From Tribonema minus (taxonomy: Eukaryota > Sar > Xanthophyceae > Tribonematales > Tribonemataceae), in contig JAFCMP010000546.1 of NCBI GenBank assembly GCA_017506865.1, positions 496,001 to 560,000 on the forward strand: a stretch of DNA of 64,000 nt, in the 5' to 3' direction. The notes under the pieces are model-generated. The model ran no database searches. It was not told the DNA's origin and saw nothing but the letters and a program-made list of their open reading frames with translations. A program made the position numbers and the translations under genes. Shown here in pieces: positions 1 through 64,000 of this stretch (its first letter is position 1; the number at the start of each line of letters is the position of its first letter).

Positions 1-232
1 CGAGCTGGGTCATAATGCCATCTGCATGCGCGGCGTGCAGGTGGAAGCGATCTCGTTCGATACGGTGCGCATACCGCTGTTGCCGCTGGCGGCGTGGCGG
101 CGCGGCAGCATAGCGGCGCAGGCCACGGGGCTGCGCAGCACCGGGCGGCGCACGCACGAGGACGAGTGGGACGAGGCGCGCTACCTGGCCAAGGCGGTGG
201 CGTACCGGCGGTGGACGGCGGATTACGTGCAG
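1..232 (+). CDS. VPS13: VPS13 exon 1 (partial; N-terminal region)
   Basis: The frame starts at base 2 and is already open at the window edge, so the first coding exon or exons lie upstream. ISFDTVRIPLLPLAAW looks like the IPW-type strand of the chorein domain, and DEWDEARYLAKAVAYRRW looks like the charged helix that follows it. It ends phase 0 at CAG|GTAAAG. Confidence 0.75.
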
Positions 233-3200
233 GTAAAGCGTTGTTGCGCGAATCGTTTGTTTGCGCCGCCATCCGCACTCCGCACGATGACATCGGGGCT
301 GCGCGCGGCACTGGCGGGCGCGCTGCGTGCGGCGATGGCGTGCGCACAGGGGGGGGCGGGTGGGGTGAGGCAGTCTACCTCGCAAAGGCGGTGGCGTACC
401 GGCGGTGGACCGCGGATTACGTGCAGGTAGAGCGTTGTCACGCGCATCATTCGTGTGCGCCGCCATCCGCACTGCGCATGATACGTTGAGGGCTGCGCGC
501 GGCAGTGGCGGGCGCGCAGCGTGCGGCAGCGACTGCATGCGCACAGAGCGGCGCGCCGGTGGGACGAGGGCGAGCTACCCTAGGTTTAGGTTCAGGCGGC
601 GGCGTGCCGGCGGTGGACCGCAGATTGCGTGCAGGTAGGGCGCTGCGCGTTCAGTCGCTGGTTTTTGGTGTGCGCTGCATTGTACGCCAAAACAACGCGC
701 CGCGGCGCCGCGCCCGGCACTGCCAGGCAGGGCGGTCGGGACGAGTCGCTGACCTGGCTCAGGCGCGGTGGCGTACCGGCGGTGGACGGCAGATCGCGCG
801 GAGGTAGGATGCTGCCTGATGTCATTCTGTGTTCCGTCTGCACCCCACTGTACACTACACGAGATCCCTGCGCGCTGTGCGCAGCACAGACAGCTGGCGG
901 AGGCGGTGAACTGCACTTTATGTACAGGTGGAGCGGCTCGGACCGTTGGCGTACGCCATCACGCGCGTTGGTTACTGTGCGCGGCACTCTGACGTCTATG
1001 GCAGAGGACCGGAGATAAGATCATCCTACAGGTTGAGCTCGGGGTGTTCAGGGTTCGGGTCATGGCCTGACCCAACCCTAACTCCAACCCTAAGTCGCCA
1101 CGTTGGCATGGTCCGTCTCCTGCTAACCCTAATCTGGCCCTTGCCCCCCCAGCAACATGGCACTTCGTGCTGCTTAGTCGCTGCCAGGGCGCTGGTCGAG
1201 GGAATCTCTGTGTACGCATGCTCATGTTGCCTTGCGCGTCGCAACAGTTTCTTCAACGCACTCGCACACATAGTCCGCATCCTCTTTGCTGAGCAATGTT
1301 GCAATGCGTGGGGGGCGGTGGACTGACAATGCCACTCACAACGCTCGCCAACTCCTTGATGTGAATCCTACGGTGTGTATGCGGCCTTCTTGCTCGCTGA
1401 CCGTGCCAGGCGCTTGTGGAAGGGACGTTCGGACGGAAGCTGCGGTGGTGGATGAGCACGGTGGACAGCCTCATCAACAACTTCCAGTTTGACGTTTCGG
1501 ACATCCACCTGAGGTAGGCAGCTCTCTGCGGGTGCCACAGCGAGTCCAGATTTGCATGGTGCTGGTCGGGCGCGTAAAAAGCTTGATGTTCAACTTGAAG
1601 TGTGACGCGCAAGGGCGTGCGGTTACACTATTTCACGGCAGCGCTGCTTGTGCAGTGACGCCGAGCGTGACATCACTCTGCACGAAGGCACGGAGCCTTT
1701 CCAATGGCGCATCAACAACTGCGCGTCGCGTTGCAGCGCCATGAACATGGGGATGGGGGGGTGGAGAGGCAGGGAGGACTCTCTTCGGGTTAAGTAATCC
1801 TGGCCCTAACCCTACGCCAGTCATACGGCTGCAGGCTTGCGCCCGCGCGTCAAGCAGTGAGCGGGCATGCACGGCGTCTTGCAGCTGTCTGGTTTCTGAT
1901 GTACTTCGAAGTACCATATTCTGTGCCAGACAAAGCTCCCCCCCCATCACCACCACCACCACCGTGCTGCGCGCGGGTGACTGCACACTGAGCACTGCTT
2001 CCATTGATGTGTTGTGTTGTGTCATCGAGGCAGCGCTCATTCTTGGGACACCGTCGCACGACGCGGCGCCCGCCCCGCGCCATGAGATCGCCTCACGCAC
2101 CACCAGCACTGAGATGCTGTGCACTGTGCACGATGCTCAACGCAGCGTTTTCAGGCAGCAGTGTTCAGTGCACCCCTGAGCGCACTGCTGCTGCAGATAC
2201 CCCCAGCCGCGCCCCCGCTCCTCGTTCACACTCCGCGCGCAGCGCTCTGCGCGACCGTGCTAACCCTAACCCTAATCCTAACCCTAATCTCACTGACGCG
2301 CACCCTAGTAACGCTGCACGCAGCATAACCCCAACCCTAACCTACCCCCGACCGTAACCCCGCAGACCGGCTGCGTGCTCACGCTAAACGCCTCATCGCA
2401 TCGCACGTTTTCCGCGACTTGCACCGCCCTGCAGAATCGAGGACAGGCCCAACGGGCACAGCTTCGGCATTATGGTGGCGCGCTACACGTGCCGCTATCA
2501 TTTCATCACTTCGCCCACGCGTTCCATCACCAACCCCCCCCCCACTCCCCCCCCGCAGAATCGAGGACAGGCCCAACGGGCACAGTTTTGGCATCGTGGT
2601 GGCGCGCTACACGTGCCGCGCGGAGCCGGGTGACACGGCCAGCCTCGGCGCCGTCACGCGGCACACCGAGGCGACACGACTCGTGTGCTACGTGGACCCG
2701 CACCTGGATGCATCGCGCAGCCCCGAGTGCCCCATTCTCGAGGTGCGGCGGCGCTGCCTGGATTCATCTGCAGCACGTCCGCCTAACGTTTGAATCCAAC
2801 TGTTCAACATGCGCAGTGCCGCATGCGGAACCTACTGCAGCTGGTGCAATGAATGCAATTGATTATTTATGGTGTGGTACTTTGCAGTAACAGCGTGTGC
2901 TTTATGGACCCGCACCTGGACGCATTGCGCAGCCCAGAGTGCCCCATTCTCGAGGTGCGATTGATGCTGCGTACCAGGTCTTGCGCTACTCTAACCCTAC
3001 TTACCCTAACTCTGACCCTAGGTGAGTCCTACCTTAGGCGTCACGCAGCCCCCCAAGTGCCTCGAATGCATTTGGTGCAACGAATGCAACGGGTTATACC
3101 TTTTTGTAAAACAGGGTGTGCTACACGGGCACGCACATGGACGCATCGCGCAGCCCAGAGTGCCCCGTGATCGAGGTACGATTGACGCTGCTTACTAGGT

Positions 3201-5177
3201 CTAGCCCTACCTAACGCTGAGCCCTGCCCTAATTGTCGTGCAGCCCCGAGTGCCCCGTGCTCGAGGTGCGACGAGGTTAATCTGTGGTACATCCGCATAA
3301 CGCTTTTAGCATTTTTGAATAGCAACCGAGATGGAAGTCATGCTTGCTGTGGCGATTGCTGCGGCCGCTTTGTGATTTTGTGACACATCAGATTAAAATG
3401 AGACTTGCGTACCTACCCTGGTACCACCCTGTCAATATGAGTTCATTTCAGTGAAGGCAACTAAAACCCGGACAAACTACTTTGAACCCAGTTGCGTCAC
3501 TAGCGGTGTATATGCATGTATGAAGATGGATGGGATATATTATGTGCTTCTACATAATTTCAAATACACTATGAAACGAGCTAGTTTTGTGGACTTTGTA
3601 CTTATTCAAGGGCAGGTACATTTGGTCCATGTACACAGCACCAGCAGAGCCCAGCGTATTCCACATCCGTGCTCGCAACGACGACCGCAAACCACAGCGC
3701 CCCCCCCCCCCCCCCCCCAACCCCCCCACCCCCCCCATACACCCCAGATCGACAGCGCCACGCTGCTGGTCGACTTCCCGCACATCTTCACGACGCTCAT
3801 CCGCAACCGCGCCGTCATGCCGCGCGGCTGCGGCAAGCGCCTGCGCCTGCGCTGCGACGCCACGGGCGCGCGCGTCACGCTGCAGCCGAACCAGTCGCGC
3901 ACCCTCCTCTTCTCCGCGCTCGGCGCCTTCTGTCCGGGCAAGTACGCGGCGTGGAAGCGCGCGATCCGTGAGGCAGACGCGCGCGCGTGCCGCCCCCTCA
4001 CGCCGCGGCAGCGCGCCGCCTACCTCGACGCGGCGCTCGCGGCAGGCGGCATCTACGCGCCGCGCGGCGCCGCCGCGCCGCTGCGCGACTGGCTGCCCGG
4101 CGCCGCGCGCCGCCGCGCCGCGCGCGCCGCCGCGCTCGCGCGCCTCGAGCGCCACATGAGCTACGCGGAGATGGTCGCGCTGCGGCGACGCGCGCGGCGC
4201 TGGCCGCCGCTGCCGCCGCCGCCGCTGCCGTCGCCGGCGCCCGCGGACGAGGAGCTGCTGAGCGGCGCCGGCGGCGACGGCCGTGGCGCCGCCGCTGTGG
4301 ACTTTGCGCGGCGCGTGCAGGCGCTCAAGCTCGCGGCGTGGGAGCGCAGCACGTGCCTGCGGGAGATCTGGGTGGAGCGCTGCTGCGTGCGCGGCGCGGC
4401 GGCGCGGCTGCGGCGGCGCGCGGCAGCGGCGGACGACGAGGCGCACGCGTTCGCGACGCCCGTGCAGGTGCGTCGGTTGAGGTTGGCGTTGAAGTAGGAC
4501 TTGCCTGCATGTTGCGCACGAAGGATTTTGGCTGCTGTATTGCAGATGGCGGATGCTGGGTTTGGGTTCTTGATAGTGTTTGGATTCGAATGAGGACCGC
4601 AATCAGGCGGAATTCGGCTGGCTGGCAGCCCCGCAGTGCTGCCACTAGCGAGTGGACGCTACGCCAGTGGCCCGCTGAGATGATGGACACACAGTAAGCG
4701 CATTGGAACTTGTGAGCCCTCCGTGCGTACACGCACGCAATTCACGAGATACGGCACCTAACACTCTCGTGCGCACCTTTGCGTGAGGGGCTCTCACCCG
4801 GCAGCGCGCGCCGCCGAGCCGCCGCGCACTATTGCGATCCGCTACCCGGCGCCATCACTCATCGCCGCAACAGCCTCCAAAAATCATGGCGCACGCTCAT
4901 TTGAGGTACAACGTCCCCGCCCCGGTCCATGCCGCCGCAGGCCACCGTCGCCGCGGAGCGCTTCGAGGCGCGCTTCCGCATGTTCCTCGCGCGCAGCGCC
5001 GCCAGCGCGCGCGCGCACTCGCGCGACGCCACCGGCGCCGCCGGCGAGCCCGCGCTGCCGTGGATGGACGCGCACATCAGCGCTCAGCACCCGGTCGTGC
5101 TGGACCACCACTGGGCGCGGCGCGCGCGCTACGCGGCGTCGTCCGCGTGCCTCGTGGACCCCGTCTGCATCGGCGGC

Positions 5178-5208
<31 letters not shown>

Positions 5209-8200
5209 GCAGCTGCGGTGGCGGCGGCGGCGGCGGCGGTGGCGTGGGAGGCGGCAATGGCGCTGGCGCTGCTGCAAGCGCTTCTGCTGGCGCTGACTCT
5301 GGTCCAGGCACTGACGCCGCTGATGCCCGTGCCGCTGCTGCTACTGCTGCTACTGCTGCTGGAGGTGGCGGTGATGGGGCCGGTGGTGATGGTGCGGAGC
5401 AGGTTCCCCACGTTACCGTGCGCGTGCAGATGTGGAGCGACTACGCGCTGGCGGCGGCGGTCAGCGCGCAGGAGGTGCGCGCGGCGGTGATCCCGCCGGC
5501 CCACCTGGAGATCATCTTGATCATCGCAGGTACATAGTGTCTGCGCCTCATTTGTATGCAGAGACCTGAGGCGTCCATTTTGGTACGGTTTTGAAAGTGC
5601 AGTTTGCTGGAGAACTGTGGCCTGCTGTACGTGCTGTTCTGCTCGCAGCCAGCGTGCATCGCAGCAGATGCGTGGAGCTGAAATTGCGGGCTTGATTGAC
5701 AGAAATGAACGGCCTGCGGCGACTTGTCAAGGCAGCGTCGAGCTCGCGTTTTTCCCTGCCGCCTGCTCTCGATGCTGTCGGCGTTTTGATGTTATGCAAG
5801 TCCCTCAGCACATGGACATTGCCAGCCGGGGAACTAGCCATTTCATGGCCGCACATACGTACATACCCACCGCAGACGCGTTCAGGAGGCGCTGGCGCGA
5901 CGGCGGCGAGTACCCCAAGTGGCGCGACCCGCGCGTGCACATGCTGGAGGAGGAGCGTCGCCTTTCATCGACTTCAACTCCTACTGCCGACGCCGCCCCC
6001 ACGACTGACGCTACCACCGGAGAGCCCTCCGAAACGATTGAGCTGGAAGCGCAGCACGGCCGTGGCGGCAACGGCGGCGATGCCAGCAGAGCCAGCGACC
6101 TGGACGCCAGCTCCAGCTCTGGCGGCAACGACGTGCCGCAGAACGAACGGAGCGGCGGCAGCACCAGTTTCGACGACGATGGCGAAGGCGGCAGCAGCAG
6201 CGGCGTCGCTGATGCTGCTCCAGGCGGCGGTGGCGGCAGCACGGACGGCACCGATGGGGCTCGCGGGGGCAGCAGCGGCGGCGGCGCTGGCGGCGGTGCT
6301 GCCGGCGGCGGCAGCGGCCGCAGCGGCGGAGCGCGCGGCATGCCCAGCCGCAGGACGAGCTTTCGCGAGGCGCTGGAGGACCTGGACACGAGTGCCATCG
6401 CCGCAGGCACGCTGCGCACGCTCGAGCGGTCCGGCAGCGCCGACGACCTCGACCGCGGCGCCGGCGCCGGCGCGGCTGCGCGGCGCGGCGCTGCCGCTGC
6501 GCTGCCGGATGAATGCGCGCCCGAAGGCGCGGAGGCCGCGGAAGTGCGCGGCGGCGGCGGCGGCGCTGGCGGCGCAGCCGGCACGGCTGCTGCCGAGGAG
6601 CAGGCGATAGATGGCAGCGCTCATCAGCGCAGGCCGCCGTGGCAGTACCTGGCTCTGCGCGGGTTCAGACTCAAGGCGGAGCTGATGTTCACGGATGCGG
6701 AGCTGCTGCTGCTGCAGGATCCGACGGTACCGTGGGGCGGCGGCGGCGGCAGCGGCGGCGGCAGCAGCGGCGGCAACGCGCTCGCGCTGCGCGCCACGGG
6801 CGTGCTCAGCGTGCGCAGCGGCGCCGCCGCGGAGGCCATCAACCTGAGCGTGACGCAGGTGGCGCTGCGGCCGTGCGCCGCTGTCGCGGCGGCGGCGGCA
6901 GCGCAGCGGCCGTGGGCGCCGCCGCCGCGCTTCGCCATGAAGACGGCGCTGCTGGCGCGCACGTGGCTGGCGCAGGGCCTGAGCGCCGTGGAACAGCGCC
7001 CGCTGCTCGAGCCAGCGACGCTCGCCGCCAAGTTCGAGACGGCGGTGACGGAGCCCGGCGGCAGCGGTGGCGGCGGCGAGGGCGGCGCGGCTGCGGACGC
7101 GGCAGCGCTCGCCGTATTGAGCGCTGAGGACGCAACAGATGCCGACGCCGCGGCGGCAGCAGCGGCGGCCGGCGAGGAGGAGGTGGAGCAGAGCGGCATG
7201 CTCACGGTGTACGTGAGCGTGAGCAGCGGCGGCGGCAGCAGCGGCGCTCAGACTTCGTCGACGTCGCCGTCCGCGGCGCTGCCGGCGTACGTGGAGGTGC
7301 GCGCGGGCGGCGTCACGCAGCGCAGCCGATTCGCGATGCGACGGCTCAGCGCCTCCGCCGCCACCGCCGCCGGTGCTGCCGCCGCGTCCGCTGCCGCGGC
7401 GCCGCCGCAGGCGCGCGTGGAGCTGCCGCTGCGCTGCGTGTGCCTCGTGGAGGGTGGCACGGTGAGCTACCACAGCATGACACTGACGCTATTAGACATA
7501 TTGTTTGCCTTCTGAAAACAGTGGCGCTGGCACTTTGCGGTGCCACGCACTCGCACGACCCTGACTCAGCGCTGGAAACAGCGTCAGTCGTGTATGCACT
7601 TCGCCCCGGTGCTCCGCAGTGTCACAGAGTCAGTTGCAGAGAAGCGCGCACACGCCGTAACGTCCAGCGGATACGCTGCAGCATCGCTCTGAGCCGACTT
7701 TCGATACATGCTGCCCGATGTCAGGTGGAGCTGGACGTCTATGCGGACCTCTGCATCACTAGTACAGTGCTGGTGGTTTGTGCGCTTTGCCCCGGTGCGG
7801 TGCTCCGCGCGATCGCAACGCCGCAGACGCAGCTTTGCAGAGTCGAGCCCAGCCAGCACGCCAGAGCATCGCGCTGAGGTCATTTGTTGGTGACTGCCGC
7901 TCTGCGTCAGGTGGAACCCGATGTCCACGCGGACCTGCGCATCCTAGACGCCGCGGGCCGCCGCCTCGGCTCCGCCGTGGTGGACTACGCCCCGCGCGAG
8001 GAGTGGCAGACGGTACGCCTGTCGCCCCTGCCGGACGGCGCTGCTGCCGCCACGGCCATCAGCGGCGGCAGCAGCGGCAGCGGCGGCGGCGGCGGCGACG
8101 GCGTCAGCGGCGGCGGCGGCTGCAGCGGCAGCGGCGGCGGCGGCGACGACAGCTGCGGCGGCAGCGGCGGCGGTGGCGCAGTGCTCGCGCGCCTGCAGTG

Positions 8201-10449
8201 GGCGCCCTCCGACCTCCTGGTCACCGTGCACCGCTGCCGGCACCTGGCCGCCCCTGCCTACAGCGGCGGCGACGGCGGCGGCGGCGAGGCGCCGGTGCAG
8301 CCGTTCGTGCGCGTCGCTGCGGGCGGCGGCGGCAGCGCCAGCGCCCAGTCTTCGCGCACCAAGGTGTCCAACAATCCTCTGGACCCAGTGTTCAAGGAGC
8401 GGTTCGTTTTCCACCTGAGCCCGCTGGCGCGGTCGCGCGAGCCGGGGGTAGCGCGCGCCGCCGCCGCGGGGGACGGTGCTGCTGGCGGCGGCGGCGGCGG
8501 CAGCGGCAACGGCGGCGGCGCAGCGGCAGTGAGCGTGGCCGTCATGGACAGGTACGCCCTTCCCTGTTCTGCACGAACCTGAAGCTGTCAGGATTGTCCA
8601 TGAATGTCGTTTTGGATCCCAGCACACGCCGCCGCGCATAACGCCACCTAAAAACTTCAAGACCTGTCGTTGCATGTCAATATAGAAGCTGAACGCGTTG
8701 TTCTCATATGCATCCATCAAAGCCTTCCAGGTATGCCTTCAACTGTCAGCTACAAGGGCGTCCTCAAATGTATCCACGTCACACCCTGAAGGTCTGTCCT
8801 AAACTGTCGATCTGAAGCTGAATGCGGTGTCTTTGAAGGTATGTATGTTCATGCATATGCGCAGGGGCCGCATGTCCGACGAGGTCATCGGCACGGTGGA
8901 CATCCCCCTGCTGCCGGACCTCAAGGGGGCGGGGACGGACTGGCACAGCCTCAGAGGGCCCAACGGGGGGGTGGCGGGGGAGGTGCAGCTGGAGCTGCAG
9001 TGGGCGCCGTCGCCGGCTGAGGTAAAAAACTGCATTATTAGCGTATGAGGGGCAAGTGATGATGTTCTGCGCTGCATGCATGCAAAGTATCCTGAGCACT
9101 GTGTCTTTGCAACTCTGCGGAGGCGCATCGCGCGCGGGCCGGGGGTGCGGTAGCCAGCGGAGGTCGCCGGCTGAGGTAACGCCGCCATATGCCGGCGTCA
9201 CGCGCGGCTGGCGTCTGCAGCGTGGCACTCTCGTCCGCAGCAGCCTATATTCTGTAGGCGTGATGGTACCCAGGCACATTGCTGACTCGCTGCATTACAG
9301 CTCATTTGGCTGGGCATTGTTACGCACTGCACTACCCCCTCGGTCTGAGCAATGCTGAACCGTTCAGTTGGTCCAAGCAAGCGCACAGGGGACGTCCAAG
9401 CAGGCCTACACAAGCCGCGTGCACAACGCAACGAGCGCACGCTCTCGTACCTCTCGCACTGCGCATTTCTCCAAACCAGGCGCTCGCGGCGGCGGATGCA
9501 AGCGCACAGGCGCGGTTCAAGCAAGCCTAAACCAGCCGCGTGCGCAACGCGATGATCACATGCTCAATGCCGCGAGCGTAAACCAGCCCCTCGGCTGGCG
9601 GCAGCGAGCACGAGCAGAAATCGCACGCTTCTCGTCGCTCACACCGCGCATTTCTCCACACCAGGCGCTCGCAGCGGCAGACGCGGGCGACGCCGCGGGT
9701 GCGGGCGAAGCGGCAGCGCTCGTCGCGCAGCAGGACGGCCGCGGCGGCACAGCGGGCAGGGGCGGCGGCAGCGGCAGCGAGGCGAGGGGCATGTACGTAT
9801 CCCGCGACGTCGCGTCCGCCGAGGACTATCCGGAGCCCGAGCAGGTGCGTGTGGCAGCGCGCTCGCTGCGCAGCGCAATCGATACTGCAGCGCCAAAGAT
9901 GCTGAGCGCTGTGGACGTTATGCATCAGTGCTCAGCGCCGGAGCGTGGCGCTTGGCGCGCGTGTGAGCAGTGGCGGCGGCAGCGAGGCGAGGGGCATGTA
10001 CGTATCCCGCGACGTCGCGTCCGCCGAGGACTACCCGGAGCCCGAGCAGGTGCGTGGCAGCGCTCTCCGTTGTCCCCCGGGCCCCTCCCTTTCCCCTCTT
10101 CAGCCCCTATGGAGGGTATGTAGAGGGGGGTGCCAGGGGACCCCCCGTGGGGGGTATGTTTAGGGGGTATGTTCAGGGGGTAAAAGGGGGCAAGCGGCGC
10201 CGGCGGTCCGACGGTGCTGAGCGCTGTGGACGTTATGCATCACTGCTCAGCGCCGGAGCGCGGCGTCTTGCGCGCGCGTTGCACGTGTGCTGAGCTCCGA
10301 CGTACTGCCGCCTGGGCGTTAGCGCGACGTAGCGCGGCGGCAGCAGTTGGCGCGGGGGACTGGTGTAGCTGTTGTGGATGTAAGAGCGCATGCCTTTGTG
10401 ACTGCCAATATGCGGGTGCATGCGCACCGCGTCATCCAAGAGTGAGCAG

Positions 10450-10482
<33 letters not shown>

Positions 10483-13400
10483 GTCGTGTTGATGGCTAGG
10501 GTCAGGGTCAGAACCGAGGGTGAGGGTCAATAGGGTTTTGAGTCAGGGTTAGGGTGGGGTCGGGGTGGGGTTAGGGGTGGGGTCAGACCAGCTCTGAGCA
10601 ATGCTTTGGCCAGAACACCTTGAGAAGCCGCCACATATGTGCTGAATCGCAGAGCTAACCCTGTCATCTGCGCACTGCAAGTGGTGACGTGCCCGCTGAC
10701 TGGAGACGGTTCCATGCCTCGTGCACGAGGCACTTCCTTTCTTGCTGAAACAACAAGCAACGCGCGCCCGCAACTGTCACCCTGACCCAACCCGAACCCT
10801 CAATTCGAGCCCTAACCCTGCCACGCCTGCTCTGCAGCCAGGCTGGTCCTGAGCGTTGACACTAGAAGTATGTTACACGTGGGTGCATACTCAGAGCAAG
10901 TCTCTAACTTGTTGAGACTCCATATTCGCACCCTCCACCATGAAGCGCCAGCAGCATCGCGCATCCGCCGCACCCCGTACCACTTGGCAGCACAAGGGTG
11001 CGACGCGCGCTCACCACACAGCACCACTGGCCGAGTGCCGACAACACCTGAGCTCAACGCACAGCACCACTGGCTGATAGCCGACAACACCTGAGCTGAC
11101 AAATACCTGAGCTGAGCGCGCACCACCACTGGTTGAATGCCGACAACACCTGAGCTCAATGCGCAGCACGAGTTCGGCCTCTGCTTGCGCCCACCCTGAG
11201 CTCAGGGCACAGCACCATTTGCTGAATGCCGACAATACCTGAGCTCTGCTGTGACCCCGCGACCCCAGGTGGTGATGCGTGAGGCGACGCTGGTGACGTC
11301 CCCCTTCGTCTTCCGCCTAGCGGACCTCGATGTGGTGGTTCTGCTGGGCGTTGCCAAGTCGCTGAGGGCGATGGCGCGCGGCGGCGGCAGCGGCGGCGGC
11401 GGCGGCGCACGCGGCGGCAGCGAGGAGCTGGACGCGGAGGCGACGCGCGATCGGCTGCTCAACGAGGCGCAGACAGCGCGGCAGGCGCGCATCGAGGCGC
11501 TGCGCGCGACGTTCCAGGTGTGACCACTACGGTTTTCATTGTATTGTTTCAGTGGTATCATAACCACGATACCAGCAGTGATCACGGTACAGAAGTAGAC
11601 CGTACGGTTTCAGTGGAACCATGAGGAGGGTAATACCAGCAGTACTCGCGGCATGTACACAAGACAACGGCACAACCACTTCAATGCGTGTATACACTTG
11701 CAGTGCACACCTGTACTTAGAGGAAACGCCAGCAATGCCCCAAAGCGTGTATACATGTGTAGTTGCCAGTAGCTGGATTCACTCAGAAGCGGAGCGTTGC
11801 GGTCTCGCGGCAAATAGGCGGGACAGCACAAATAAACTGGTTTGCTCAACCCGTCGTGCGAACGCTGCTGTCGGTTGCGGCACATCAGGCTAGGCTAGCG
11901 ATACCGACATGCATTGCTGCACCATCTGGGCTACTCTACCACCTCCTGCAGCATCGCTTGAGGCATGAACGCGCCACTGCGCCCCCGCCGCCCCCCCTGC
12001 CCGTCCCCCCCCCCCCCCCCCCCCCCCCCCCACGCCCCCCCCCCCCCCTCCAGGCATCAGCGCGGTCCCCCGCCGGCCCAGGGCGCGACCTCGTAGACCT
12101 GCGCGACGTCATCGAGCTGCTGCGCGATTTTGAGCGCAAGAAGGCGCTCACCGAGAGCGAGATCGCGCTAGAGGTGGACCAGTTCATCGCCATCATTACA
12201 GACACGGCGGAGGCGGCGAGGCCGGCGGCGCCGCGTCTAGGTAGGTCAGCAATTGAAGTTGAGAAACTCGTTTAGAAGTAGATTCTTTGGAAAGGGGACC
12301 AGGCGTAGAATGGGTACTTTCTGCAAGCCCCCGGGGGAAGCCGGCAGTGTGCCAGATCACACCTCGTGCTGACACGCAGGCAACGAGTGTAAGGCACAGC
12401 TGCCGAAGAGGCGATAGCTGGTAGGCAGAGATGGAAATGCAATTGGCAAGAGGCAAATGTATTTACCGTGCATTTCTGATCCATGTCGCTGTGATTCGTC
12501 ATGCTCTCTGACACCACTCTAATGCATTTCCACCACGAATGCATGAGAATGTAAAAACGCGTTCTAAAATTTCACATGTGTACATTTCTGCCAACACTAT
12601 TTCTTGCCCCCAAATGCCTTTCCTTACGGTCCTAGACGCGGCAGCGGGCGGCGGCAGCGGCGGCGGCGATGGCGGCAGGGGCGCGGGCGCGGGCCCTGGC
12701 AGCGGCATACTGCAGGGGTTTATCTGCCCCCTGTGCCGGCGCACAATGCGCACGCAGCGCGCGCTGGTCGTGCACTTTGGCGTGGTGCACGGCGGCGGCG
12801 GCAGCAGCGGCGGCGGCAACAGCGGCGGCGGCGGCGGCGGCAGCGGCGTCGGCAGCTGCAGCGGGGGCGAGGGGAGGGACGGGGACGCGCACACGCTCCT
12901 CGTGTCCGTTGAGGACCTCATCGCGGCGCTGCAGCGGTTCATGGAGGAGGAGCCTCACGCGGGGTGCGTATGCATCAAGGATGTGGAGGTATCAGGGGTA
13001 GACTCCATGGGGGTTATCGAGGGTACCTGGATATCGGAGGGTGTGCATGTGGGTGTCGAGCGGCAGGGCGCTGAGAGGGAGCCCAAGCGGCCGCAGGCTG
13101 CGTTTGCCTCGCGGTTACGGTCGAAGTCAGGATGAGTCTGAAAGTGCGCTTGTGCGGAAGTGGAGCCGGCAGCGCGGCGGACACAGTTGCGTGCAGCACC
13201 GGCCCCTTGTTTCGGACGTACCGCCGACCACAAACTCGTAGCCTCGTTGTGGAGCGGCGTCTTGCTGCCGTCAGCCTGACCTGCAGTTGCCTAGCGTTGT
13301 TCAGGATCGCTTTGAGCATGGCTTCGCAACCGCCCCTTGCAAGAGTGAGCGCCGTGCCGTGTGGACCTGCTCAAAGTGCATGAATACCTCCCCCTGCGCA

Positions 13401-16400
13401 ATGCCAATATGTCTTAAGTTGCTGAGTAGCTCCGAGCCTCCCTGCAACACCATCCGTGTGATTGAAAACGGCGCTGGTAAAGCGGTGTTCCTCCCAGGGG
13501 TGTGCATCGCTCCATCTGCCGCAGCGCCCTCAATGCAGCGTCGCTGCCCCCCCCGCGCCCCCCCCCGCGATCATGCAGCTACGTCGCCGCGCGCTGCGAG
13601 GAGTTCGCGTCGCCCGTGGTCGCGCGCCATCCTCATTGTAACTGTAGCATTTTGGTCTTGTATGCCTTGCACAAAACTTATTGACAGAGCCTTTGCCTCA
13701 GCGCCCCCCTTGCCCCAGAACCCCCCTGACCCCCCCCCCCCCCCCCCCGTGATCATGCAGCTACGTCGCCGCGCGCTGCGAGGAGTTCGCGTCGCCCGTC
13801 GTCGCGCGCGCGATCCTCGGCCGCGCGCCCTCCCTCCCGCACCTGCTCGCGTCGCTGCCCGCGGCCGCGGGGGCACGGCTCAGCGCCTTCTGGGACCTGC
13901 ACGCGCGCGAGACGGGGGGGAGCGAGGGGGACCCCTTCGGGGGGCAGGGGGCGCGCGCGCTGCAGACGCGCATGGTGCGCGCGCTGCGCAGCTACGCCTT
14001 CGCGCGCGAGGCGTGGGGGCACCTCGTGGTGCCGGCGGCGTTTGGTGTGCCGCGCGCGCTAGAGATCCGCGCCGCGTCCGAGCGGCAGTATGCGATGATG
14101 CCTGCGCCTGTGGGTGTGGGGCAGGCGTACTACCTCGACAAGCCGCAGTTCGCGATCGCGGCGCTGCCGGCGGCGCTGCGCGGGCGGCTGCTCACCGGCA
14201 TCATGACGCACCGCAAGGTATGGTATGTATGTAATGTGTGTGCATGTAGGGAGGGCTTGAGGCTAGGGTTTAAGTGGCGGCTAGAGGCCACGCAGGCGTG
14301 CTACCTCAACAAGCCGCAGTTCGCGGTCGCGGCGCTGCCGGCGGCGCTGCGTGGGCGGCTGCTCACGGGCACGTGACGCACCGCAAGGTATGGTATGTAA
14401 TGTGTGCGCATACATGTAGGGGTAGGGTTAGGGTTGGAGTTGCGGGTAGTCGACACGCAGGCGTACTACCTCGACAAGCCGCAAATCCCAATCGCCGCGC
14501 TGCCGGCGGCGCTGCGCAGGCGGCTGCTCACCGGCATCATAACGCACCGCAAGGTATGATATGTACGTATGCATGTGTGCATGTATGTAGGGGTAGGTGT
14601 AGGGTTCGAGTTGCAATTAGTAGCCATGCAGGCTTGTAATCTAGAGAAAGTCGCGGTGTTGTGAACCAGGCGGTGCTGCTGCTGCGATTTGTGGGGCGGC
14701 TGCTCATGGCATCATGGCGCACTGCAAGATTCGTATGTGTACATGCATGTAGGGTTAGGGTTTGGGTCTGGGTGAGGGCTAGTAGTGCAGCGTTTCTGAA
14801 GTGTGCCTTGGCACGCGTCTTCACCTCGTATCATCAATTACATGTTTTTGAAGTACTTGAACACTGAGAGCAATTGACGCATGCGCCTGGGAGGGATAAT
14901 CCCGTTTCACCGTTGTCACTCACGCCAGTCGCCTGCACACGCGCACAGGAGACGCACGTGAGCAGACGCGTGCATCACATGCCTGCAGCAGCACTGTATA
15001 CATCTGCATCGAGCGCAGTCGTGATGCCGCTTGCAAGCGCACATGCTGTCTGTCTGACACCGCGCGGCGACATGCGCGAGCAGAAACACACACCGCCACA
15101 CTTGTACATCATCGCAGCCCTGACACCTACAAGTCAAGCGCAGCCATGACACCTGCGAGCCCCTCCCCCCCCCCCCCCCCCACACACACACTCGAACACA
15201 TCAAAACTCAACTGTTCATCAATCGCAGCCCTGACACCTATGAGCGCGCCTGTACGACGCCACGAGGCAACATGCACGAGCACAGCATCTCTCCCCCCTG
15301 TCGCCCGCCCCCCATATACATAACTGAAGTCCCATCGAGCGCAACCCTGACGCCTACGCGCGAGCCTGCACACGCCTGCACGCGGCATCAGGCACGAACA
15401 CAGCCGCCCCCCCCCCCCCCCCCCCCCCGCGCCCCCCATATACATATTGAGATCCATCGAGCGCAGCCCTGAGACCTACATGGCACTTGCACATGGCAGT
15501 ACGCGGCATCACACGTGAGCGCAGCGGCGGCCCCCAACGCGCGCCACCCCCTCTTCTGTCCAAGTCTGCCAAAGACCCTAATGATCGTAACTTTAAGGTT
15601 TCCGTAAAGAACTCTCCTCTTCCGTGCGCGTGCGTTCTATGCAGGACCGCTCCTGCAGCGGCGTGCGCGCGTTCCTGAGCTTCATGCTCACGGCGCCGGC
15701 GCTCGTGTACGTGTGCCACGACGCGCGCCTGCGCCAGAAGCCCGTGTGGCTGCTGTACTTTGCGCGCGTCCCGGGCGCTGTCGTGCGCACCAACGAGTGC
15801 GACTTTGAGGTCTGGGAGAAGGTGAGGAGCCCTTGCCTTACCCTAACCCCAACCCTCACCCTTAACCCTAGTGTTCGGGTTGTGCCAGAAGCCCGTGTGG
15901 CTGCTGTACTTTGCGCGCGTCCCCGGCGCCGTTGTGCGCACGAATGAGTGCGACTTCGAGGTCTGGGAGAAGGTGAGAGCCTTGCCTCTAACCTAGGACT
16001 AGGGTTCAGTGACATTAGTGTAAGGGTTGGGCCAGAATCCCGGCATCCCCAACGCCGTCGTGCGCATAAACGAGAGCGACTTTCAGGTCTGGGTGAAGGT
16101 GAGGAACCCTTGCCCTGACATAGGACCAGGGTTCAGTAACCCTAGGGTTAGGGTTAGGGGTACCGCTCCGCGAGGGCAACCTCAAAATGAGGTTTGAAAT
16201 TAGGGTTGGGGTGGGGGTTACTCACCCCCCTCTGACGGTGGGGGGACAGCTTGCGGCGAGCGCTTGCATCGTTGCGTTAGGAGGGGGGGGGGTGGCTTGC
16301 TGTTGGTACTTTGAAACCATGCAATGTTGCGGCATGCATCTGCATTGCTTTCGTTTTGTGGTGAACCACACGGCCTCAAACATTGTAACTGTTGAAACAT

Positions 16401-19400
16401 GGGGCGTTCCAGCCCAAGGGGGACACCCACCACCAGATCCCGTGCAAGAGTGATTCGTTGCGCAAGCGCAAGTGCAGTGACGCTTTCAACTCCTGCCGCT
16501 GGCTAAACCCTCAGCACCAGCACGCTTGACGCCACTGCAGACGTCGTAAGCGCAGATGCGCCGCGCGGTTGGGTTGGGGTTAGGGTGAGGGTTAGGGTCA
16601 GTGTAGGCGTAGGGTTAGGATTAGGGTTAGGGTTAGGGAGGGGAAGTCTCCTGTCGCGTAGCCGCCGCTGCCGTCTTTTCTGCACCCACACACACGCAGC
16701 GGCGTCTACGCCGCGTGCACGCATGGACTTGCGTGTACACTACCGTGCCGGCTCACGGCTCAACGCTGTGACAGCTACTGCAAGCTCCGACCACGAATCA
16801 CACCGCGCACTTGCTCAGAATTGTCGCATCTGCATCTGCGCGTCCCCCGTGCGGACCCCAATTCACGCCGCCCGCTGTGAACTGCCGCATGTCCCTCATG
16901 CGCGCGCGCTGCGCTGCCGCTGCCGCCGCCGCCGCCGCCGCCGAGCAGCGCTACGCGCCCGGCGTCGTGCGCCTGGGCGCCAACGAGGGCTGGCGCAAGG
17001 GCTGCGCCAACTACTTCATCCTCCTCACGCGCGACACCGACGCCGCCGCCGCCGCCGCCACGCCTACCGACGACGCGACACCCGCCGCCGCCGCTGCCGC
17101 CGCCGCCGCTGCCGCCGCCGCCGCTGCCGCCGCCGCCGCTGGCGCGGCCTCGAGTGGCCTCCGTGCCGATGCGGCCCAGTTGCCCCCCGGGGGCGGCAGC
17201 ATGAGGGGGTTGGCAGGGGGGGAGCGGGGCTCAGCGGGGGGGGGAGAGGGGGGGGGGGGGCGCCGTGACCCCCTACTGGCTGCTCCGGCCGCCGTCCCTG
17301 GCGGGGGGGAAGATCACGCTGGCGCAGGCGATCGGGTCGCTGGTCGACGCCGCGCGCGCGCGCCGACAGGTAGGGACGAGGAGGCGGATGTTGCGCATAT
17401 ATAGAGTTCGATTCTTTATACTTCTGTGCTGTGTTGATGCAGCGCACATCTGCTAGAACTATCATCGGTCACCGTACGAAGCAATTGAATACGAGTAACA
17501 AAGTGGCCCGTTGATGTTGGGGGGGGCGTGAGAGATGGCGTTCAGCATCGCCATTGTGATTGGCGCAAGGGCGACGCTCATAGGTGATGGGGGAGTGGGC
17601 ATCGCGCGGTGCGGGGTGAGGTTCTCGTGGAGACTTCTCGGGGTAAGCAGCGGCAGAGTGCGTACATCGGTTGCCGACTCTTTGGCTGGCACAGGCCCTG
17701 CAACGCCCGACGCGCACGTGCAGCAGAGCCCTAGGGTAAGGGTCAGGGTGAGCTAACCCTAAAAAAAACGCAGCTGGAGGGCCTGACAAGTCGATGCTGC
17801 CTGGTAGCTGTGACAGTTATCCCCCACTGCCTGCGTACAAATGCATTATCTCGCAGTGACGCGGCTGGCACAACCCGGTGCTGGATGACAGCTAAGGGGT
17901 AGGGTTAGAGTCAGGGTTAGGGCTAGGGTGAGATGGTCTCGCACGCGTGTGGTCCGGGATGCTCATGTCAGGGCCGATGGACAGGCGCCTAACCCTAATC
18001 TAACCCTAACCCTAACCCCAACATGCGGCACTGGGGTGAGGGTCAGGGCAAGGGCTTGAAATGAAAGTCAGCACGAGGGACAGGGCCGGGGCCCTCCTGC
18101 ACGGAAAGTTATCAGAAAGTGATATGGCCTACTGGCTGTTGCATGCCTTGCTTGTCACTGAGGACGAGGCTGGCAATGGATTGAGCGTCAGGGCTAGAGC
18201 GAGGGTCACCTAGGGCACACTCACTGAGACGCATGCGCGCGTGCCGGCACCGCATCGCAGCGCCAGACCCGGCGCAACCAGCCACGCCAGCCACTAATCC
18301 GCGCCGTGTGGCCGGCTAATTTTTGCTAGGGTCAAAATATAAAGGTCGGGGTCAGGATCAGGGTTTGGGTTGAGCCGCACGCACGCGCGCTTCGCGCCTC
18401 GCACCAGCGTGCTCACGCCGACGCGTCCCTCCACACGAATACTTACCCCTGGCACGCCGCGAAAAACAGCCCCGGCGCAAACCACAAGTCACCTCTTTTC
18501 GCGCCACGCGGCCACAGCACCGGCCTCACGCACGCGCGCTTCGCACAGCGTGCTCACTCCGACGCTTCCCCCCCGTCTCATGTGCACGTACCCCTGGCGC
18601 GTCAGGGCGGCATCATGCGGACGCTCGCAGGCGGCGGCGCCGCGGGTGCGGCCGCAGGCACAGGCGCGGCGGCTGTGCCCGGCGACCACCACCCCCCCGT
18701 GCGCATGCAGTACAACGTCGCGCTCGAGGTGGGCGGGGTCGTGCTGGAGGCCGCGGACAGGACCACGCTGCCGCAGACGGCGCAGGTGAGGCCGCAGATA
18801 CATACTTCAAGTTGAAGTGTCTGTATATGGTCTCCGCGTGGCGCGCTGGAGGTGCTGCAGGCTCGGACAGGACCGCGCTTCTGTAAACGGCACAGGTGAG
18901 GCCGCGTCTTGGAACTTCAAGTTGAAGTATCCAGGTAATGTTTTTCCGTGTAGTGCTCGAGGTGGGGGGCGTCGTGCTGGAGGCTGCGGACAGGACCACG
19001 CTGCCGCAGACGGCGCACGTGAGGCCATATCTGATTACTTCAAGTTGAAGCATTCAGGTACGGAAGTTTGTGTGGCACTAGCGTGGTGCTGGAGGCCGCG
19101 GACAGGACCACGCTGCCGCAGATGGCGCAGGTGAGGCCATATCCGATTACTTCGAGTTGAAGTACTCAGGTACATTTTTGTGTGGCACTAGCGTGGTGCT
19201 GGAGGCCACGGACAGGACCACGCTGCTGCAGACGGCCCAGGTGAGGCCAATATATCCGGTAACTTAAAATTGAGGTAACCATTTGTGTGGCGCTCGAGGT
19301 GGGTGGCATCGTGCTGGAGGCCGTGGACAGGACCACGCTGCCGCAGACGGCGCAGGTGAGGCCGAGGCGAGGCGAGGCCGGGTCCTGGAACTTCAACTTG

Positions 19401-22400
19401 AAGTATGATGTTGCATTGAGTACTTGCTATTCATGTAATGTAACGGTGCACCTCCGCTTTGTCACTTTTCGTGCTTTGAAGTCCTTTGATTTACAAGTGG
19501 TATGGACCTATCCCAGAGGAGTGCTTGACTGTGCACATGCACTACGGCCGACAGGGTGCTACAAGACCAACTGCGCATTCCACCAAATTTGGGAAGCCCG
19601 ACATCGGCGTCAACCGTCGTGCCACAGCACCCACGTTCTCGGTTACCGCGGGGTCTACACAAAGCTGCCTCAACTCCCCCCCCCCACACACACACGCCCC
19701 CTCCCCTCGCCCCCCCGACGCGTTATTGATCCCCCCCCCCCCACCCCTCCCCGCCCCCCCAGCTTCAACTTCACCTCTGGGACCTCAGCCTCCGCCTGGA
19801 GCTCCAGCACCTGCACCCGGGTGACTGGCTCGGCCGCCCCGACAGCCTTCGCGCTCGCGCCGCCTACGCCGTCGAAGGCAGCCGCCCCCTTCCCCCGTAT
19901 GGCGGCAGCAGCGGCGGCGGCGGCAGCGGCGGCGGCGGCGGCGGCGGCGACGGTGTAGAGCACTTCTTGGAGCCGACGCGTGGCGAGGCGACAGCAGAGT
20001 CAAGCGCTGACACGGCGACGACGGAGATCCGCCTGCACGTTCCGCGCCACGCCGTGGTGAACGTGAGCACGGGGCTGGTGGAGGTGCTCAAGGCGTTTGC
20101 GACGCGCGCGGCGCAGCGCTGGGCGGCGGCGTACGAGCCGGTGGCTGCGGTCGGCGGCGCGGCGGCGGCGGCGGTGGCGGCGGGGCGCGGCGGCGGCGGC
20201 GGCGGCGATGGCGGCGGTGAGTGTTGTGGTGGCGGCGTAAGGTTGTGGAAGTCTGGGAGTGCTTGCGAGTGTGGTATTGCGGGTGGCATGAGTCGAGGTA
20301 ATGAGGTTTCACGGTCCGCTTGGAGAGGATGGTGACAGGCGTGAGCGAGGAGGGTTTCAAGTGACCAGCTGCTGATTTTGATATTTCTGGACCATGCAGC
20401 GAATCCTTGACTGGGCTTGCGTATGTACGTACCATACGTAGACGCACTACTTCGAGTTGCATGCATCGGCGTCCAGGCCACCTGCGCAACAAAGTCTTCA
20501 TGATTGTCATGGAAGCGCGGGCTGCATGTCTCCTGCCATCCGCTCGTAAACCCCCATTTTCACCACCCCTCGCCCGCGCAGCCGCCGCCCGCGAGCGCCG
20601 CGAGCCGCCCCTGCGCGCCGCCGCCGCGGCGCCGTCCACCGAGCGTCACTTCAACTTCAACTTCAATATCACCAACAGCCTCGGCGCCGGCGTGCTCCTG
20701 CGCGGCGCGGCGCCGTGGTCCGAGCACGGCTTGGCGTCCCCCTCGCTGCGGGGGGGGGGTGGGGGGGGGAGGGGGGGGGGGGCACTGCCCTGGCAGGAGG
20801 GCTTCTTGTGCCCTGACTGCCTCCGCGATTTGGGGTCGCCTGAGGCGCTGATGCTGCACTACCGCCGCGAGCACGGCGACGGCGGCGGCGGTGGCGGCGG
20901 AGGCAGCCGCGGCGGCGGCAGCCGTTACGGCGGTACGTAGCTGGGAGTTTACCAACATCGATTATACTTTTGGCGAGTATCTTGTCCTGTACTGTGCGCG
21001 GTCAAGTGCAACTACGAACCGCAAGGGCGACACGCCTCAGCGGCGAACACGACACGCGGCAGATGTCATGGAACTCCGCGCATGGCGCCTGCCACTGACC
21101 CAGCCGCTGCTTGTGTCGCAGCCTCGCTTCGTGTCCTGACGTCTAATCCTCAAGTGCCATGGCTGTACTCACAGGCAGCGACAGTGGCGGCGCGCGGGGC
21201 GACGCCCCTAGCTTGACGCTGCCGCCGGGTCAGTCCGTGCGGTGCGCCTTGCCCGAGGGCGGCGGCACCGTCACGGTGCTCGTGCAGGGGTACAAGCCCA
21301 TCACGGGCGTTCAGGTGCGCTTATGCCTGCTGCTTAGAAGTGTGTGTCATCTGGTCCTTGTTTGCTGCTTGGAAGTATCTCGAAGTGGTATAGACATGAT
21401 GCGCTTCTGCCTCGTGAACCCAGAACGAAACCGACACCATTGAACTTGATGGTATTAGTGAGGGACTCGAACAGCGACTGCCTTGCTCGTGGCAGCCAGC
21501 ACAGATTGGGCGGTGCGCTTGCGCAGCACGTATAAGGCAGTTCATCGACTGCGACTTAAAAGTTCGGAGTTTGAGTACGAGATCGCTGTAGCGTTTGCCT
21601 CCACCACATGATGCAATTGTCAACTACCAACATATTCAAGTCCTCCATGTGCCCGTTGTTTGCAATTTTTCCTCGTGGCCAGGTGGCGTCCCTTGGCATC
21701 CACACGTACCCGCTGCAGGAGGCGGCGCGCCCGGCTGCTGCTGCTGCCGCGCCTTCGCTGAGCGCTGCTGCCGCCGACGCGCCGCCGCAGCCGGCCAGCC
21801 GAAACCCGCTGCCAAAGACGCCATCCGGCACGTCCCTCGCCTCCACACAAGACGGCCTCGTAAGCGCGCACGGCGGCGCCGACGGCAGCTACGCGCTCGT
21901 TGGCGGCGGCGGCGGCGGCGGCAGTGGCGGTGGCGGCGGCGGCGACGCAGTCACCGACGATGGCCTGCACAGCGACTCGACGACGCAGTTCTCACAGTCA
22001 CCAATGCCAGGCGGCGGCGGCGGCGGCGGCGGCGGCGGGAAGAGGAAGACGCTGAGCACTGCTTCGCAAGCGCAGGCGGCGCCGCGCGCCGCCCGCGCCG
22101 GCCGCAGCGGCAGCAGCGGCGGCGGCGGCGGCCACCTGGCGCTGGTGGTGGTGGTGTCGCGCTCCGACGCCGACGCGGCGCCCGGCGGCGGCGGCGCGGC
22201 GGCGGCGGTGGCGGCGGAGCAGGGCGCGCTGTCGGTGGTGCTGCGCACGAACGTGTGCGTGCGCAACACAGCGCTGGGCTGCGCGGAGGTGGACGTCGGT
22301 CTGCCGGCGCCGTATCAGCTGCTGCCGGGGGAGGAGGCGCCGCTGCCGCTGCCGGTGCTCGCGCGGCGCGCGCTGCGCGTCGCCGGCGACGCGACGTGCG

Positions 22401-23774
22401 CGTGGCGCGAGCCCATCGCGCTGTCGCCCGCGCTGCTGGACCCTGCAACGCCCGCGGCGCTGCGGCGCACGCAGGTACCTTGTGCGACGGGCACTTGTGT
22501 CGGTTCTGTGCTCCATTGCACTTCGAGCTCTGCAGTGGGCGGACATCTCAAGGCGCTGCATTGCAGGCACGCCCACTGTAGCGCTGGTGTTTCTCGTGTG
22601 TACCCAAGCGCTTCACACAACGGGCACCTCATGGTGCCGCGCTGGGCCCTGATGCGGTCATGAAGCACGCCTCGCCACAGGTCACACGCGGTGTGGTCGC
22701 ATTGCAACGTACTCCGCGTTGTCCGGTAGTTGTGGCCCATAACGTGGTGAACACGAGGGCTTTGCTGAGCACCTGCTTCTCCCTCTGGCAGGCGTCGTGT
22801 CGCCGCAATGCGCCGCCGATCGCGACATCTGCGCGTCCACGGGCGCTGCATTCGCCGCACGCTGCCGGCGCCACGGTCCAGACCGCCGCTGCGTCACACT
22901 CCGCGGGCAGGCTCACCGCGCGCACGTGCTCTGAGCTCTGCGCATGCGCACTTGCCGCTGCGCACTGCGCCCGTGCTCTAAGCAAGAAAGGCTGCAATTG
23001 AAGCGATGTCAGTTTATTGTATTGAAGATTTTGGTTTAGCTCTTGGAATTTTTGCGGTTTTCATTGGTTGTGATAGCTTACCGCCTGAGCGCTGCGCACA
23101 CCCTAAACCTAACCCTCACCGCAGGCCATGGAGATCAACTCGCTGCACCTGCACCAGCGCTCCGCGGCGGCGGCGGCGCACGCGTCGTCGCTTGCACGCG
23201 CCGGCGCCGCCGCCGCCTCCCCCGCGCGGCCGCAGCAGCGGAGGCGTGCGCAGTCGGTGGCGCCGCCGTCGCCAGCGTCGGCTGCAGCCGGCGGCAGCAG
23301 CAGCATCGGCGGAGAATCGCACCGGGCGAGCTTCACACTGGCGGTACGTGCACCCGCGCTAGTAGCTCTGCTGTACGCCTGCATGAGGACTGCGTGCAAC
23401 TGCTCAAGCACAGCCAAAGTTGTCTGACATGCGGTGCTCTAACCCCTGCCCCCCCCTGCCCCCCCCCCCTCCGCCACGACAGTCGCCGCCGCCGACGCAA
23501 CCCCATGTCGTCGAAGACGCCCCCGCCGCCGCCTTGACAAGCACTGCCACCGCGGCGGACTGGGTCATCACCATCCACCCCTCGTACATCGTCACCAACG
23601 CGCTGCCGTGCACGGTGGAGGTGGAGTTCACGCAGCCGTCGGCGGCGGCGGCGGCGGCGCTCGAGACGACGCGCAGGGCGCGTGCGGACGCCGCCGCCGC
23701 TGCGCGCGACCCCGCCCACGACCTCTTCTTCCTGCCAGAGTCCGTGGAGGGCGCCGCCGACGTGGACCGCGGCG

Positions 23775-23807
<33 letters not shown>

Positions 23808-26800
23808 GCGGCGGCGGCGGCGGCGGCGGCGGGGCGGCGGTGGCCGACGAAGAGTCTCGCGCGGCTGCGGCGGCGCTGCAGGCGGCGGACGCGCGGCGGC
23901 AGCGGCGCGGCGGCGGCGCCGCGGCGGCGGCAGGCGCGGCGCTCATGCGCACGTACGCCGAGGAGGAGGAGGAGGAGGAGGAGGACGGCAGCGGCGGCGC
24001 CGCTGCGGACGATGGCGTCGTCCTCATCTGGCGCGGACGCATAGAGTCCGGCCACGAGGCGCGCCTCGGCCGGCTCAGCACGGAGCGGCCGCTGTGGGCG
24101 CGCGTGCGCGTCGCCGCGCCGCCGCGCAGCAGCGGCGGCGGCGGCGGCGCGCAGCCCGACGGCGCGCGCTGGTCGCTGGCGGTCGCGCTCGCGCCGACGG
24201 CGCGCTGCGGCCGCGCGGCGTACAACGCTGCGGCGCCGGCGGACGTCGCGTGGGGCGCGCCGGGGTCGGAGGCGGCGGCGGCGGCGCCGCAGCTGCGGCT
24301 GGCGCGCGCGTGGGGGCGCGGCGCGCCGCGGCGCGCGGTGCTGTACGCCGAGTACTGGGTCATCAACAAGACGGGCGTTGCGCTGTGGTACAAGGCGAAG
24401 ACGCTGCGGCGCGGCGGGCGGCGCGAGCGCGTGAACGCGGGGGACGTCGCGCGGTAAGGGGGGTCGCGTCTGTACTCCCTGTACTCTGTACTCTGGACTC
24501 TGGACTCGCTGCACTCTGTACTCTCTAGGTTGAGGAGGGCCGCGTAGCTGGCGCCGGCGTCAGCTCTGCGCTCTGTACTCTCTGTACTCTGCACTCAATA
24601 CGCTGCGCGCTGTAGTGCCCGCGCGCAGCGGCAGCAGTGACGAGCGTTGCGCCGGAAGTGGCGTAGAGCTGCCAGAGCGCAAGCGCCTCATTGCTAAAGC
24701 GGCGCTGCAGGGTGGTAGCGTTTGTTGCGCCGGGACTGCTTTCTGTGCGATCGGGAAGAGCCGTCTAGCCGTAACCCTGATCCTTCTGTGAAAAGTAGGT
24801 GACGATTGCGCGGGGCTGCATTTGATGCATCTGACAGCAGGGCTTGCTGATTCAGGTTTGGACATAGGTCAGTGGTGCCCACACCACAGCGGACACACGC
24901 GATTCATCATCGTTTTTTGTTCTACCTGTTGAAGTTACAACATGTCAATCAAAGTTGTGCGAAGCACGTATCTTTTTGCTAGCCTAAGCTGCTCGTTGTG
25001 ATGAGCAGCCTCCCTCACTCGACAAAGTGAGCAGACCACTGCCTTCCTGCTGTTCACTTCTGCGATGTCCAACACCACTTCGCTTTCAGCTGAATGTAGC
25101 TATATAATAACCTCCAATGGCATTGTGCCACATGCGCCAGTATGGGCCATCTAGGGTCAGGTTTAGAATTATGGACTACCCTAACGGTTATGGACCAACC
25201 CTTACCCTAATTCTAAACATTGTGACTATGTGCTACGCTCACGCTGCTGCTGCTGCTGCTGCTGCTGCGCAGGGCCGATCGAGGGCGCAACGACGCCGGC
25301 GCCGCCACGCCGGAACGCGGCGGCGACGGAGCATCCGCGCCCCTGCCAGAGATCAAGGTGAGGGAGCCACTGAGCGCTGGCGCTTGAAAACTAACGTTGA
25401 AGTGCATGCAAACCGACGACTTGAAGTGCATGCAAACCGACGGATCTTACGGAGGTGGTGGTCGAGTTGAGGTATTTGAGGGGCGCCCTCAAACGCACCA
25501 TCGAGAGACTCAATGTGTGTGTGCGTGGACAGCTCAGCATCGCCGCGCGCTGCCCATGCTCCGCAGAGCGTTGCTGGGCACTGCTGAGTGATTATCTCGC
25601 CTTCCGCGTGCGTCGTGGGAGCACCGGGCCATCAGTTCCACACATACCGCTTGCTCAGCATCGGCGATTCATTTCCCCCTGCTTCTTTTTTGCTGAGCAC
25701 TGCTGACCATTGCTGAGCGCTGCCCCATTCTCCCCAACTTCCGCAGGAGCACCAGGGCCACCAGCTCCACTTCGTCACTACACTGCACAGCGCCAATTTC
25801 TGCTGCTGCTTCTCCATTGACTCTTGCTGAGTGGCCGCCCGTCCTCCGCTGAGCACTGCTCTGCACTGCCTCGTATTCTGCGCGCACACGCAGGAGCACC
25901 GGGGCCACCAGCTCCGCACCGTCACCGCACTGTGCATCGCTATTTTCTCCTGCTCATTCGCCGCTGAGCATTGCTGCGTTGCTGCCCGTCCCTCCATTGC
26001 TGAGCGTTGCCCCATACTCCGCACGCGCGCGCACAGGAGCACCAGGCCACCAGCTCCGCACTGTCACCACACTGCGCAGCGTCGCTTTCTCCTGCTCATT
26101 GTGCGCTGATTTTTTTTGCGCGCGTGCGCAGGAGCACCAGGCCACCAGCTCCGCGGCGGAGTCCCTCAACACACTGGCGGCGGATGCGCTCATGCTGATT
26201 TTCCGCTGAGCATTGCTGAATAACTCACCGTCCTCAGTCGCTGAGCAACGTCCCATTCTCCATGCACGCGCGCAGGAGCACCAGGCCACCAGCTCCGCAC
26301 CGTCACTGCGCATCGCCGATTTCTCCTGCAGATTCTTCGCTGATTTTGCTGAGTAGCTGCCTGTCCTCCGTTGCTGAGCGTTGCCCTATTCTCCGCGCGC
26401 TCGCGCACAGGAGCACCAGGCCACCAGCTCCACAGCGGAGTTCCTCTACATGCTGGCGGCAATTGCGCTCATGTTGATTCTCCGCTGGGAACCGCTGAGT
26501 CGCTGCCCGTCCTTCATCGCTGAGCAATGCCCCAATCCTCCGCACACGCGCGCAGGAGCGCCAGCGCCACCAGCTGCGCACCGTCACCACACTGCGCATC
26601 ATCGATTTTCCCTGCTGATTTTATTTTGGGCTGTTTTTATTTATTATTTTGCGCGCGTGCGCAGGAGCACCAGGCCACCAGCTCCGCGGCCGAGTCCCTC
26701 AATACGCTGGCTGCGGATGCGCTCATGCTGGACGCCAGCTACTACTCCGATGGCCTCAACCTGCAGTTCTTCGGCGAGGGGTTCGGCGCGGGGGGGGCGA

Positions 26801-29800
26801 GCGCGCCCGTGATGCTGTCGTGCCCCGCCAAGAAGATACAGGTATGTATGGCCACGGGTATAACATGCTTCTACAAGGTTGGGTTAGGGCTGGGCTTGGA
26901 GTCAGGGTTGTTTTTAGGGTGGCAAGACGCCCCCGCGGTGCTCTCGTGTCCCGCATAAAAGATACAGGTATGCGCGCCGATGTCGCATGCCGGGCTTGAC
27001 TTAAGGTGAGTAGGTTCAAGGTTAGTTTGCCGTCACGGTATGCTCGCCATTTCAGGTGATGTGGTACGCGCCACAGTCAGCCTTAGCTCTAACTCTAATC
27101 CTAAACCCTGCTGCCCGTCGCCTCCCATTGCCACCTAGATTGCTGCCGTATGCCATGGTGAGCCCTAGCCCTAACCCTTATCCTAAACCCTGCTGCCCGT
27201 CGCCCCCCATTGCCAGCTAAGGGGATGCCGTACACCCTGGTCAGCCCTAACCCTAACCTTGACACCAACACCTGCTGCCCGTCGCCCCCTATTGCCACCT
27301 ATAGTGATGTCGTATCTCATGCTCAGCCCTGACCCTATCCCTAACCGCTGCTGCCCCCCATTTGTCACTTAAGGTGATGCCCTACGCCATGGCGGCGGAC
27401 GCGACGGATCGGCGGCTCTGCATCTGCGACCTTCAGGTGGACAGCGTGCTCAGAGACAGGTGCGGCGTAGTGCGGTGGTGTTTAAAAGGCAGCTCGCCTA
27501 ACGTCGGCGCTGCGTCGAACGCATGCAGCAGTCTCATGTCATGTTGAAATACTAATCTAGAAAGGCAACTCGATCTCGGCTCTGCATTTGCGACGTTTAC
27601 GTCGACAGCGTGCTCAGATACAGGTGCGGCGTAGCACTTGGAGCAAGTGCACTGTGTGGTACGCGTGTTGCGGTGTCGTGCCATTGCAGCGCTCTTAGTC
27701 TCAGTGCTGCAGACGTCACTGAGGGCAGGCCCTAACAAGGCGCTCATGCAGATGTTGAACAGCAGTGGTCAAAAGCGTTGCTTGCCTCTCTTAGCACCTT
27801 CACAGTGACCTGTCGAGTAACAAAAGTGAGCTAGGGTGGACCGCTAAGCGTAACCCTAACCCTAAGGGCGCCACTCCCTCTCACTCATTCACCCGCTGCG
27901 GCACTCGACTTGAGCCTGGAACTTTCATGAGCTACACTTGATTTTTGAGGTACCTTTTTGCGAGACGCTACGGCCACTCCCCAGTCAAACTGCATAGACT
28001 CAGCTCAATGATATGCGTGCCGGTGTACAGATGAACTTGGCATGCTTTCAACATGCCATACCGGTTGAACTTCTTTGACCGCTGAAGGAAAATTTGAGCA
28101 ACCCACTTAACGGCAAAGGGACTCCATGGCGTCCCCTCTACTACACTTCAACTTGAAGAACATCGCGTCCACTCAACACAAACCAATTTCCACGCCCGCA
28201 CGACGAAGCAGGTACTCCACGGCATCCGCCCTCGCGGTTGGTGACACGCTCTTCACATTTACACAACCCACACAGCGGCGCCCTTTCAGGTGAACTTCAA
28301 CTTGAAGTACATTTTGTGAACCCACCCGCATGCAGGTACTCCACGGCGTCCGGCCTCGCGGTCGGCGACGCGCTCTTCGCGGACGCCGCCGCGGCCGTCT
28401 ACGCGCTGCCCACAGCGCTCGCCGCCGTCGCCGCGCGCATCATCACGCCCGCATACGCCGAGCCCCCCGCGCCCGACAACCGCGCCTTCCTCTCCTTCTT
28501 CGTGACGGAGGACTGCGACGTCCACGTGTGCGTGGACGCGCGCCTCGTCCCCGCGCGCGTCCCGCCGTGGCTCGCGCGCGGCGGCTACCGCCTGCTGCCG
28601 AGCGACGTGCGCGTCGACCTCGTGGACCCCGCGCTCAGCCTGCGCGTCTTTGCGCGCTTCGCGCGCGGCCGCACGCGCCTGTGCCTCGGCGGCCCGCCCG
28701 CCGTCGCCGCGGAGTTCGGCGCGCGCCCGCGCGTGCCGCCGCTGCTGCCGCACTACGCCGTACTCCTCACGGCGCCGCGGCGCGCGCCGCACGTCGCCGC
28801 CGCCGCCGCCGCCGGCGGTGCTGCTGCCGCCGCCGGCGGCGGCAGCGGCGGCAGCAGCGCCGCCGCCACCCCCGGCGCTTCGCCCGGCGGCCCTCTGGCA
28901 GCAGCGGCGGAGGCAGCAGCAGCAGCAGCAGCAGCAGCGCCGTCTGTTGCGGCGGCGGCAGCGGCAGCGGCGGCGGAGGCGGAAGCGCCGGCGGCGGACG
29001 TGCGCTTTGCGACGCTGGACAGGGACGTCGGCGGCGCGCTGCTTGCCGGCGGCGGGCGCTGCACCGTGCTGCCGGACTTTGGCCCCGGCGACGCGCCGTA
29101 CTCCGACAGGGACTACAAGGTCGGCGCGTTGCCGCCGCAGCTGCGCGCGCGGCGGCTCACGTGCGTGCAGACGTGCCAGGCGGACAAGCGCGCGAGCCGC
29201 GCGCGGCTGCTGGGCTTCATGCTGGCGCGCAGGTCAGCAGCAGTGCTCAGCAGTGGTGCTCAGCGCATGTTCTAGGCTTGTGGCGGTGCTAATGCGTCTG
29301 CCATGTTGTGCAGTAGAAGCACATGCGCCTCATCCGGGCGCGTCAAGTGGCGGTTATGGTCAGAGTCGGAGTACGTGAGTGAGGTTCACGTGTAGGGTCA
29401 GCTTTATGCGGTCACGGTCACAGAAGGCGGTCATGCGGTGCGGGTGAGGTCAGTAGATGGCTTCTCGTGCAAGAGGCAGCGCTCAGCGTTCATCGCCGCG
29501 CCAGCGTGCGTTTCAGGCCTCTGCGCGCGTTCGCATCTCTTTTAACGTGGAGCGCTGCGTGTTCACTGATGCAGCCGAAGTCAAGCACGGCGATTTTGCC
29601 TCACCAGTCGAGCGCCGCTGCAACCGCATTCACAGCGGAACGCCGCAGGCCACTCATGCCACCGTTTCAGCGCAGAGCTGAGCGCTGCGATTCCGTCTGT
29701 TGAGCGCTGCTGCCTCGCACTCACCATGGAGCGCTGCGGGCCACTCGTGTCGCCACTTCAACATGAGATTTGAGCAATGCCGCCACTTCAACATGAGGTT

Positions 29801-32800
29801 GCCCAATCAGCCGAGCGCTGCTGCTTCCCAATCAAGCGCGGAGCGATGCGCGCCGCTCGTGCCGCCGGTTCAGCGCAAGTGTTTTAACCACAGCGCTGCG
29901 ATTCTGCCTGAACAACTGAGCACTGCTGCCTGATCTGCGCAGGCGATGCTGCTGTGCATCAACACATAGCTGCGAAATGCGATTCTGCTCAACCTGCCGA
30001 GCTGCTGCCGCCTAATGCGGAGCGCACGCCACTCGTGTGGCCGTTTCGGCACAGATTTGCGGCTCTGAACAGTTGAGCACTGCTGCCTGCTCTGCGCAGG
30101 TTGGCGGTGCTGCTGTGCATGGACTAATGCGGAGCGACGCACGTCACTTGTGTGGCCGTTTCGGCACAAACTTGCAATTTCTGCCTGACCAGTTGAGCAC
30201 TGCTGCCTGCTCTGCGCAGGTCGGCGGTGCTGCTGTGCATGGACGCGCGCGCGCGCGAGACGCCGGCGTGGGTCGCGCGCAGCGGTTTCAGGAAAATGGA
30301 GGGGGTGCAGGTGCGCGCATACTGTAAAAGAAAAAGAGGCTTTTGAGAGTCTGAATTCAGTAGTATTCGTTGAGGTGCACAGTGATTTTAGGTGTTTTTA
30401 CACACATTGGTCCTGATCGGCCTGCTGAGCTGTACATTGAAGCACTTTACATTTATTGCCAGCAGCGGGTCTATTAAAAAGATGGAGGGGGTGCAGGTGC
30501 GCGCGTGCTGTTTTATTTCCAGTATCTTTGATTACTTGAAGACCATTTGAGTTGCAATATATTCAGTTGAAGTGTATAGTCATTTCAGGTGCCGTTGCAA
30601 AAATTTGTCCTGACCAGCATGCATGCGCGCGCGCGCGAGACGCCTGCGTGGGTCGCACGCAACGGCTTCAAAAAGTGCAGGTGCGCGCGAGCTGTTTTAG
30701 TATTTTCAGTTTTTTTGATAGTTTGAAGCGCAGTAGAGTTCGTCGCGAAGTGTACAGTGTTTACAGGCTTTGCGTGGGGGTCGCGCGCAGCGGCTTCAAG
30801 AAGATGGAGGGGGTGCAGGTGCGCGCATATTTTTGATGGTTTGAAGTGCAGTGAATTTCGTTTGAGTGTACAGTGATTACAGGCTTCGCGTGGGTCGCGC
30901 GCAGCGGCTTGAGAGAGATGGAGGGGGTGCAGGTGCGCGAGCACCATTTTATTTCCATGGATTTTATCGTTATACTTCGAAGTACATTGATATCGTTTTT
31001 TTTGTTTTGCACTGAAATTGAGTAGGATTCGCTCAAGCGCACGGTGATGCAGGCTTTGCGACAATTCGGTCAGTATCCGCACTGCAATCGTGTGCAGCGG
31101 CCACAGGCTCTGCTACACGAATTGGTCTTGAGCAGCTCTTATGATGTGATTTCGTTATCACTGCGCGCAGTGGCTTCAGGAAGATGGAGGGGGTGCAGGT
31201 GCGCGCGCACTGTCTTAATTCCAGTATTTTCGTTAGTTTGAAACTTAATAGAACTCGTCGAAGTGCACTAGATCTATGATTACAGGCTCCGCTACGATTT
31301 GTTCAGCCTCTTAACTCGTTTGGAATTCAGTAGATTTTTGTTGAAGTGTACAGTGATGACAGGCGCTGCTGCAAGAAGCAGTCGTGATCAGCTCTTCTGA
31401 GCTGCAATTTTATCGCATTGCAACGGCTTCAGTAAGATGGAGAGTGTGCAGGTGCGCGCGCACTGTTTTGTTCTCACTGTCTTGTTTTGCAGCTTAGATG
31501 CATGTGCTCATGCCTGCAAATATGCGCTTACACCATCTTCAACTTAATCTTCAACATCATGTTGAAACAGGTTCCCGGCGTGGAGTACCGCGTGCCCTAC
31601 CACTACAACGTGTGGCGCCGCTACTACGAGAGGGGCGTCGTCTGGCTCGGCGGCAGCAGGTGCGCGTTTGCTGGGGTGGCGGTAGCAAAACAGACCAGGC
31701 TGAGGACTCTATGAAAACACACCAAAGTCAGTGACAAAAATTTGTCGCAACAAAACAGAACAGGCTGAGGCCTCTGCAGCGCCGCATGTTTGTGACACAA
31801 TATTGTCCGCTCCAGTAGTGCAAAGTGAATCAAACGCGCCTCATCCTAATCTGCACCTGCGGCGGGCAGAAACTGCAGTGGCGCTTCCGACACAGTACTT
31901 CAACATTGATGTAGACGAGCACATCTAGCATATCTGCGCTATTGTACGCGTGCATGGGACCCTTCTCACGCGCGCGTCGGGCTCTAACCCTAACCCCACC
32001 TCTAGCACAACTTGACCCTTGTCCGCCGCCACGTGCATCCGCATCCTTATGGTTAGGATTGAGATACCCTGACCCTCACCCTGACCGTACTCTGACCGAG
32101 CAGAGCAACTGGCGTAAGATTTCCGCCGCCACCCGCACTGCACCACGTCCTCGCGCGCAGAGCGCCCGGCGCGAAGCGCGCGTACTTTGTACTCGTCTAC
32201 GCCTGTGACGGCGCTGAAGGCAGCGCAGCAGCGGACGGCGAGAGCGCGGGGGAACCTTCCTCTGCAGACCGTTCCGCAGAACCAGAAGGGTTCCAGGAAC
32301 TCTCCACGGCGCTGCCCGCCGAGCCGCCGCGCCTCCTGCGCGCCGGCTCCAGCACAGGCTTCCTGCTGCACGGCGGCGACAGCAGCAGCGCGCTGCTGTC
32401 AACCTCAACTTCTATCGCCGCCGGTATCGGCACCGCGGCGGCGGCAGGAGCGGCGGGCGGCGCGCTGACGGCGGCGCGCGCCGGCGCCAGCGCCGGGAAC
32501 GGTCCCGGGAACGGTCCCGGGACCGGTCTGCAGCGCATCGCGCCGTTCTGGGACGCGGCCGCGAACGGCGCGCCGGCGCAGGGGCGCGTGCCGTTTGAGC
32601 GCGGCCGCGGGCGCGCGTGGTCGCCGCGCTTCAGCGTGGACGCCGTGAGCACGGCGGGCGAGCTGCGCGCGGCGTGCGCGGACTTCGGCGTCGCGATCGC
32701 CGCGCTGCCGGGGCTGTTCCGGCGCACGCGCGTCGTGACGCTGTACCCGCGCTTCGTCGTGCGCAACGACCTCGGCATGCCGCTGCAGGTGGGTGGGCGC

Positions 32801-35800
32801 GCGCGCGCGCTGCTGCTGTTGATGGTGTGCACTGCTGCTGCTGCTGCTGCGGGGTTGCAGCGATGCGCGGTTGTCGTGCTCTTTGATTGCATGACTGCCC
32901 CTCGGCGTACCGCTGCAGGTGGGTCCGTGCGGCGGCGCGCGCGCGCGCTGCCGCTGATGGTGGCTCCGCTGCTGCTGCTGTTGCGGTGGCCGCTAGCTGA
33001 GCAGCACTGCACGGCGGTTGTCGTGCCGTTTGATTGCATGACTGCTCCCGCGGCACACCTCGTGCTGCTGCAGGTTGGTCCGCGCAGTGGCATGCGCGCG
33101 GCGGCATGCGCGCGCGCTGCCGCTGATGGCGCGCCGCTGCTGCTGCTGCGGCGGCGGTCGCGCGCTGAGCAGCGATGCACGGCAGTTATCGTGCTGTTTG
33201 ACTGCATGACAGCCCCGGCGTCCCACCTCGGCGTGCAGCTGATGGTGCGCCGCTGCTGCTGCAGCGGCGGCCACGAGCTGAGCAGCAATGCGCGGCGGTT
33301 TCCATGCTTTTTGATTGCATGAAACCCCCTCTTGAACCTGGCCCTGACGTCAATCGAGTGAAGTCCCCTTGCGTGCTGATTGCGGGTCGCAGTCCTCAGC
33401 GTCAGGGCATCAATAGGGTCAGGGTAGCTGGCTGCTGCTGCAGACAGACTGACGGTGGCGTGCTTGGTATTTGGACGTGCGAACCAGCGACTGTGCGTGT
33501 CAACCACTGCGAACAGTAAAGAAGCATGTCACTAAGTAGACCAGCAGATCTTTACACCTCAACCCTAACCTAACCCTCATTCTCACCTCAGAGCTGTTCC
33601 CATCTCCCCCTAATGCGCAGCTGGCACCGGTGCTGGTGCGTCACCAGTCGAAGGAGGGCGCCATGCAGGCAGCAGCGCGCCTCGCCGACCCCCCCGCCCC
33701 CCTCTGCCCGTCCCCCTACGTCCGACCTGTCTACCCGGGGTCCTCCATCATCATCTACGACTTTCCAACTGTGTCCGCGCTGGCTGCGGCAGCAGCGCTC
33801 ACTACCACCGACAGCGGCAGCAGCGGCGGCGGCGGCGGCAGCGGCGGGGACGGCAGCGACAACGATCCGCCTCGTCGATCGCTGCTGCTGCGCGCTGTTG
33901 CGGCGCCAACAGCGGAGCACTGTGGCGGAGCTGAGGGGGGTGCGGAGGGGGGACTGGGCGGTGGCAGCGAGCGACACGAAGCCGCGAGCAGGCGAGTGAC
34001 GGTTAGGCACAGGCATCCGTCGTGCGTGTGTAGATGAAGTGAGGTCATGTTGAGAGGTGATGTGCAAGGAACAGCACTGCCCATTACAAAGCCTTCTGAA
34101 TTAACGCCAGGATGAGGCCCCCTTCTCTCATATTGTCGTTTGCCTTTGTTATTCAGTTTTGGCAACAGGGCGGGAGGGGGGGGGGGGGCAAACGCCTTGT
34201 TTGCCCCCAATGATTGGAACACAACGACATGCAGAAGGCGGGGTCTTTTCTCAATCATCTTGTCTGCCTGCGTTTTTCTCACTGCGATACAGGCAGGATT
34301 TCTCTCAGCCCGCGTCGGCGGAGAAGATGGGGGCGACGCACCTGTGGGTCTCCCACTCATGTCATGTCATGTTCCGCTCACACTTGCTCACCATGACGAC
34401 ATGCAGGAGGCGGGGTCTTTTCTCAATCATCTTGTCTGCCTGCGTTTTTCTCACTGCGATACAGGCAGGAATTCTCTCAGCCGGCGTCGGCGGAGAAGAT
34501 GGGGGCGACGCACCTGTGGGTCTCCCACTCATGTCATGTCATGTTCCGCTCACACTTGCTCACCACGACAGCAAGCAGAACGTCGTTCTGTCAATCGTAC
34601 CGTCTGCCTGAGAGGCAGGGGGGGGATCTCACTCACTCGTATTCTCTCAACCCCCCCCACTTGCCCACGACAACAACAGGCAGGAGGGGGTCCCCTTCTC
34701 TCAGCCCGCGTCGGCAGAGAAGATGGGGGCAACACATCTCTGGGTCTCGGACCCCTGCGGGCGGCGCTACCTCGTGGCAGCAGCCGTGTCACTTCAGGTA
34801 AGCTCGCGCAAAGGAAGTCAACCGGTCAAGTATCACAATTCTACTAGAAGCGGCAGCGCTGCTGCGGCAGACGAGCGCTTGCCATCCGTCCGTGCACGTG
34901 ATGTGTAGAATGTAATACTTGGAGGTAAGTGTGCACACGCCGCGCGGGGTACTTGACGTGTACTCGGGTCTCGGACCCCTGCGGGCGGCGCTACCTCGTG
35001 GCAGCGGCAGTGTCACTTCAGGCATGTTCACGCCAAGATAACCGCTTTATTGTGGCAGCTGGCGTGTCACTGCAGGCGAGGCCGTGCAAAGAACAGCAAA
35101 CGGCAACATAGAAACGGTTGTGTTTTGGCGGCCGCCGTCGCACTTCAGGCGTGCGCAAAAAGAGATGTGATAGCTACAGCCTTGTTGCGGCCGGTGTGCG
35201 CCTCGTGCCTGTCACCCAAGCAATTATTTACACAGTACAGTTTTCCCTGTGAGGGCACACCAATGTACTTGAGTGCACATGCACTCTTCTTATGCGTACT
35301 AGTGTACTCCCTGGCGGCATTGTGCGAACAGCGGCGGAGCACTGCCTCGCGAACTTTGTGTACCCTTCACCTGAGCGTTACCCCCCCCCCCCCCGTGCCC
35401 CCCCCCCCCCCCTACAGCGCTCCACGGTGCACATGACGCTCTCCGATGCCGCACGCTACCCACCATACCGCATCGAGAACCGCAGCAGCACCGCGACAGT
35501 GCTCTACCGGCAGGCCCCGGCGTCGTCCTCCACAATCGGCGGCAGCGGCGGCGGCGGCGCCGCTGGCGCGGAATCCGCTGCCGCCGCCGCTGCCGCCGGC
35601 GCCCGCACGCTGCTGCCGCTGCAGTGGCACTCATTTGTGTGGGACGATCTGGCAAGGCCGCAGGAGGTGTGGGTGGCGCTGCTGCCGCCGGACGGGGGGG
35701 AGGGACTTGAAGTTGGAAACAGCGGCGGCGGCGGCGGCGGCGGCGCCGCGGCGCTGCACTGGATGGCGTACCGGCTGGACAGGATCGGGGAGCTGGAGCC

Positions 35801-38800
35801 GCTGGCGGCGGCGGACTGGGCGGCAACGGCGTTTACTCAGGTGCAGACTGCGCAGATGTGTACTGTACCTATTGTTTCTAAGGTCCACTTCAGTATTGAA
35901 GAAGAGGCTTCGGTCTGTGAGGTATTGTACCGGAAAGTGCGGCTTGGCGTGAACTGCATGGCTTGCCCTGGCAAATGACGTTGACGCCGCCCTCACTCTA
36001 AGCCTAACTCCAGTTCCAGCGCGTATGCACGCGCGCGCCAACGTATCGCGTCCTTTGTCTGAACTCGCAGTGTCAACGCAAATGCGTGCCTGCGCGCTTG
36101 CTGATGCCCCTGAGGCGACGGTCGCCTTCCTCTGCCGCCGCGCAGGCACTTACCCTAACCCTAGTCTACCCCTAACCTGCCCTAGCCCTAACCTTAAGCG
36201 CAGGCTGTGCAGGCAATCTCCTTAACCCTAGCCGTAACCTAACCCTAGCCCTAACCCGACCCTAACCTTCCCTAACCCTAACCCTAAGCGCAGGCACTGG
36301 CAAAACTGGGCGCGGACGACGATGGCGGTTTCGCCGCGGGCGGCGCCGGCGCGCTCTACGGCGGGGGGCAGGGGGCGGGGGTCACCAAGCTGTACGCTGA
36401 GGTACGCCGTCGTCTGAGCTTGTTTGAAGTGCATGTTGAAGTATGAAAACAGAGGCGGGTGGGTGTCAGGGGGGGGGGATACTGAGCTGGGCGCTGAGGC
36501 AGCGCCTCTCGGCAGTTTGGAAGCGCGCCTCGCGGTACGCATTGCGGCACGAGGACAGCGTCATGAGGAGTATTTGAGGACGCTTACTGCACGCATGATG
36601 CCCCATGGTCGAAAGCGTCGCCTCATGATCAAGCGTCATACTGACTAGGTGCCACAAACCCTACTTGCGGCAGTCCACATGGCCATGCCAACTGGACCCC
36701 CTCAGGCTGCGCTGCCGCCATCGGTGCGCCGCCCGCCAGCTCCGCTCCGTTTTTTTAATCTGTTCTTTAAGAATGAGAAACAATTAGGAAGATGTGAACG
36801 ATTCCTTGCCGCGCGCCGAGGGCAGGACGCGTGTGCTGTCCTTCGGCGACGTGCGTCTCGCGCACGGCGCGCACGGCGACGGCATGTATGCCTACGCGCT
36901 CTCGCACGAGAAGCAATTTACTTTAAAGTATACGGTTAATTTACTCCAAACTACGAAGTATACGATTACAAATACTTCAAAGTATACAAAATCCGTGCCG
37001 CGCGCAGGTGCGCGCGGAGGGCAGGACGCGTGTGCTGTCCTTCGGCGACGTGCGCCTCGCGCACGGCGCGCACGGCGGCGGCGCGTACGCCGACGCGCTC
37101 TCGCAGATGAAGCGCCTCTACACGTGCCTCGACATCAGCGTCGCGCTCGCCGGCATGAGCCTCAACCTGGTGCGCAGCGGCGGCAGTGGCGGCGGCAGTG
37201 GCGGCGGCAGTGGCGGCGGTGGGGAAGGCGCAGCCGACGCCGAGGTGAGTTGCTATGCCACTTGGCTTGAATTGACGCCTGTTTTGTCGGCGTGTTAGGT
37301 TAGGGTTGGTGTTAGGTGCAACTCAAGCGGAAGCGTGTTGCTGTGCCACTGAAACTGGATTCATGCCCATTTTATCGTCGTGTTAGGGTTAGGGTTGCGG
37401 TTAGGTGCACTTGAGGCGCTGACGGCCGCTGTATCACCGCACGGGCGTCAATGTTGGCGCCGAGCTCGCGTACGTGAGCATGAACCCTTGTGTGCAGCAG
37501 CAGGGTGCAACGCCTGCCGCCGCCGTGGTCTCACCCTGCGCTGCGGTGTTGCGGCAGCCGCCGCCTCCGTCGCGCGCAGCTGCGGTCGCTGCATGTGGAG
37601 ATCATCGCGCCGGCAAAGGCGCGGCGTCAGCTCATGCACTGAAGCGCACTGTCTGATGCCGCCATGTACTCACCCTGTGCTGCGCCGCTGCCGCCGCCGC
37701 CGCCGCGCGCAGCTGCTGTCGCTGCACGTGGATGGCGTCGCGCTGGCGAAGAGTTTGAGCTCGTGTTAGGATCACCTTCAGGCTTGGGGTGGACGGCGAT
37801 CTGACCATTTGCACTTCATGTTGCCGCCATAGTCTCACAATATGTCTCGCAATGTGCCGCGCTGTCGCCGCCGTCGCCGCCGCCGCGCGCGCAGCTGCTG
37901 TCGCCTGCACGTGGACGGCGTCGCGCTGGCGAGCGCTTAGAGCTAACTAATGTATCCAGAGGCACTGCCTGATGCTGCCTGTTGGAATATGAGAAGGTTC
38001 AGTACTTCGTGCATACCCTAGGGGTAGGGCACGGTCCAGTTCTAAGGATTTCTCCAGTAAGTTCTAGCAAGTTCTTGAAGGTTCTGGTGCCCCTACGGAA
38101 CGGAAGGTTGCCGCTGGCCCTTGTTTTGTGTCAGCGATAATATCACTTCTTCTTCTCCCAGCTCGAGGCGCCTGCGGGCGGCCTGCGGCCCGGGCATGGC
38201 TGCTCTCCTCTCTCTCTGCGCACCCCCGGTTTTCCAATGGTTATGAGCCTGGTGCGCTTCCTCTGCCAGATGCTCACCCTGTGCCCCGCTGTCGCCACCG
38301 CCGCCGCCGCCGCCGCCGCAGCCGTGCGCAGCTGCTGTCACTGCACGTGGACAGCGTCGCGCCGGCAAAGAGGTCGGCCTGGTGTTAGCATTATCTTCAG
38401 GCCTGGGGCGAACGACGCTCTGACCAGATACTCTTCCTGTTGTTGCCATAGTCTCACAATATAGTCTCGCAATGTGCCGCGCTGTGGCCGCCGCTGCTGC
38501 CGCCGCGCGCAGCTGCTAACTCTGCACGCGAATAACACCGAGCCGGCATAGGCTCAGAGTCAGCTCATGCTTTTAGATGCATTGTCTGATGCCGCCAGAG
38601 TCTCACCCTGTGCCGCGCTGCCGCCGCCGCCGCCACCGCCGCCGCGCGCAGCTGCTGTCGCTGCACGTGGATGGCGTCGCGCTGGCGAAGCGCAGCCGCA
38701 GCGCATGTATTTTGTTACATGCACTGTCTGATGTTGCCAGAGACTCACTTTGTGCGCCGCTGTCGCCTCCGCTGCCGCTGCGCGCAGCTGGTGTTGCTGC

Positions 38801-41800
38801 ACTAAGGACCGTCGCGTCCGTGCTGCACGGGCAGGTGGACGATGATCTGACCTGATGCTCTTCCTGTTGCCGCCATAGTCTCACAATATAATGTATCGCA
38901 ATGTGCCGCACTGCCGCCGCCGCCGCCGCCGCGCAGCTGGTGTCGCTGCACGTGGATGGCGTCACGCTGGCGAAGCGCAGCCGCAGCGACAGGACGGTCG
39001 CGTCGGTGCTGCACGTGCAGCTGGACGACATGCGCCCGCGCGCGCGCTTCCCCGTTGTCATGCAGCCCGTCGACAGCGGTGAGCGCTGCCTGCGCTCTGT
39101 CTGCGAGTGTGTTTCCAAGTCAGACCGTCGATTGCCTGAAACAGAAGAAATATTTCAGTACGTGCTGGAGTTTCTTACGTGCTATGTATACGAGCAGCTG
39201 CAAATACATAAGATGTGCTTATACACTTGTGTAATTGGGTGTGCCCGCTCTGCGCATGTGTTTTCAAGTACAATCTCAAGTACCTTCAGCTGCACCATTG
39301 GTGTGTGCATGATTGCGTGTGTGCGATGTGCATGCTTTCCTGTCGTACGACACCCTGTCACCACTGCATGCGATCCAACTTCCCTACAGGATGCCAGATT
39401 CGCAACACCAGCCGCGCTGTGAAGTACTGCAAGCTTTGCAACCCCCACACCATTGACAATTGCTCTCACGCTCCTCCGCGCAAGCAGCGCCTGAGCATCT
39501 CATTTTAACTCATGCACCAGCCCCCCAACACAGACAACACACTGAAAGTAAGTCGCACCCCCCGCAACCTCTACCATCACCTCCACCCCAACCCCAACCC
39601 CAACCGCCTGTGCAGGCTACAACAGTCACATGCGGCGGCGCGACAGCGGCGGCACAGGCGGCGGCGCCGCCGCCGCCGCGGTGCCCCCCGCCATACCGTT
39701 CGTGTGCATCCAGTACGAACGCGAGGTGGCGACGCTCGGCATGCCGCACTTCAAGTCCTTCGAGGTGGCGCTGCAGCAGTGCTGCGTGCGCGTCGACGTG
39801 GACTTTGTGCTGCACATACTGAGCATCGCCACGCGCGTGCTGCCGGAATTTACGGACTCCGCCGTGCTGGACAAGATGTCGCGGTGAGCGAGCTGTGACG
39901 CGCGTGCGTGCTGTGATCAGCAGCGCTCCGCGCACGCGCCTTAGGGTTCGGGTTAGGTTTTGGCTCAGGGTCAGGGCAGGGTTAGTGTTGCAATCGGGGT
40001 TAGGCTAAGAATAAGCATGAGGCGCAGTGCTGGGAAGGGGCGCCTCAGCATCAGCGTTGCATATCGGCATGTGCAGCTCCTGAAGCGCTATCCTGTGGCA
40101 CTACTGCGACGCATGCACGGCGCGCCGTTCACAGCCGTGTTTGGGCGCACTTCGCCTCTGACCTGAGCCCTTAATTCGCGTCAACGTTTGTGTACTCAAA
40201 CCATTGTGCTGCCATGTTATGAGCGTTGCCATGTGCATGCAGGGTGTTTTGTTGTGGTTTGAGGCCTTGCCATATTCGCCCCATTGTCTGTGGCAAGCGC
40301 AGTGCTCAGCATGCGTCATGTGCGCAAGCGTAGGCGGCGCAGCGCGCCCGCTGTCACGAATCTACTACCTACATTCCCGCTATAGTCAAGGTCAGCAGGG
40401 GGGCTAACCCTAACCCTCGCCCATCAACATGGCCAGTCCTTTTTAGTGCCGGCGAATACCTACCTGCCTCCGGCTCGCTGAGCGCGCTGCGGCCCACCAG
40501 ACGCTAACCCTAGCAACGTTGTCCCGACTAGTTGCCGAAAGTGATCACAAGTACCTACTGGTGGCTGACTCTGCTGACAAATATCTGCCTACCCGCGCCC
40601 CTCCGCCGCCGCCGCTGCCGCCGCTACCGCTGCCGCCGCCGCCGCCGCCGCTGCTGCTGCTGCGCAGCGCGGCCGCCAGCAGGCGCTGCGGCGCACCCTC
40701 ACCAACCGACCCCTAGCGACGTTGTCGTGAATGGTGGCTGAAAGTACTCACGACTACCTACTGATGGCTGAAGCGCTTATTATCGGCTAATTGACACCTA
40801 CCTGCCCCCACCCTGTCGCCGCCGCCGCCGCCGCTACTGCGCAGCGCGGCCGCCAAGCAGGCGCTGCGGCACACGCTCACCGCGCCCGCGCGCCACGACC
40901 ACTCCCTCGTGTACCTGGAGATGTTTCGGCACGCGCCCATCGCGGTGCAGCTCGAGCTATACGTGGGGCAGCGCGCGCTGTCGCTTGAGGTATGTATCTG
41001 TGCTTGAATACATACCCCTACCCCTATGTCCTCAACGTGGCCCCAACCGTACTGCATCTTGAGCTGCGCATTGGGCAGCGCGCGCTGTGTCGCAGTTGTA
41101 TACTTACCCCTATCCCTGCCGATAGCATGATGCTTATCCTGACCCTTAGCGTAACCCTGATACTGAGTGTGGCTCAAGCTATGGCGTGGGGCAGCGCGCG
41201 CTGTCCCTCGAGGTACGTATGCGCGCTTGCATATATACAGACCCCTACCTCTATCCACATCTTGATGCTCAGTTCAACCCTTAGCGTGACCCTGATGCTG
41301 AGTGCCGCGCGAGCTGTACGTTGGGCAGTGCGCGCTGTCGCTTGAGGTATGTATGCGCGCTCGTATATACATACCCTTACCTCTATCCTCATCGTGATGC
41401 TAATTTGAACCCTTAGCCTAACCGTGAGATTTAGGGTGGCTTGAGCTATACGTGGGGCTGCGCGCGCTGTGGTGCAGTCGCATACTTAACCCTACCCCTA
41501 TCGAAATCGTGATGCTAAACCTAACCCTCACCCTAACCCTGATTCTGAGGGTGGCCAGAGCTATGAGCGCACAGTCGTTCGAGTCACGTTCGTGCGCTCG
41601 TATACATATCAATACCCGTATCCTCATCGTGAAGCTAGTGTTGATCGCAACCCTAATGCTGCTCGAGCTGCGTGTGGGGCAGTGCGCGCTGTGCTTGCAG
41701 TCGTATACCTACCCCTACGCTTGTCCTGGTTTTGACGCTAGCCCTGACATTAACCCTTAGCCTAACCCTGATACTGAGCGTGGCTCGAACTATATGTAGG

Positions 41801-44800
41801 GCACTGTGTGCTGTCCCTCAAGGTGCATGCTGTACACGGAGGGGGCAGTGAGCGTTGCTGGCGGTCGGCGGACGCTGTGCGTGCAGCCGCATTTCTGTGG
41901 CGCATTTGTGGCTGCTGCGCCGTTGCTCCCGCAGACGACACGCGACTGGTGGTTCTCGGGTCGGGGTTAGGGTTAGGGGTAGGGTTAGGATTAGGATTAG
42001 GGTAAGGGTTAGGAGGAGGCGCACGCTGTGCAATTGCTCACCCGCAGACCACGCCGGCCATCGAGGACACTGATGCGGCGCGCAGCGTGGCAATTCTTGG
42101 CAGCAGGTTTCTGTCATAGCTCGGCGTCGCATGAGGCGCATGAAGCGCTCTCTCAACTCTCAAGATAAATGTTGGCATTGCATCGCAAAAACGCCGCTGC
42201 AGATGCTGGCCCACGAGGACCTCGACGCGGCAGGTGCCCTGGCAATGCTCAGCGGCGGTTTCCAATGATGCCGCTGTACTGATTCGCTTCTCGTTCCAGC
42301 ACAAGCTCATGCTCTTCCGTTCTACCGCAAGATCTCACTCACATTCAACAAGGTAGGCTCATCAGACACAACAGAAAACTGAACTTTTCACTTGAACAAA
42401 TGCCGCAGACGCTGGCCAACGAGGACCCCGACGCGGCGGGTGGCCTGGCAGTCCTCGGCGGCAGCTTCCTGAGCGCCGTGGGCGTCCTGGGCGGCACGCT
42501 GGCGCGCATCAGCCCGACGTTCGTCTTTGACGAGCTGCTGGTGACGCACTACTTTGGCAGCGCGCGCGAGCTCGCCGCGGCGCTCGCGCGGGGCCTCGTG
42601 CAACAGGGCGTTGCGCAGGGGTACAAGGTGCGTCCCCTTGCGTTGAAGTTAAATATGCACTACTCTGGCAGCGCGCGCGAGCTCGCTGCGGCGCTCGCAC
42701 GGGGCCTCGTGCTACAGGGCGTCCCGCAGGGGTACAAGGTGCGCCCCCTTCGGGTTTCAACAATTTAGTTGTGAGAATAATCATTTGATGAACGTAAGGG
42801 TTCCGCTGAGCTAGCGGAGGCGAAAGTGAGGGGCCTCGTGCAGCAGGGCATCGCGCAGGGGTACAACGTGCAACCTTAAATTGTGGTTAAATCCAGGGTC
42901 AGGATGAGCTCGTGAAAGCGCTCTGCCTGTTGCATTGAGATTGAGTTGAAGGTTGGAGTCAGGTTTGATGGTTGACGGTTGAAGTTGGGTATGTATGATG
43001 ATTAAGGCGCTGTGCATAGGTACAGGGTGTGGCCCCTTACACGAGAGTAACGTTTAGTAACAGGGCTACGGCTCGCGACGGCGCTCGCGCAGCCGGGCAG
43101 CGAGCGGAGCTATAAGGTGCGGCCTCGCATACAGGATCAAGTTCAAAAGACAACAATCCGTCCTTTTTGACGCACTCTCGTCAGTCGGCACCTGTGCAGG
43201 CGCGAGCATGGCTTTGCAACTGCTTTGCAACTGCATGCAGCTGCCAGTTGATTAAGTGTCTCGGAGCGCACCAGCTGCTTAGCCTTTGATAGGGCACTTC
43301 AAAGTACACTGCTGTCAATGTATAACAACTCAAGATACATCACTGCAGACAGCACACACACTCTGACCTCGCCACCGTGGCCAACGTCTGACCACTTTGC
43401 CTTGCTCTTGACACTCTTCTGCTTATCGACGACTGCACAGGTCGTGGGCTCCATGGAGCTGCTGGGGGACCCTCTGGCGCTGGTCAACAAGCTCAGCGAC
43501 AGCGTGCTGCAGTTCCTGCGCACGACGCAGGTGCGCAATGCGCCAAGTTCAAGTTTGAACTTCAATGACTTCAAGTGCAACTTCACAAAAGCGAGAATAC
43601 GCGCCTACGCCAAATTGCGCCTCGTCACTCTTCAGCGCCCACTGACTGCGCAGTTGCCTACTAGTAGTGCTGTGACACAATCTCGGCAGCAGCGTGCCTG
43701 CGAACAATGCTGCTGTGCAGGTCCCATGAGAATTTGTTGCATCTGCTGGTACTTAGCGTACGTACCTACAGCTCTCCAGGTTTTGAGCCAGTGGCGAAGC
43801 TGATATTGTGCAGTGACCCCGTGGCACTTACGAGGGCTAGTATTGGGGACGCTGCACTTGGCGATGGCGCGCTTCGGCTCCTGTACTCTTGTCTGCAGTG
43901 CAGTTGTGTACTCCAGTCTGAACTGACGCTTGCAACGCCATCGTCGTTGTCCATCAGCTGCATTTTGTGCAACGCTCTCCTGTGTGTGTGTGTGTGTCCG
44001 CACCGTGGCAATTTTCTCTGGCAGAACTGTTCATGTTTGAGTGCAATTTTCCGCTGCCGGGTCAAAAGCGCCATTTCACCAACTGCGGTGCACCGGGGGT
44101 CTGCCAAGCACAGCAGCGCTCGTCAGCAGCGTTCGTCAGCAGCGCTGTGAGAGACGCGCATTGCTGCGCGCGCAGGCAGTTCATAGCCGCTAACCCTAAC
44201 CCTGATAAAAGCCGTGACCTCATTTCCCCTTTGCAGGCGGAATTCAGGGGGGAGGAGCCCACGTTCGGCGCAGGCGCACGCATGCTGCTATTCATGAACC
44301 CAAATTTACAACCTAACCAACACCATAAAACTATCTCAACGCATCTGCCCCCATACACCAACCCCAATACCATTTGAAGCTGTAAACCCATCTCCCTCCA
44401 TGCAGGCGGAATTCAGGGGGGAGGAGCCCACGTTCGGCGCCGGCGCGCGCATGCTGATGTCCAGAAAACCAAAGTCACAACCTCACTAATTTCAGGAATC
44501 CATCTCAACGCCGCTTCCCCCATTTACAACCCCACTACCACATGAACTCGTAACCCCTTTAATCTCATCGCAGGCGGAATTCAGGGGGGAGGAGCCCACG
44601 TTTGGTGCGGGCGCGCGCATGCTAGTTTCGGGCGTTGTTGGCGGCGCCTTTGGCAGCGCGGCCAAGATTGCGGGGTCTCTGGAAGACGTCATTCGCGGCC
44701 TCAGCGGCACGGAGGTGGCGGACGCGGAGGGCGGCGGCGACACGCGCGTGCGCCACCTCAAGCACGGCTTCCAGAGGGGGGGGCAGGTATGTTCAAGCGT

Positions 44801-47800
44801 GTGCTTTCATGTGCTTCACGAAATACTCCGCATTCAGAGGTGAATCGCTCGTGCATGCGCCTTTTGCGAACACGTACACGTACTGTTATGCGCATGGTAG
44901 ATGCTCTGTTCATTCTTTGCACGACGCGCGCGTGCGCCACCTCAAGCACGGCTTTGAGAGGGGGGGGCAGGTATGTACTTATGCTTGATTCGCGCTAAGG
45001 GCGCAAATCATTATTTATATCATTATATATGTATATTAGTATTAATTCTCGCTTGGGCGGCGACACGCGAGTGCGCCACGTCAACCACAGCTTCCAGAGG
45101 GGGGGGCAGGGGTGTGCTTTTCGTTAATTCTTGCTCAGGATGCACGGCCCGAAAAGGCATGTACCTCAGAGCAGTTACTTCTATGTGCTTTACTTATGTA
45201 TGGTTTGTACAGCAGAGAAGGGGTGTGTGTGTGGGGGGGGAAGGGGGGGGGGGGGCGTGCGCCACCTCAAGCACGGTTTCCAGAGGGGAGGGCAGGTATG
45301 TATCTCAAAGCATTTGTGCTTTTATGTGCGTCATTGATTGCTATAAATCAGTGCTTTGTACAGGTTTCCGGGGGGGGGGCAAGATATGTTTTTCAAACCA
45401 TGTGCTCCTATGTGGCCGCGACACGCACGTGTGCCACATCAAGCACGGTTTCCAGAGGGGGGGGCAGGTATGTATTAATTCTCGCTTGTATGTACCAGTT
45501 CTCGCTGAGGAAGATGCACTTGTGCTTGATTCGCGCCCAGGGCGCAAAAGGTATCCATCAATTCTCTTTTGGGGCGCGGCACGCGCGTGCGCCACCTCAA
45601 GCACGGCTTCCAGACGGGGGGGGGGCAGATATGTTTGTCAAAGCATGTATTGGTATGCGCTTCATGAATATACTGCGCATGGCCTTCAGAGGCGGTGTGG
45701 TTCGTGCATGTGTCTCTTGCGAGAACATGTACGTGGACATGTACTGTTGTGTTCATGGTAGATGCGCTCTGTTTATTCTTTGCATGACACGCGCATGCGC
45801 CACCTCAAGCACAGCTTTCAGAGGGGGGGGCAGGTGTGTACCTCTTCAAATGTTCATACAATCTTCGTACAGCTTGGGGGGGGGGGGATATGTTGTTCAA
45901 AGCATGTATTTCACAGAGTACTCCGCATGGCATTCGGGGGGGCAAAGGGGGGCCGGCATGGATTTCAAAGCATGTGCTCTTATGTGCACTGTACGTTCTC
46001 CCTTTCTTCTTTGACTTTGAGGTACATGTAATGACTGCAGGCATATGGCCTAATGCAGACACGCCACGACAAGCATCTAATCCAACCAAACTGTGTGACA
46101 AGCTCTTCTTGGTGCTCTGGGAGCACTGCTGGTTTGCGATGTGTCTGTAATGTGGCGTGTGTGGCACCGCGTTCAAGCTTGCCCGATCGGCACTTGAATC
46201 GGACTCATTGATGCGACTCATTGTTCGCCACTGCCCCGCGCAGGTGCTGTATGACTCCATCCAGCAGGGCATCTCGGGACTGGTGGACCGACCCATGGAA
46301 GGCGCAAAGGTGAACACGGCTTATCCTTCATCTTTTTGACCCTAAACATCGGGATAATAAAGTGCACAGTGCTGTAAAGGCTCGTTCTTGCAGTGCAATT
46401 GCGGCAATGCTCATCAAGTATGTGAAGCTCTCCATCATGTTGCTCGGAGCAAAGGCTGACATTGGCTGCACGCACGATCGCTCCACAACAATCCATAGAG
46501 CGCACAGCTTTGAAGACTTTTTGTGTTGCGAACAAGAATATTGTTTGGGCACGGATACCAGATTGTCAATGTTTTGATTGATTGTTCTGGGGAAAATAGG
46601 GAACTGAAAGGGAAAGGTATGGCTCGAACCGGACCTGGCAGGAGCCCAGGGACTTTGTAAAGCTGCTCAAAAAAGCTCAGACACTGGCGCTGCTGCACAA
46701 TCGGGCGGGTGTTGCTACACAGCTTCCACTCGGCGCATGTGCATCGCGATGCGCGCCTCGCTCCACGGCTCAGTGCCTAACGAAGGCCCCGATAGGCTGA
46801 ACCACCGCATAAACTAGATCCGCTCGCTTTTCAACACGACACACAGTCATTATATGGCTATATAGTGCATGCGAAGCACAAACACGACATTGGACTCACG
46901 TGTCTAAGTATAATAATGAAACTGCACTGCCGGCCCAACAGGAGGAAGGCGTTGCGGGCTTCCTGACTGGCATGGCCAAGGGCATTGTGGTCGCCGTTGC
47001 CGCGCCCGTTGCCGGCGCGCTCGGAGCTGTGTCTAAGGTCACAGAGGGCGTGGACGCATCGACGCGCTACCGTCAATTGGAGAGGTACGATTTGCATGTA
47101 CGCGCGCATGATCTGCTTGAGGAGAAGATGTACTGTTTTGAGTATGCCCGCTTTTGCGCACACAAGGCTGCTTGGATTGCGAACGTAATGCGACCAAGCG
47201 AGTGAACGCACCATCAGGCGACTTGTGTTTCACAAGGGCCTCATACTTCTATCAACTTCGCTTGCCAATGGGGCGCGAACAGTCCACTTATCTTGCAATG
47301 CATTTGACGCAGGACCCCTTGTCCGAAGAGGGACTCAATCGCAAAAAGGCTTCCCCCTCTTCACACTACCTCTAACACCCCACAATAAGTACTTTGTTGA
47401 CCTTCTCTTGAGGGGCGTACACCCCATGAAATTTGCAATATGTGCAGCTCCAAAGCTCGTGAAATGCGTGTGCTCACAATGCATGATTCAGTTGTGTACT
47501 GCACATGCTCGTTATTGAGCCTGGCTCGGGGCTCGAAAATGCCCAGATGTTTGATGTCAAGCTTGCTACCAGCGTCTTCAAGCACCTTGGGACAAAGTGG
47601 GCCCAACGCGCGGCGGTGATCACTTCTGGACGACATTGCCAAGTAGTTGTACTTTGTATTTGCTTCTGCCTGGGGCACGAACAAGCCCGCCCTGCTTGGA
47701 TTGCGCACGTTAATCGAGTGCATAAACCATCAGATGGGCTTGCATCTCATGAAGGCCGCCACGTTGCACTGTTATTTCGTTGGACTGGTTCTTCTCTCCG

Positions 47801-48285
47801 CTGTGCATGCGCTCTCCGCTGTGCATGCGCAATATGAATGCACAAGCATATTATCTGCACCTCTCCACCCTCAAAGCCTTGTTGCTAATGCGGCACAACC
47901 ACCCTCATCGCGCCCGTCCGCTATTTTGGTGCTTCTCGAATGCAGAATGGGGCGCCGCCGCGAGCCGCGCAGCGCTCAGCCAGGCTGCCCGCTGGCCGTT
48001 CTCACGCGCGACATGATGGCCGCAAACCTGCGCATTGTCGTGGTGGCCGAGTCGAGCGCTGCCGCCATCGCTGCCGCTGTGGACGCTGCTGCCGCTGCCG
48101 CCACCGCTGCCGCCGACGGCGCTGGCGGCAGCGCTGCTGCTGCTGGCGGCGGCGGGGGTGCGGGCGGCGGCGATGGGGGCGACGGTGGCACGGAGCGTAA
48201 TGGTGGCGGCGGCGGCGGCGGCGGCGTTGGCGGCGATGGCGCGGGCACAGTCAGGCGAACGTCAGCTGTTGGCGGCGGCGCCTGA
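1..48285 (+). CDS. VPS13: VPS13-family bridge-like lipid transfer protein (43 exons, 5' end outside window)
   Basis: VPS13 proteins are long hydrophobic-groove rods that move phospholipids between membranes at contact sites. The identity rests on family landmarks in the right order: the chorein-region segment INNFQFDVSDIHLR (exon 2); paired VAB-type repeats with the VINKTGVALW and FVVRNDLGMPLQ strands (exons 22, 29); PPYRIENRSS (exon 32); HVDGV before LHVQLDDMRPRARFPVV (exon 35); LLGDPLALVNKLSDSV (exon 39); VVGGAFGSAAKIAGSLEDV (exon 40); GLVDRPMEGAK (exon 41); and EEGVAGFLTGMAKGIV (exon 42). All 42 introns are GT-AG and the phases on both sides agree (28 phase 0, 5 phase 1, 9 phase 2), apart from a G-tract frame slip in exon 15. 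The product is about 4,800 aa, longer than the usual 3,100-4,400, because Gly/Ala/Ser runs sit between conserved blocks. Unusual additions are a C2 domain and two C2H2 fingers. Which VPS13 paralogue group it belongs to is not resolved. Confidence 0.93.
383..804 (+). repeat. Decayed copies of exon 1 end plus 5' splice site (3)
   Basis: The last 40-48 bases of exon 1 with the following GT recur at about 383-431, 598-638 and 765-804, spaced roughly 165-215 bases. The first copy is nearly identical to the exon; later ones diverge. Confidence 0.85.
1410..1513 (+). CDS. VPS13: VPS13 exon 2 (chorein core)
   Basis: Acceptor CCGTGCCAG, donor GAG|GTAGGC. VDSLINNFQFDVSDIHLR matches the very conserved VPS13 block in which a helix is followed by a strand ending IHIRYED. 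The exon enters phase 0 and leaves phase 2, and its last two bases plus the first base of exon 3 make the Arg codon. Confidence 0.9.
2432..3267 (+). repeat. Copies of both edges of exon 3
   Basis: Upstream, 2424-2495 repeats the CTGCAG acceptor and the first 65 bases of exon 3. Downstream, its last 30-60 bases and the GTGCGA/GTACGA donor recur at about 2903-2959, 3120-3177 and 3240-3267, shortening with distance. Confidence 0.85.
2559..2742 (+). CDS. VPS13: VPS13 exon 3 (chorein region, continued)
   Basis: A C-rich tract ending in CCCGCAG precedes the exon. The residues IEDRPNGHSFGIVV continue the IHLR-IED block across the intron, which confirms the junction. It ends PECPILE at GAG|GTGCGG, phase 0. 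Both edges of this exon have copies in the flanking introns. Confidence 0.88.
3748..4467 (+). CDS. VPS13: VPS13 exon 4 (N-terminal rod, Arg/Ala-rich)
   Basis: A long poly-C tract and ACCCCAG precede the exon. It begins IDSATLLVDFPHIF, a strand typical of the rod repeats, then becomes helical and very rich in Arg and Ala, with DFARRVQALKLAAW near the end. It is open for 240 codons, phase 0 at both ends (CAG|GTGCGT). Confidence 0.85.
4941..5529 (+). CDS. VPS13: VPS13 exon 5 (rod; Gly-rich insert)
   Basis: It starts ATVAAERFEARFRMFL after GCCGCCGCAG. The middle is a Gly/Ser/Ala run coded by GGC repeats at 5170-5260, and the exon closes with the strand-like VTVRVQMWSDYALAAAV. The donor GCAG|GTACAT leaves phase 1, completed by AC of exon 6 to give Asp. 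Confidence 0.82.
5876..7461 (+). CDS. VPS13: VPS13 exon 6 (largest exon; rod)
   Basis: At 529 codons this is the longest exon. The first half is a low-complexity acidic, Ser- and Gly-rich region. Folded sequence returns at about 6630 (ALRGFRLKAELMFTDAELLL), followed by LALRATGVLSV and LSVTQVALRPC, the pattern of VPS13 rod strands. The donor ACG|GTGAGC is phase 0. Confidence 0.82.
7722..7770 (+). repeat. Copy of exon 7 start
   Basis: GTCAGGTGGAGCTGGACG and the next 25 bases mirror the acceptor and first 45 bases of exon 7 about 180 bases upstream of the real one. It lacks an open continuation. Confidence 0.7.
7911..8551 (+). CDS. VPS13: VPS13 exon 7 (C2 domain, N-terminal part)
   Basis: It begins VEPDVHADLRILDAAG. 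After a Gly/Ser linker (about 8050-8180) it encodes a C2 domain: LLVTVHRCRHLA, then VQPFVRV, then TKVSNNPLDPVFKERFVFHL, and VSVAVMDR at the end. C2 domains bind membranes, often with Ca2+, but the usual Asp ligands are only partly recognisable here. The exon leaves phase 2. Confidence 0.85.
8865..9021 (+). CDS. VPS13: VPS13 exon 8 (C2 domain, C-terminal part)
   Basis: It completes the C2 fold: after VMDR comes GRMSDEVIGTVDIPLLPDL, then HSLRGPNGGVAGEVQLELQW, the classical end of C2 domains. The match across the intron in phase 2 strongly supports both splice sites. Confidence 0.88.
9466..10048 (+). repeat. Copies of both edges of exon 9
   Basis: The CATTTCTCCAAACCAG acceptor and exon start occur at about 9464-9500, and the exon end plus GTGCGT recurs at 9969-10048. 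The second copy is close to identical over 75 bases, so this duplication looks recent. Confidence 0.8.
9665..9844 (+). CDS. VPS13: VPS13 exon 9 (linker)
   Basis: Open in phase 0 at both ends: ALAAADAGDAAGAGEAAAL, a Gly-rich stretch, then MYVSRDVASAEDYPEPEQ at CAG|GTGCGT. No fold is recognised. The last 75 bases are repeated almost exactly in the next intron at 9969-10048. Confidence 0.75.
10080..10205 (+). repeat. G-rich minisatellite in intron 9
   Basis: Short units of the type GGGGGTATGT repeat with an inverted GGGGACCCCCC in the middle. Part of intron 9; no coding potential. Confidence 0.7.
11023..11250 (+). repeat. Tandem repeat before exon 10
   Basis: A 60-65-base unit containing CCGACAACACCTGAGCTC and CAGCACCACTGG repeats about four times up to the acceptor of exon 10. 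The rest of intron 9 (10,205-11,020) holds a CTG run at 10,452-10,480 and TTAGGG-like repeats. Confidence 0.8.
11269..11517 (+). CDS. VPS13: VPS13 exon 10 (rod)
   Basis: Acceptor GCGACCCCAG. VVMREATLVTSPFVFRLADL and VVVLLGVAKSLRAMA read as rod strands and a helix, followed by a Gly run and an acidic-basic helix. It ends ATFQ at CAG|GTGTGA, phase 0. Confidence 0.8.
12001..12049 (+). repeat. Poly-C tract before exon 11 acceptor
   Basis: Almost unbroken C run of about 45 bases placed directly before CTCCAG; the pyrimidine tract of the exon 11 acceptor. Similar C tracts precede exons 4, 13, 17, 22 and 32. Confidence 0.85.
12054..12240 (+). CDS. VPS13: VPS13 exon 11 (helical)
   Basis: It follows an almost pure poly-C tract of about 45 bases and CTCCAG. 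The product is helical: DLVDLRDVIELLRDFERKK, then LTESEIALEVDQFIAII. It leaves phase 1 at TCTAG|GTAGGT, and exon 12 supplies the rest of the Asp codon. Confidence 0.8.
12636..12963 (+). CDS. VPS13: VPS13 exon 12 (first C2H2 zinc finger)
   Basis: After a Gly run it codes GFICPLCRRTMRTQRALVVH and, four residues on, a second His: C-x2-C-x12-H-x4-H, with ligands at codons 12725, 12734, 12773 and 12788. Spacing and framing (GFICP, then a helix) match the Rab5-binding fingers of EEA1 and Rabenosyn-5. It leaves phase 2 at GGG|GTGCGT; a later donor at GAG|GTATCA is possible but breaks the phase. Confidence 0.82.
13569..14560 (+). repeat. Copies of both edges of exon 13
   Basis: Upstream, 13569-13640 repeats GATCATGCAG and the first 50 bases of exon 13. 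Downstream, its last 90-100 bases plus GTATG recur at about 14283-14390 and 14458-14560, with a weaker trace near 14660-14730. Confidence 0.85.
13761..14217 (+). CDS. VPS13: VPS13 exon 13
   Basis: Poly-C, then GATCATGCAG precedes it. It begins YVAARCEEFASPVVARAIL and contains LPAAAGARLSAFWDLHA and YLDKPQFAIAALPAAL, ending MTHRK at AAG|GTATGG, phase 0. I cannot name a fold. Copies of its start (upstream) and its end (downstream, at least two) lie in the introns. Confidence 0.8.
14730..15644 (+). other. Rest of intron 13
   Basis: No coding frame seen. It contains a TTAGGG-like stretch near 14750, four loose repeats of a CGAGCGCAGCCCTGACACCTA-type unit between 15000 and 15480, and C tracts at about 15164 and 15411 that resemble acceptor tracts without an exon. 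Confidence 0.6.
15645..15821 (+). CDS. VPS13: VPS13 exon 14 (rod)
   Basis: Acceptor TTCTATGCAG. DRSCSGVRAFLSFMLTAPAL, then PVWLLYFARVPGAVV and ECDFEVWEK at AAG|GTGAGG, phase 0. Strand-rich and consistent with the VPS13 rod. The last 90 bases recur twice in the next intron. Confidence 0.82.
15886..16100 (+). repeat. Two copies of exon 14 end plus donor
   Basis: CCAGAAGCCCGTGTGG and the next 70 bases, with GAGAAG|GTGAG, recur at 15886-15974; a more decayed copy lies at 16029-16100. CCCTAACC-type sequence separates the copies. Confidence 0.88.
16775..17369 (+). CDS. VPS13: VPS13 exon 15 (approximate; G-tract frame slip)
   Basis: The protein-like core is QRYAPGVVRLGANEGWRKG then CANYFILLTRDTD, followed by an Ala run. 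Beyond the poly-G stretch at about 17238-17262 the convincing frame changes: GGKITLAQAIGSLVDAARAR runs to CAG|GTAGGG in phase 0. Either the G count is off by sequencing or polymorphism, or a very short intron lies here. The acceptor at 16773-16774 was chosen because it is in phase with exon 14; other acceptors are possible. Confidence 0.5.
17370..18605 (+). other. Intron 15 (telomere-like short repeats)
   Basis: No coding frame supported. Several short TTAGGG/CCCTAA-like stretches are present (17732-17760, 17895-17930, 17990-18020), and the C/T-rich end leads to GCGTCAG of exon 16. Confidence 0.6.
18606..18785 (+). CDS. VPS13: VPS13 exon 16
   Basis: It starts GIMRTLAGGG and ends VALEVGGVVLEAADRTTLPQ at CAG|GTGAGG, phase 0 on both sides. 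It is followed by five decayed copies of its last 50-70 bases. Confidence 0.82.
18853..19361 (+). repeat. Five copies of exon 16 end, each with a small palindrome
   Basis: The exon end GGACAGGACCACGCTGCCGC ... CAG|GTGAGG recurs at about 18853-18899, 18958-19025, 19082-19137, 19196-19246 and 19291-19363. After most copies, and after the real exon, a near-palindrome ACTTCAAGTTGAAGT occurs (18804, 18913, 19037, 19149, 19389). Confidence 0.9.
19763..20216 (+). CDS. VPS13: VPS13 exon 17
   Basis: LQLHLWDLSLRLELQHLHPG opens the exon after CCCCCAG, a good amphipathic strand. A Gly run follows, then TTEIRLHVPRHAVVNVSTGL and VEVLKAFATRAAQRW (compare the VPS13 aLvevl segment before the VAB region). It leaves phase 1 at GCG|GTGAGT. 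Confidence 0.82.
20582..20932 (+). CDS. VPS13: VPS13 exon 18 (second C2H2 zinc finger)
   Basis: FNFNITNSLGAGVLLRG resembles the first VAB strands. After a G tract comes EGFLCPDCLRDLGSPEALML, then HYRREH: C-x2-C-x12-H-x4-H with ligands at 20809, 20818, 20857 and 20872. EGFLCP and HY..EH match the Rabenosyn-5/EEA1 finger closely. Phase 1 at both ends. Confidence 0.85.
21175..21314 (+). CDS. VPS13: VPS13 exon 19 (VAB repeat)
   Basis: SLTLPPGQSVRCALPEGG then VTVLVQGYKPITGVQ, the strand-turn-strand of VAB repeats (proline-glycine turn, then a long strand). It enters phase 1 and leaves phase 0 at CAG|GTGCGC. Confidence 0.85.
21683..22474 (+). CDS. VPS13: VPS13 exon 20 (VAB repeat with Gly-rich insert)
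   Basis: It begins VASLGIHTYPLQ; a 130-residue Gly/Ser/Ala insert separates this from LALVVVVSRSDAD. LSVVLRTNVCVRNTALG, then LLPGEEAPLPLPVLARRALR and CAWREPIAL, is the standard VPS13 VAB pattern (N in VRN, P-G turn, W at the end). Confidence 0.9.
23125..23343 (+). CDS. VPS13: VPS13 exon 21 (linker in VAB)
   Basis: The acceptor is built from CCCTAACCCTCACCGCAG. It codes MEINSLHLHQRSAAAAAHAS, a low-complexity linker and SHRASFTLA at GCG|GTACGT. Phase 0 both sides. Confidence 0.75.
23483..24453 (+). CDS. VPS13: VPS13 exon 22 (VAB repeats)
   Basis: WVITIHPSYIVTNALPCTVE is the VAB strand pair with the conserved Asn. It is followed by Gly and Glu runs, then VLIWRGRIESGHEARLG, a long variable part and LYAEYWVINKTGVALWYKAK, the next repeat. 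The frame meets a stop just beyond the donor GCG|GTAAGG (phase 2), which fixes the exon end. Confidence 0.9.
24461..24600 (+). repeat. CTGTACT minisatellite
   Basis: Seven-base units CTGTACT and CTGGACT in tandem just inside intron 22, broken once in the middle. Intronic. Confidence 0.85.
25273..25357 (+). CDS. VPS13: VPS13 exon 23 (small)
   Basis: An 85-base exon: a CTG/CTGCGCAG acceptor, then ADRGRNDAGAATPERG ... PLPEIK, AAG|GTGAGG. It fits phase 2 entry and phase 0 exit exactly and sits where VPS13 has a short loop after the NKTG strand. Confidence 0.7.
25741..26664 (+). repeat. Array of exon 24 acceptors (about 7 copies)
   Basis: A unit of roughly 130 bases, each with GCGCAGGAGCACCAGGCCAC and a following GCTGAGCATTGCTGAG segment, repeats at about 25746, 25890, 26031, 26127, 26272, 26408 and 26553 before the real exon at 26665. 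Copies at 26127 and 26408 extend 60 or more bases into exon-like sequence and then meet a stop. Confidence 0.92.
26665..26841 (+). CDS. VPS13: VPS13 exon 24 (VAB)
   Basis: EHQATSSAAESLNTLAADAL, then SYYSDGLNLQFFGEG and PVMLSCPAKKIQ at CAG|GTATGT. Its acceptor and first bases are repeated about seven times upstream; only this copy stays open to a donor. Confidence 0.8.
26934..27345 (+). repeat. Copy of exon 24 end and four copies of exon 25 start
   Basis: 26934-26972 copies the CCCGC..AAGATACAG|GTATG end of exon 24. At about 27050, 27137, 27220 and 27303 the start of exon 25 (GTGATGCCGTACGCCATG type) recurs every 80-90 bases, with CCCTAACCC runs between. Confidence 0.85.
27374..27459 (+). CDS. 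VPS13: VPS13 exon 25 (small, VAB)
   Basis: VMPYAMAADATDRRLCICDL then QVDSVLRD, ending phase 2 at ACAG|GTGCGG. The acceptor is TCACTTAAG. Four copies of its start lie upstream and one copy of its end downstream. Confidence 0.78.
27566..27627 (+). repeat. Copy of exon 25 end plus donor
   Basis: CGGCTCTGCATTTGCGACG through GTGCTCAGATACAG|GTGCGG repeats the last 50 bases of exon 25 and its donor. The intron beyond (27,630-28,200) shows no coding frame. Confidence 0.82.
28206..28252 (+). repeat. Copy of exon 26 start
   Basis: CAGGTACTCCACGGCATCCG and the next 25 bases repeat the acceptor and start of exon 26, 130 bases before the real one. AACTTCAACTTGAAGTA palindromes flank it at 28144 and 28293. 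Confidence 0.85.
28336..29232 (+). CDS. VPS13: VPS13 exon 26 (SHR-BD/VAB module)
   Basis: Clear VPS13 module: NRAFLSFFVTEDCDVHVCVD, ARVPPWLARGGY, LRVFARFARGRTRLCLGG (the P-x-W-L ... LGG signature). After an Ala run it has VRFATLDRDVGGAL, then GDAPYSDRDYKVGALPPQLR (SDR-x-Y, lP-x-L), which starts the next module. Phase 2 both ends. Confidence 0.92.
29926..30125 (+). repeat. Copies of exon 27 start
   Basis: CTGCGCAGG followed by CGATGCTGCTGTGCATC (29936) and TTGGCGGTGCTGCTGTGCATGG (30097 on) copy the acceptor and first 35 bases of exon 27. The upstream part of the intron (29,240-29,925) holds GAGCGCTG-rich tandem units without a coding frame. Confidence 0.85.
30220..30310 (+). CDS. VPS13: VPS13 exon 27 (small)
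   Basis: SAVLLCMDARARETPAWVAR then SGFRKMEGVQ, CAG|GTGCGC: the P-x-W step of the second module, joined to the SDRDY segment of exon 26. Flanked on both sides by copies of its own edges. Confidence 0.88.
30475..31465 (+). repeat. About six copies of exon 27 end plus donor
   Basis: AAGATGGAGGGGGTGCAG|GTGCGCG recurs at about 30480, 30660-30690, 30800-30826, 30915-30943, 31182-31205 and 31434-31462. The second copy extends 75 bases into exon sequence. AT-rich spacers of 110-270 bases separate them. Confidence 0.92.
31571..31659 (+). CDS. VPS13: VPS13 exon 28 (small)
   Basis: Acceptor TTGAAACAG. VPGVEYRVPYHYNVWRRYYE then RGVVWLGGS completes the second module (vy.r.y..G.v.LGG). It leaves phase 2 at GCAG|GTGCGC. 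Confidence 0.9.
32161..32788 (+). CDS. VPS13: VPS13 exon 29
   Basis: AKRAYFVLVYACDGAEG opens the exon, a low-complexity stretch follows, then PRFSVDAVSTAGELRAA, FGVAIAALPGLFRRTRVVTL and YPRFVVRNDLGMPLQ, one of the best VPS13 matches in the window (FS.D.V.t.G ... v.t..PRf...N.l...l). Donor CAG|GTGGGT, phase 0. Confidence 0.93.
32895..33300 (+). repeat. Copies of exon 29 end plus donor
   Basis: A unit of about 150 bases, with the CCGCTGCAG|GTGGGT exon end and the following GCGCGCGCTGCTGCTG part of intron 29, repeats about three times (near 32915, 33065 and 33235). The later copies lose the donor. Confidence 0.82.
33621..33995 (+). CDS. VPS13: VPS13 exon 30
   Basis: LAPVLVRHQSKEG continues the previous strand; YVRPVYPGSSIIIYDF carries the proline-glycine turn and strand. 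A Gly/Ser run and an acidic linker follow. The donor CGA|GTGACG gives phase 0 but is weak; the exon end could shift by a few codons. Confidence 0.82.
34210..35160 (+). repeat. Copies of both edges of exon 31
   Basis: Upstream, a unit of about 175 bases with TTCTCTCAG..GTCGGCGGAGAAGATGGG occurs at about 34302 and 34474, then the real exon. Downstream, the exon end CTCGTGGCAGC..GTGTCACTTCAGG recurs near 34967-35020, 35048-35080 and 35125-35155. Confidence 0.88.
34705..34797 (+). CDS. VPS13: VPS13 exon 31 (small)
   Basis: PASAEKMGATHLWVSDPCGR then RYLVAAAVSLQ at CAG|GTAAGC, phase 0. Its start is repeated about three times upstream in a 180-bp tandem array, and its end three times downstream. 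Confidence 0.8.
35418..35840 (+). CDS. VPS13: VPS13 exon 32
   Basis: Poly-C, then CCTACAG. RYPPYRIENRSSTATVLYRQ is the conserved P.yrIeN.S strand, and LLPLQWHSFVWDDLARPQEV is the f.WD.p block of VPS13. A Gly run and RLDRIGELEPLAAADW end it at CAG|GTGCAG. Confidence 0.93.
36294..36401 (+). CDS. VPS13: VPS13 exon 33 (small, Gly-rich)
   Basis: The acceptor follows a CCCTAA run: CCCTAACCCTAAGCGCAG. It codes ALAKLGADDDGGFAAGG and GVTKLYAE, GAG|GTACGC, phase 0. There is little fold information; phase and position support it. Confidence 0.65.
36812..36912 (+). repeat. Near-identical 100-base copy of exon 34
   Basis: GAGGGCAGGACGCGTGTGCT and the next 80 bases match exon 34 closely, 195 bases upstream. 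It lacks the GCGCAG|GTGCGC acceptor context of the real exon, though GCCGCGCGC is kept. Confidence 0.85.
37008..37244 (+). CDS. VPS13: VPS13 exon 34
   Basis: VRAEGRTRVLSFGDVRLAHG (the v.adGpTrvL.i motif), then LDISVALAGMSLNLV (v.l.GigiSlv) and a Gly/Ser run, ending GAADAE at GAG|GTGAGT. The next residues, from exon 35, complete the ELLYvsl motif. Confidence 0.9.
37555..38850 (+). repeat. Array of exon 35 acceptors (about 7 copies)
   Basis: Units with a CCGCCGCC tract, CGCGCAG, then CTGCTGTCGCTGCACGTGGA (or decayed forms) start near 37563, 37713, 37893, 38328, 38506, 38648 and 38783, before the real exon at 38937. Most keep the AG and 30-60 bases of exon-like sequence, then diverge. Confidence 0.92.
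38937..39078 (+). CDS. VPS13: VPS13 exon 35
   Basis: LVSLHVDGVTLAKRSRSDRT, VASVLHVQLDDMRPRARF, PVVMQP: the E-LLYvsL.gI ... v..lQiDNq.p...fPVvl.P block that is nearly universal in VPS13. The acceptor tract is a CCG repeat ending CGCGCAG. It leaves phase 1. Seven decayed copies of the acceptor and exon start lie upstream. Confidence 0.93.
39616..39883 (+). CDS. VPS13: VPS13 exon 36
   Basis: A Gly/Ala stretch, then IPFVCIQYEREVATLGMPHF, FKSFEVALQQCCVRVDVDFV, LHILSIATRVLPEF. It corresponds to the segment i.yf......lqe..v.lDe.fl..ll. It enters phase 1 and leaves phase 2 at GCG|GTGAGC. Confidence 0.9.
40655..40715 (+). repeat. Copy of exon 37 start
   Basis: CTGCGCAGCGCGGCCGCCAG followed by CAGGCGCTGCGGCGCAC repeats the acceptor and first 50 bases of exon 37, 185 bases upstream. 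Confidence 0.88.
40845..40989 (+). CDS. VPS13: VPS13 exon 37
   Basis: AAAKQALRHTLTAPARH, then LVYLEMFRHAPIAVQLELYV and GQRALSLE (vYfe.l.l.Pi.i.lsf in the family). Donor GAG|GTATGT, phase 0. Its last 40 bases plus donor are followed by about seven decayed copies. Confidence 0.9.
41055..41830 (+). repeat. About seven copies of exon 37 end plus donor
   Basis: A unit of 110-130 bases: GAGCTATACGTGGGGCAGCG, CGCTGTCGCTTGAG|GTATGTAT, then CCCTAACCCTAA-like sequence. Copies at about 41063, 41184, 41310, 41441, 41563, 41665 and 41785. The one at 41310 keeps exon end and donor almost unchanged. Confidence 0.92.
42041..42265 (+). repeat. Two copies of exon 38 start
   Basis: GCAGACCACGCCGGCCATCG and GCAGATGCTGGCCCACGAGG begin two decayed copies (70 bases each) of the acceptor and start of exon 38. 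Confidence 0.85.
42409..42627 (+). CDS. VPS13: VPS13 exon 38
   Basis: LAVLGGSFLSAVGVLGGTLA, RISPTFVFDELLVTHYFGSA, RELAAALARGLVQQGVAQ: the slG..l..idgaPi.l..l...h.f pattern before the C-terminal amphipathic region. Phase 0 both ends. Edge copies lie on both sides. Confidence 0.92.
42650..43120 (+). repeat. Three copies of exon 38 end
   Basis: CACTACTCTGGCAGCGCGCG through GGGTACAAG|GTGCGC at 42658-42745 is a near-intact copy; 42825-42870 and about 43070-43120 are shorter and more decayed. Confidence 0.88.
43441..43530 (+). CDS. VPS13: VPS13 exon 39 (C-terminal amphipathic region)
   Basis: VVGSMELLGDPLALVNKLSD then SVLQFLRTTQ: the GdP.glv..lg.Gv.dff.eP signature of VPS13/ATG2 C-termini. Phase 0 both ends, CAG|GTGCGC. 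Confidence 0.95.
44235..44465 (+). repeat. Two copies of exon 40 start
   Basis: TGCAGGCGGAATTCAGGGGG and 40 more bases recur at about 44235 and 44403, each about 170 bases before the next. Reading fails soon after CGCATGCTG. Confidence 0.92.
44574..44786 (+). CDS. VPS13: VPS13 exon 40 (C-terminal amphipathic region)
   Basis: EFRGEEPTFGAGARMLVS, GVVGGAFGSAAKIAGSLEDV: the Gly-rich amphipathic repeat (lv..tvgg.f.SasKitgslg.g.). It ends RHLKHGFQRGGQ at CAG|GTATGT. Two copies of its start precede it and about seven of its end follow. Confidence 0.95.
44922..45955 (+). repeat. About seven copies of exon 40 end plus donor
   Basis: GTGCGCCACCTCAAGCACGG, CTTCCAGAGGGGGGGGCAG|GTATGT: copies at about 44924, 45062, 45257, 45420, 45577 and 45787, and shorter remnants near 45362 and 45930. 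Many keep the donor and differ mainly in the length of the G run. Confidence 0.93.
46244..46309 (+). CDS. VPS13: VPS13 exon 41 (small)
   Basis: VLYDSIQQGISGLVDRPMEG then AK: the family motif g...G.tGiv.kP..GAk. 66 bases, phase 0, between CCCGCGCAG and AAG|GTGAAC. Confidence 0.93.
46942..47084 (+). CDS. VPS13: VPS13 exon 42
   Basis: EEGVAGFLTGMAKGIVVAVA, APVAGALGAVSKVTEGVD: the repeat .eG..Gf.kG.gkGlvg.v..P..g.ld..s..teGi. It leaves phase 2 at GAGAG|GTACGA. Confidence 0.95.
47946..48285 (+). CDS. VPS13: VPS13 exon 43 (terminal)
   Basis: The one-base phase matches exon 42. PLAVLTRDMMAANLRIVVVA looks like the start of the C-terminal PH-like domain; the rest is Ala- and Gly-rich and ends with TGA. 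A complete PH domain is not visible, so the protein is truncated there or further short exons were missed. Confidence 0.75.
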
Positions 48286-49315
48286 ATCGGTGGCAGTGGT
48301 GCTGAAGATGGGGACTTTGTACGCATGTCAGACAGCGATTGGCGGCTGCCGTAGCACGCATGGATGCGAGTGCTGGTGCGGGGCTATAGCTGTGTAGAGG
48401 GGACTTTAAGCTTGCAGGTCGAGCAAGGGCGGTCGGGTGTCTTGGCATCCTGCTGGCTTCATCCTGTGTTTGTAAGCGTGGTTTCTGTTCGGCGGCTGCG
48501 ACTGTAATGAGCTCTGTACATACAAAAGCAAAGCTGCTGCCCAGCTTGCACCGCGCCGGCTCATATATACACTCACAAGTCGCTCTTCTCAGACCCTCAT
48601 ATGGCTGCATGCATCGTTTTATATCGCAACGCATCAATGAACACTGTGAAATTGTCGTGACGGCACATCAGCCTTGCAGTGAGCCGAGGGCTGCGAACCA
48701 ACAACCATGTGAGGTAACGCACAACCATGAGAGGCAATGCATGCACTCGGCTTTGATCAGCTTTCTGCAAAGCATGCATGCAAATCAGAGAGGGCCTGCT
48801 CCCTGCACAACAAGGCGACAACGCAGGTGAATTTCTTCACAAACATCAGCACTCATCGAAGTCATCTGCCTTTAGAGGTCATGCAGATGAGCGCAGTTGC
48901 AGCAGCACAGGCAACAACCAACTCATGAAACATGAAATAAACACAGGCACGAAGTATTGCATTTTCTCGGGCCAATGACCTTGCTGGTGCTGTGCAGCCA
49001 GCATCGCACGTTGTTGGTCACTTGAAACCAACGAACAGGCAATGAATACCAAGGCCACGTTTGTGTGGCTCTGCTGCACTTAGCACCAATCACTCCTGTG
49101 CGATTACGCCATCTGTACATAATGCACTCTGTGGTCACATGTAACATCATCCTGCAGCACCTTCTTTCATCAGCTCTCTGCTCGTGTGCAGTGTGTGCAA
49201 CTGGGACTGGACGGTGCTGAGTTTGCTGTATCGCGCAAGTATTAAAATGGCACAAGACAGCGACTCCTCCATCAGCAGCAGTGAGGGTTGCTGAATGCTA
49301 GGCAGCGCTTCTGAA
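48286..49315. other. Intergenic stretch
   Basis: Sequence becomes richer in A and T beyond the VPS13 stop. Only short frames without exon features are present. An AATAAA lies at about 48,936 on the + strand, too far from the stop to assign with confidence. Confidence 0.5.
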
Positions 49316-52300
49316 TCAGCTGAGGTATGGCGAGAGTGGCCGCATGCGCTTGCGGGCATGCTGCTCGCCAGTGCTGCCGCTGTCGTTAGGGTACAGCTTG
49401 CCACGGAGGCTGCCGTCGCCGCTGCCGCCGCCGCTGCCGCCGCCGCTGCCGCCGCCGCTGCCGCCGACCGCACCACCGCCGCCGCCGCTGCGCGCATGCT
49501 TGTCCTCACCAAGGCGAGTACACATGCCGCTGCTACCGGTTCCGGCGTGATTGAGCGGCCGGTCGCAGCTGCGCCCGCCCTCGCGCGTGCAGTCTCGGCT
49601 ACGTTCGCGGTAATGCGTCCCGTCACGGCTGCGCTCGCGCCGCGCGCCGCCCTCCGCCCAGCGGCCACGGCCATCGCGCAAAGCGCGGCGACCGCGCTGC
49701 GAACGGCTGCGGCGCGCGTGCGCCCCGTCGCCTGCCCGCTGACCATCGCGCACGAGCTCGTGGGCCTGCGGGCGCTCCCCGCCCCGCTTGCCGTCGTGGC
49801 TGTCGCGCTGAGCCTGCGGTCGGCTGTGCGCGCGTGGAGCGGGGGACGGCGAAAGGCGGCGGCGGCGGCGCGCGGCGCCGCGGGAGGAGCTGCGCTGCTG
49901 CTGCGCGTCCCGTTGGCGGCTACGCCCGCGCCGCGCGCTGCTCTGTGACCCATGCTTGCGATGGTCGCGCAAAGGGCGGTGGCGGTCGTGCGCAGTCTGA
50001 CTGACGCCGATGCGCGGCGCGTTGCGCGCTGGCTGGCGGCCGCGTGCGAGGGGGTCGGCGCGGCGCGGCGCGTGGGCCTCTCGCGACGGGTCTCTGCCCC
50101 GCCTGCCGTCGCGACTGTCGTGGCGCGCGCCGCGTGGTGGCGGCGAGCGACGAAGCCGGCTGTCGTCCGAGGAGCAGGGACTTCTTGAAAATGCCCCTCG
50201 ACGCCTTTCGCGCCGCTTCGGCATCAAGTGCGGGTAGCGGGATCTCCCATGTTTCTTGGTGCAGACCAGGAACGACCCCTGGTCAGCCTGGTCTTGTACA
50301 CAGAACAGTTCCAGCGGCGTTTTCTTGCCTTGGCGGCGACGCTCCTTTGCAAACCATGGGTTTGCCTGCTGGAAGGATTCCTGGTACTTGTTGCCGCTGA
50401 TGAAGCTGCGCATGCTGGTGCCGAGCGCAGCAAAGCCGCCTTCATTTTTGCCGCAGATGACGCGTACGGCCGGATAGGCCGGTATCAGGATGTTCATGTG
50501 CTCCTGCAACAGGACCTGTGCGGGTCACGTGGAGGAATGACATGCTTTTGTTCAGACCCTATCATGGGTTCTTCTCGGCTTGTGGAAAAGGGGCAGAAAG
50601 GCTGCAAGATACATGCAGGTAACTTGAAGTACTGCAGGAAAGTTGGGACATGCAGCTAACTTGAAGTACATGCAGACAATTTGAAGTACATGTACGCATG
50701 CTGACAGTCGCATGGCCTGGTCTTCTCTTCTTCTTTAGGTGATGTCACGATCTGGCCACCTGCTCACAAAAGTTGACGCCGATGTACACCTTGTAAGCCT
50801 TGACCTGACAGTGTAAGCTCACCACTCTGATAGATCGCTCATGCCAACATAGCGTGCTTCCATGAAACTGCATCTCGGCAAGAGCGTGTAAGCTTGACAG
50901 AGGGTGGGCTTGTGAATTAAGCAATACCTGATTGCAGGTGCACCTGGTGTCTATACTTGATGCGGCAAGCAGCTCTCTCGACAGCACCCACGTCAACATG
51001 CAGCGGGGCACTCACGTCAGCAACCGCACACTCCTGGTTGTGAAAGTCCAACTGTATCTCGCCGCAAATCTCCACCAGCCTGTCTGCTGAACGGCCAGGC
51101 CGCGGCGGGTTGACGCAGTGCCACCTGACTGCGACGCTGCCCGCCTTTGCAGCCGCCAGCGCCGCCGCCGCGGCGTCCAGCTCCTGATCACTGACATTGT
51201 GCTTTGACTGCTTCAGGCGGTACTTGCTCCGCTGCTGCAGCAGCTCGTTGCGGCGCGCCTCTGCAGCCTCCACCGGCAGCAGGGCCTCACTCCACATGAC
51301 TTCATTGCGCGCCGTGACGCCCGCTTTGCGGTCTGTATAGGCGGCTGCCGCGTCCTCCCCCAGCTGGAGGATTTTGATGGTCCTCAAACGGCCTGTGTTG
51401 GGAATGGCGACCTCAAAGTACTCGCGGCTGAGCTGCGCCATGCTCTTCCACGGCCTGCCCCGCTGCGCATTCAGCCCCTGCAGCAATTCTGGGGGTCTGG
51501 GTCGCCCAGCTGCTGGCAGCGGTGGCGGCATCGGCGGCGCATCTGGCAGCGGCTGTGATGCTGGCAGCGCTGGACGCAGTGGTGGCGGCGGCGGAGCTGG
51601 CGGCGGCGGCGGTGCGGTTGCAGCGACTGCGCCTGCACACGAAGAAGTCATCCAATCAGCATTGAGGCTATGGCACACATTGAGAAGAGGCTCAACATAG
51701 TCTCATGTCTTCGCCACTTGGAGGTGCAAAGGCTGGTTGAGTCACACTTGGAGTACAGTGCAACACGATGGGACAGCCGGCACATCTTGTGCGGCCTAGG
51801 CTGCTGCACATGGCGGTGTCGTGTGAACTGGAAGTACGTCCCTCAAGAGAGCAGCGAGCAGCAGGATGACAGTGATAAGCTGACTTGGATGCTGGTAGAA
51901 AAGAGGTTTTACATGCAGGGTGTTACAGTTGTCTTTCTCTGTGCAATGGTTGTGATGTCACTACTCTGAGCATCATCATACTCTGGTGAGGTTCATTCTC
52001 GTAGACCTGCTGAAAATCCGAAAAGGCGGCAGTTGGCCTGCGAAATGACTTGACCAATCAGGGTACTGCACGCTGCAGTGCATGCACATGTTCGTGAGGC
52101 TACTTGGCTTTGTAGTGTATATTTGTCCTATGTCGTCGCACACAATGATAAGCAGCGGCATCGTGGCCGGAATCGGCTCGCTCCTCCTCTCGGCATTTTT
52201 GTGCTCAGCCACCGTGCGCTGGAGAAGCCGCAATGCATGCATCTCAGGTGCATGACGGCAACGCCAAGCTCATCATATCACCAGCAACAGCTTGGGCAAG

Positions 52301-52807
52301 CGTCAACAGCTTCTACGCCGCCCTAACGCTACTGATCATGATGGAGCCACTCTTTATCGAGCCCTCTGCGTGATGCTCACACGCGCAACAGCGTCCAAGC
52401 GCCAGCTGCCGAACAAGACGTTACGTGCTGACTTGCTACCGCATCATCAATAGCCGTACTCACCGATGTGTCCGGGCCGTGCAGGAGCCAGCTGCACTCC
52501 AGCGGGCTCAACATCCTCCTGCTTTCCCATCACGAACACCTTGCCGCCGTGCCGCGCTTGCAAACGCCCCTGTCGCGGTGCGCACGAGCCTGCTACAGTG
52601 GATCTGATTCCAATGCAGTTCAACAGTGGTGTGCCGGGCGCTGGAACATGCACCTGTGTGCTTCACATGCACATGCGCAACTTCAAAGTGACAGTTGGCG
52701 GGGCCGTTACGGCCGTTAAAGAAACGGTTTGACACGTCGGCAATTTCAGGGTCACGGGCACCACCGCCGCGCGCGACGGCTGCTGTGCCCATCTTGCAAA
52801 GAGCCAT
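49316..52807 (-). CDS. Unknown gene with Arg/Ser-rich C-terminus (model incomplete)
   Basis: Exons on the minus strand: 52807-52654 (ATG; MALCKMGTAAVARGGGARDP), 52589-52464 (GGKVFVMGKQEDVEPAG; donor ATCG|GTGAGT), an unresolved part, then about 51678-50944 (proline-rich start; SREYFEVAIPNTGRLRTIKI; CVNPPRPGRSADRLVEICGE), 50804-50760 (VKAYKVYIGVNFCEQ) and 50515-49316 (HMNILIPAYPAVRVICGKNE; GGFAALGTSMRSFISGNKYQ). The last exon turns into about 270 residues rich in Arg/Ser and charged pairs (RSRSQRGRR, RRERSRDGTHYRERSRD), like tails of splicing or nuclear-speckle proteins. The last three exons join in phase 0. I do not recognise the folded part. Whether the 52.5-52.8 kb exons belong to the same gene is uncertain, because no exon with the needed phase was found between. 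Confidence 0.45.
51976..52242 (-). CDS. Possible exon of the unknown minus-strand gene
   Basis: Open frame with RTVAEHKNAERRSEPIPATM, PLLIIVCDDIGQIYTT and SVQYPDWSSHFAGQLPPF, more protein-like than its surroundings. It lies between two sets of better exons on the same strand, but its phase does not fit the donor at 52464. Function unknown. Confidence 0.25.
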   Translation of the reverse strand: MHALRLLQRTVAEHKNAERRSEPIPATMPLLIIVCDDIGQIYTTKPSSLTNMCMHCSVQYPDWSSHFAGQLPPFRIFSRSTRMNLTRV

Positions 52808-52821
52808 TAGTAAGTATGTTA

Positions 52822-53181
52822 TTACGTTTGTTCTTGCCACATTGGCATTTTGTCTCTGCACACGAAGAGCGGCGGGGCGCTAACAAACAGTCCGTCACTT
52901 TTGAAACTGTCAGTCAGTTGGCAAAGAAATTCAGGAAACCACACCGGCTCCACACACGCGCAAGACCAGCATCTACAAGGACAGAGGAACTGCGCCTTAA
53001 GAGCGGCTGTCTGGCGTTGCATGAGCAGGGCCAAAGCCGGCTGTCCCGCATTGTCCGCGAACGGAAGCAAGGGGCGCTTGGTACAAGGTTTACCCGTTGG
53101 TGCTTTGATGTGGCAGCTGAGGTAGCAGCTTGGTCCTCTTGGTGCACCGTGCTCCTTCTTGCAATCTGCAAGGTCACCCAA
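52822..53181 (-). CDS. Cys/His-containing open frame, doubtful
   Basis: Minus-strand frame with DCKKEHGAPRGPSCYLSCH and FLCPCRCWSCACVEP. The Cys/His spacing hints at metal binding, but splice context is poor and the plus strand is also open here. Kept only as a candidate. Confidence 0.2.
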   Translation of the reverse strand: MGDLADCKKEHGAPRGPSCYLSCHIKAPTGKPCTKRPLLPFADNAGQPALALLMQRQTAALKAQFLCPCRCWSCACVEPVWFPEFLCQLTDSFKSDGLFVSAPPLFVCRDKMPMWQEQT

Positions 53182-53737
53182 AGCAGCGAATTGAGACTTG
53201 TCCCCGTCCTTGCAAGGAGCTGCAGGTCAGCCAGACATTTTTTGACGAGGCCAGCGTGGTGCCTGGAGGAGCCTCGAAATTTGAGAGCCTTTCTCGGCGC
53301 TGGGGCTGCCAACAAGCAGACGTAAGTGTAAGCTGACGATGTGCTCTGCAGTTGCGTAATGAGCCCGCTGCTCGGTGCGTGGCGTGCTTTGTGTGCGCGC
53401 AACAAACCCAGCAACCCACCTCGACAGACCACCAGCAAGACTCTTGCCAAGACTGCTCCAAGCACACGAGGGGTCCAGACCATCACGAAGCCCTTCCTTC
53501 GCCGAAGAGGAGCAGCGACACCCGCGGTTTGGGTCCCCGATACTCGTGCATGGGTCTCACTGAAGTCGGTCACGCGAGTGGGTGTCAGACAGCACGAGTC
53601 TAGCTAACGGCAGTGGTGTCGCGTACATACTTCACTACTACTGGAGTATGCGCGCCCCACGGCTAACGCTCCGCGCTGTAGGGCGCTGATGTTTCCCACC
53701 GGCCTTCTTGCTCTGGACACGGGGGCAGAACCGTCAG

Positions 53738-54272
53738 AGCAGCCGTCGACGTTCGCTCTGTGTGTCGACGCCTGCTCTGGCGCTTCGTGGCCCGCAACCT
53801 GTGCGGAGTCCCTGGGGGGGGAGCGGGGGCGCCAGCGGGCGGCGCATGCGCGGGGGTGCTGCTGGCTCTGCGTCATTCGCACCGCCGCCCCCACCGGCGT
53901 GTCAAGCCGCGGGCCCCCATGGCCGTCACGGAGCCGGCGTCAAGATGTCAAGTTTGAAGATGCGTCACCCACATGCGCGCAGCGCTCCAAGACGCGGTCC
54001 GAGACTCCGCCGCGTGCGCATCGCATCGCGCTTCGTCGCGTTTGCTGTACATAGCACTCACGCAGGGTTGCTGGCTTGCATGTTTGTGCGCCTTTACGTG
54101 CCGCCGCCGTGCTGGCAAGTGCGTCGTGTTGCAGTTTTCTGTTGCGCGCTCGTGCAGGCCAGCAGCGACGAGGAGGCGCTGCAACTTCAACTTCTGCCCC
54201 CCGTCGTCTACAATTGCCGCCGCCGACGGCGCTCGCGGCAGCGCTCGTCTGCCCCCAGCAGGGGGGGCAGGT
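53738..54272 (+). other. GC-rich, exon-like patches on the plus strand
   Basis: Two patches stand out from AT-richer surroundings. Around 53738-53942 a frame after CGGGGGCAG reads VRSVCRRLLWRFVARNLCG, Gly/Ala-rich sequence and HRRPHRRVKPRAPM. Around 54157-54272, GTGCAG is followed by ASSDEEALQLQLLPPVVYN and a donor CAG|GTCAGT. They may be exons of an undetected gene. No family recognised. Confidence 0.3.
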
Positions 54273-54299
54273 CAGTGCGGCTCGCATGTATATTGCACT

Positions 54300-56010
54300 G
54301 CTGAGTTGTGCCCGTAGTTGTTGCACTGCTGATGGCGTCCTCTGCGCGCGTCGTGTGGTGTAACTGCCATGTAACTGCCACCTGCAACCATGTACTGCCA
54401 CAATGGTCTGACGACGCGCGCCCCCCTGCTCTGCTTGCCTGTGCCCCCTCTCTCCTGCTGCGCATGTGTCGAGACCAAGGCTTGGCGGGAGGCGCGATGC
54501 TGTCGCGGCGGCGGCGTTGCGCATCGCTGCACGCCGGAAGAAGAGTGGGCAAAAGCAGGGAGCGCTGATGCACTTTGTTCCCTGGCTGCAGCAGGCGCAC
54601 ATTGCTTCTGCTGCCTCATGCGTAGGAGTCCGCGCGAGTTCGTTCGCAACTGTAGGATGAGTTGCACTCTCGGAGTTGTGTGTGTAGAGACTTGTGGGCG
54701 TTGTGAATGACATTGCACTTTTAACAATGAAGACACTGAGTCTCTCTTTCTGACTTGCTGTTGCTTATGACTGTGCAGTCCTGGCTCATGTTGCGTGCTC
54801 CTTACACGCATTTGTCTGCACCTGGGAATTGTCGCGTGTGGTCACTATGCATGCAATATCTGGCCAGAAAAGATGTTTGGCATGACATTCGTCTGCATGC
54901 ATTGTGCCTCGAGTATGACAGAGACATATGGTGTCTTGAAGTTGTGGCTTGCACCTACTTCAAGTTGCGTGCTACATGTTTGGTCGCCCCGAACAACATC
55001 ATGAACGCAGTGCAATGGCATCCCTTGACCTCACTGTCTCTGGAATGCCATTGGGGTTGGTGCAGCCTTGCCAATGCGGCAGAGCATATGCCACTCCTGA
55101 CGTACAAGCAGTGACGACAAACATATCTGCAAATGTGCTGGGCTCATTAGCGAGGTTCGCATTGATCAGCAGTCAACAGAATGTCTTCTCACACACTACC
55201 CAGTTACCATCTCATGATTGGAGTGCATTCTATGCAAATGGTCTTAACCCTTGACAAATGCGGAATTAACATCAAATTTCACACTGAATTTGTGCATCAT
55301 CAAGCAATACACAACAGCAGTGGCAAGAGTGATTTCTCAGCCAGATTGTTCGCGGCTTCGTATTGCAGCATTTGACTTGATGCAACATGCGATAATGGAA
55401 ACCTAGCCAGTGGTACTTGTGAAGATGTGCACATGTTCAGCAACTGCCCAGTCGCTTGCCGTGCTGTACTGCCAATCCCTATCAGTTGCAATGATGCATG
55501 TTGGATATTTGGTGTACAATGCTGTTTCAGTTTATGAGTTCCAGTGTGGCATTTCAATATTCGCTATGGCTGCAGTTGCAGTAAAAGCGGAACTCCTGTG
55601 TTGTCGGTGTGTGTCACTAAGTATTGAGGAGACTCAGGCCGGGCTGACGCTCCCCAAAGTGTATACAATAGGTGGGTGCCAATGTCATGGCTGTGAACTT
55701 TATTATGACTCAGTAAATCAAAGTGACAACATTGTTAGACTCATCGACTGCTGGGATGTGTGGCTCATCTCGGAACAAGGGTTCGTTTGCCAGACTGTAC
55801 GCAGAGCCTTACACAAATCAAGAAATCAGCACAATAGAAATCGGGCCAAAGGGCTTTAAAACTAAACTGCAGCGCACAGATTTGATGCAAACAAAGCAGC
55901 TTGGGTGTGTCCATCAGGCCTTCGCAAGCTCAAGAGGGCAGGGAAACGGCAGCAAAGTGAAGCGGTACAAATGGTGCACCGCATGAGATGACAAAATCAT
56001 AACGTGGCGA
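54300..56010. other. No supported gene
   Basis: Lower GC; short overlapping frames on both strands with no splice-site pattern or protein-like composition. Nothing recognised. Confidence 0.5.
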
Positions 56011-56805
56011 TTAAGGCTGTGCAGGCCCTGCAAGGCGGAAGCTGACTGCATGATCGATGGCGATTCGCAGCCGTCGATCCACAACAAAGGTCGAGTTGAT
56101 CCTATATCCAGCGAGCAAACAAAGCCAGCCACACCCCATAATAATGATGGGAAAACAAAAAATAAAGACACCTAGATAATCGGCAGCCAAGGTCATGGAC
56201 ACAGCAGTCACAACGGTAATTGTCAGGGTCGCACTGTAGCTGATGACACTGTTGTGCTGGTAAGTCACTCTGTCCTCCTCGCGGTCATAGATCACGCCTG
56301 TAAACCGTCCCGTGCGCCTGTTTGAGTGAAATACAGACCAGATGTTGTCAATGCGCTCTGACTCGAAGAGTATGACGGGAGGGGATGCAGGCCGTGTCGT
56401 AGGCAGCGACAGAAACCCAACCAAGATGAATCTCTGTGTGGGGTTTGAGATGTCCATGTCCTGATTAAAAACGTACAAACAATTGGAACTGATCAAACAA
56501 CGTGTGTGAAAGTTGTGAAGAGTGAGATGCATACGCGGACCAGCCTGCACGCGCGCGAGGGCTGCAGATATATCGCAGGCAGTGCCTGCAGCATCGTGCC
56601 TACGAAGGTGCATAGCAGGCGTTCCTACCGACCAGGAGAAGCAGCTTCGATGAGGTGCGTCTAGGTCTCAGATGGGTCGGCACGAGCCCCTGCTTTCTTC
56701 GCAACCGCCACGAATCAGGCCTTGCGCTGTCGCAACTGCGCAATCACTCAGCGCGCTGACTCTATGTCTGGCCTACATGAAACTTACCTGATAATGCTGC
56801 GGCAT
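56011..56805 (-). CDS. Small membrane protein, two exons, unknown function
   Basis: Exon 1 is 56805-56788 (ATG; MPQHYQ, donor CAG|GTAAGT, a perfect consensus). Exon 2 is 56460-56011 after TTTTTAATCAG, joined in phase 0: DMDISNPTQRFILVGFLSLP ... FESERIDNIWSVFHSNRRTG. About 156 residues. Two hydrophobic segments near the C-terminus (TLTITVVTAVSMTLAADYLG and VFIFCFPIIIMGCGWLCLLA) form a hairpin or a pair of membrane helices, followed by a basic tail. There is no signal peptide. Codon use is less GC-biased than VPS13. The start could lie further upstream if exon 1 extends. I do not recognise the family. Confidence 0.6.
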
Positions 56806-57114
56806 TACTGTGCTGGCTTCAGCCTGCGTGCGACTTTGCGTCCTTCCACCGCAGCTGCCACCTGCTGTGTGGCCTGTACCACTTTACATGAACTGTGAGG
56901 AAACCTAGAAACCTAGAATCAGCAAGCTTTGTCTGCAACAAGTTCAGACGCTATACCAGTTGCACCAGCTGTAGCTGCGTGCCTCTGCGTCCCACACACC
57001 AGTCGCCTTTCAGGCTGAAAGCAAGCTCTTATTGTGGCTTCACAGGATTTTGTCAACAGGTCATGCAACTTCAACACAGGCGCGTCCACTTCGGCGGCCA
57101 AATCAACTTCACGC

Positions 57115-58125
57115 ATGAATCATCTTGCACACCGTTGGCACAACGGAACTATGATGAAGCACGGCAACAAGATGAAGGCGCAGGCTGCTGCAGCTCCTGG
57201 CCTGGTCACGCCAGCCTTCAAGAGCCCCCTGTACGCCAAGGCCGCCAAAACTCTGGTATCGCGTGATAGGGTGCTCCGCAACATCACTCCGGAGATGCTG
57301 GCGACGCTCTTCACGCTGCTGGACCTCCCCGCCAGGCGCCTCGTGAGGCTAGGCTTGGTGTCGCACGACGCCATGAGGACCGAGATGGTGGCGCAGAAGA
57401 TCAGCAGCAGTGGCGATGCCGCAGCTGGTTCCTCCGATGGCAAGGACTTTGTTGTCGTCGACGGAGAGACGAAGAAGGCGTTTGAGGACAAGCCGGCCAA
57501 CGTGGGCCCCATCCGCTCGCTGCTGCAGCAGCACGGCGTCGATCTTCCCCCCCGCCAGATGGCCGCTCTGCTGACCGCCCTTCAGACTCCTCCTAGCATG
57601 TTCGTCAAGAAGGGACTCGTTTCCAAGGCGGACCTCGACGCTGTGCGCCCCGAGCACGAGCTGCTCAACGAGGTCCACTTCTTCCGCCGTGGCATCGACA
57701 TCCCCATCGCCAAGCCGCCTGCAGCGGCAGGCGGACCTTCGGGTGGCCCCTTTGCTGGGCCCAACTTCGGCACGGGCTGCAACACCGCCCCCAGCTTCGG
57801 GTTTCACGGTGGCCGTAGCGGCACCGGGGGCGGCTGGGGGGGCGCTTTCCATGGCCACCATGGCGCTCACAGGATGGGCGCTCACGGCAACGGAGGCATG
57901 CGCCGCTGCGGCGGCGGCGGCAGCGGCGGCGGCAGCGGCTGCGGCGGTGGCGGCGGCGGGCGCGGCGGCAGGTGCGGCATGCAAAGCTGCGGCCGTTGCA
58001 GCCAGTACGCCGCGTGGGAGGCGCGCCACCGCGCGTGGCTGCAGGAGCGCAGCAACCGCATGCGCCGCTGCAGGGCTGGAGCCGGCGGCGCGCCCGTGGT
58101 CGCGTTCGCCGCCATGACGCTCTAG
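57115..58125 (+). CDS. Gly-rich protein with duplicated helical repeat, unknown function
   Basis: 336 residues from ATG at 57115 to TAG. The frame is open upstream to about 57034 without another ATG. Two related segments of about 35 residues: ITPEMLATLFTLLDLPARRL then VRLGLVSHDAM, and LPPRQMAALLTALQTPPSMF then VKKGLVSKADL. Between them is a linker with VVVDGETKKAFEDKPA. The C-terminal 120 residues are Gly/His-rich, then Gly-rich with CGMQSCGRCSQYAAWEARHR and a final basic part, which could bind RNA or metal. Single exon as far as seen, unlike its neighbours. The start and the absence of upstream exons are not certain. Confidence 0.7.
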   Translation: MNHLAHRWHNGTMMKHGNKMKAQAAAAPGLVTPAFKSPLYAKAAKTLVSRDRVLRNITPEMLATLFTLLDLPARRLVRLGLVSHDAMRTEMVAQKISSSGDAAAGSSDGKDFVVVDGETKKAFEDKPANVGPIRSLLQQHGVDLPPRQMAALLTALQTPPSMFVKKGLVSKADLDAVRPEHELLNEVHFFRRGIDIPIAKPPAAAGGPSGGPFAGPNFGTGCNTAPSFGFHGGRSGTGGGWGGAFHGHHGAHRMGAHGNGGMRRCGGGGSGGGSGCGGGGGGRGGRCGMQSCGRCSQYAAWEARHRAWLQERSNRMRRCRAGAGGAPVVAFAAMTL

Positions 58126-60049
58126 GTAGGTGGCGCCAAGGTGGGCGCCCGCTGAACCTGACTCTGCAGTCGGGAGTCTCTGAAGGAGGTGGGGGGCGCG
58201 CTTCCGCGTGCGCGCAGCGGCGACGGCGGCACGAAAGTACGCTCGAGTAGTGCCGCCGCGCGCATTGTGTGAGAGGTGCGCTTGCCCCCAAACGCTGTTA
58301 TTTAGTGCCTCCTCGAATGTTCTCATGTAGGGGGGGCGTAGCAGCGCTTCGGGCCTTCTGCAGTTCAGCTTTTGTAGCCGCGACAGACACAGAGAGCAAT
58401 GCAAAACGGAGGTGTGTGAGGCCTGGTGCAGTCGGTAGCGAGATGAGAGATGCTTGGCATGTACACATGTTGGCTCGACAGGTGCAGATTGCTATTGCAC
58501 CAGGTTCTATAGCATTGAGGGTGGGCGAGAGGACAGGGCAGGTTGTATTCTGGCACAGGCACCGCAGATGCGCACCAGTGCCTTGCATGTCAGGGGGTGA
58601 TTTGCATGTCAGGGGGTGAGGGGAAGGTTGACACTGTGCAGATGTGCCGAGGGGTAGCGAAAGACTGCTGCAGCGGGTGTATTTCACAAGTGCGTGTGTT
58701 GCATGCGCGCGTTTTGTGCGGAAGCCACAGCGGTGTGGTTTCGTTGCACCTTGCGATGCATAATGGACATGCATGTGTCTGTGCGCGGATTTTGTGTGCA
58801 TGTGGTATTCCTTGCTTGCTTGCCAGTTGAAGTGTGGTGATCCTCTGAGCCCATAATTTAAAGCGCGCTCGATGCAATTTGAGCCTAGGCGGAGTCGGGT
58901 CTTGAGTGTTTCTAGAAGACCTGAAGTTTGCGAGCCTGCAATTTGAAGTCATTCTTCTTGCAGATGTCAGTTTGTCTGTCGCCTTTGTAGGCTGCGTGGT
59001 GCCACGCATTTTGCTGCTGCGCATTTTAATCATGCAGTGTAGTGCCTTGTCAGATATGAGTGCCATGAATCGTCTGTGGCATTGTGTCATGGTGGCGCTC
59101 TGCGTCAAACCCTATGCCAGCCTACATACTACTGCAAGGATGTGCCATCTATTTGTGCACCAGCCAGCAAGAGACGAAGTCCCTGCAGCATGTGGCCTCT
59201 TCGATAGCATTGTTTTGCATATGACACATTTATATCATGGGATACGTTTCCAGTCCATAGGACGCTTCGTGCGTCAACAACTGAGAGGATTGAGGCTTGC
59301 CAGTCCCTTGACACCACGGTGAGAAACCTGGCTTTCGTCTCCTTGCTGTTGTGGCAGATGTTGCAGATCACAGGTGTCAACAAGTGCAAATGTTTCACTG
59401 CTTCATTGAGCTTTTCCCAGCTGTGGCGAGCACATTGGCACTTGAAACATATCATGCGTTGACAGTCGCATTTCTACTAGAAGGAATCTTCAATGATGTT
59501 GCACAGCATTGTGGCCATTGCACTCAGCACAGACATCGCATCGGATGGGCGCAGCACGCTGCAATACATCAACAAAATGCCACTGCGCAAACGGTTCGTT
59601 GCAATAAGGTTGCACATGCAGCGGGCACAGGGACAGTGCCAAAAGCAGCACCAAGATTGTTCAAGAAGTAGCTCATTTCAAGTTTCAATGCATGTGGCGC
59701 CTGCAGGCTTGGGCATGTAACTGCCCTGTTGCACTGTTACTTACAGGTGTACATATATGCCTTCAACACGCGCGCTACACTCGGCGATCATCGACGGCGC
59801 ATGATGCACACGCCGTCGCCTGAGCACTGATGTGCCTTCAGTAGACGCCCCAGATTGACACCGTCGCTGCCGCCATCTTCCGAGACAGCGAGCTGCAACA
59901 CCACAGTAGCCATGGCACGGCCGTGCCTGCGCGGCCCTGGCCATCCTCTCTGTCCGCAACTCAGTCCACGCACGCACAGCGCCTGGCCAAATGTGCCGCC
60001 GCAGCCCCCCTTCGTCCTACCCACTCACTCACTCACTCACTACTCCAAA
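58126..60049. other. Intergenic; weak coding candidates only
   Basis: A minus-strand frame at 59129-59455 reads HLLTPVICNICHNSKETKAR and DARSVLWTGNVSHDINVSYA with a possible donor AGCCAG|GTTTCT; it could be an exon of an unidentified gene. The rest shows no supported gene. Confidence 0.35.
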
Positions 60050-60346
60050 TCACTCGTCCGGTATGCACAGCGACAGCGCGAGCCGCAGCGTCGTGCCGTC
60101 CGTGCACGCGTACAGACGGCTGGCGGGGGTCACCGCCCCCCCGCCGCTGCCCCCTCCCCCTCCCCTGGACCCCCACCCCCCATCCCCCCATGCAGCAGCT
60201 GCGGACTGAGCGCTGCTGCTGCGCGTCGAGCGCTGCCTCCGCGGCGCGACGGCGCGCAGCACGTACTCGCGCTGCGTCGGCGGCGGCAGCTGCGCGTAGA
60301 TGCGCGGCAGCGGCAGCAGCGGCGCCGCGGGGCCCCCCGCGAGCGC
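60050..60346 (-). CDS. RAB3GAP1: Rab3GAP1 terminal exon
   Basis: Acceptor GACACACAG. ALAGGPAAPLLPLPRIYAQL, PPPTQREYVLRAVAPRRQRS, a Gly/Ser stretch, then TPASRLYACTDGTTLRLALS and the TGA stop. The REYVLR motif and the RLY motif near the end match the conserved C-terminus. Confidence 0.85.
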   Translation of the reverse strand, partial: ALAGGPAAPLLPLPRIYAQLPPPTQREYVLRAVAPRRQRSTRSSSAQSAAAAWGDGGWGSRGGGGGSGGGAVTPASRLYACTDGTTLRLALSLCIPDE

Positions 60347-63300
60347 CTGTGTGTCGCACGAGGCCACGGAGGCAACGAGCGTGAGGTGTTGCGCTCTTCT
60401 GGGGTTGGCTTGGGTCAAGTGTGTGCTGCAGTGGTGGATATAGCGGTTCAAGGGTTGCGGATACTCACAACAGCGCAGCACTTCACAAAGCCTTGCAACA
60501 CGCAACGTACAGCGGCGGCAGCAGTCGGCGGCGATGTGCAGTCGCAGCCGCAGCGGCGTTATAAGGCAGTTTGCGAGTGCCATGCGATAGCTGAGCGCTG
60601 CCGCAGAAGCATGGTTTGCGCCTGTGTCACACGCGATTCGTGCATCACATGTCCAGTAAAGCCTCAATTCACTGCGAGCAGACAAGGGTGCTCTGCAGCC
60701 GTGAAGCCTTCAGCGCTCATGATCAGATGCCACCTCTAACGGCTGCCACAACACGCCTGTTTTCCAGGCGCTTGAACACAAGCAACAGGATGCTGCAAAG
60801 GAAAGCGGGGTTTTGCTATGCACACCGAAATGATGGTGGCCGTTTCCTTGCATGCAGCCAAGGCTCACCAGCTCGTGCTCTGCAGCGCCATGCGCAAGCA
60901 CTCATGGGGTCGGCACATTTGACTCTTTCAGTGCGTGTGGCGACGGTCAGGCAGGGCGGCGCTCTGCTTTGCAGCGCAAGACACGCCTTAGGGTTAGGGT
61001 TAGGGTCAGGTCAGTCGTCCTTGCGCCTGCGACCGAGGCTCACCAGCTCATGCTCTCGCGCCGCGCACGCCAGCTGGCACAGCGCGTGGCGCTGCTCCGC
61101 GTCCGTCACCTGACACGCGCACGCAGCCGGACGGCAAGCGCACGGGCGAGAGGTGGTGAGGCTCAAAACTACGCAGCTGTCTAGCAGGGCAGAGATGCCT
61201 GGAAGCCTTGTCTGAAAGCCTTGCAAGGTGTGCACGCCTGTAAAGATCAAGGACAACGCGTGCCAGCCGCCGTAGCGCGCGTCGTCGCTGCCGTACACCA
61301 CGAGTCCCCCGAGGAGGTGGACGGCATGCAAGTGACGCTGCGTGCTGCATGCCCATGCTTCACGCTCAAAACCGCCGGCAGCGCAGCGCAGCGCGGTCAT
61401 CGCGCGGCAGCGGCACTCACGCATGCGGCGCCGGAGCCCGCGTGCAGCAGCGACTCGCACAGCGCCGCCTGCCGCGGCAGCGCACGTAGCAGCGCCGCGC
61501 CGCGCGCGACGGTCGCCTCCGCCAGCTCCAGTGCGCGCCGCGCCTCCTCGCATGCCGCCAGCGGGCCTGTCGCAACGCTGCTGCTGCCGCCACTGCCGCC
61601 GCCGCCGCTGCTGCCGCCGCCGCCGCCTCTGCTGCCGCCAACGCCGCCGCCGCTGCTGCCGCCGCCGCTGCCTCTGCTGCCGCCGCTGAGGCCCCTGCCT
61701 CCGCCGCCGCTGCCGCTGCCGGCATTGACACTGGCGCCGCCAGCGACGCCGCTGCCGGCGCTGCCGCCATCGCCGGTACCGGGCAGCCGCTGGGCGAGCG
61801 CGAGCGCTGCCACGGCGCGCTCTGCAGCAGCGCTCAGGTCGCTGAGCGCTGCTGCCACGGACGGCAGGCGCGCCGCCTCCGGCTCGCCCTCCGCCAGCAC
61901 AAAGCGCGCCGCGGGCAGGTAGGCAGCGAGCAGCTGGCTGGCGAGCGCGGCGGGCGTGATGGTTTCCTACATGGGTGCCGGTGGGGTGGGTGGGGGGGGG
62001 GGGGGGAGAGTGTGAAAGTGCTCAGCAATGCTGCTGCTGATCTGTGCAGTTTGTGTACACTGTATGTGTGATTACTGCAGTGTGGCCTCCGATCAACAGA
62101 ACTGCCGTGCGTTGCGCATTTGCATGTAGTACCTGCTGCGGTCTGGCTGCCTGTCAATGATGGGACGTGCACTTTGCAATGCTTGTAAAGGTCTGCCTGC
62201 TGTCTAATGGCGTGGCGACAAAGGCATGCTCAGATACCAACGCAATCTTCAAAGAAATGCCAGCAGATTGGCAGAGGCACCAGCCCAGGCCATGGCGGCG
62301 GGCGCGCGCATGATTCGAGCAAAGTGGGAACAGCGCGTCATTGCTGCTCCGATATGTGCACAGGGCAGAACACGCCTTCAGCTGAAAACGAGCCATTGCG
62401 AGGCATGAACAGCAACAGCGCAGCGTGCACGCGCTCAGCTCCACAAGCATCTCGCCCTGCACGCAAGCGCGCGGCCTACGCTTGCGCACAGCACACACGT
62501 ACATATGTCACCGGCACTCACCAGGTAGTGCAGCGCCTTTTCGGCCTCCTGCGTGACGTCGAACACGGGCCGCTGCCGCACAGCTGCGCCGCCGCCGCCG
62601 CCGCGACCGCTGCTCCCGGCCCACGCGTCCGCCACCGCCGCAGCGACAACGGCGTTCGCCCTGATGTCCGTGGCGCCGTGCGCAGCGTACCACTCAGTAA
62701 AGTCATGAATTGTTGGCACAGTGGCAGCAGCAGCGGCGGCAGCACCGGCGGCACCGGCAGCAGCGCCGTTTGTCGCTGCGTCAGCAGCCGCCACTGGCTC
62801 CGCAGCGGTATCACTACGCTCAGCAGCACTGCTGGTACCGTCAGCCGTTGGCAGAGCGCCTGCCGCTGCGACGGTGTCAAAAGTGGCAGTGCCAGCAGCG
62901 GCGGCAGCAGCTGCGCCATCAGCACCCGCAGCATCACCTGCCAAAGGCGCGGCGGCAGCGCGCGCAGATGACGCTTCACCAGCCCCCGCCGCATCGCCGC
63001 CCTCTCCGGTCCCGGTGACCTCCGCCGCCGCAGCGCCATCACCATCGCCAGTGGCGTCGGCAGCGGCAGCAGCAGCGGCGGAGTCGACCGGCGCGGGCAT
63101 GTTGGCGCGGCGGAACGCGGCGGCGTCCGCCGCTGCCAGCGCCGCAAGCAGCCGCAGCGCCATGGCCTCCTGCTCCGCCAGCATGTCCGCTGTCAGCGGC
63201 GTGAGCGCCGCCAGTCGCGGCGCCACCCACGCAGCGCGCGGCAGCGGCGGCGGCGGCGGCGCTGACCGCGGCCGCTTCGTAGCGTGCTGCGTGTCGGCGT

Positions 63301-63601
63301 CCGAAGAGCTCTCCTCGACGCGCGGTTCCGCAGAAGCGTCTTCCTCCGTGCGTCGTTCCGCTGAAAACGGTTCCGGAGCATGTTCCGGGGAGCGTGTGGG
63401 TGCGTGTGTGGCGGCGGGGGCGCCGTCCGCGGGTGCCTGCGCTTGCGCGAAGGACCGTTCTTCTGTGGCAAGTTCCTTGGAATGGTCCCTCGCGGAGCGT
63501 TCCTCGCCAGTTTCGTACGAGTCAAAGAACTCGTCTTCGTCGATGCCGCTGCTCCTGCGGCTCATCGGCGCCGCAACTGCAACAGTTGACGAGCCAACCA
63601 C
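60050..63601 (-). CDS. RAB3GAP1: Rab3GAP catalytic subunit, C-terminal half
   Basis: Rab3GAP1 with its partner Rab3GAP2 acts on Rab3 as a GAP and on Rab18 as an exchange factor. Exons on the minus strand: 63601(or higher)-62522, 61966-61421, possibly 61337-61236, 61109-61044 and 60346-60050. Landmarks match the end of the family in order: acidic DEDEFFDSYET; LTPLTADMLAEQEAMALRLL; IHDFTEWYAAHG; RPVFDVTQEAEKALHYL joined to TPAALASQLLAAYLPAARFV (human: LFDDTREAEKVLHYL, then PADLARHLLP); LCESLLHAGSGAAC; and PPPTQREYVLRAVAPR (human PPPAGREFILRTTVPR) before ASRLYACT and the stop. Donors CTG|GTGAGT and TGC|GTGAGT are in phase 0. Long Ala/Gly/Ser runs are inserted. The N-terminal half lies outside the window or in unresolved exons above 63.6 kb. 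Confidence 0.87.
60852..60905 (-). repeat. Copy of a Rab3GAP1 exon end plus donor
   Basis: On the minus strand, GCTGCAGAGCACGAGCTG|GTGAGCCTTGG copies the end and donor of the exon at 61044-61109 about 150 bases into the following intron, as in the VPS13 gene. Confidence 0.8.
61044..61109 (-). CDS. RAB3GAP1: Rab3GAP1 small exon
   Basis: VTDAEQRHALCQLACAAREH then EL, between GTGTCAG and CTG|GTGAGC, phase 0. It sits where human Rab3GAP1 has MTPPEEELKRM. Its end plus donor is duplicated downstream. Confidence 0.65.
61236..61337 (-). CDS. RAB3GAP1: Possible Rab3GAP1 exon
   Basis: 34 codons in phase 0 between CACGCAG and GGC|GTGCAC: RHLHAVHLLGGLVVYGSDDA then RYGGWHALSLIF. Phase fits both neighbours but the donor is weak and similarity to the family is unclear. 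Confidence 0.4.
61421..61966 (-). CDS. RAB3GAP1: Rab3GAP1 exon, middle of conserved C-terminal block
   Basis: Acceptor CATGTAG. ETITPAALASQLLAAYLPAA continues ALHYL of the previous exon. A Gly/Ser linker, then ARRALELAEATVARGAALLR and ALCESLLHAGSGAAC, TGC|GTGAGT, phase 0. Confidence 0.85.
62522..63601 (-). CDS. RAB3GAP1: Rab3GAP1 exon with start of catalytic block
   Basis: Open for 360 codons. Acidic and Ala-rich first half, then APRLAALTPLTADMLAEQEA and the EWYAAHG and EAEKALHYL motifs. The donor at 62521-62516 reads GTGAGT. The upstream limit is not fixed: the frame stays open beyond 63601 and an acceptor at CTGTTGCAG near 63580 is possible. Confidence 0.85.
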
Positions 63602-64000
63602 AACAGCTGGCTCAGGCGCAGGAAAATATATACCGCCGCATGCAAGCAGATGCTTCTATAAATGGTGCACTGCCTTGTAGCTACTGAAGCAGTCCAAAAA
63701 GGCTTCTCAATTGCAGTATGACGAAGCATTAGTCGCTGCAGTAGGTCTGCTCATCCGCAGTGCACGCTGACGATTTCCCAGGTACAGCGCAATAGCCACA
63801 CAAGCTGCCAGTCGCTGAATGAATGACGTGCTCAATGGAAGTCAGTGTCCTGCCGCTGCCGCCTCGCACAAAAGACATCGGTCGTGCTGAAGCAACAGGG
63901 CCATTTGTCGCGTACACGCTCGAGCGTCAACTTCAACTTCCGCCGACCGGTGCGCGCATGCATGTAAACCCCAGCTAAGACACACACAAGCAGCGAGCTC
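63602..64000. other. No supported exon
   Basis: Probably intron or upstream sequence of the Rab3GAP1 gene. The minus frame at 63729-63917 has no clear family features. Confidence 0.4.

Follow-up and report, generated by a model that had tools for sequence, protein, structure and literature searches.

The window analysed here, a 64,000-nt stretch of the Tribonema minus genome (C543:496001-560000, in a searched genome of 158 Mb and 554 contigs), raises the question of why exon edges with their splice sites recur in the adjacent introns, how far the pattern extends, and what process leaves such copies. The VPS13-like stretch on the plus strand, up to about position 48,285, is predicted to form one gene, a status that is likely rather than certain because the gene model cuts the stretch into five pieces. 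A VPS13_VAB Pfam match over the cut-off lies at 32096-33319 and a second VAB match, under the cut-off, at 23387-24454, a PDB search gives a weak Vps13 match (E=0.0036), and we take the C-terminal exons to resemble the VPS13 C-terminal region. Long GGC/GCG/GCC triplet runs are present at 5171-5255, 6263-6329, 8062-8178, 23769-23941, and 28768-28995, mostly in predicted coding exons, where they form Gly/Ala/Ser stretches in the VPS13-like protein; predicted introns contain long C or G runs at 3700-3737, 11982-12048, and about 45230-45255.

Exon-edge arrays in the window

Self-alignment of the window at E<=1e-6 yields 93 direct and 4 inverted pairs. The partners of 92 direct pairs are at most 1.3 kb apart and lie before 46 kb, and the remaining direct pair and all four inverted pairs fall on GCG/GCC-type runs. 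A more sensitive self-alignment raises the number of local direct pairs to 133, grouped into 31 clusters spanning 160-45910, and the exon-edge repeats described in the initial annotation are real. Inspection by eye of the clusters beginning at 14121, 18717, and 44738 shows the exon end, the GT, and tens of bases from the start of the intron recurring within the intron. Among predicted plus-strand exons of at least 50 nt, some of which are themselves miscalled copies, own-side copies are present at 18/55 donor and 17/54 acceptor edges, in keeping with the initial estimate of about twenty such edges; the range of 1 to about 8 copies per edge also fits, with six at donor 44786. A 239-base query (44738-44976) had no match in the genome apart from its own locus, using a search that skips very common words. 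Table 1 lists part of these arrays.

Table 1. Gene and repeat arrays in the window (window positions)
Feature	Positions	Strand	Edge	Copies and other details
VPS13-like gene	1..48285	+		start lies upstream of window; probably single gene
Donor-edge array	160..815	+	232	copies at +194, +402
Donor-edge array	2682..3273	+	2742	copy ends 2954, 3175, 3265
Donor-edge copy	9767..10279	+	9844	copy end 10049; exon part near-identical
Acceptor-edge copy	13544..13809	+	13761	copy start 13579; identity 94%
Donor-edge array	14121..14772	+	14217	3 copies, ends 14387, 14553, 14728; period about 171 (about 98 nt exon, 73 nt intron)
Donor-edge array	15730..16158	+	15821	copy ends 15972, 16098
Donor-edge array	18717..19406	+	18785	scan copy ends 19017, 19130, 19240, 19355; about 5 copies by eye; period about 111
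Acceptor-edge array and other repeats	25618..26730	+	26665	copy starts 26037, 26132, 26276, 26411
CCCTAA-rich array	27070..27392	+		period 82 nt; predicted intron for most part
Acceptor copy	within 29902..31483	+	30220	copy start 30100
Donor array	within 29902..31483	+	30310	copy ends 30818, 30932, 31198
Array	32770..33331	+	near predicted donor 32792	about 4 copies; period 130
Array	34224..35037	+		period 172, identity 90%; acceptor copies before 34705; donor copy after 34797
Acceptor-edge copy	36811..37113	+	37008	copy start 36811
Complex array	37506..39028	+		about 8 copies across 1.5 kb
Donor-edge array	40945..41824	+	40989 (predicted)	copy ends 41212, 41346, 41697; period about 132
Donor-edge array	42546..42871	+	42627	copy ends 42738, 42866
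Acceptor-edge array	44209..44623	+	44585	copy starts 44248, 44417
Donor-edge array	44733..45910	+	44786	6 copies, ends 44970, 45109, 45295, 45467, 45622, 45833

Arrays in other genes and in PRP8

The initial annotation placed the pattern in a single gene, but many genes carry it. In a 194-kb region that takes in the window and its surroundings, local pairs (within 1.5 kb) number 372 direct and 1 inverted, and a Markov-2 resample of the same 194 kb contains 0 of either type; chance is excluded by this difference together with the restriction of the 44738-44976 query to its own locus. Elementary repeat pairs on C543 (n=206) have a median period of 180, with quartiles of 131-226 and 5 below 80.

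PRP8, which is on another contig (C531:380659-399324), was taken as a reference for firm exon edges. Spliced alignment gives 15 GT-AG introns of 422-1,131 bp, 10 of which are phase 0. The spliced protein and human PRP8 align over equal 1,258-residue spans, without a gap in the part of the alignment seen, and because these spans are of equal length the exon junctions are very probably correct. All 15 modelled introns are at least 422 bp, and the 5' coding part is open for 828 codons (380659-383142). The first acceptor is at 386455; the coverage, GT-retention, copy-divergence, and lineage scans used 386460, with the frame right.

All 12 matches to PRP8 exon-edge queries are in the query's own adjacent intron and on the same strand, with none in the other 14 introns; 11 extend to the exact edge and 1 ends 3 nt short. 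Mid-exon queries have no match in any PRP8 intron. The 26 direct pairs in 14 kb of PRP8 (72-97% identity) comprise 13 across donors, 7 across acceptors, and 6 that are intronic, with none wholly exonic and none inverted. Copies are present in the adjacent intron at 9/16 donors and 5/16 acceptors.

When the robust exon predictions on C543 are pooled with PRP8, 49 of 176 edges carry 94 copies, and in this single scan copies are more frequent at donors (32/90) than at acceptors (17/86; P = 0.028). A mismatched-junction control, in which edges are compared with the intron of another junction, gives 3/90 donors and 0/86 acceptors (3/176 total), with chance-like matches at 3/74 of the C543 donors; an earlier control, counted differently, gave 13 unfiltered matches among C543 edges. 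Exon edges outside PRP8 come from a crude predictor that had PRP8 in its training set and that, for PRP8, predicts 22 introns and has 12 of the 15 aligned introns exact.

Most intron-rich predicted genes of C543 carry dense arrays, as does PRP8. No nucleotide pair at E<=1e-3 is found in a 2.9-kb piece of a gene for an RNA polymerase large subunit, and of three random 10-kb loci, those on C1 and C200 have 1 direct and 0 inverted pairs each and that on C100 has 9 direct and 5 inverted. Exon-edge arrays are widespread and, because the polymerase piece is without pairs and two of the three random loci have a single pair, they are not uniform across gene regions.

A separate feature of the genome is its 92 LHC-family matches, some of which are closely repeated at C79:1260591-1261277 and C1:1236836-1237498; the close repeats suggest predicted multi-unit LHC proteins. 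The PsbO of this genome is closest to 'Extrinsic protein in photosystem II'/OEE1 chains that we take to be diatom, which together with the LHC matches points to a photosynthetic alga of the red lineage. The best match of an LHC fragment on C490 is to long (411-1048 residue) LHCI chains (PDB 9vfj).

Introns, intergenic DNA, and intron interiors

Repeat clusters are about 7-fold rarer in the sampled intergenic DNA than in introns, with 3 clusters in 22.7 kb of unannotated DNA that lacks clear signs of genes compared with 22 expected from the intron rate (P = 5e-7, a soft value, as stretches were dropped from the set once their coverage had been seen). The untrimmed unannotated set of 51.9 kb has a coverage of 13.4%, compared with 26.7% in introns. 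The C543 segments left out of the 22.7 kb are coding-like pieces at 427436-430478 and 583607-591234, which by eye and from recall we take to be TraB and TMEM245 tails; 506369-507274 and 533643-538399, which lie within the window gene; and 599002-610391, of which the last 10 kb is 98-100% multi-copy element. This element, roughly 10 kb long and close to the end of the contig (C543:600001-610000; copies 98-100% identical), is also found at the starts of C89 and C5.

The hexamers TTAGGG and CCCTAA are present in C543 and PRP8 introns at 0.70 and 0.89 per kb, compared with 0.15 and 0.39 per kb in the intergenic set used for this count, and TTGAAG/CTTCAA is also enriched in the predicted C543 introns and those of PRP8. 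It is possible that the telomere-like runs and the TTGAAG hexamer act as fork-stalling sequences. The PRP8 acceptor at 396303 sits in a telomere-like/TTGAAG-type run.

For C543 donors, local-repeat coverage is near 0.36 at the edge, near 0.30 within the intron, and drops to 0.07 by 100 bases into the exon; the corresponding values for C543 acceptors are 0.24-0.26 (edge) and 0.19-0.29 (intron). Intron interiors on this contig are duplicated nearly as often as edges. PRP8 taken alone favours edges more than C543 does, with a donor-edge coverage of 0.56 compared with an intron mean of 0.24 (0.25-0.31 at acceptors), and with 14 edge arrays and 5 interior-only arrays among 19 that are independent. 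If arrays are placed uniformly and are equally detectable, about 11 interior arrays are expected and 5 are seen (P = 0.003), and about 4 donor arrays are expected and 9 are seen (P = 0.0085). With interior detectability lowered to between a third and a half, ratios that are assumed because drift affects the two copies of an interior repeat alike, 6-8 interior arrays are expected (P = 0.10-0.32) and the donor excess has P = 0.06-0.13. The apparent focus on edges may owe much to conserved exons, which preserve the recognisability of old copies. The process is thus not confined to edges as the initial annotation supposed, given the C543 coverage and the interior-only arrays of PRP8. Copies equally common in mid-intron or mid-exon had been named there as evidence against its reading; those in mid-intron are partly seen, and those in mid-exon are absent (0/26 PRP8 pairs are exon-only).

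Structure and decay of the copies

Clear tandem periods that include an intron part are found in the window arrays at 14121 (171) and 18717 (about 111) and in PRP8 at donors E5, E6, and E15 and acceptors E0, E1, and E11. Together with the direct, local, and border-spanning nature of the pairs, this supports the initial reading of repeated tandem duplication across exon-intron borders. Among 71 donor copies found via their exon part, intron-side homology is significant in 35 (about 1 by chance), and the other 36 have no significant intron-side homology beyond +8, several of these having an exon part that is >90% identical. Copies found via their intron part usually have the exon part also (11/17 donor and 11/12 acceptor copies, 22/29 in all). 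Divergence in donor copies is 0.042 substitutions in the exon part and 0.130 in the intron part, compared with 0.115 and 0.169 in acceptor copies; gaps per 100 bases in donor copies number 0.55 in the exon part and 2.28 in the intron part; and the match is shorter than the period in 67/75 pairs of at least 85% identity.

The gap between exon and intron divergence in donor copies exceeds what a simple tandem model predicts, and the copies with a good exon part but no recognisable intron part are, together with the short matches in those 67/75 pairs, the main weakness of that model. Because plain tandem duplication carries both sides of the border and half of the donor copies have only one recognisable side, an additional step is needed, the candidates being deletion after the duplication, rapid turnover of indels within introns, gene conversion templated by the exon, or copying that is partly non-tandem. 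The many copies ending near the splice site prompted consideration of RNA-templated or exon-only copying as the main route, which was rejected because lone exon-interior pieces are absent from PRP8 introns and clear tandem periods occur elsewhere.

Differences between source and donor copy at codon positions 1, 2, and 3 are 0.071, 0.042, and 0.143, and this third-position excess could suggest coding selection on the copies, a candidate rejected by a lineage test that puts the excess on the source. Changes unique to the source are 1/392, 0/393, and 13/393 at the three positions, those unique to the youngest copy (the closest to the source) are 12/433, 12/435, and 15/438, and copy-unique changes over all copies number 67, 50, and 78. 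The copies drift freely, and the live exon changes at synonymous sites. The initial annotation noted that most copies keep the splice dinucleotide, and GT is indeed retained in 44/56 donor copies, but this rate (0.79) is no better than that of adjacent exon dinucleotides (0.80); AG is retained in 10/15 acceptor copies, compared with 0.82 for exon dinucleotides, a comparison that involves 15 copies only. Because changes unique to the youngest copies are even across codon positions and GT is no better kept, copies of differing age are snapshots of the live exon edge at different times and not maintained decoys.

Proposed mechanism and alternatives

Local, in direct orientation, anchored at borders, present in many genes, decaying neutrally, and dating from different times, the copies are probably left in introns as neutral copies of live exon edges by recurrent head-to-tail, border-spanning tandem duplication. 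Segments mostly of about 80-250 bp would be duplicated head-to-tail, repeatedly, in and around introns, and where a segment straddles a border (with X the exon end and Y the intron start) the locus would become X-Y-X-Y and so on. The outermost splice site would remain in use and the mRNA would be unchanged, as protein conservation suggests, leaving each inner X-GT-Y copy as a neutral passenger within a lengthened intron. Exon-internal duplications would presumably be removed by selection. With the live exon conserved and its copies drifting, old border duplications would stay recognisable longer than interior ones, and partly for this reason exon edges would look like the target. The mutation itself may arise from unequal exchange or, within one fork, from slippage or a switch of template during replication, and introns may be more prone to it than intergenic DNA either through being transcribed or through being rich in telomere-like hexamer runs. 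The border-spanning copies inside introns support intron growth via duplication, as was first proposed, and the arrays of competing splice sites described at the outset are likewise supported, as potential sites. More tentatively, and with the balance of probability against it, the duplication could be ongoing, genome-wide, and intron-specific, tied to transcription or splicing, with introns that lengthen inwards at their live edges in units of roughly nucleosome- or Okazaki-fragment-like size (quartiles 131-226 bp), a spliceosome that reliably selects the outermost site among as many as seven similar ones, and arrays that form a dated record of earlier exon sequence within each intron.

The most serious alternative, although an unlikely one, is copying targeted to edges and tied to splicing or transcription, in which a mechanism that recognises junctions places copied exon ends next to the junction to which they belong; RNA-templated repair and breaks at R-loops starting at donor sites are examples. 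The higher frequency of copies at donors, the loss of homology soon after the splice site in half of the donor copies, the intergenic scarcity of clusters, and the PRP8 excess of edge arrays at equal detectability all favour it. However, C543 coverage is almost flat from the edge into the intron, the clear tandem periods contain long intron parts, and the PRP8 excess is not significant at an interior detectability of a third to half. Selection could also yield the asymmetry between donors and acceptors, because decoy acceptors, lying upstream of the real site, would reach the spliceosome first and be more harmful. That the copied sites are selected decoys, or alternative sites regulating splicing, is very improbable: many copies retain GT, and differences among copies and from the source are mostly at third codon positions, but retention is no better than that of nearby exon dinucleotides, the third-position excess belongs to the source (1/0/13) and is absent from the youngest copies (12/12/15), and the spacing of PRP8 copies is not a multiple of three at 8/11 copies.

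Birth of introns through tandem duplication of exon segments that contain AGGT (the Rogers/Hellsten route), which the initial annotation invoked for intron gain, is still less credible as the explanation of the arrays. Exon ends are commonly AG|GT, and the 10/15 phase 0 introns of PRP8 are compatible with recent gain, but the expected signature, in which the intron start resembles the downstream exon start and the intron end resembles the upstream exon end, was upheld in none of the 37 introns tested. Each of the two similarities passes the 99% null in 3/37 introns (0.37 expected), two introns passing in both and four in total, and of these four candidates, one reflects a donor array, another a decayed donor copy, the third is low complexity, and the fourth is a 12-base PRP8 match off the edge. 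Introner-type mobile elements or other dispersed repeats are extremely improbable; introner carriers are known among algal lineages, which counts for them, but PRP8 exon-edge queries match their own intron only, the 44738 array query has no other match in 158 Mb (very common words skipped), and similar intron sequence at many unrelated loci was not found with that one array query or the PRP8 introns. Equally negligible is an assembly artefact, from collapsed haplotypes or misjoined reads, as the copies differ from one another (72-97% identity in PRP8) and decay neutrally while their sources stay constrained, nearly all pairs are direct, and such copies also occur in a conserved gene on another contig.

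Relationship to known systems and significance

Partial duplications inside genes, some with splice sites, occur as scattered events in other eukaryotes, whereas the arrays here are dense, on C543 genes and PRP8. Intronic minisatellites are head-to-tail arrays that turn over and decay; the arrays here are likewise head-to-tail and decaying, but their unit, often 80-250 bp in length, includes part of a live exon, and the copies therefore record past states of the coding sequence. Gao and Lynch (2009) and Hellsten (2011) reportedly describe tandem duplication as a source of introns, in single events, and Zhuo (2007) is said to describe human introns from tandem arrays that, by the title, are young and alternatively spliced. 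That human case, so far as its title conveys it, links tandem arrays to introns, whereas the present arrays lie inside introns of conserved genes.

Intron gain by in-gene tandem duplication (the ATP2A1 case of Hellsten 2011; reviewed in PMC3443670) shares with the present case short in-gene tandem duplications with splice sites; there, a duplicated AGGT exon segment gives a new intron, whereas here existing introns lengthen and none that is new was found. In a potato RdRp gene, a tandem duplication across an intron-exon border made a new intron (PMC4974935). There too, the unit reaches from the end of an intron into the start of an exon and brings real splice signals with it, but it was a single event, whereas 49/176 edges have neutral passenger copies here. 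Introners also affect introns genome-wide, but as a dispersed element, whereas the copies here are local (PMC9860276). Tandem duplication as an intron source is already established, as single events (PMC3443670, PMC4974935); no description of genome-wide exon-edge arrays, or of neutral border-spanning arrays at such density, was found among open-licence PMC papers judged by their titles and the openings of their abstracts.

Intron lengthening and the choice among similar splice sites are usually studied via rare single events or engineered constructs. This genome offers many natural experiments, and PRP8, a core spliceosome protein, is itself affected, with copies in the same exon context at 9/16 donors and 5/16 acceptors. 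Site choice by order of synthesis, duplication-driven intron growth, and intron-specific mutation become directly testable, and the copies are usable as neutral fossils of coding sequence.
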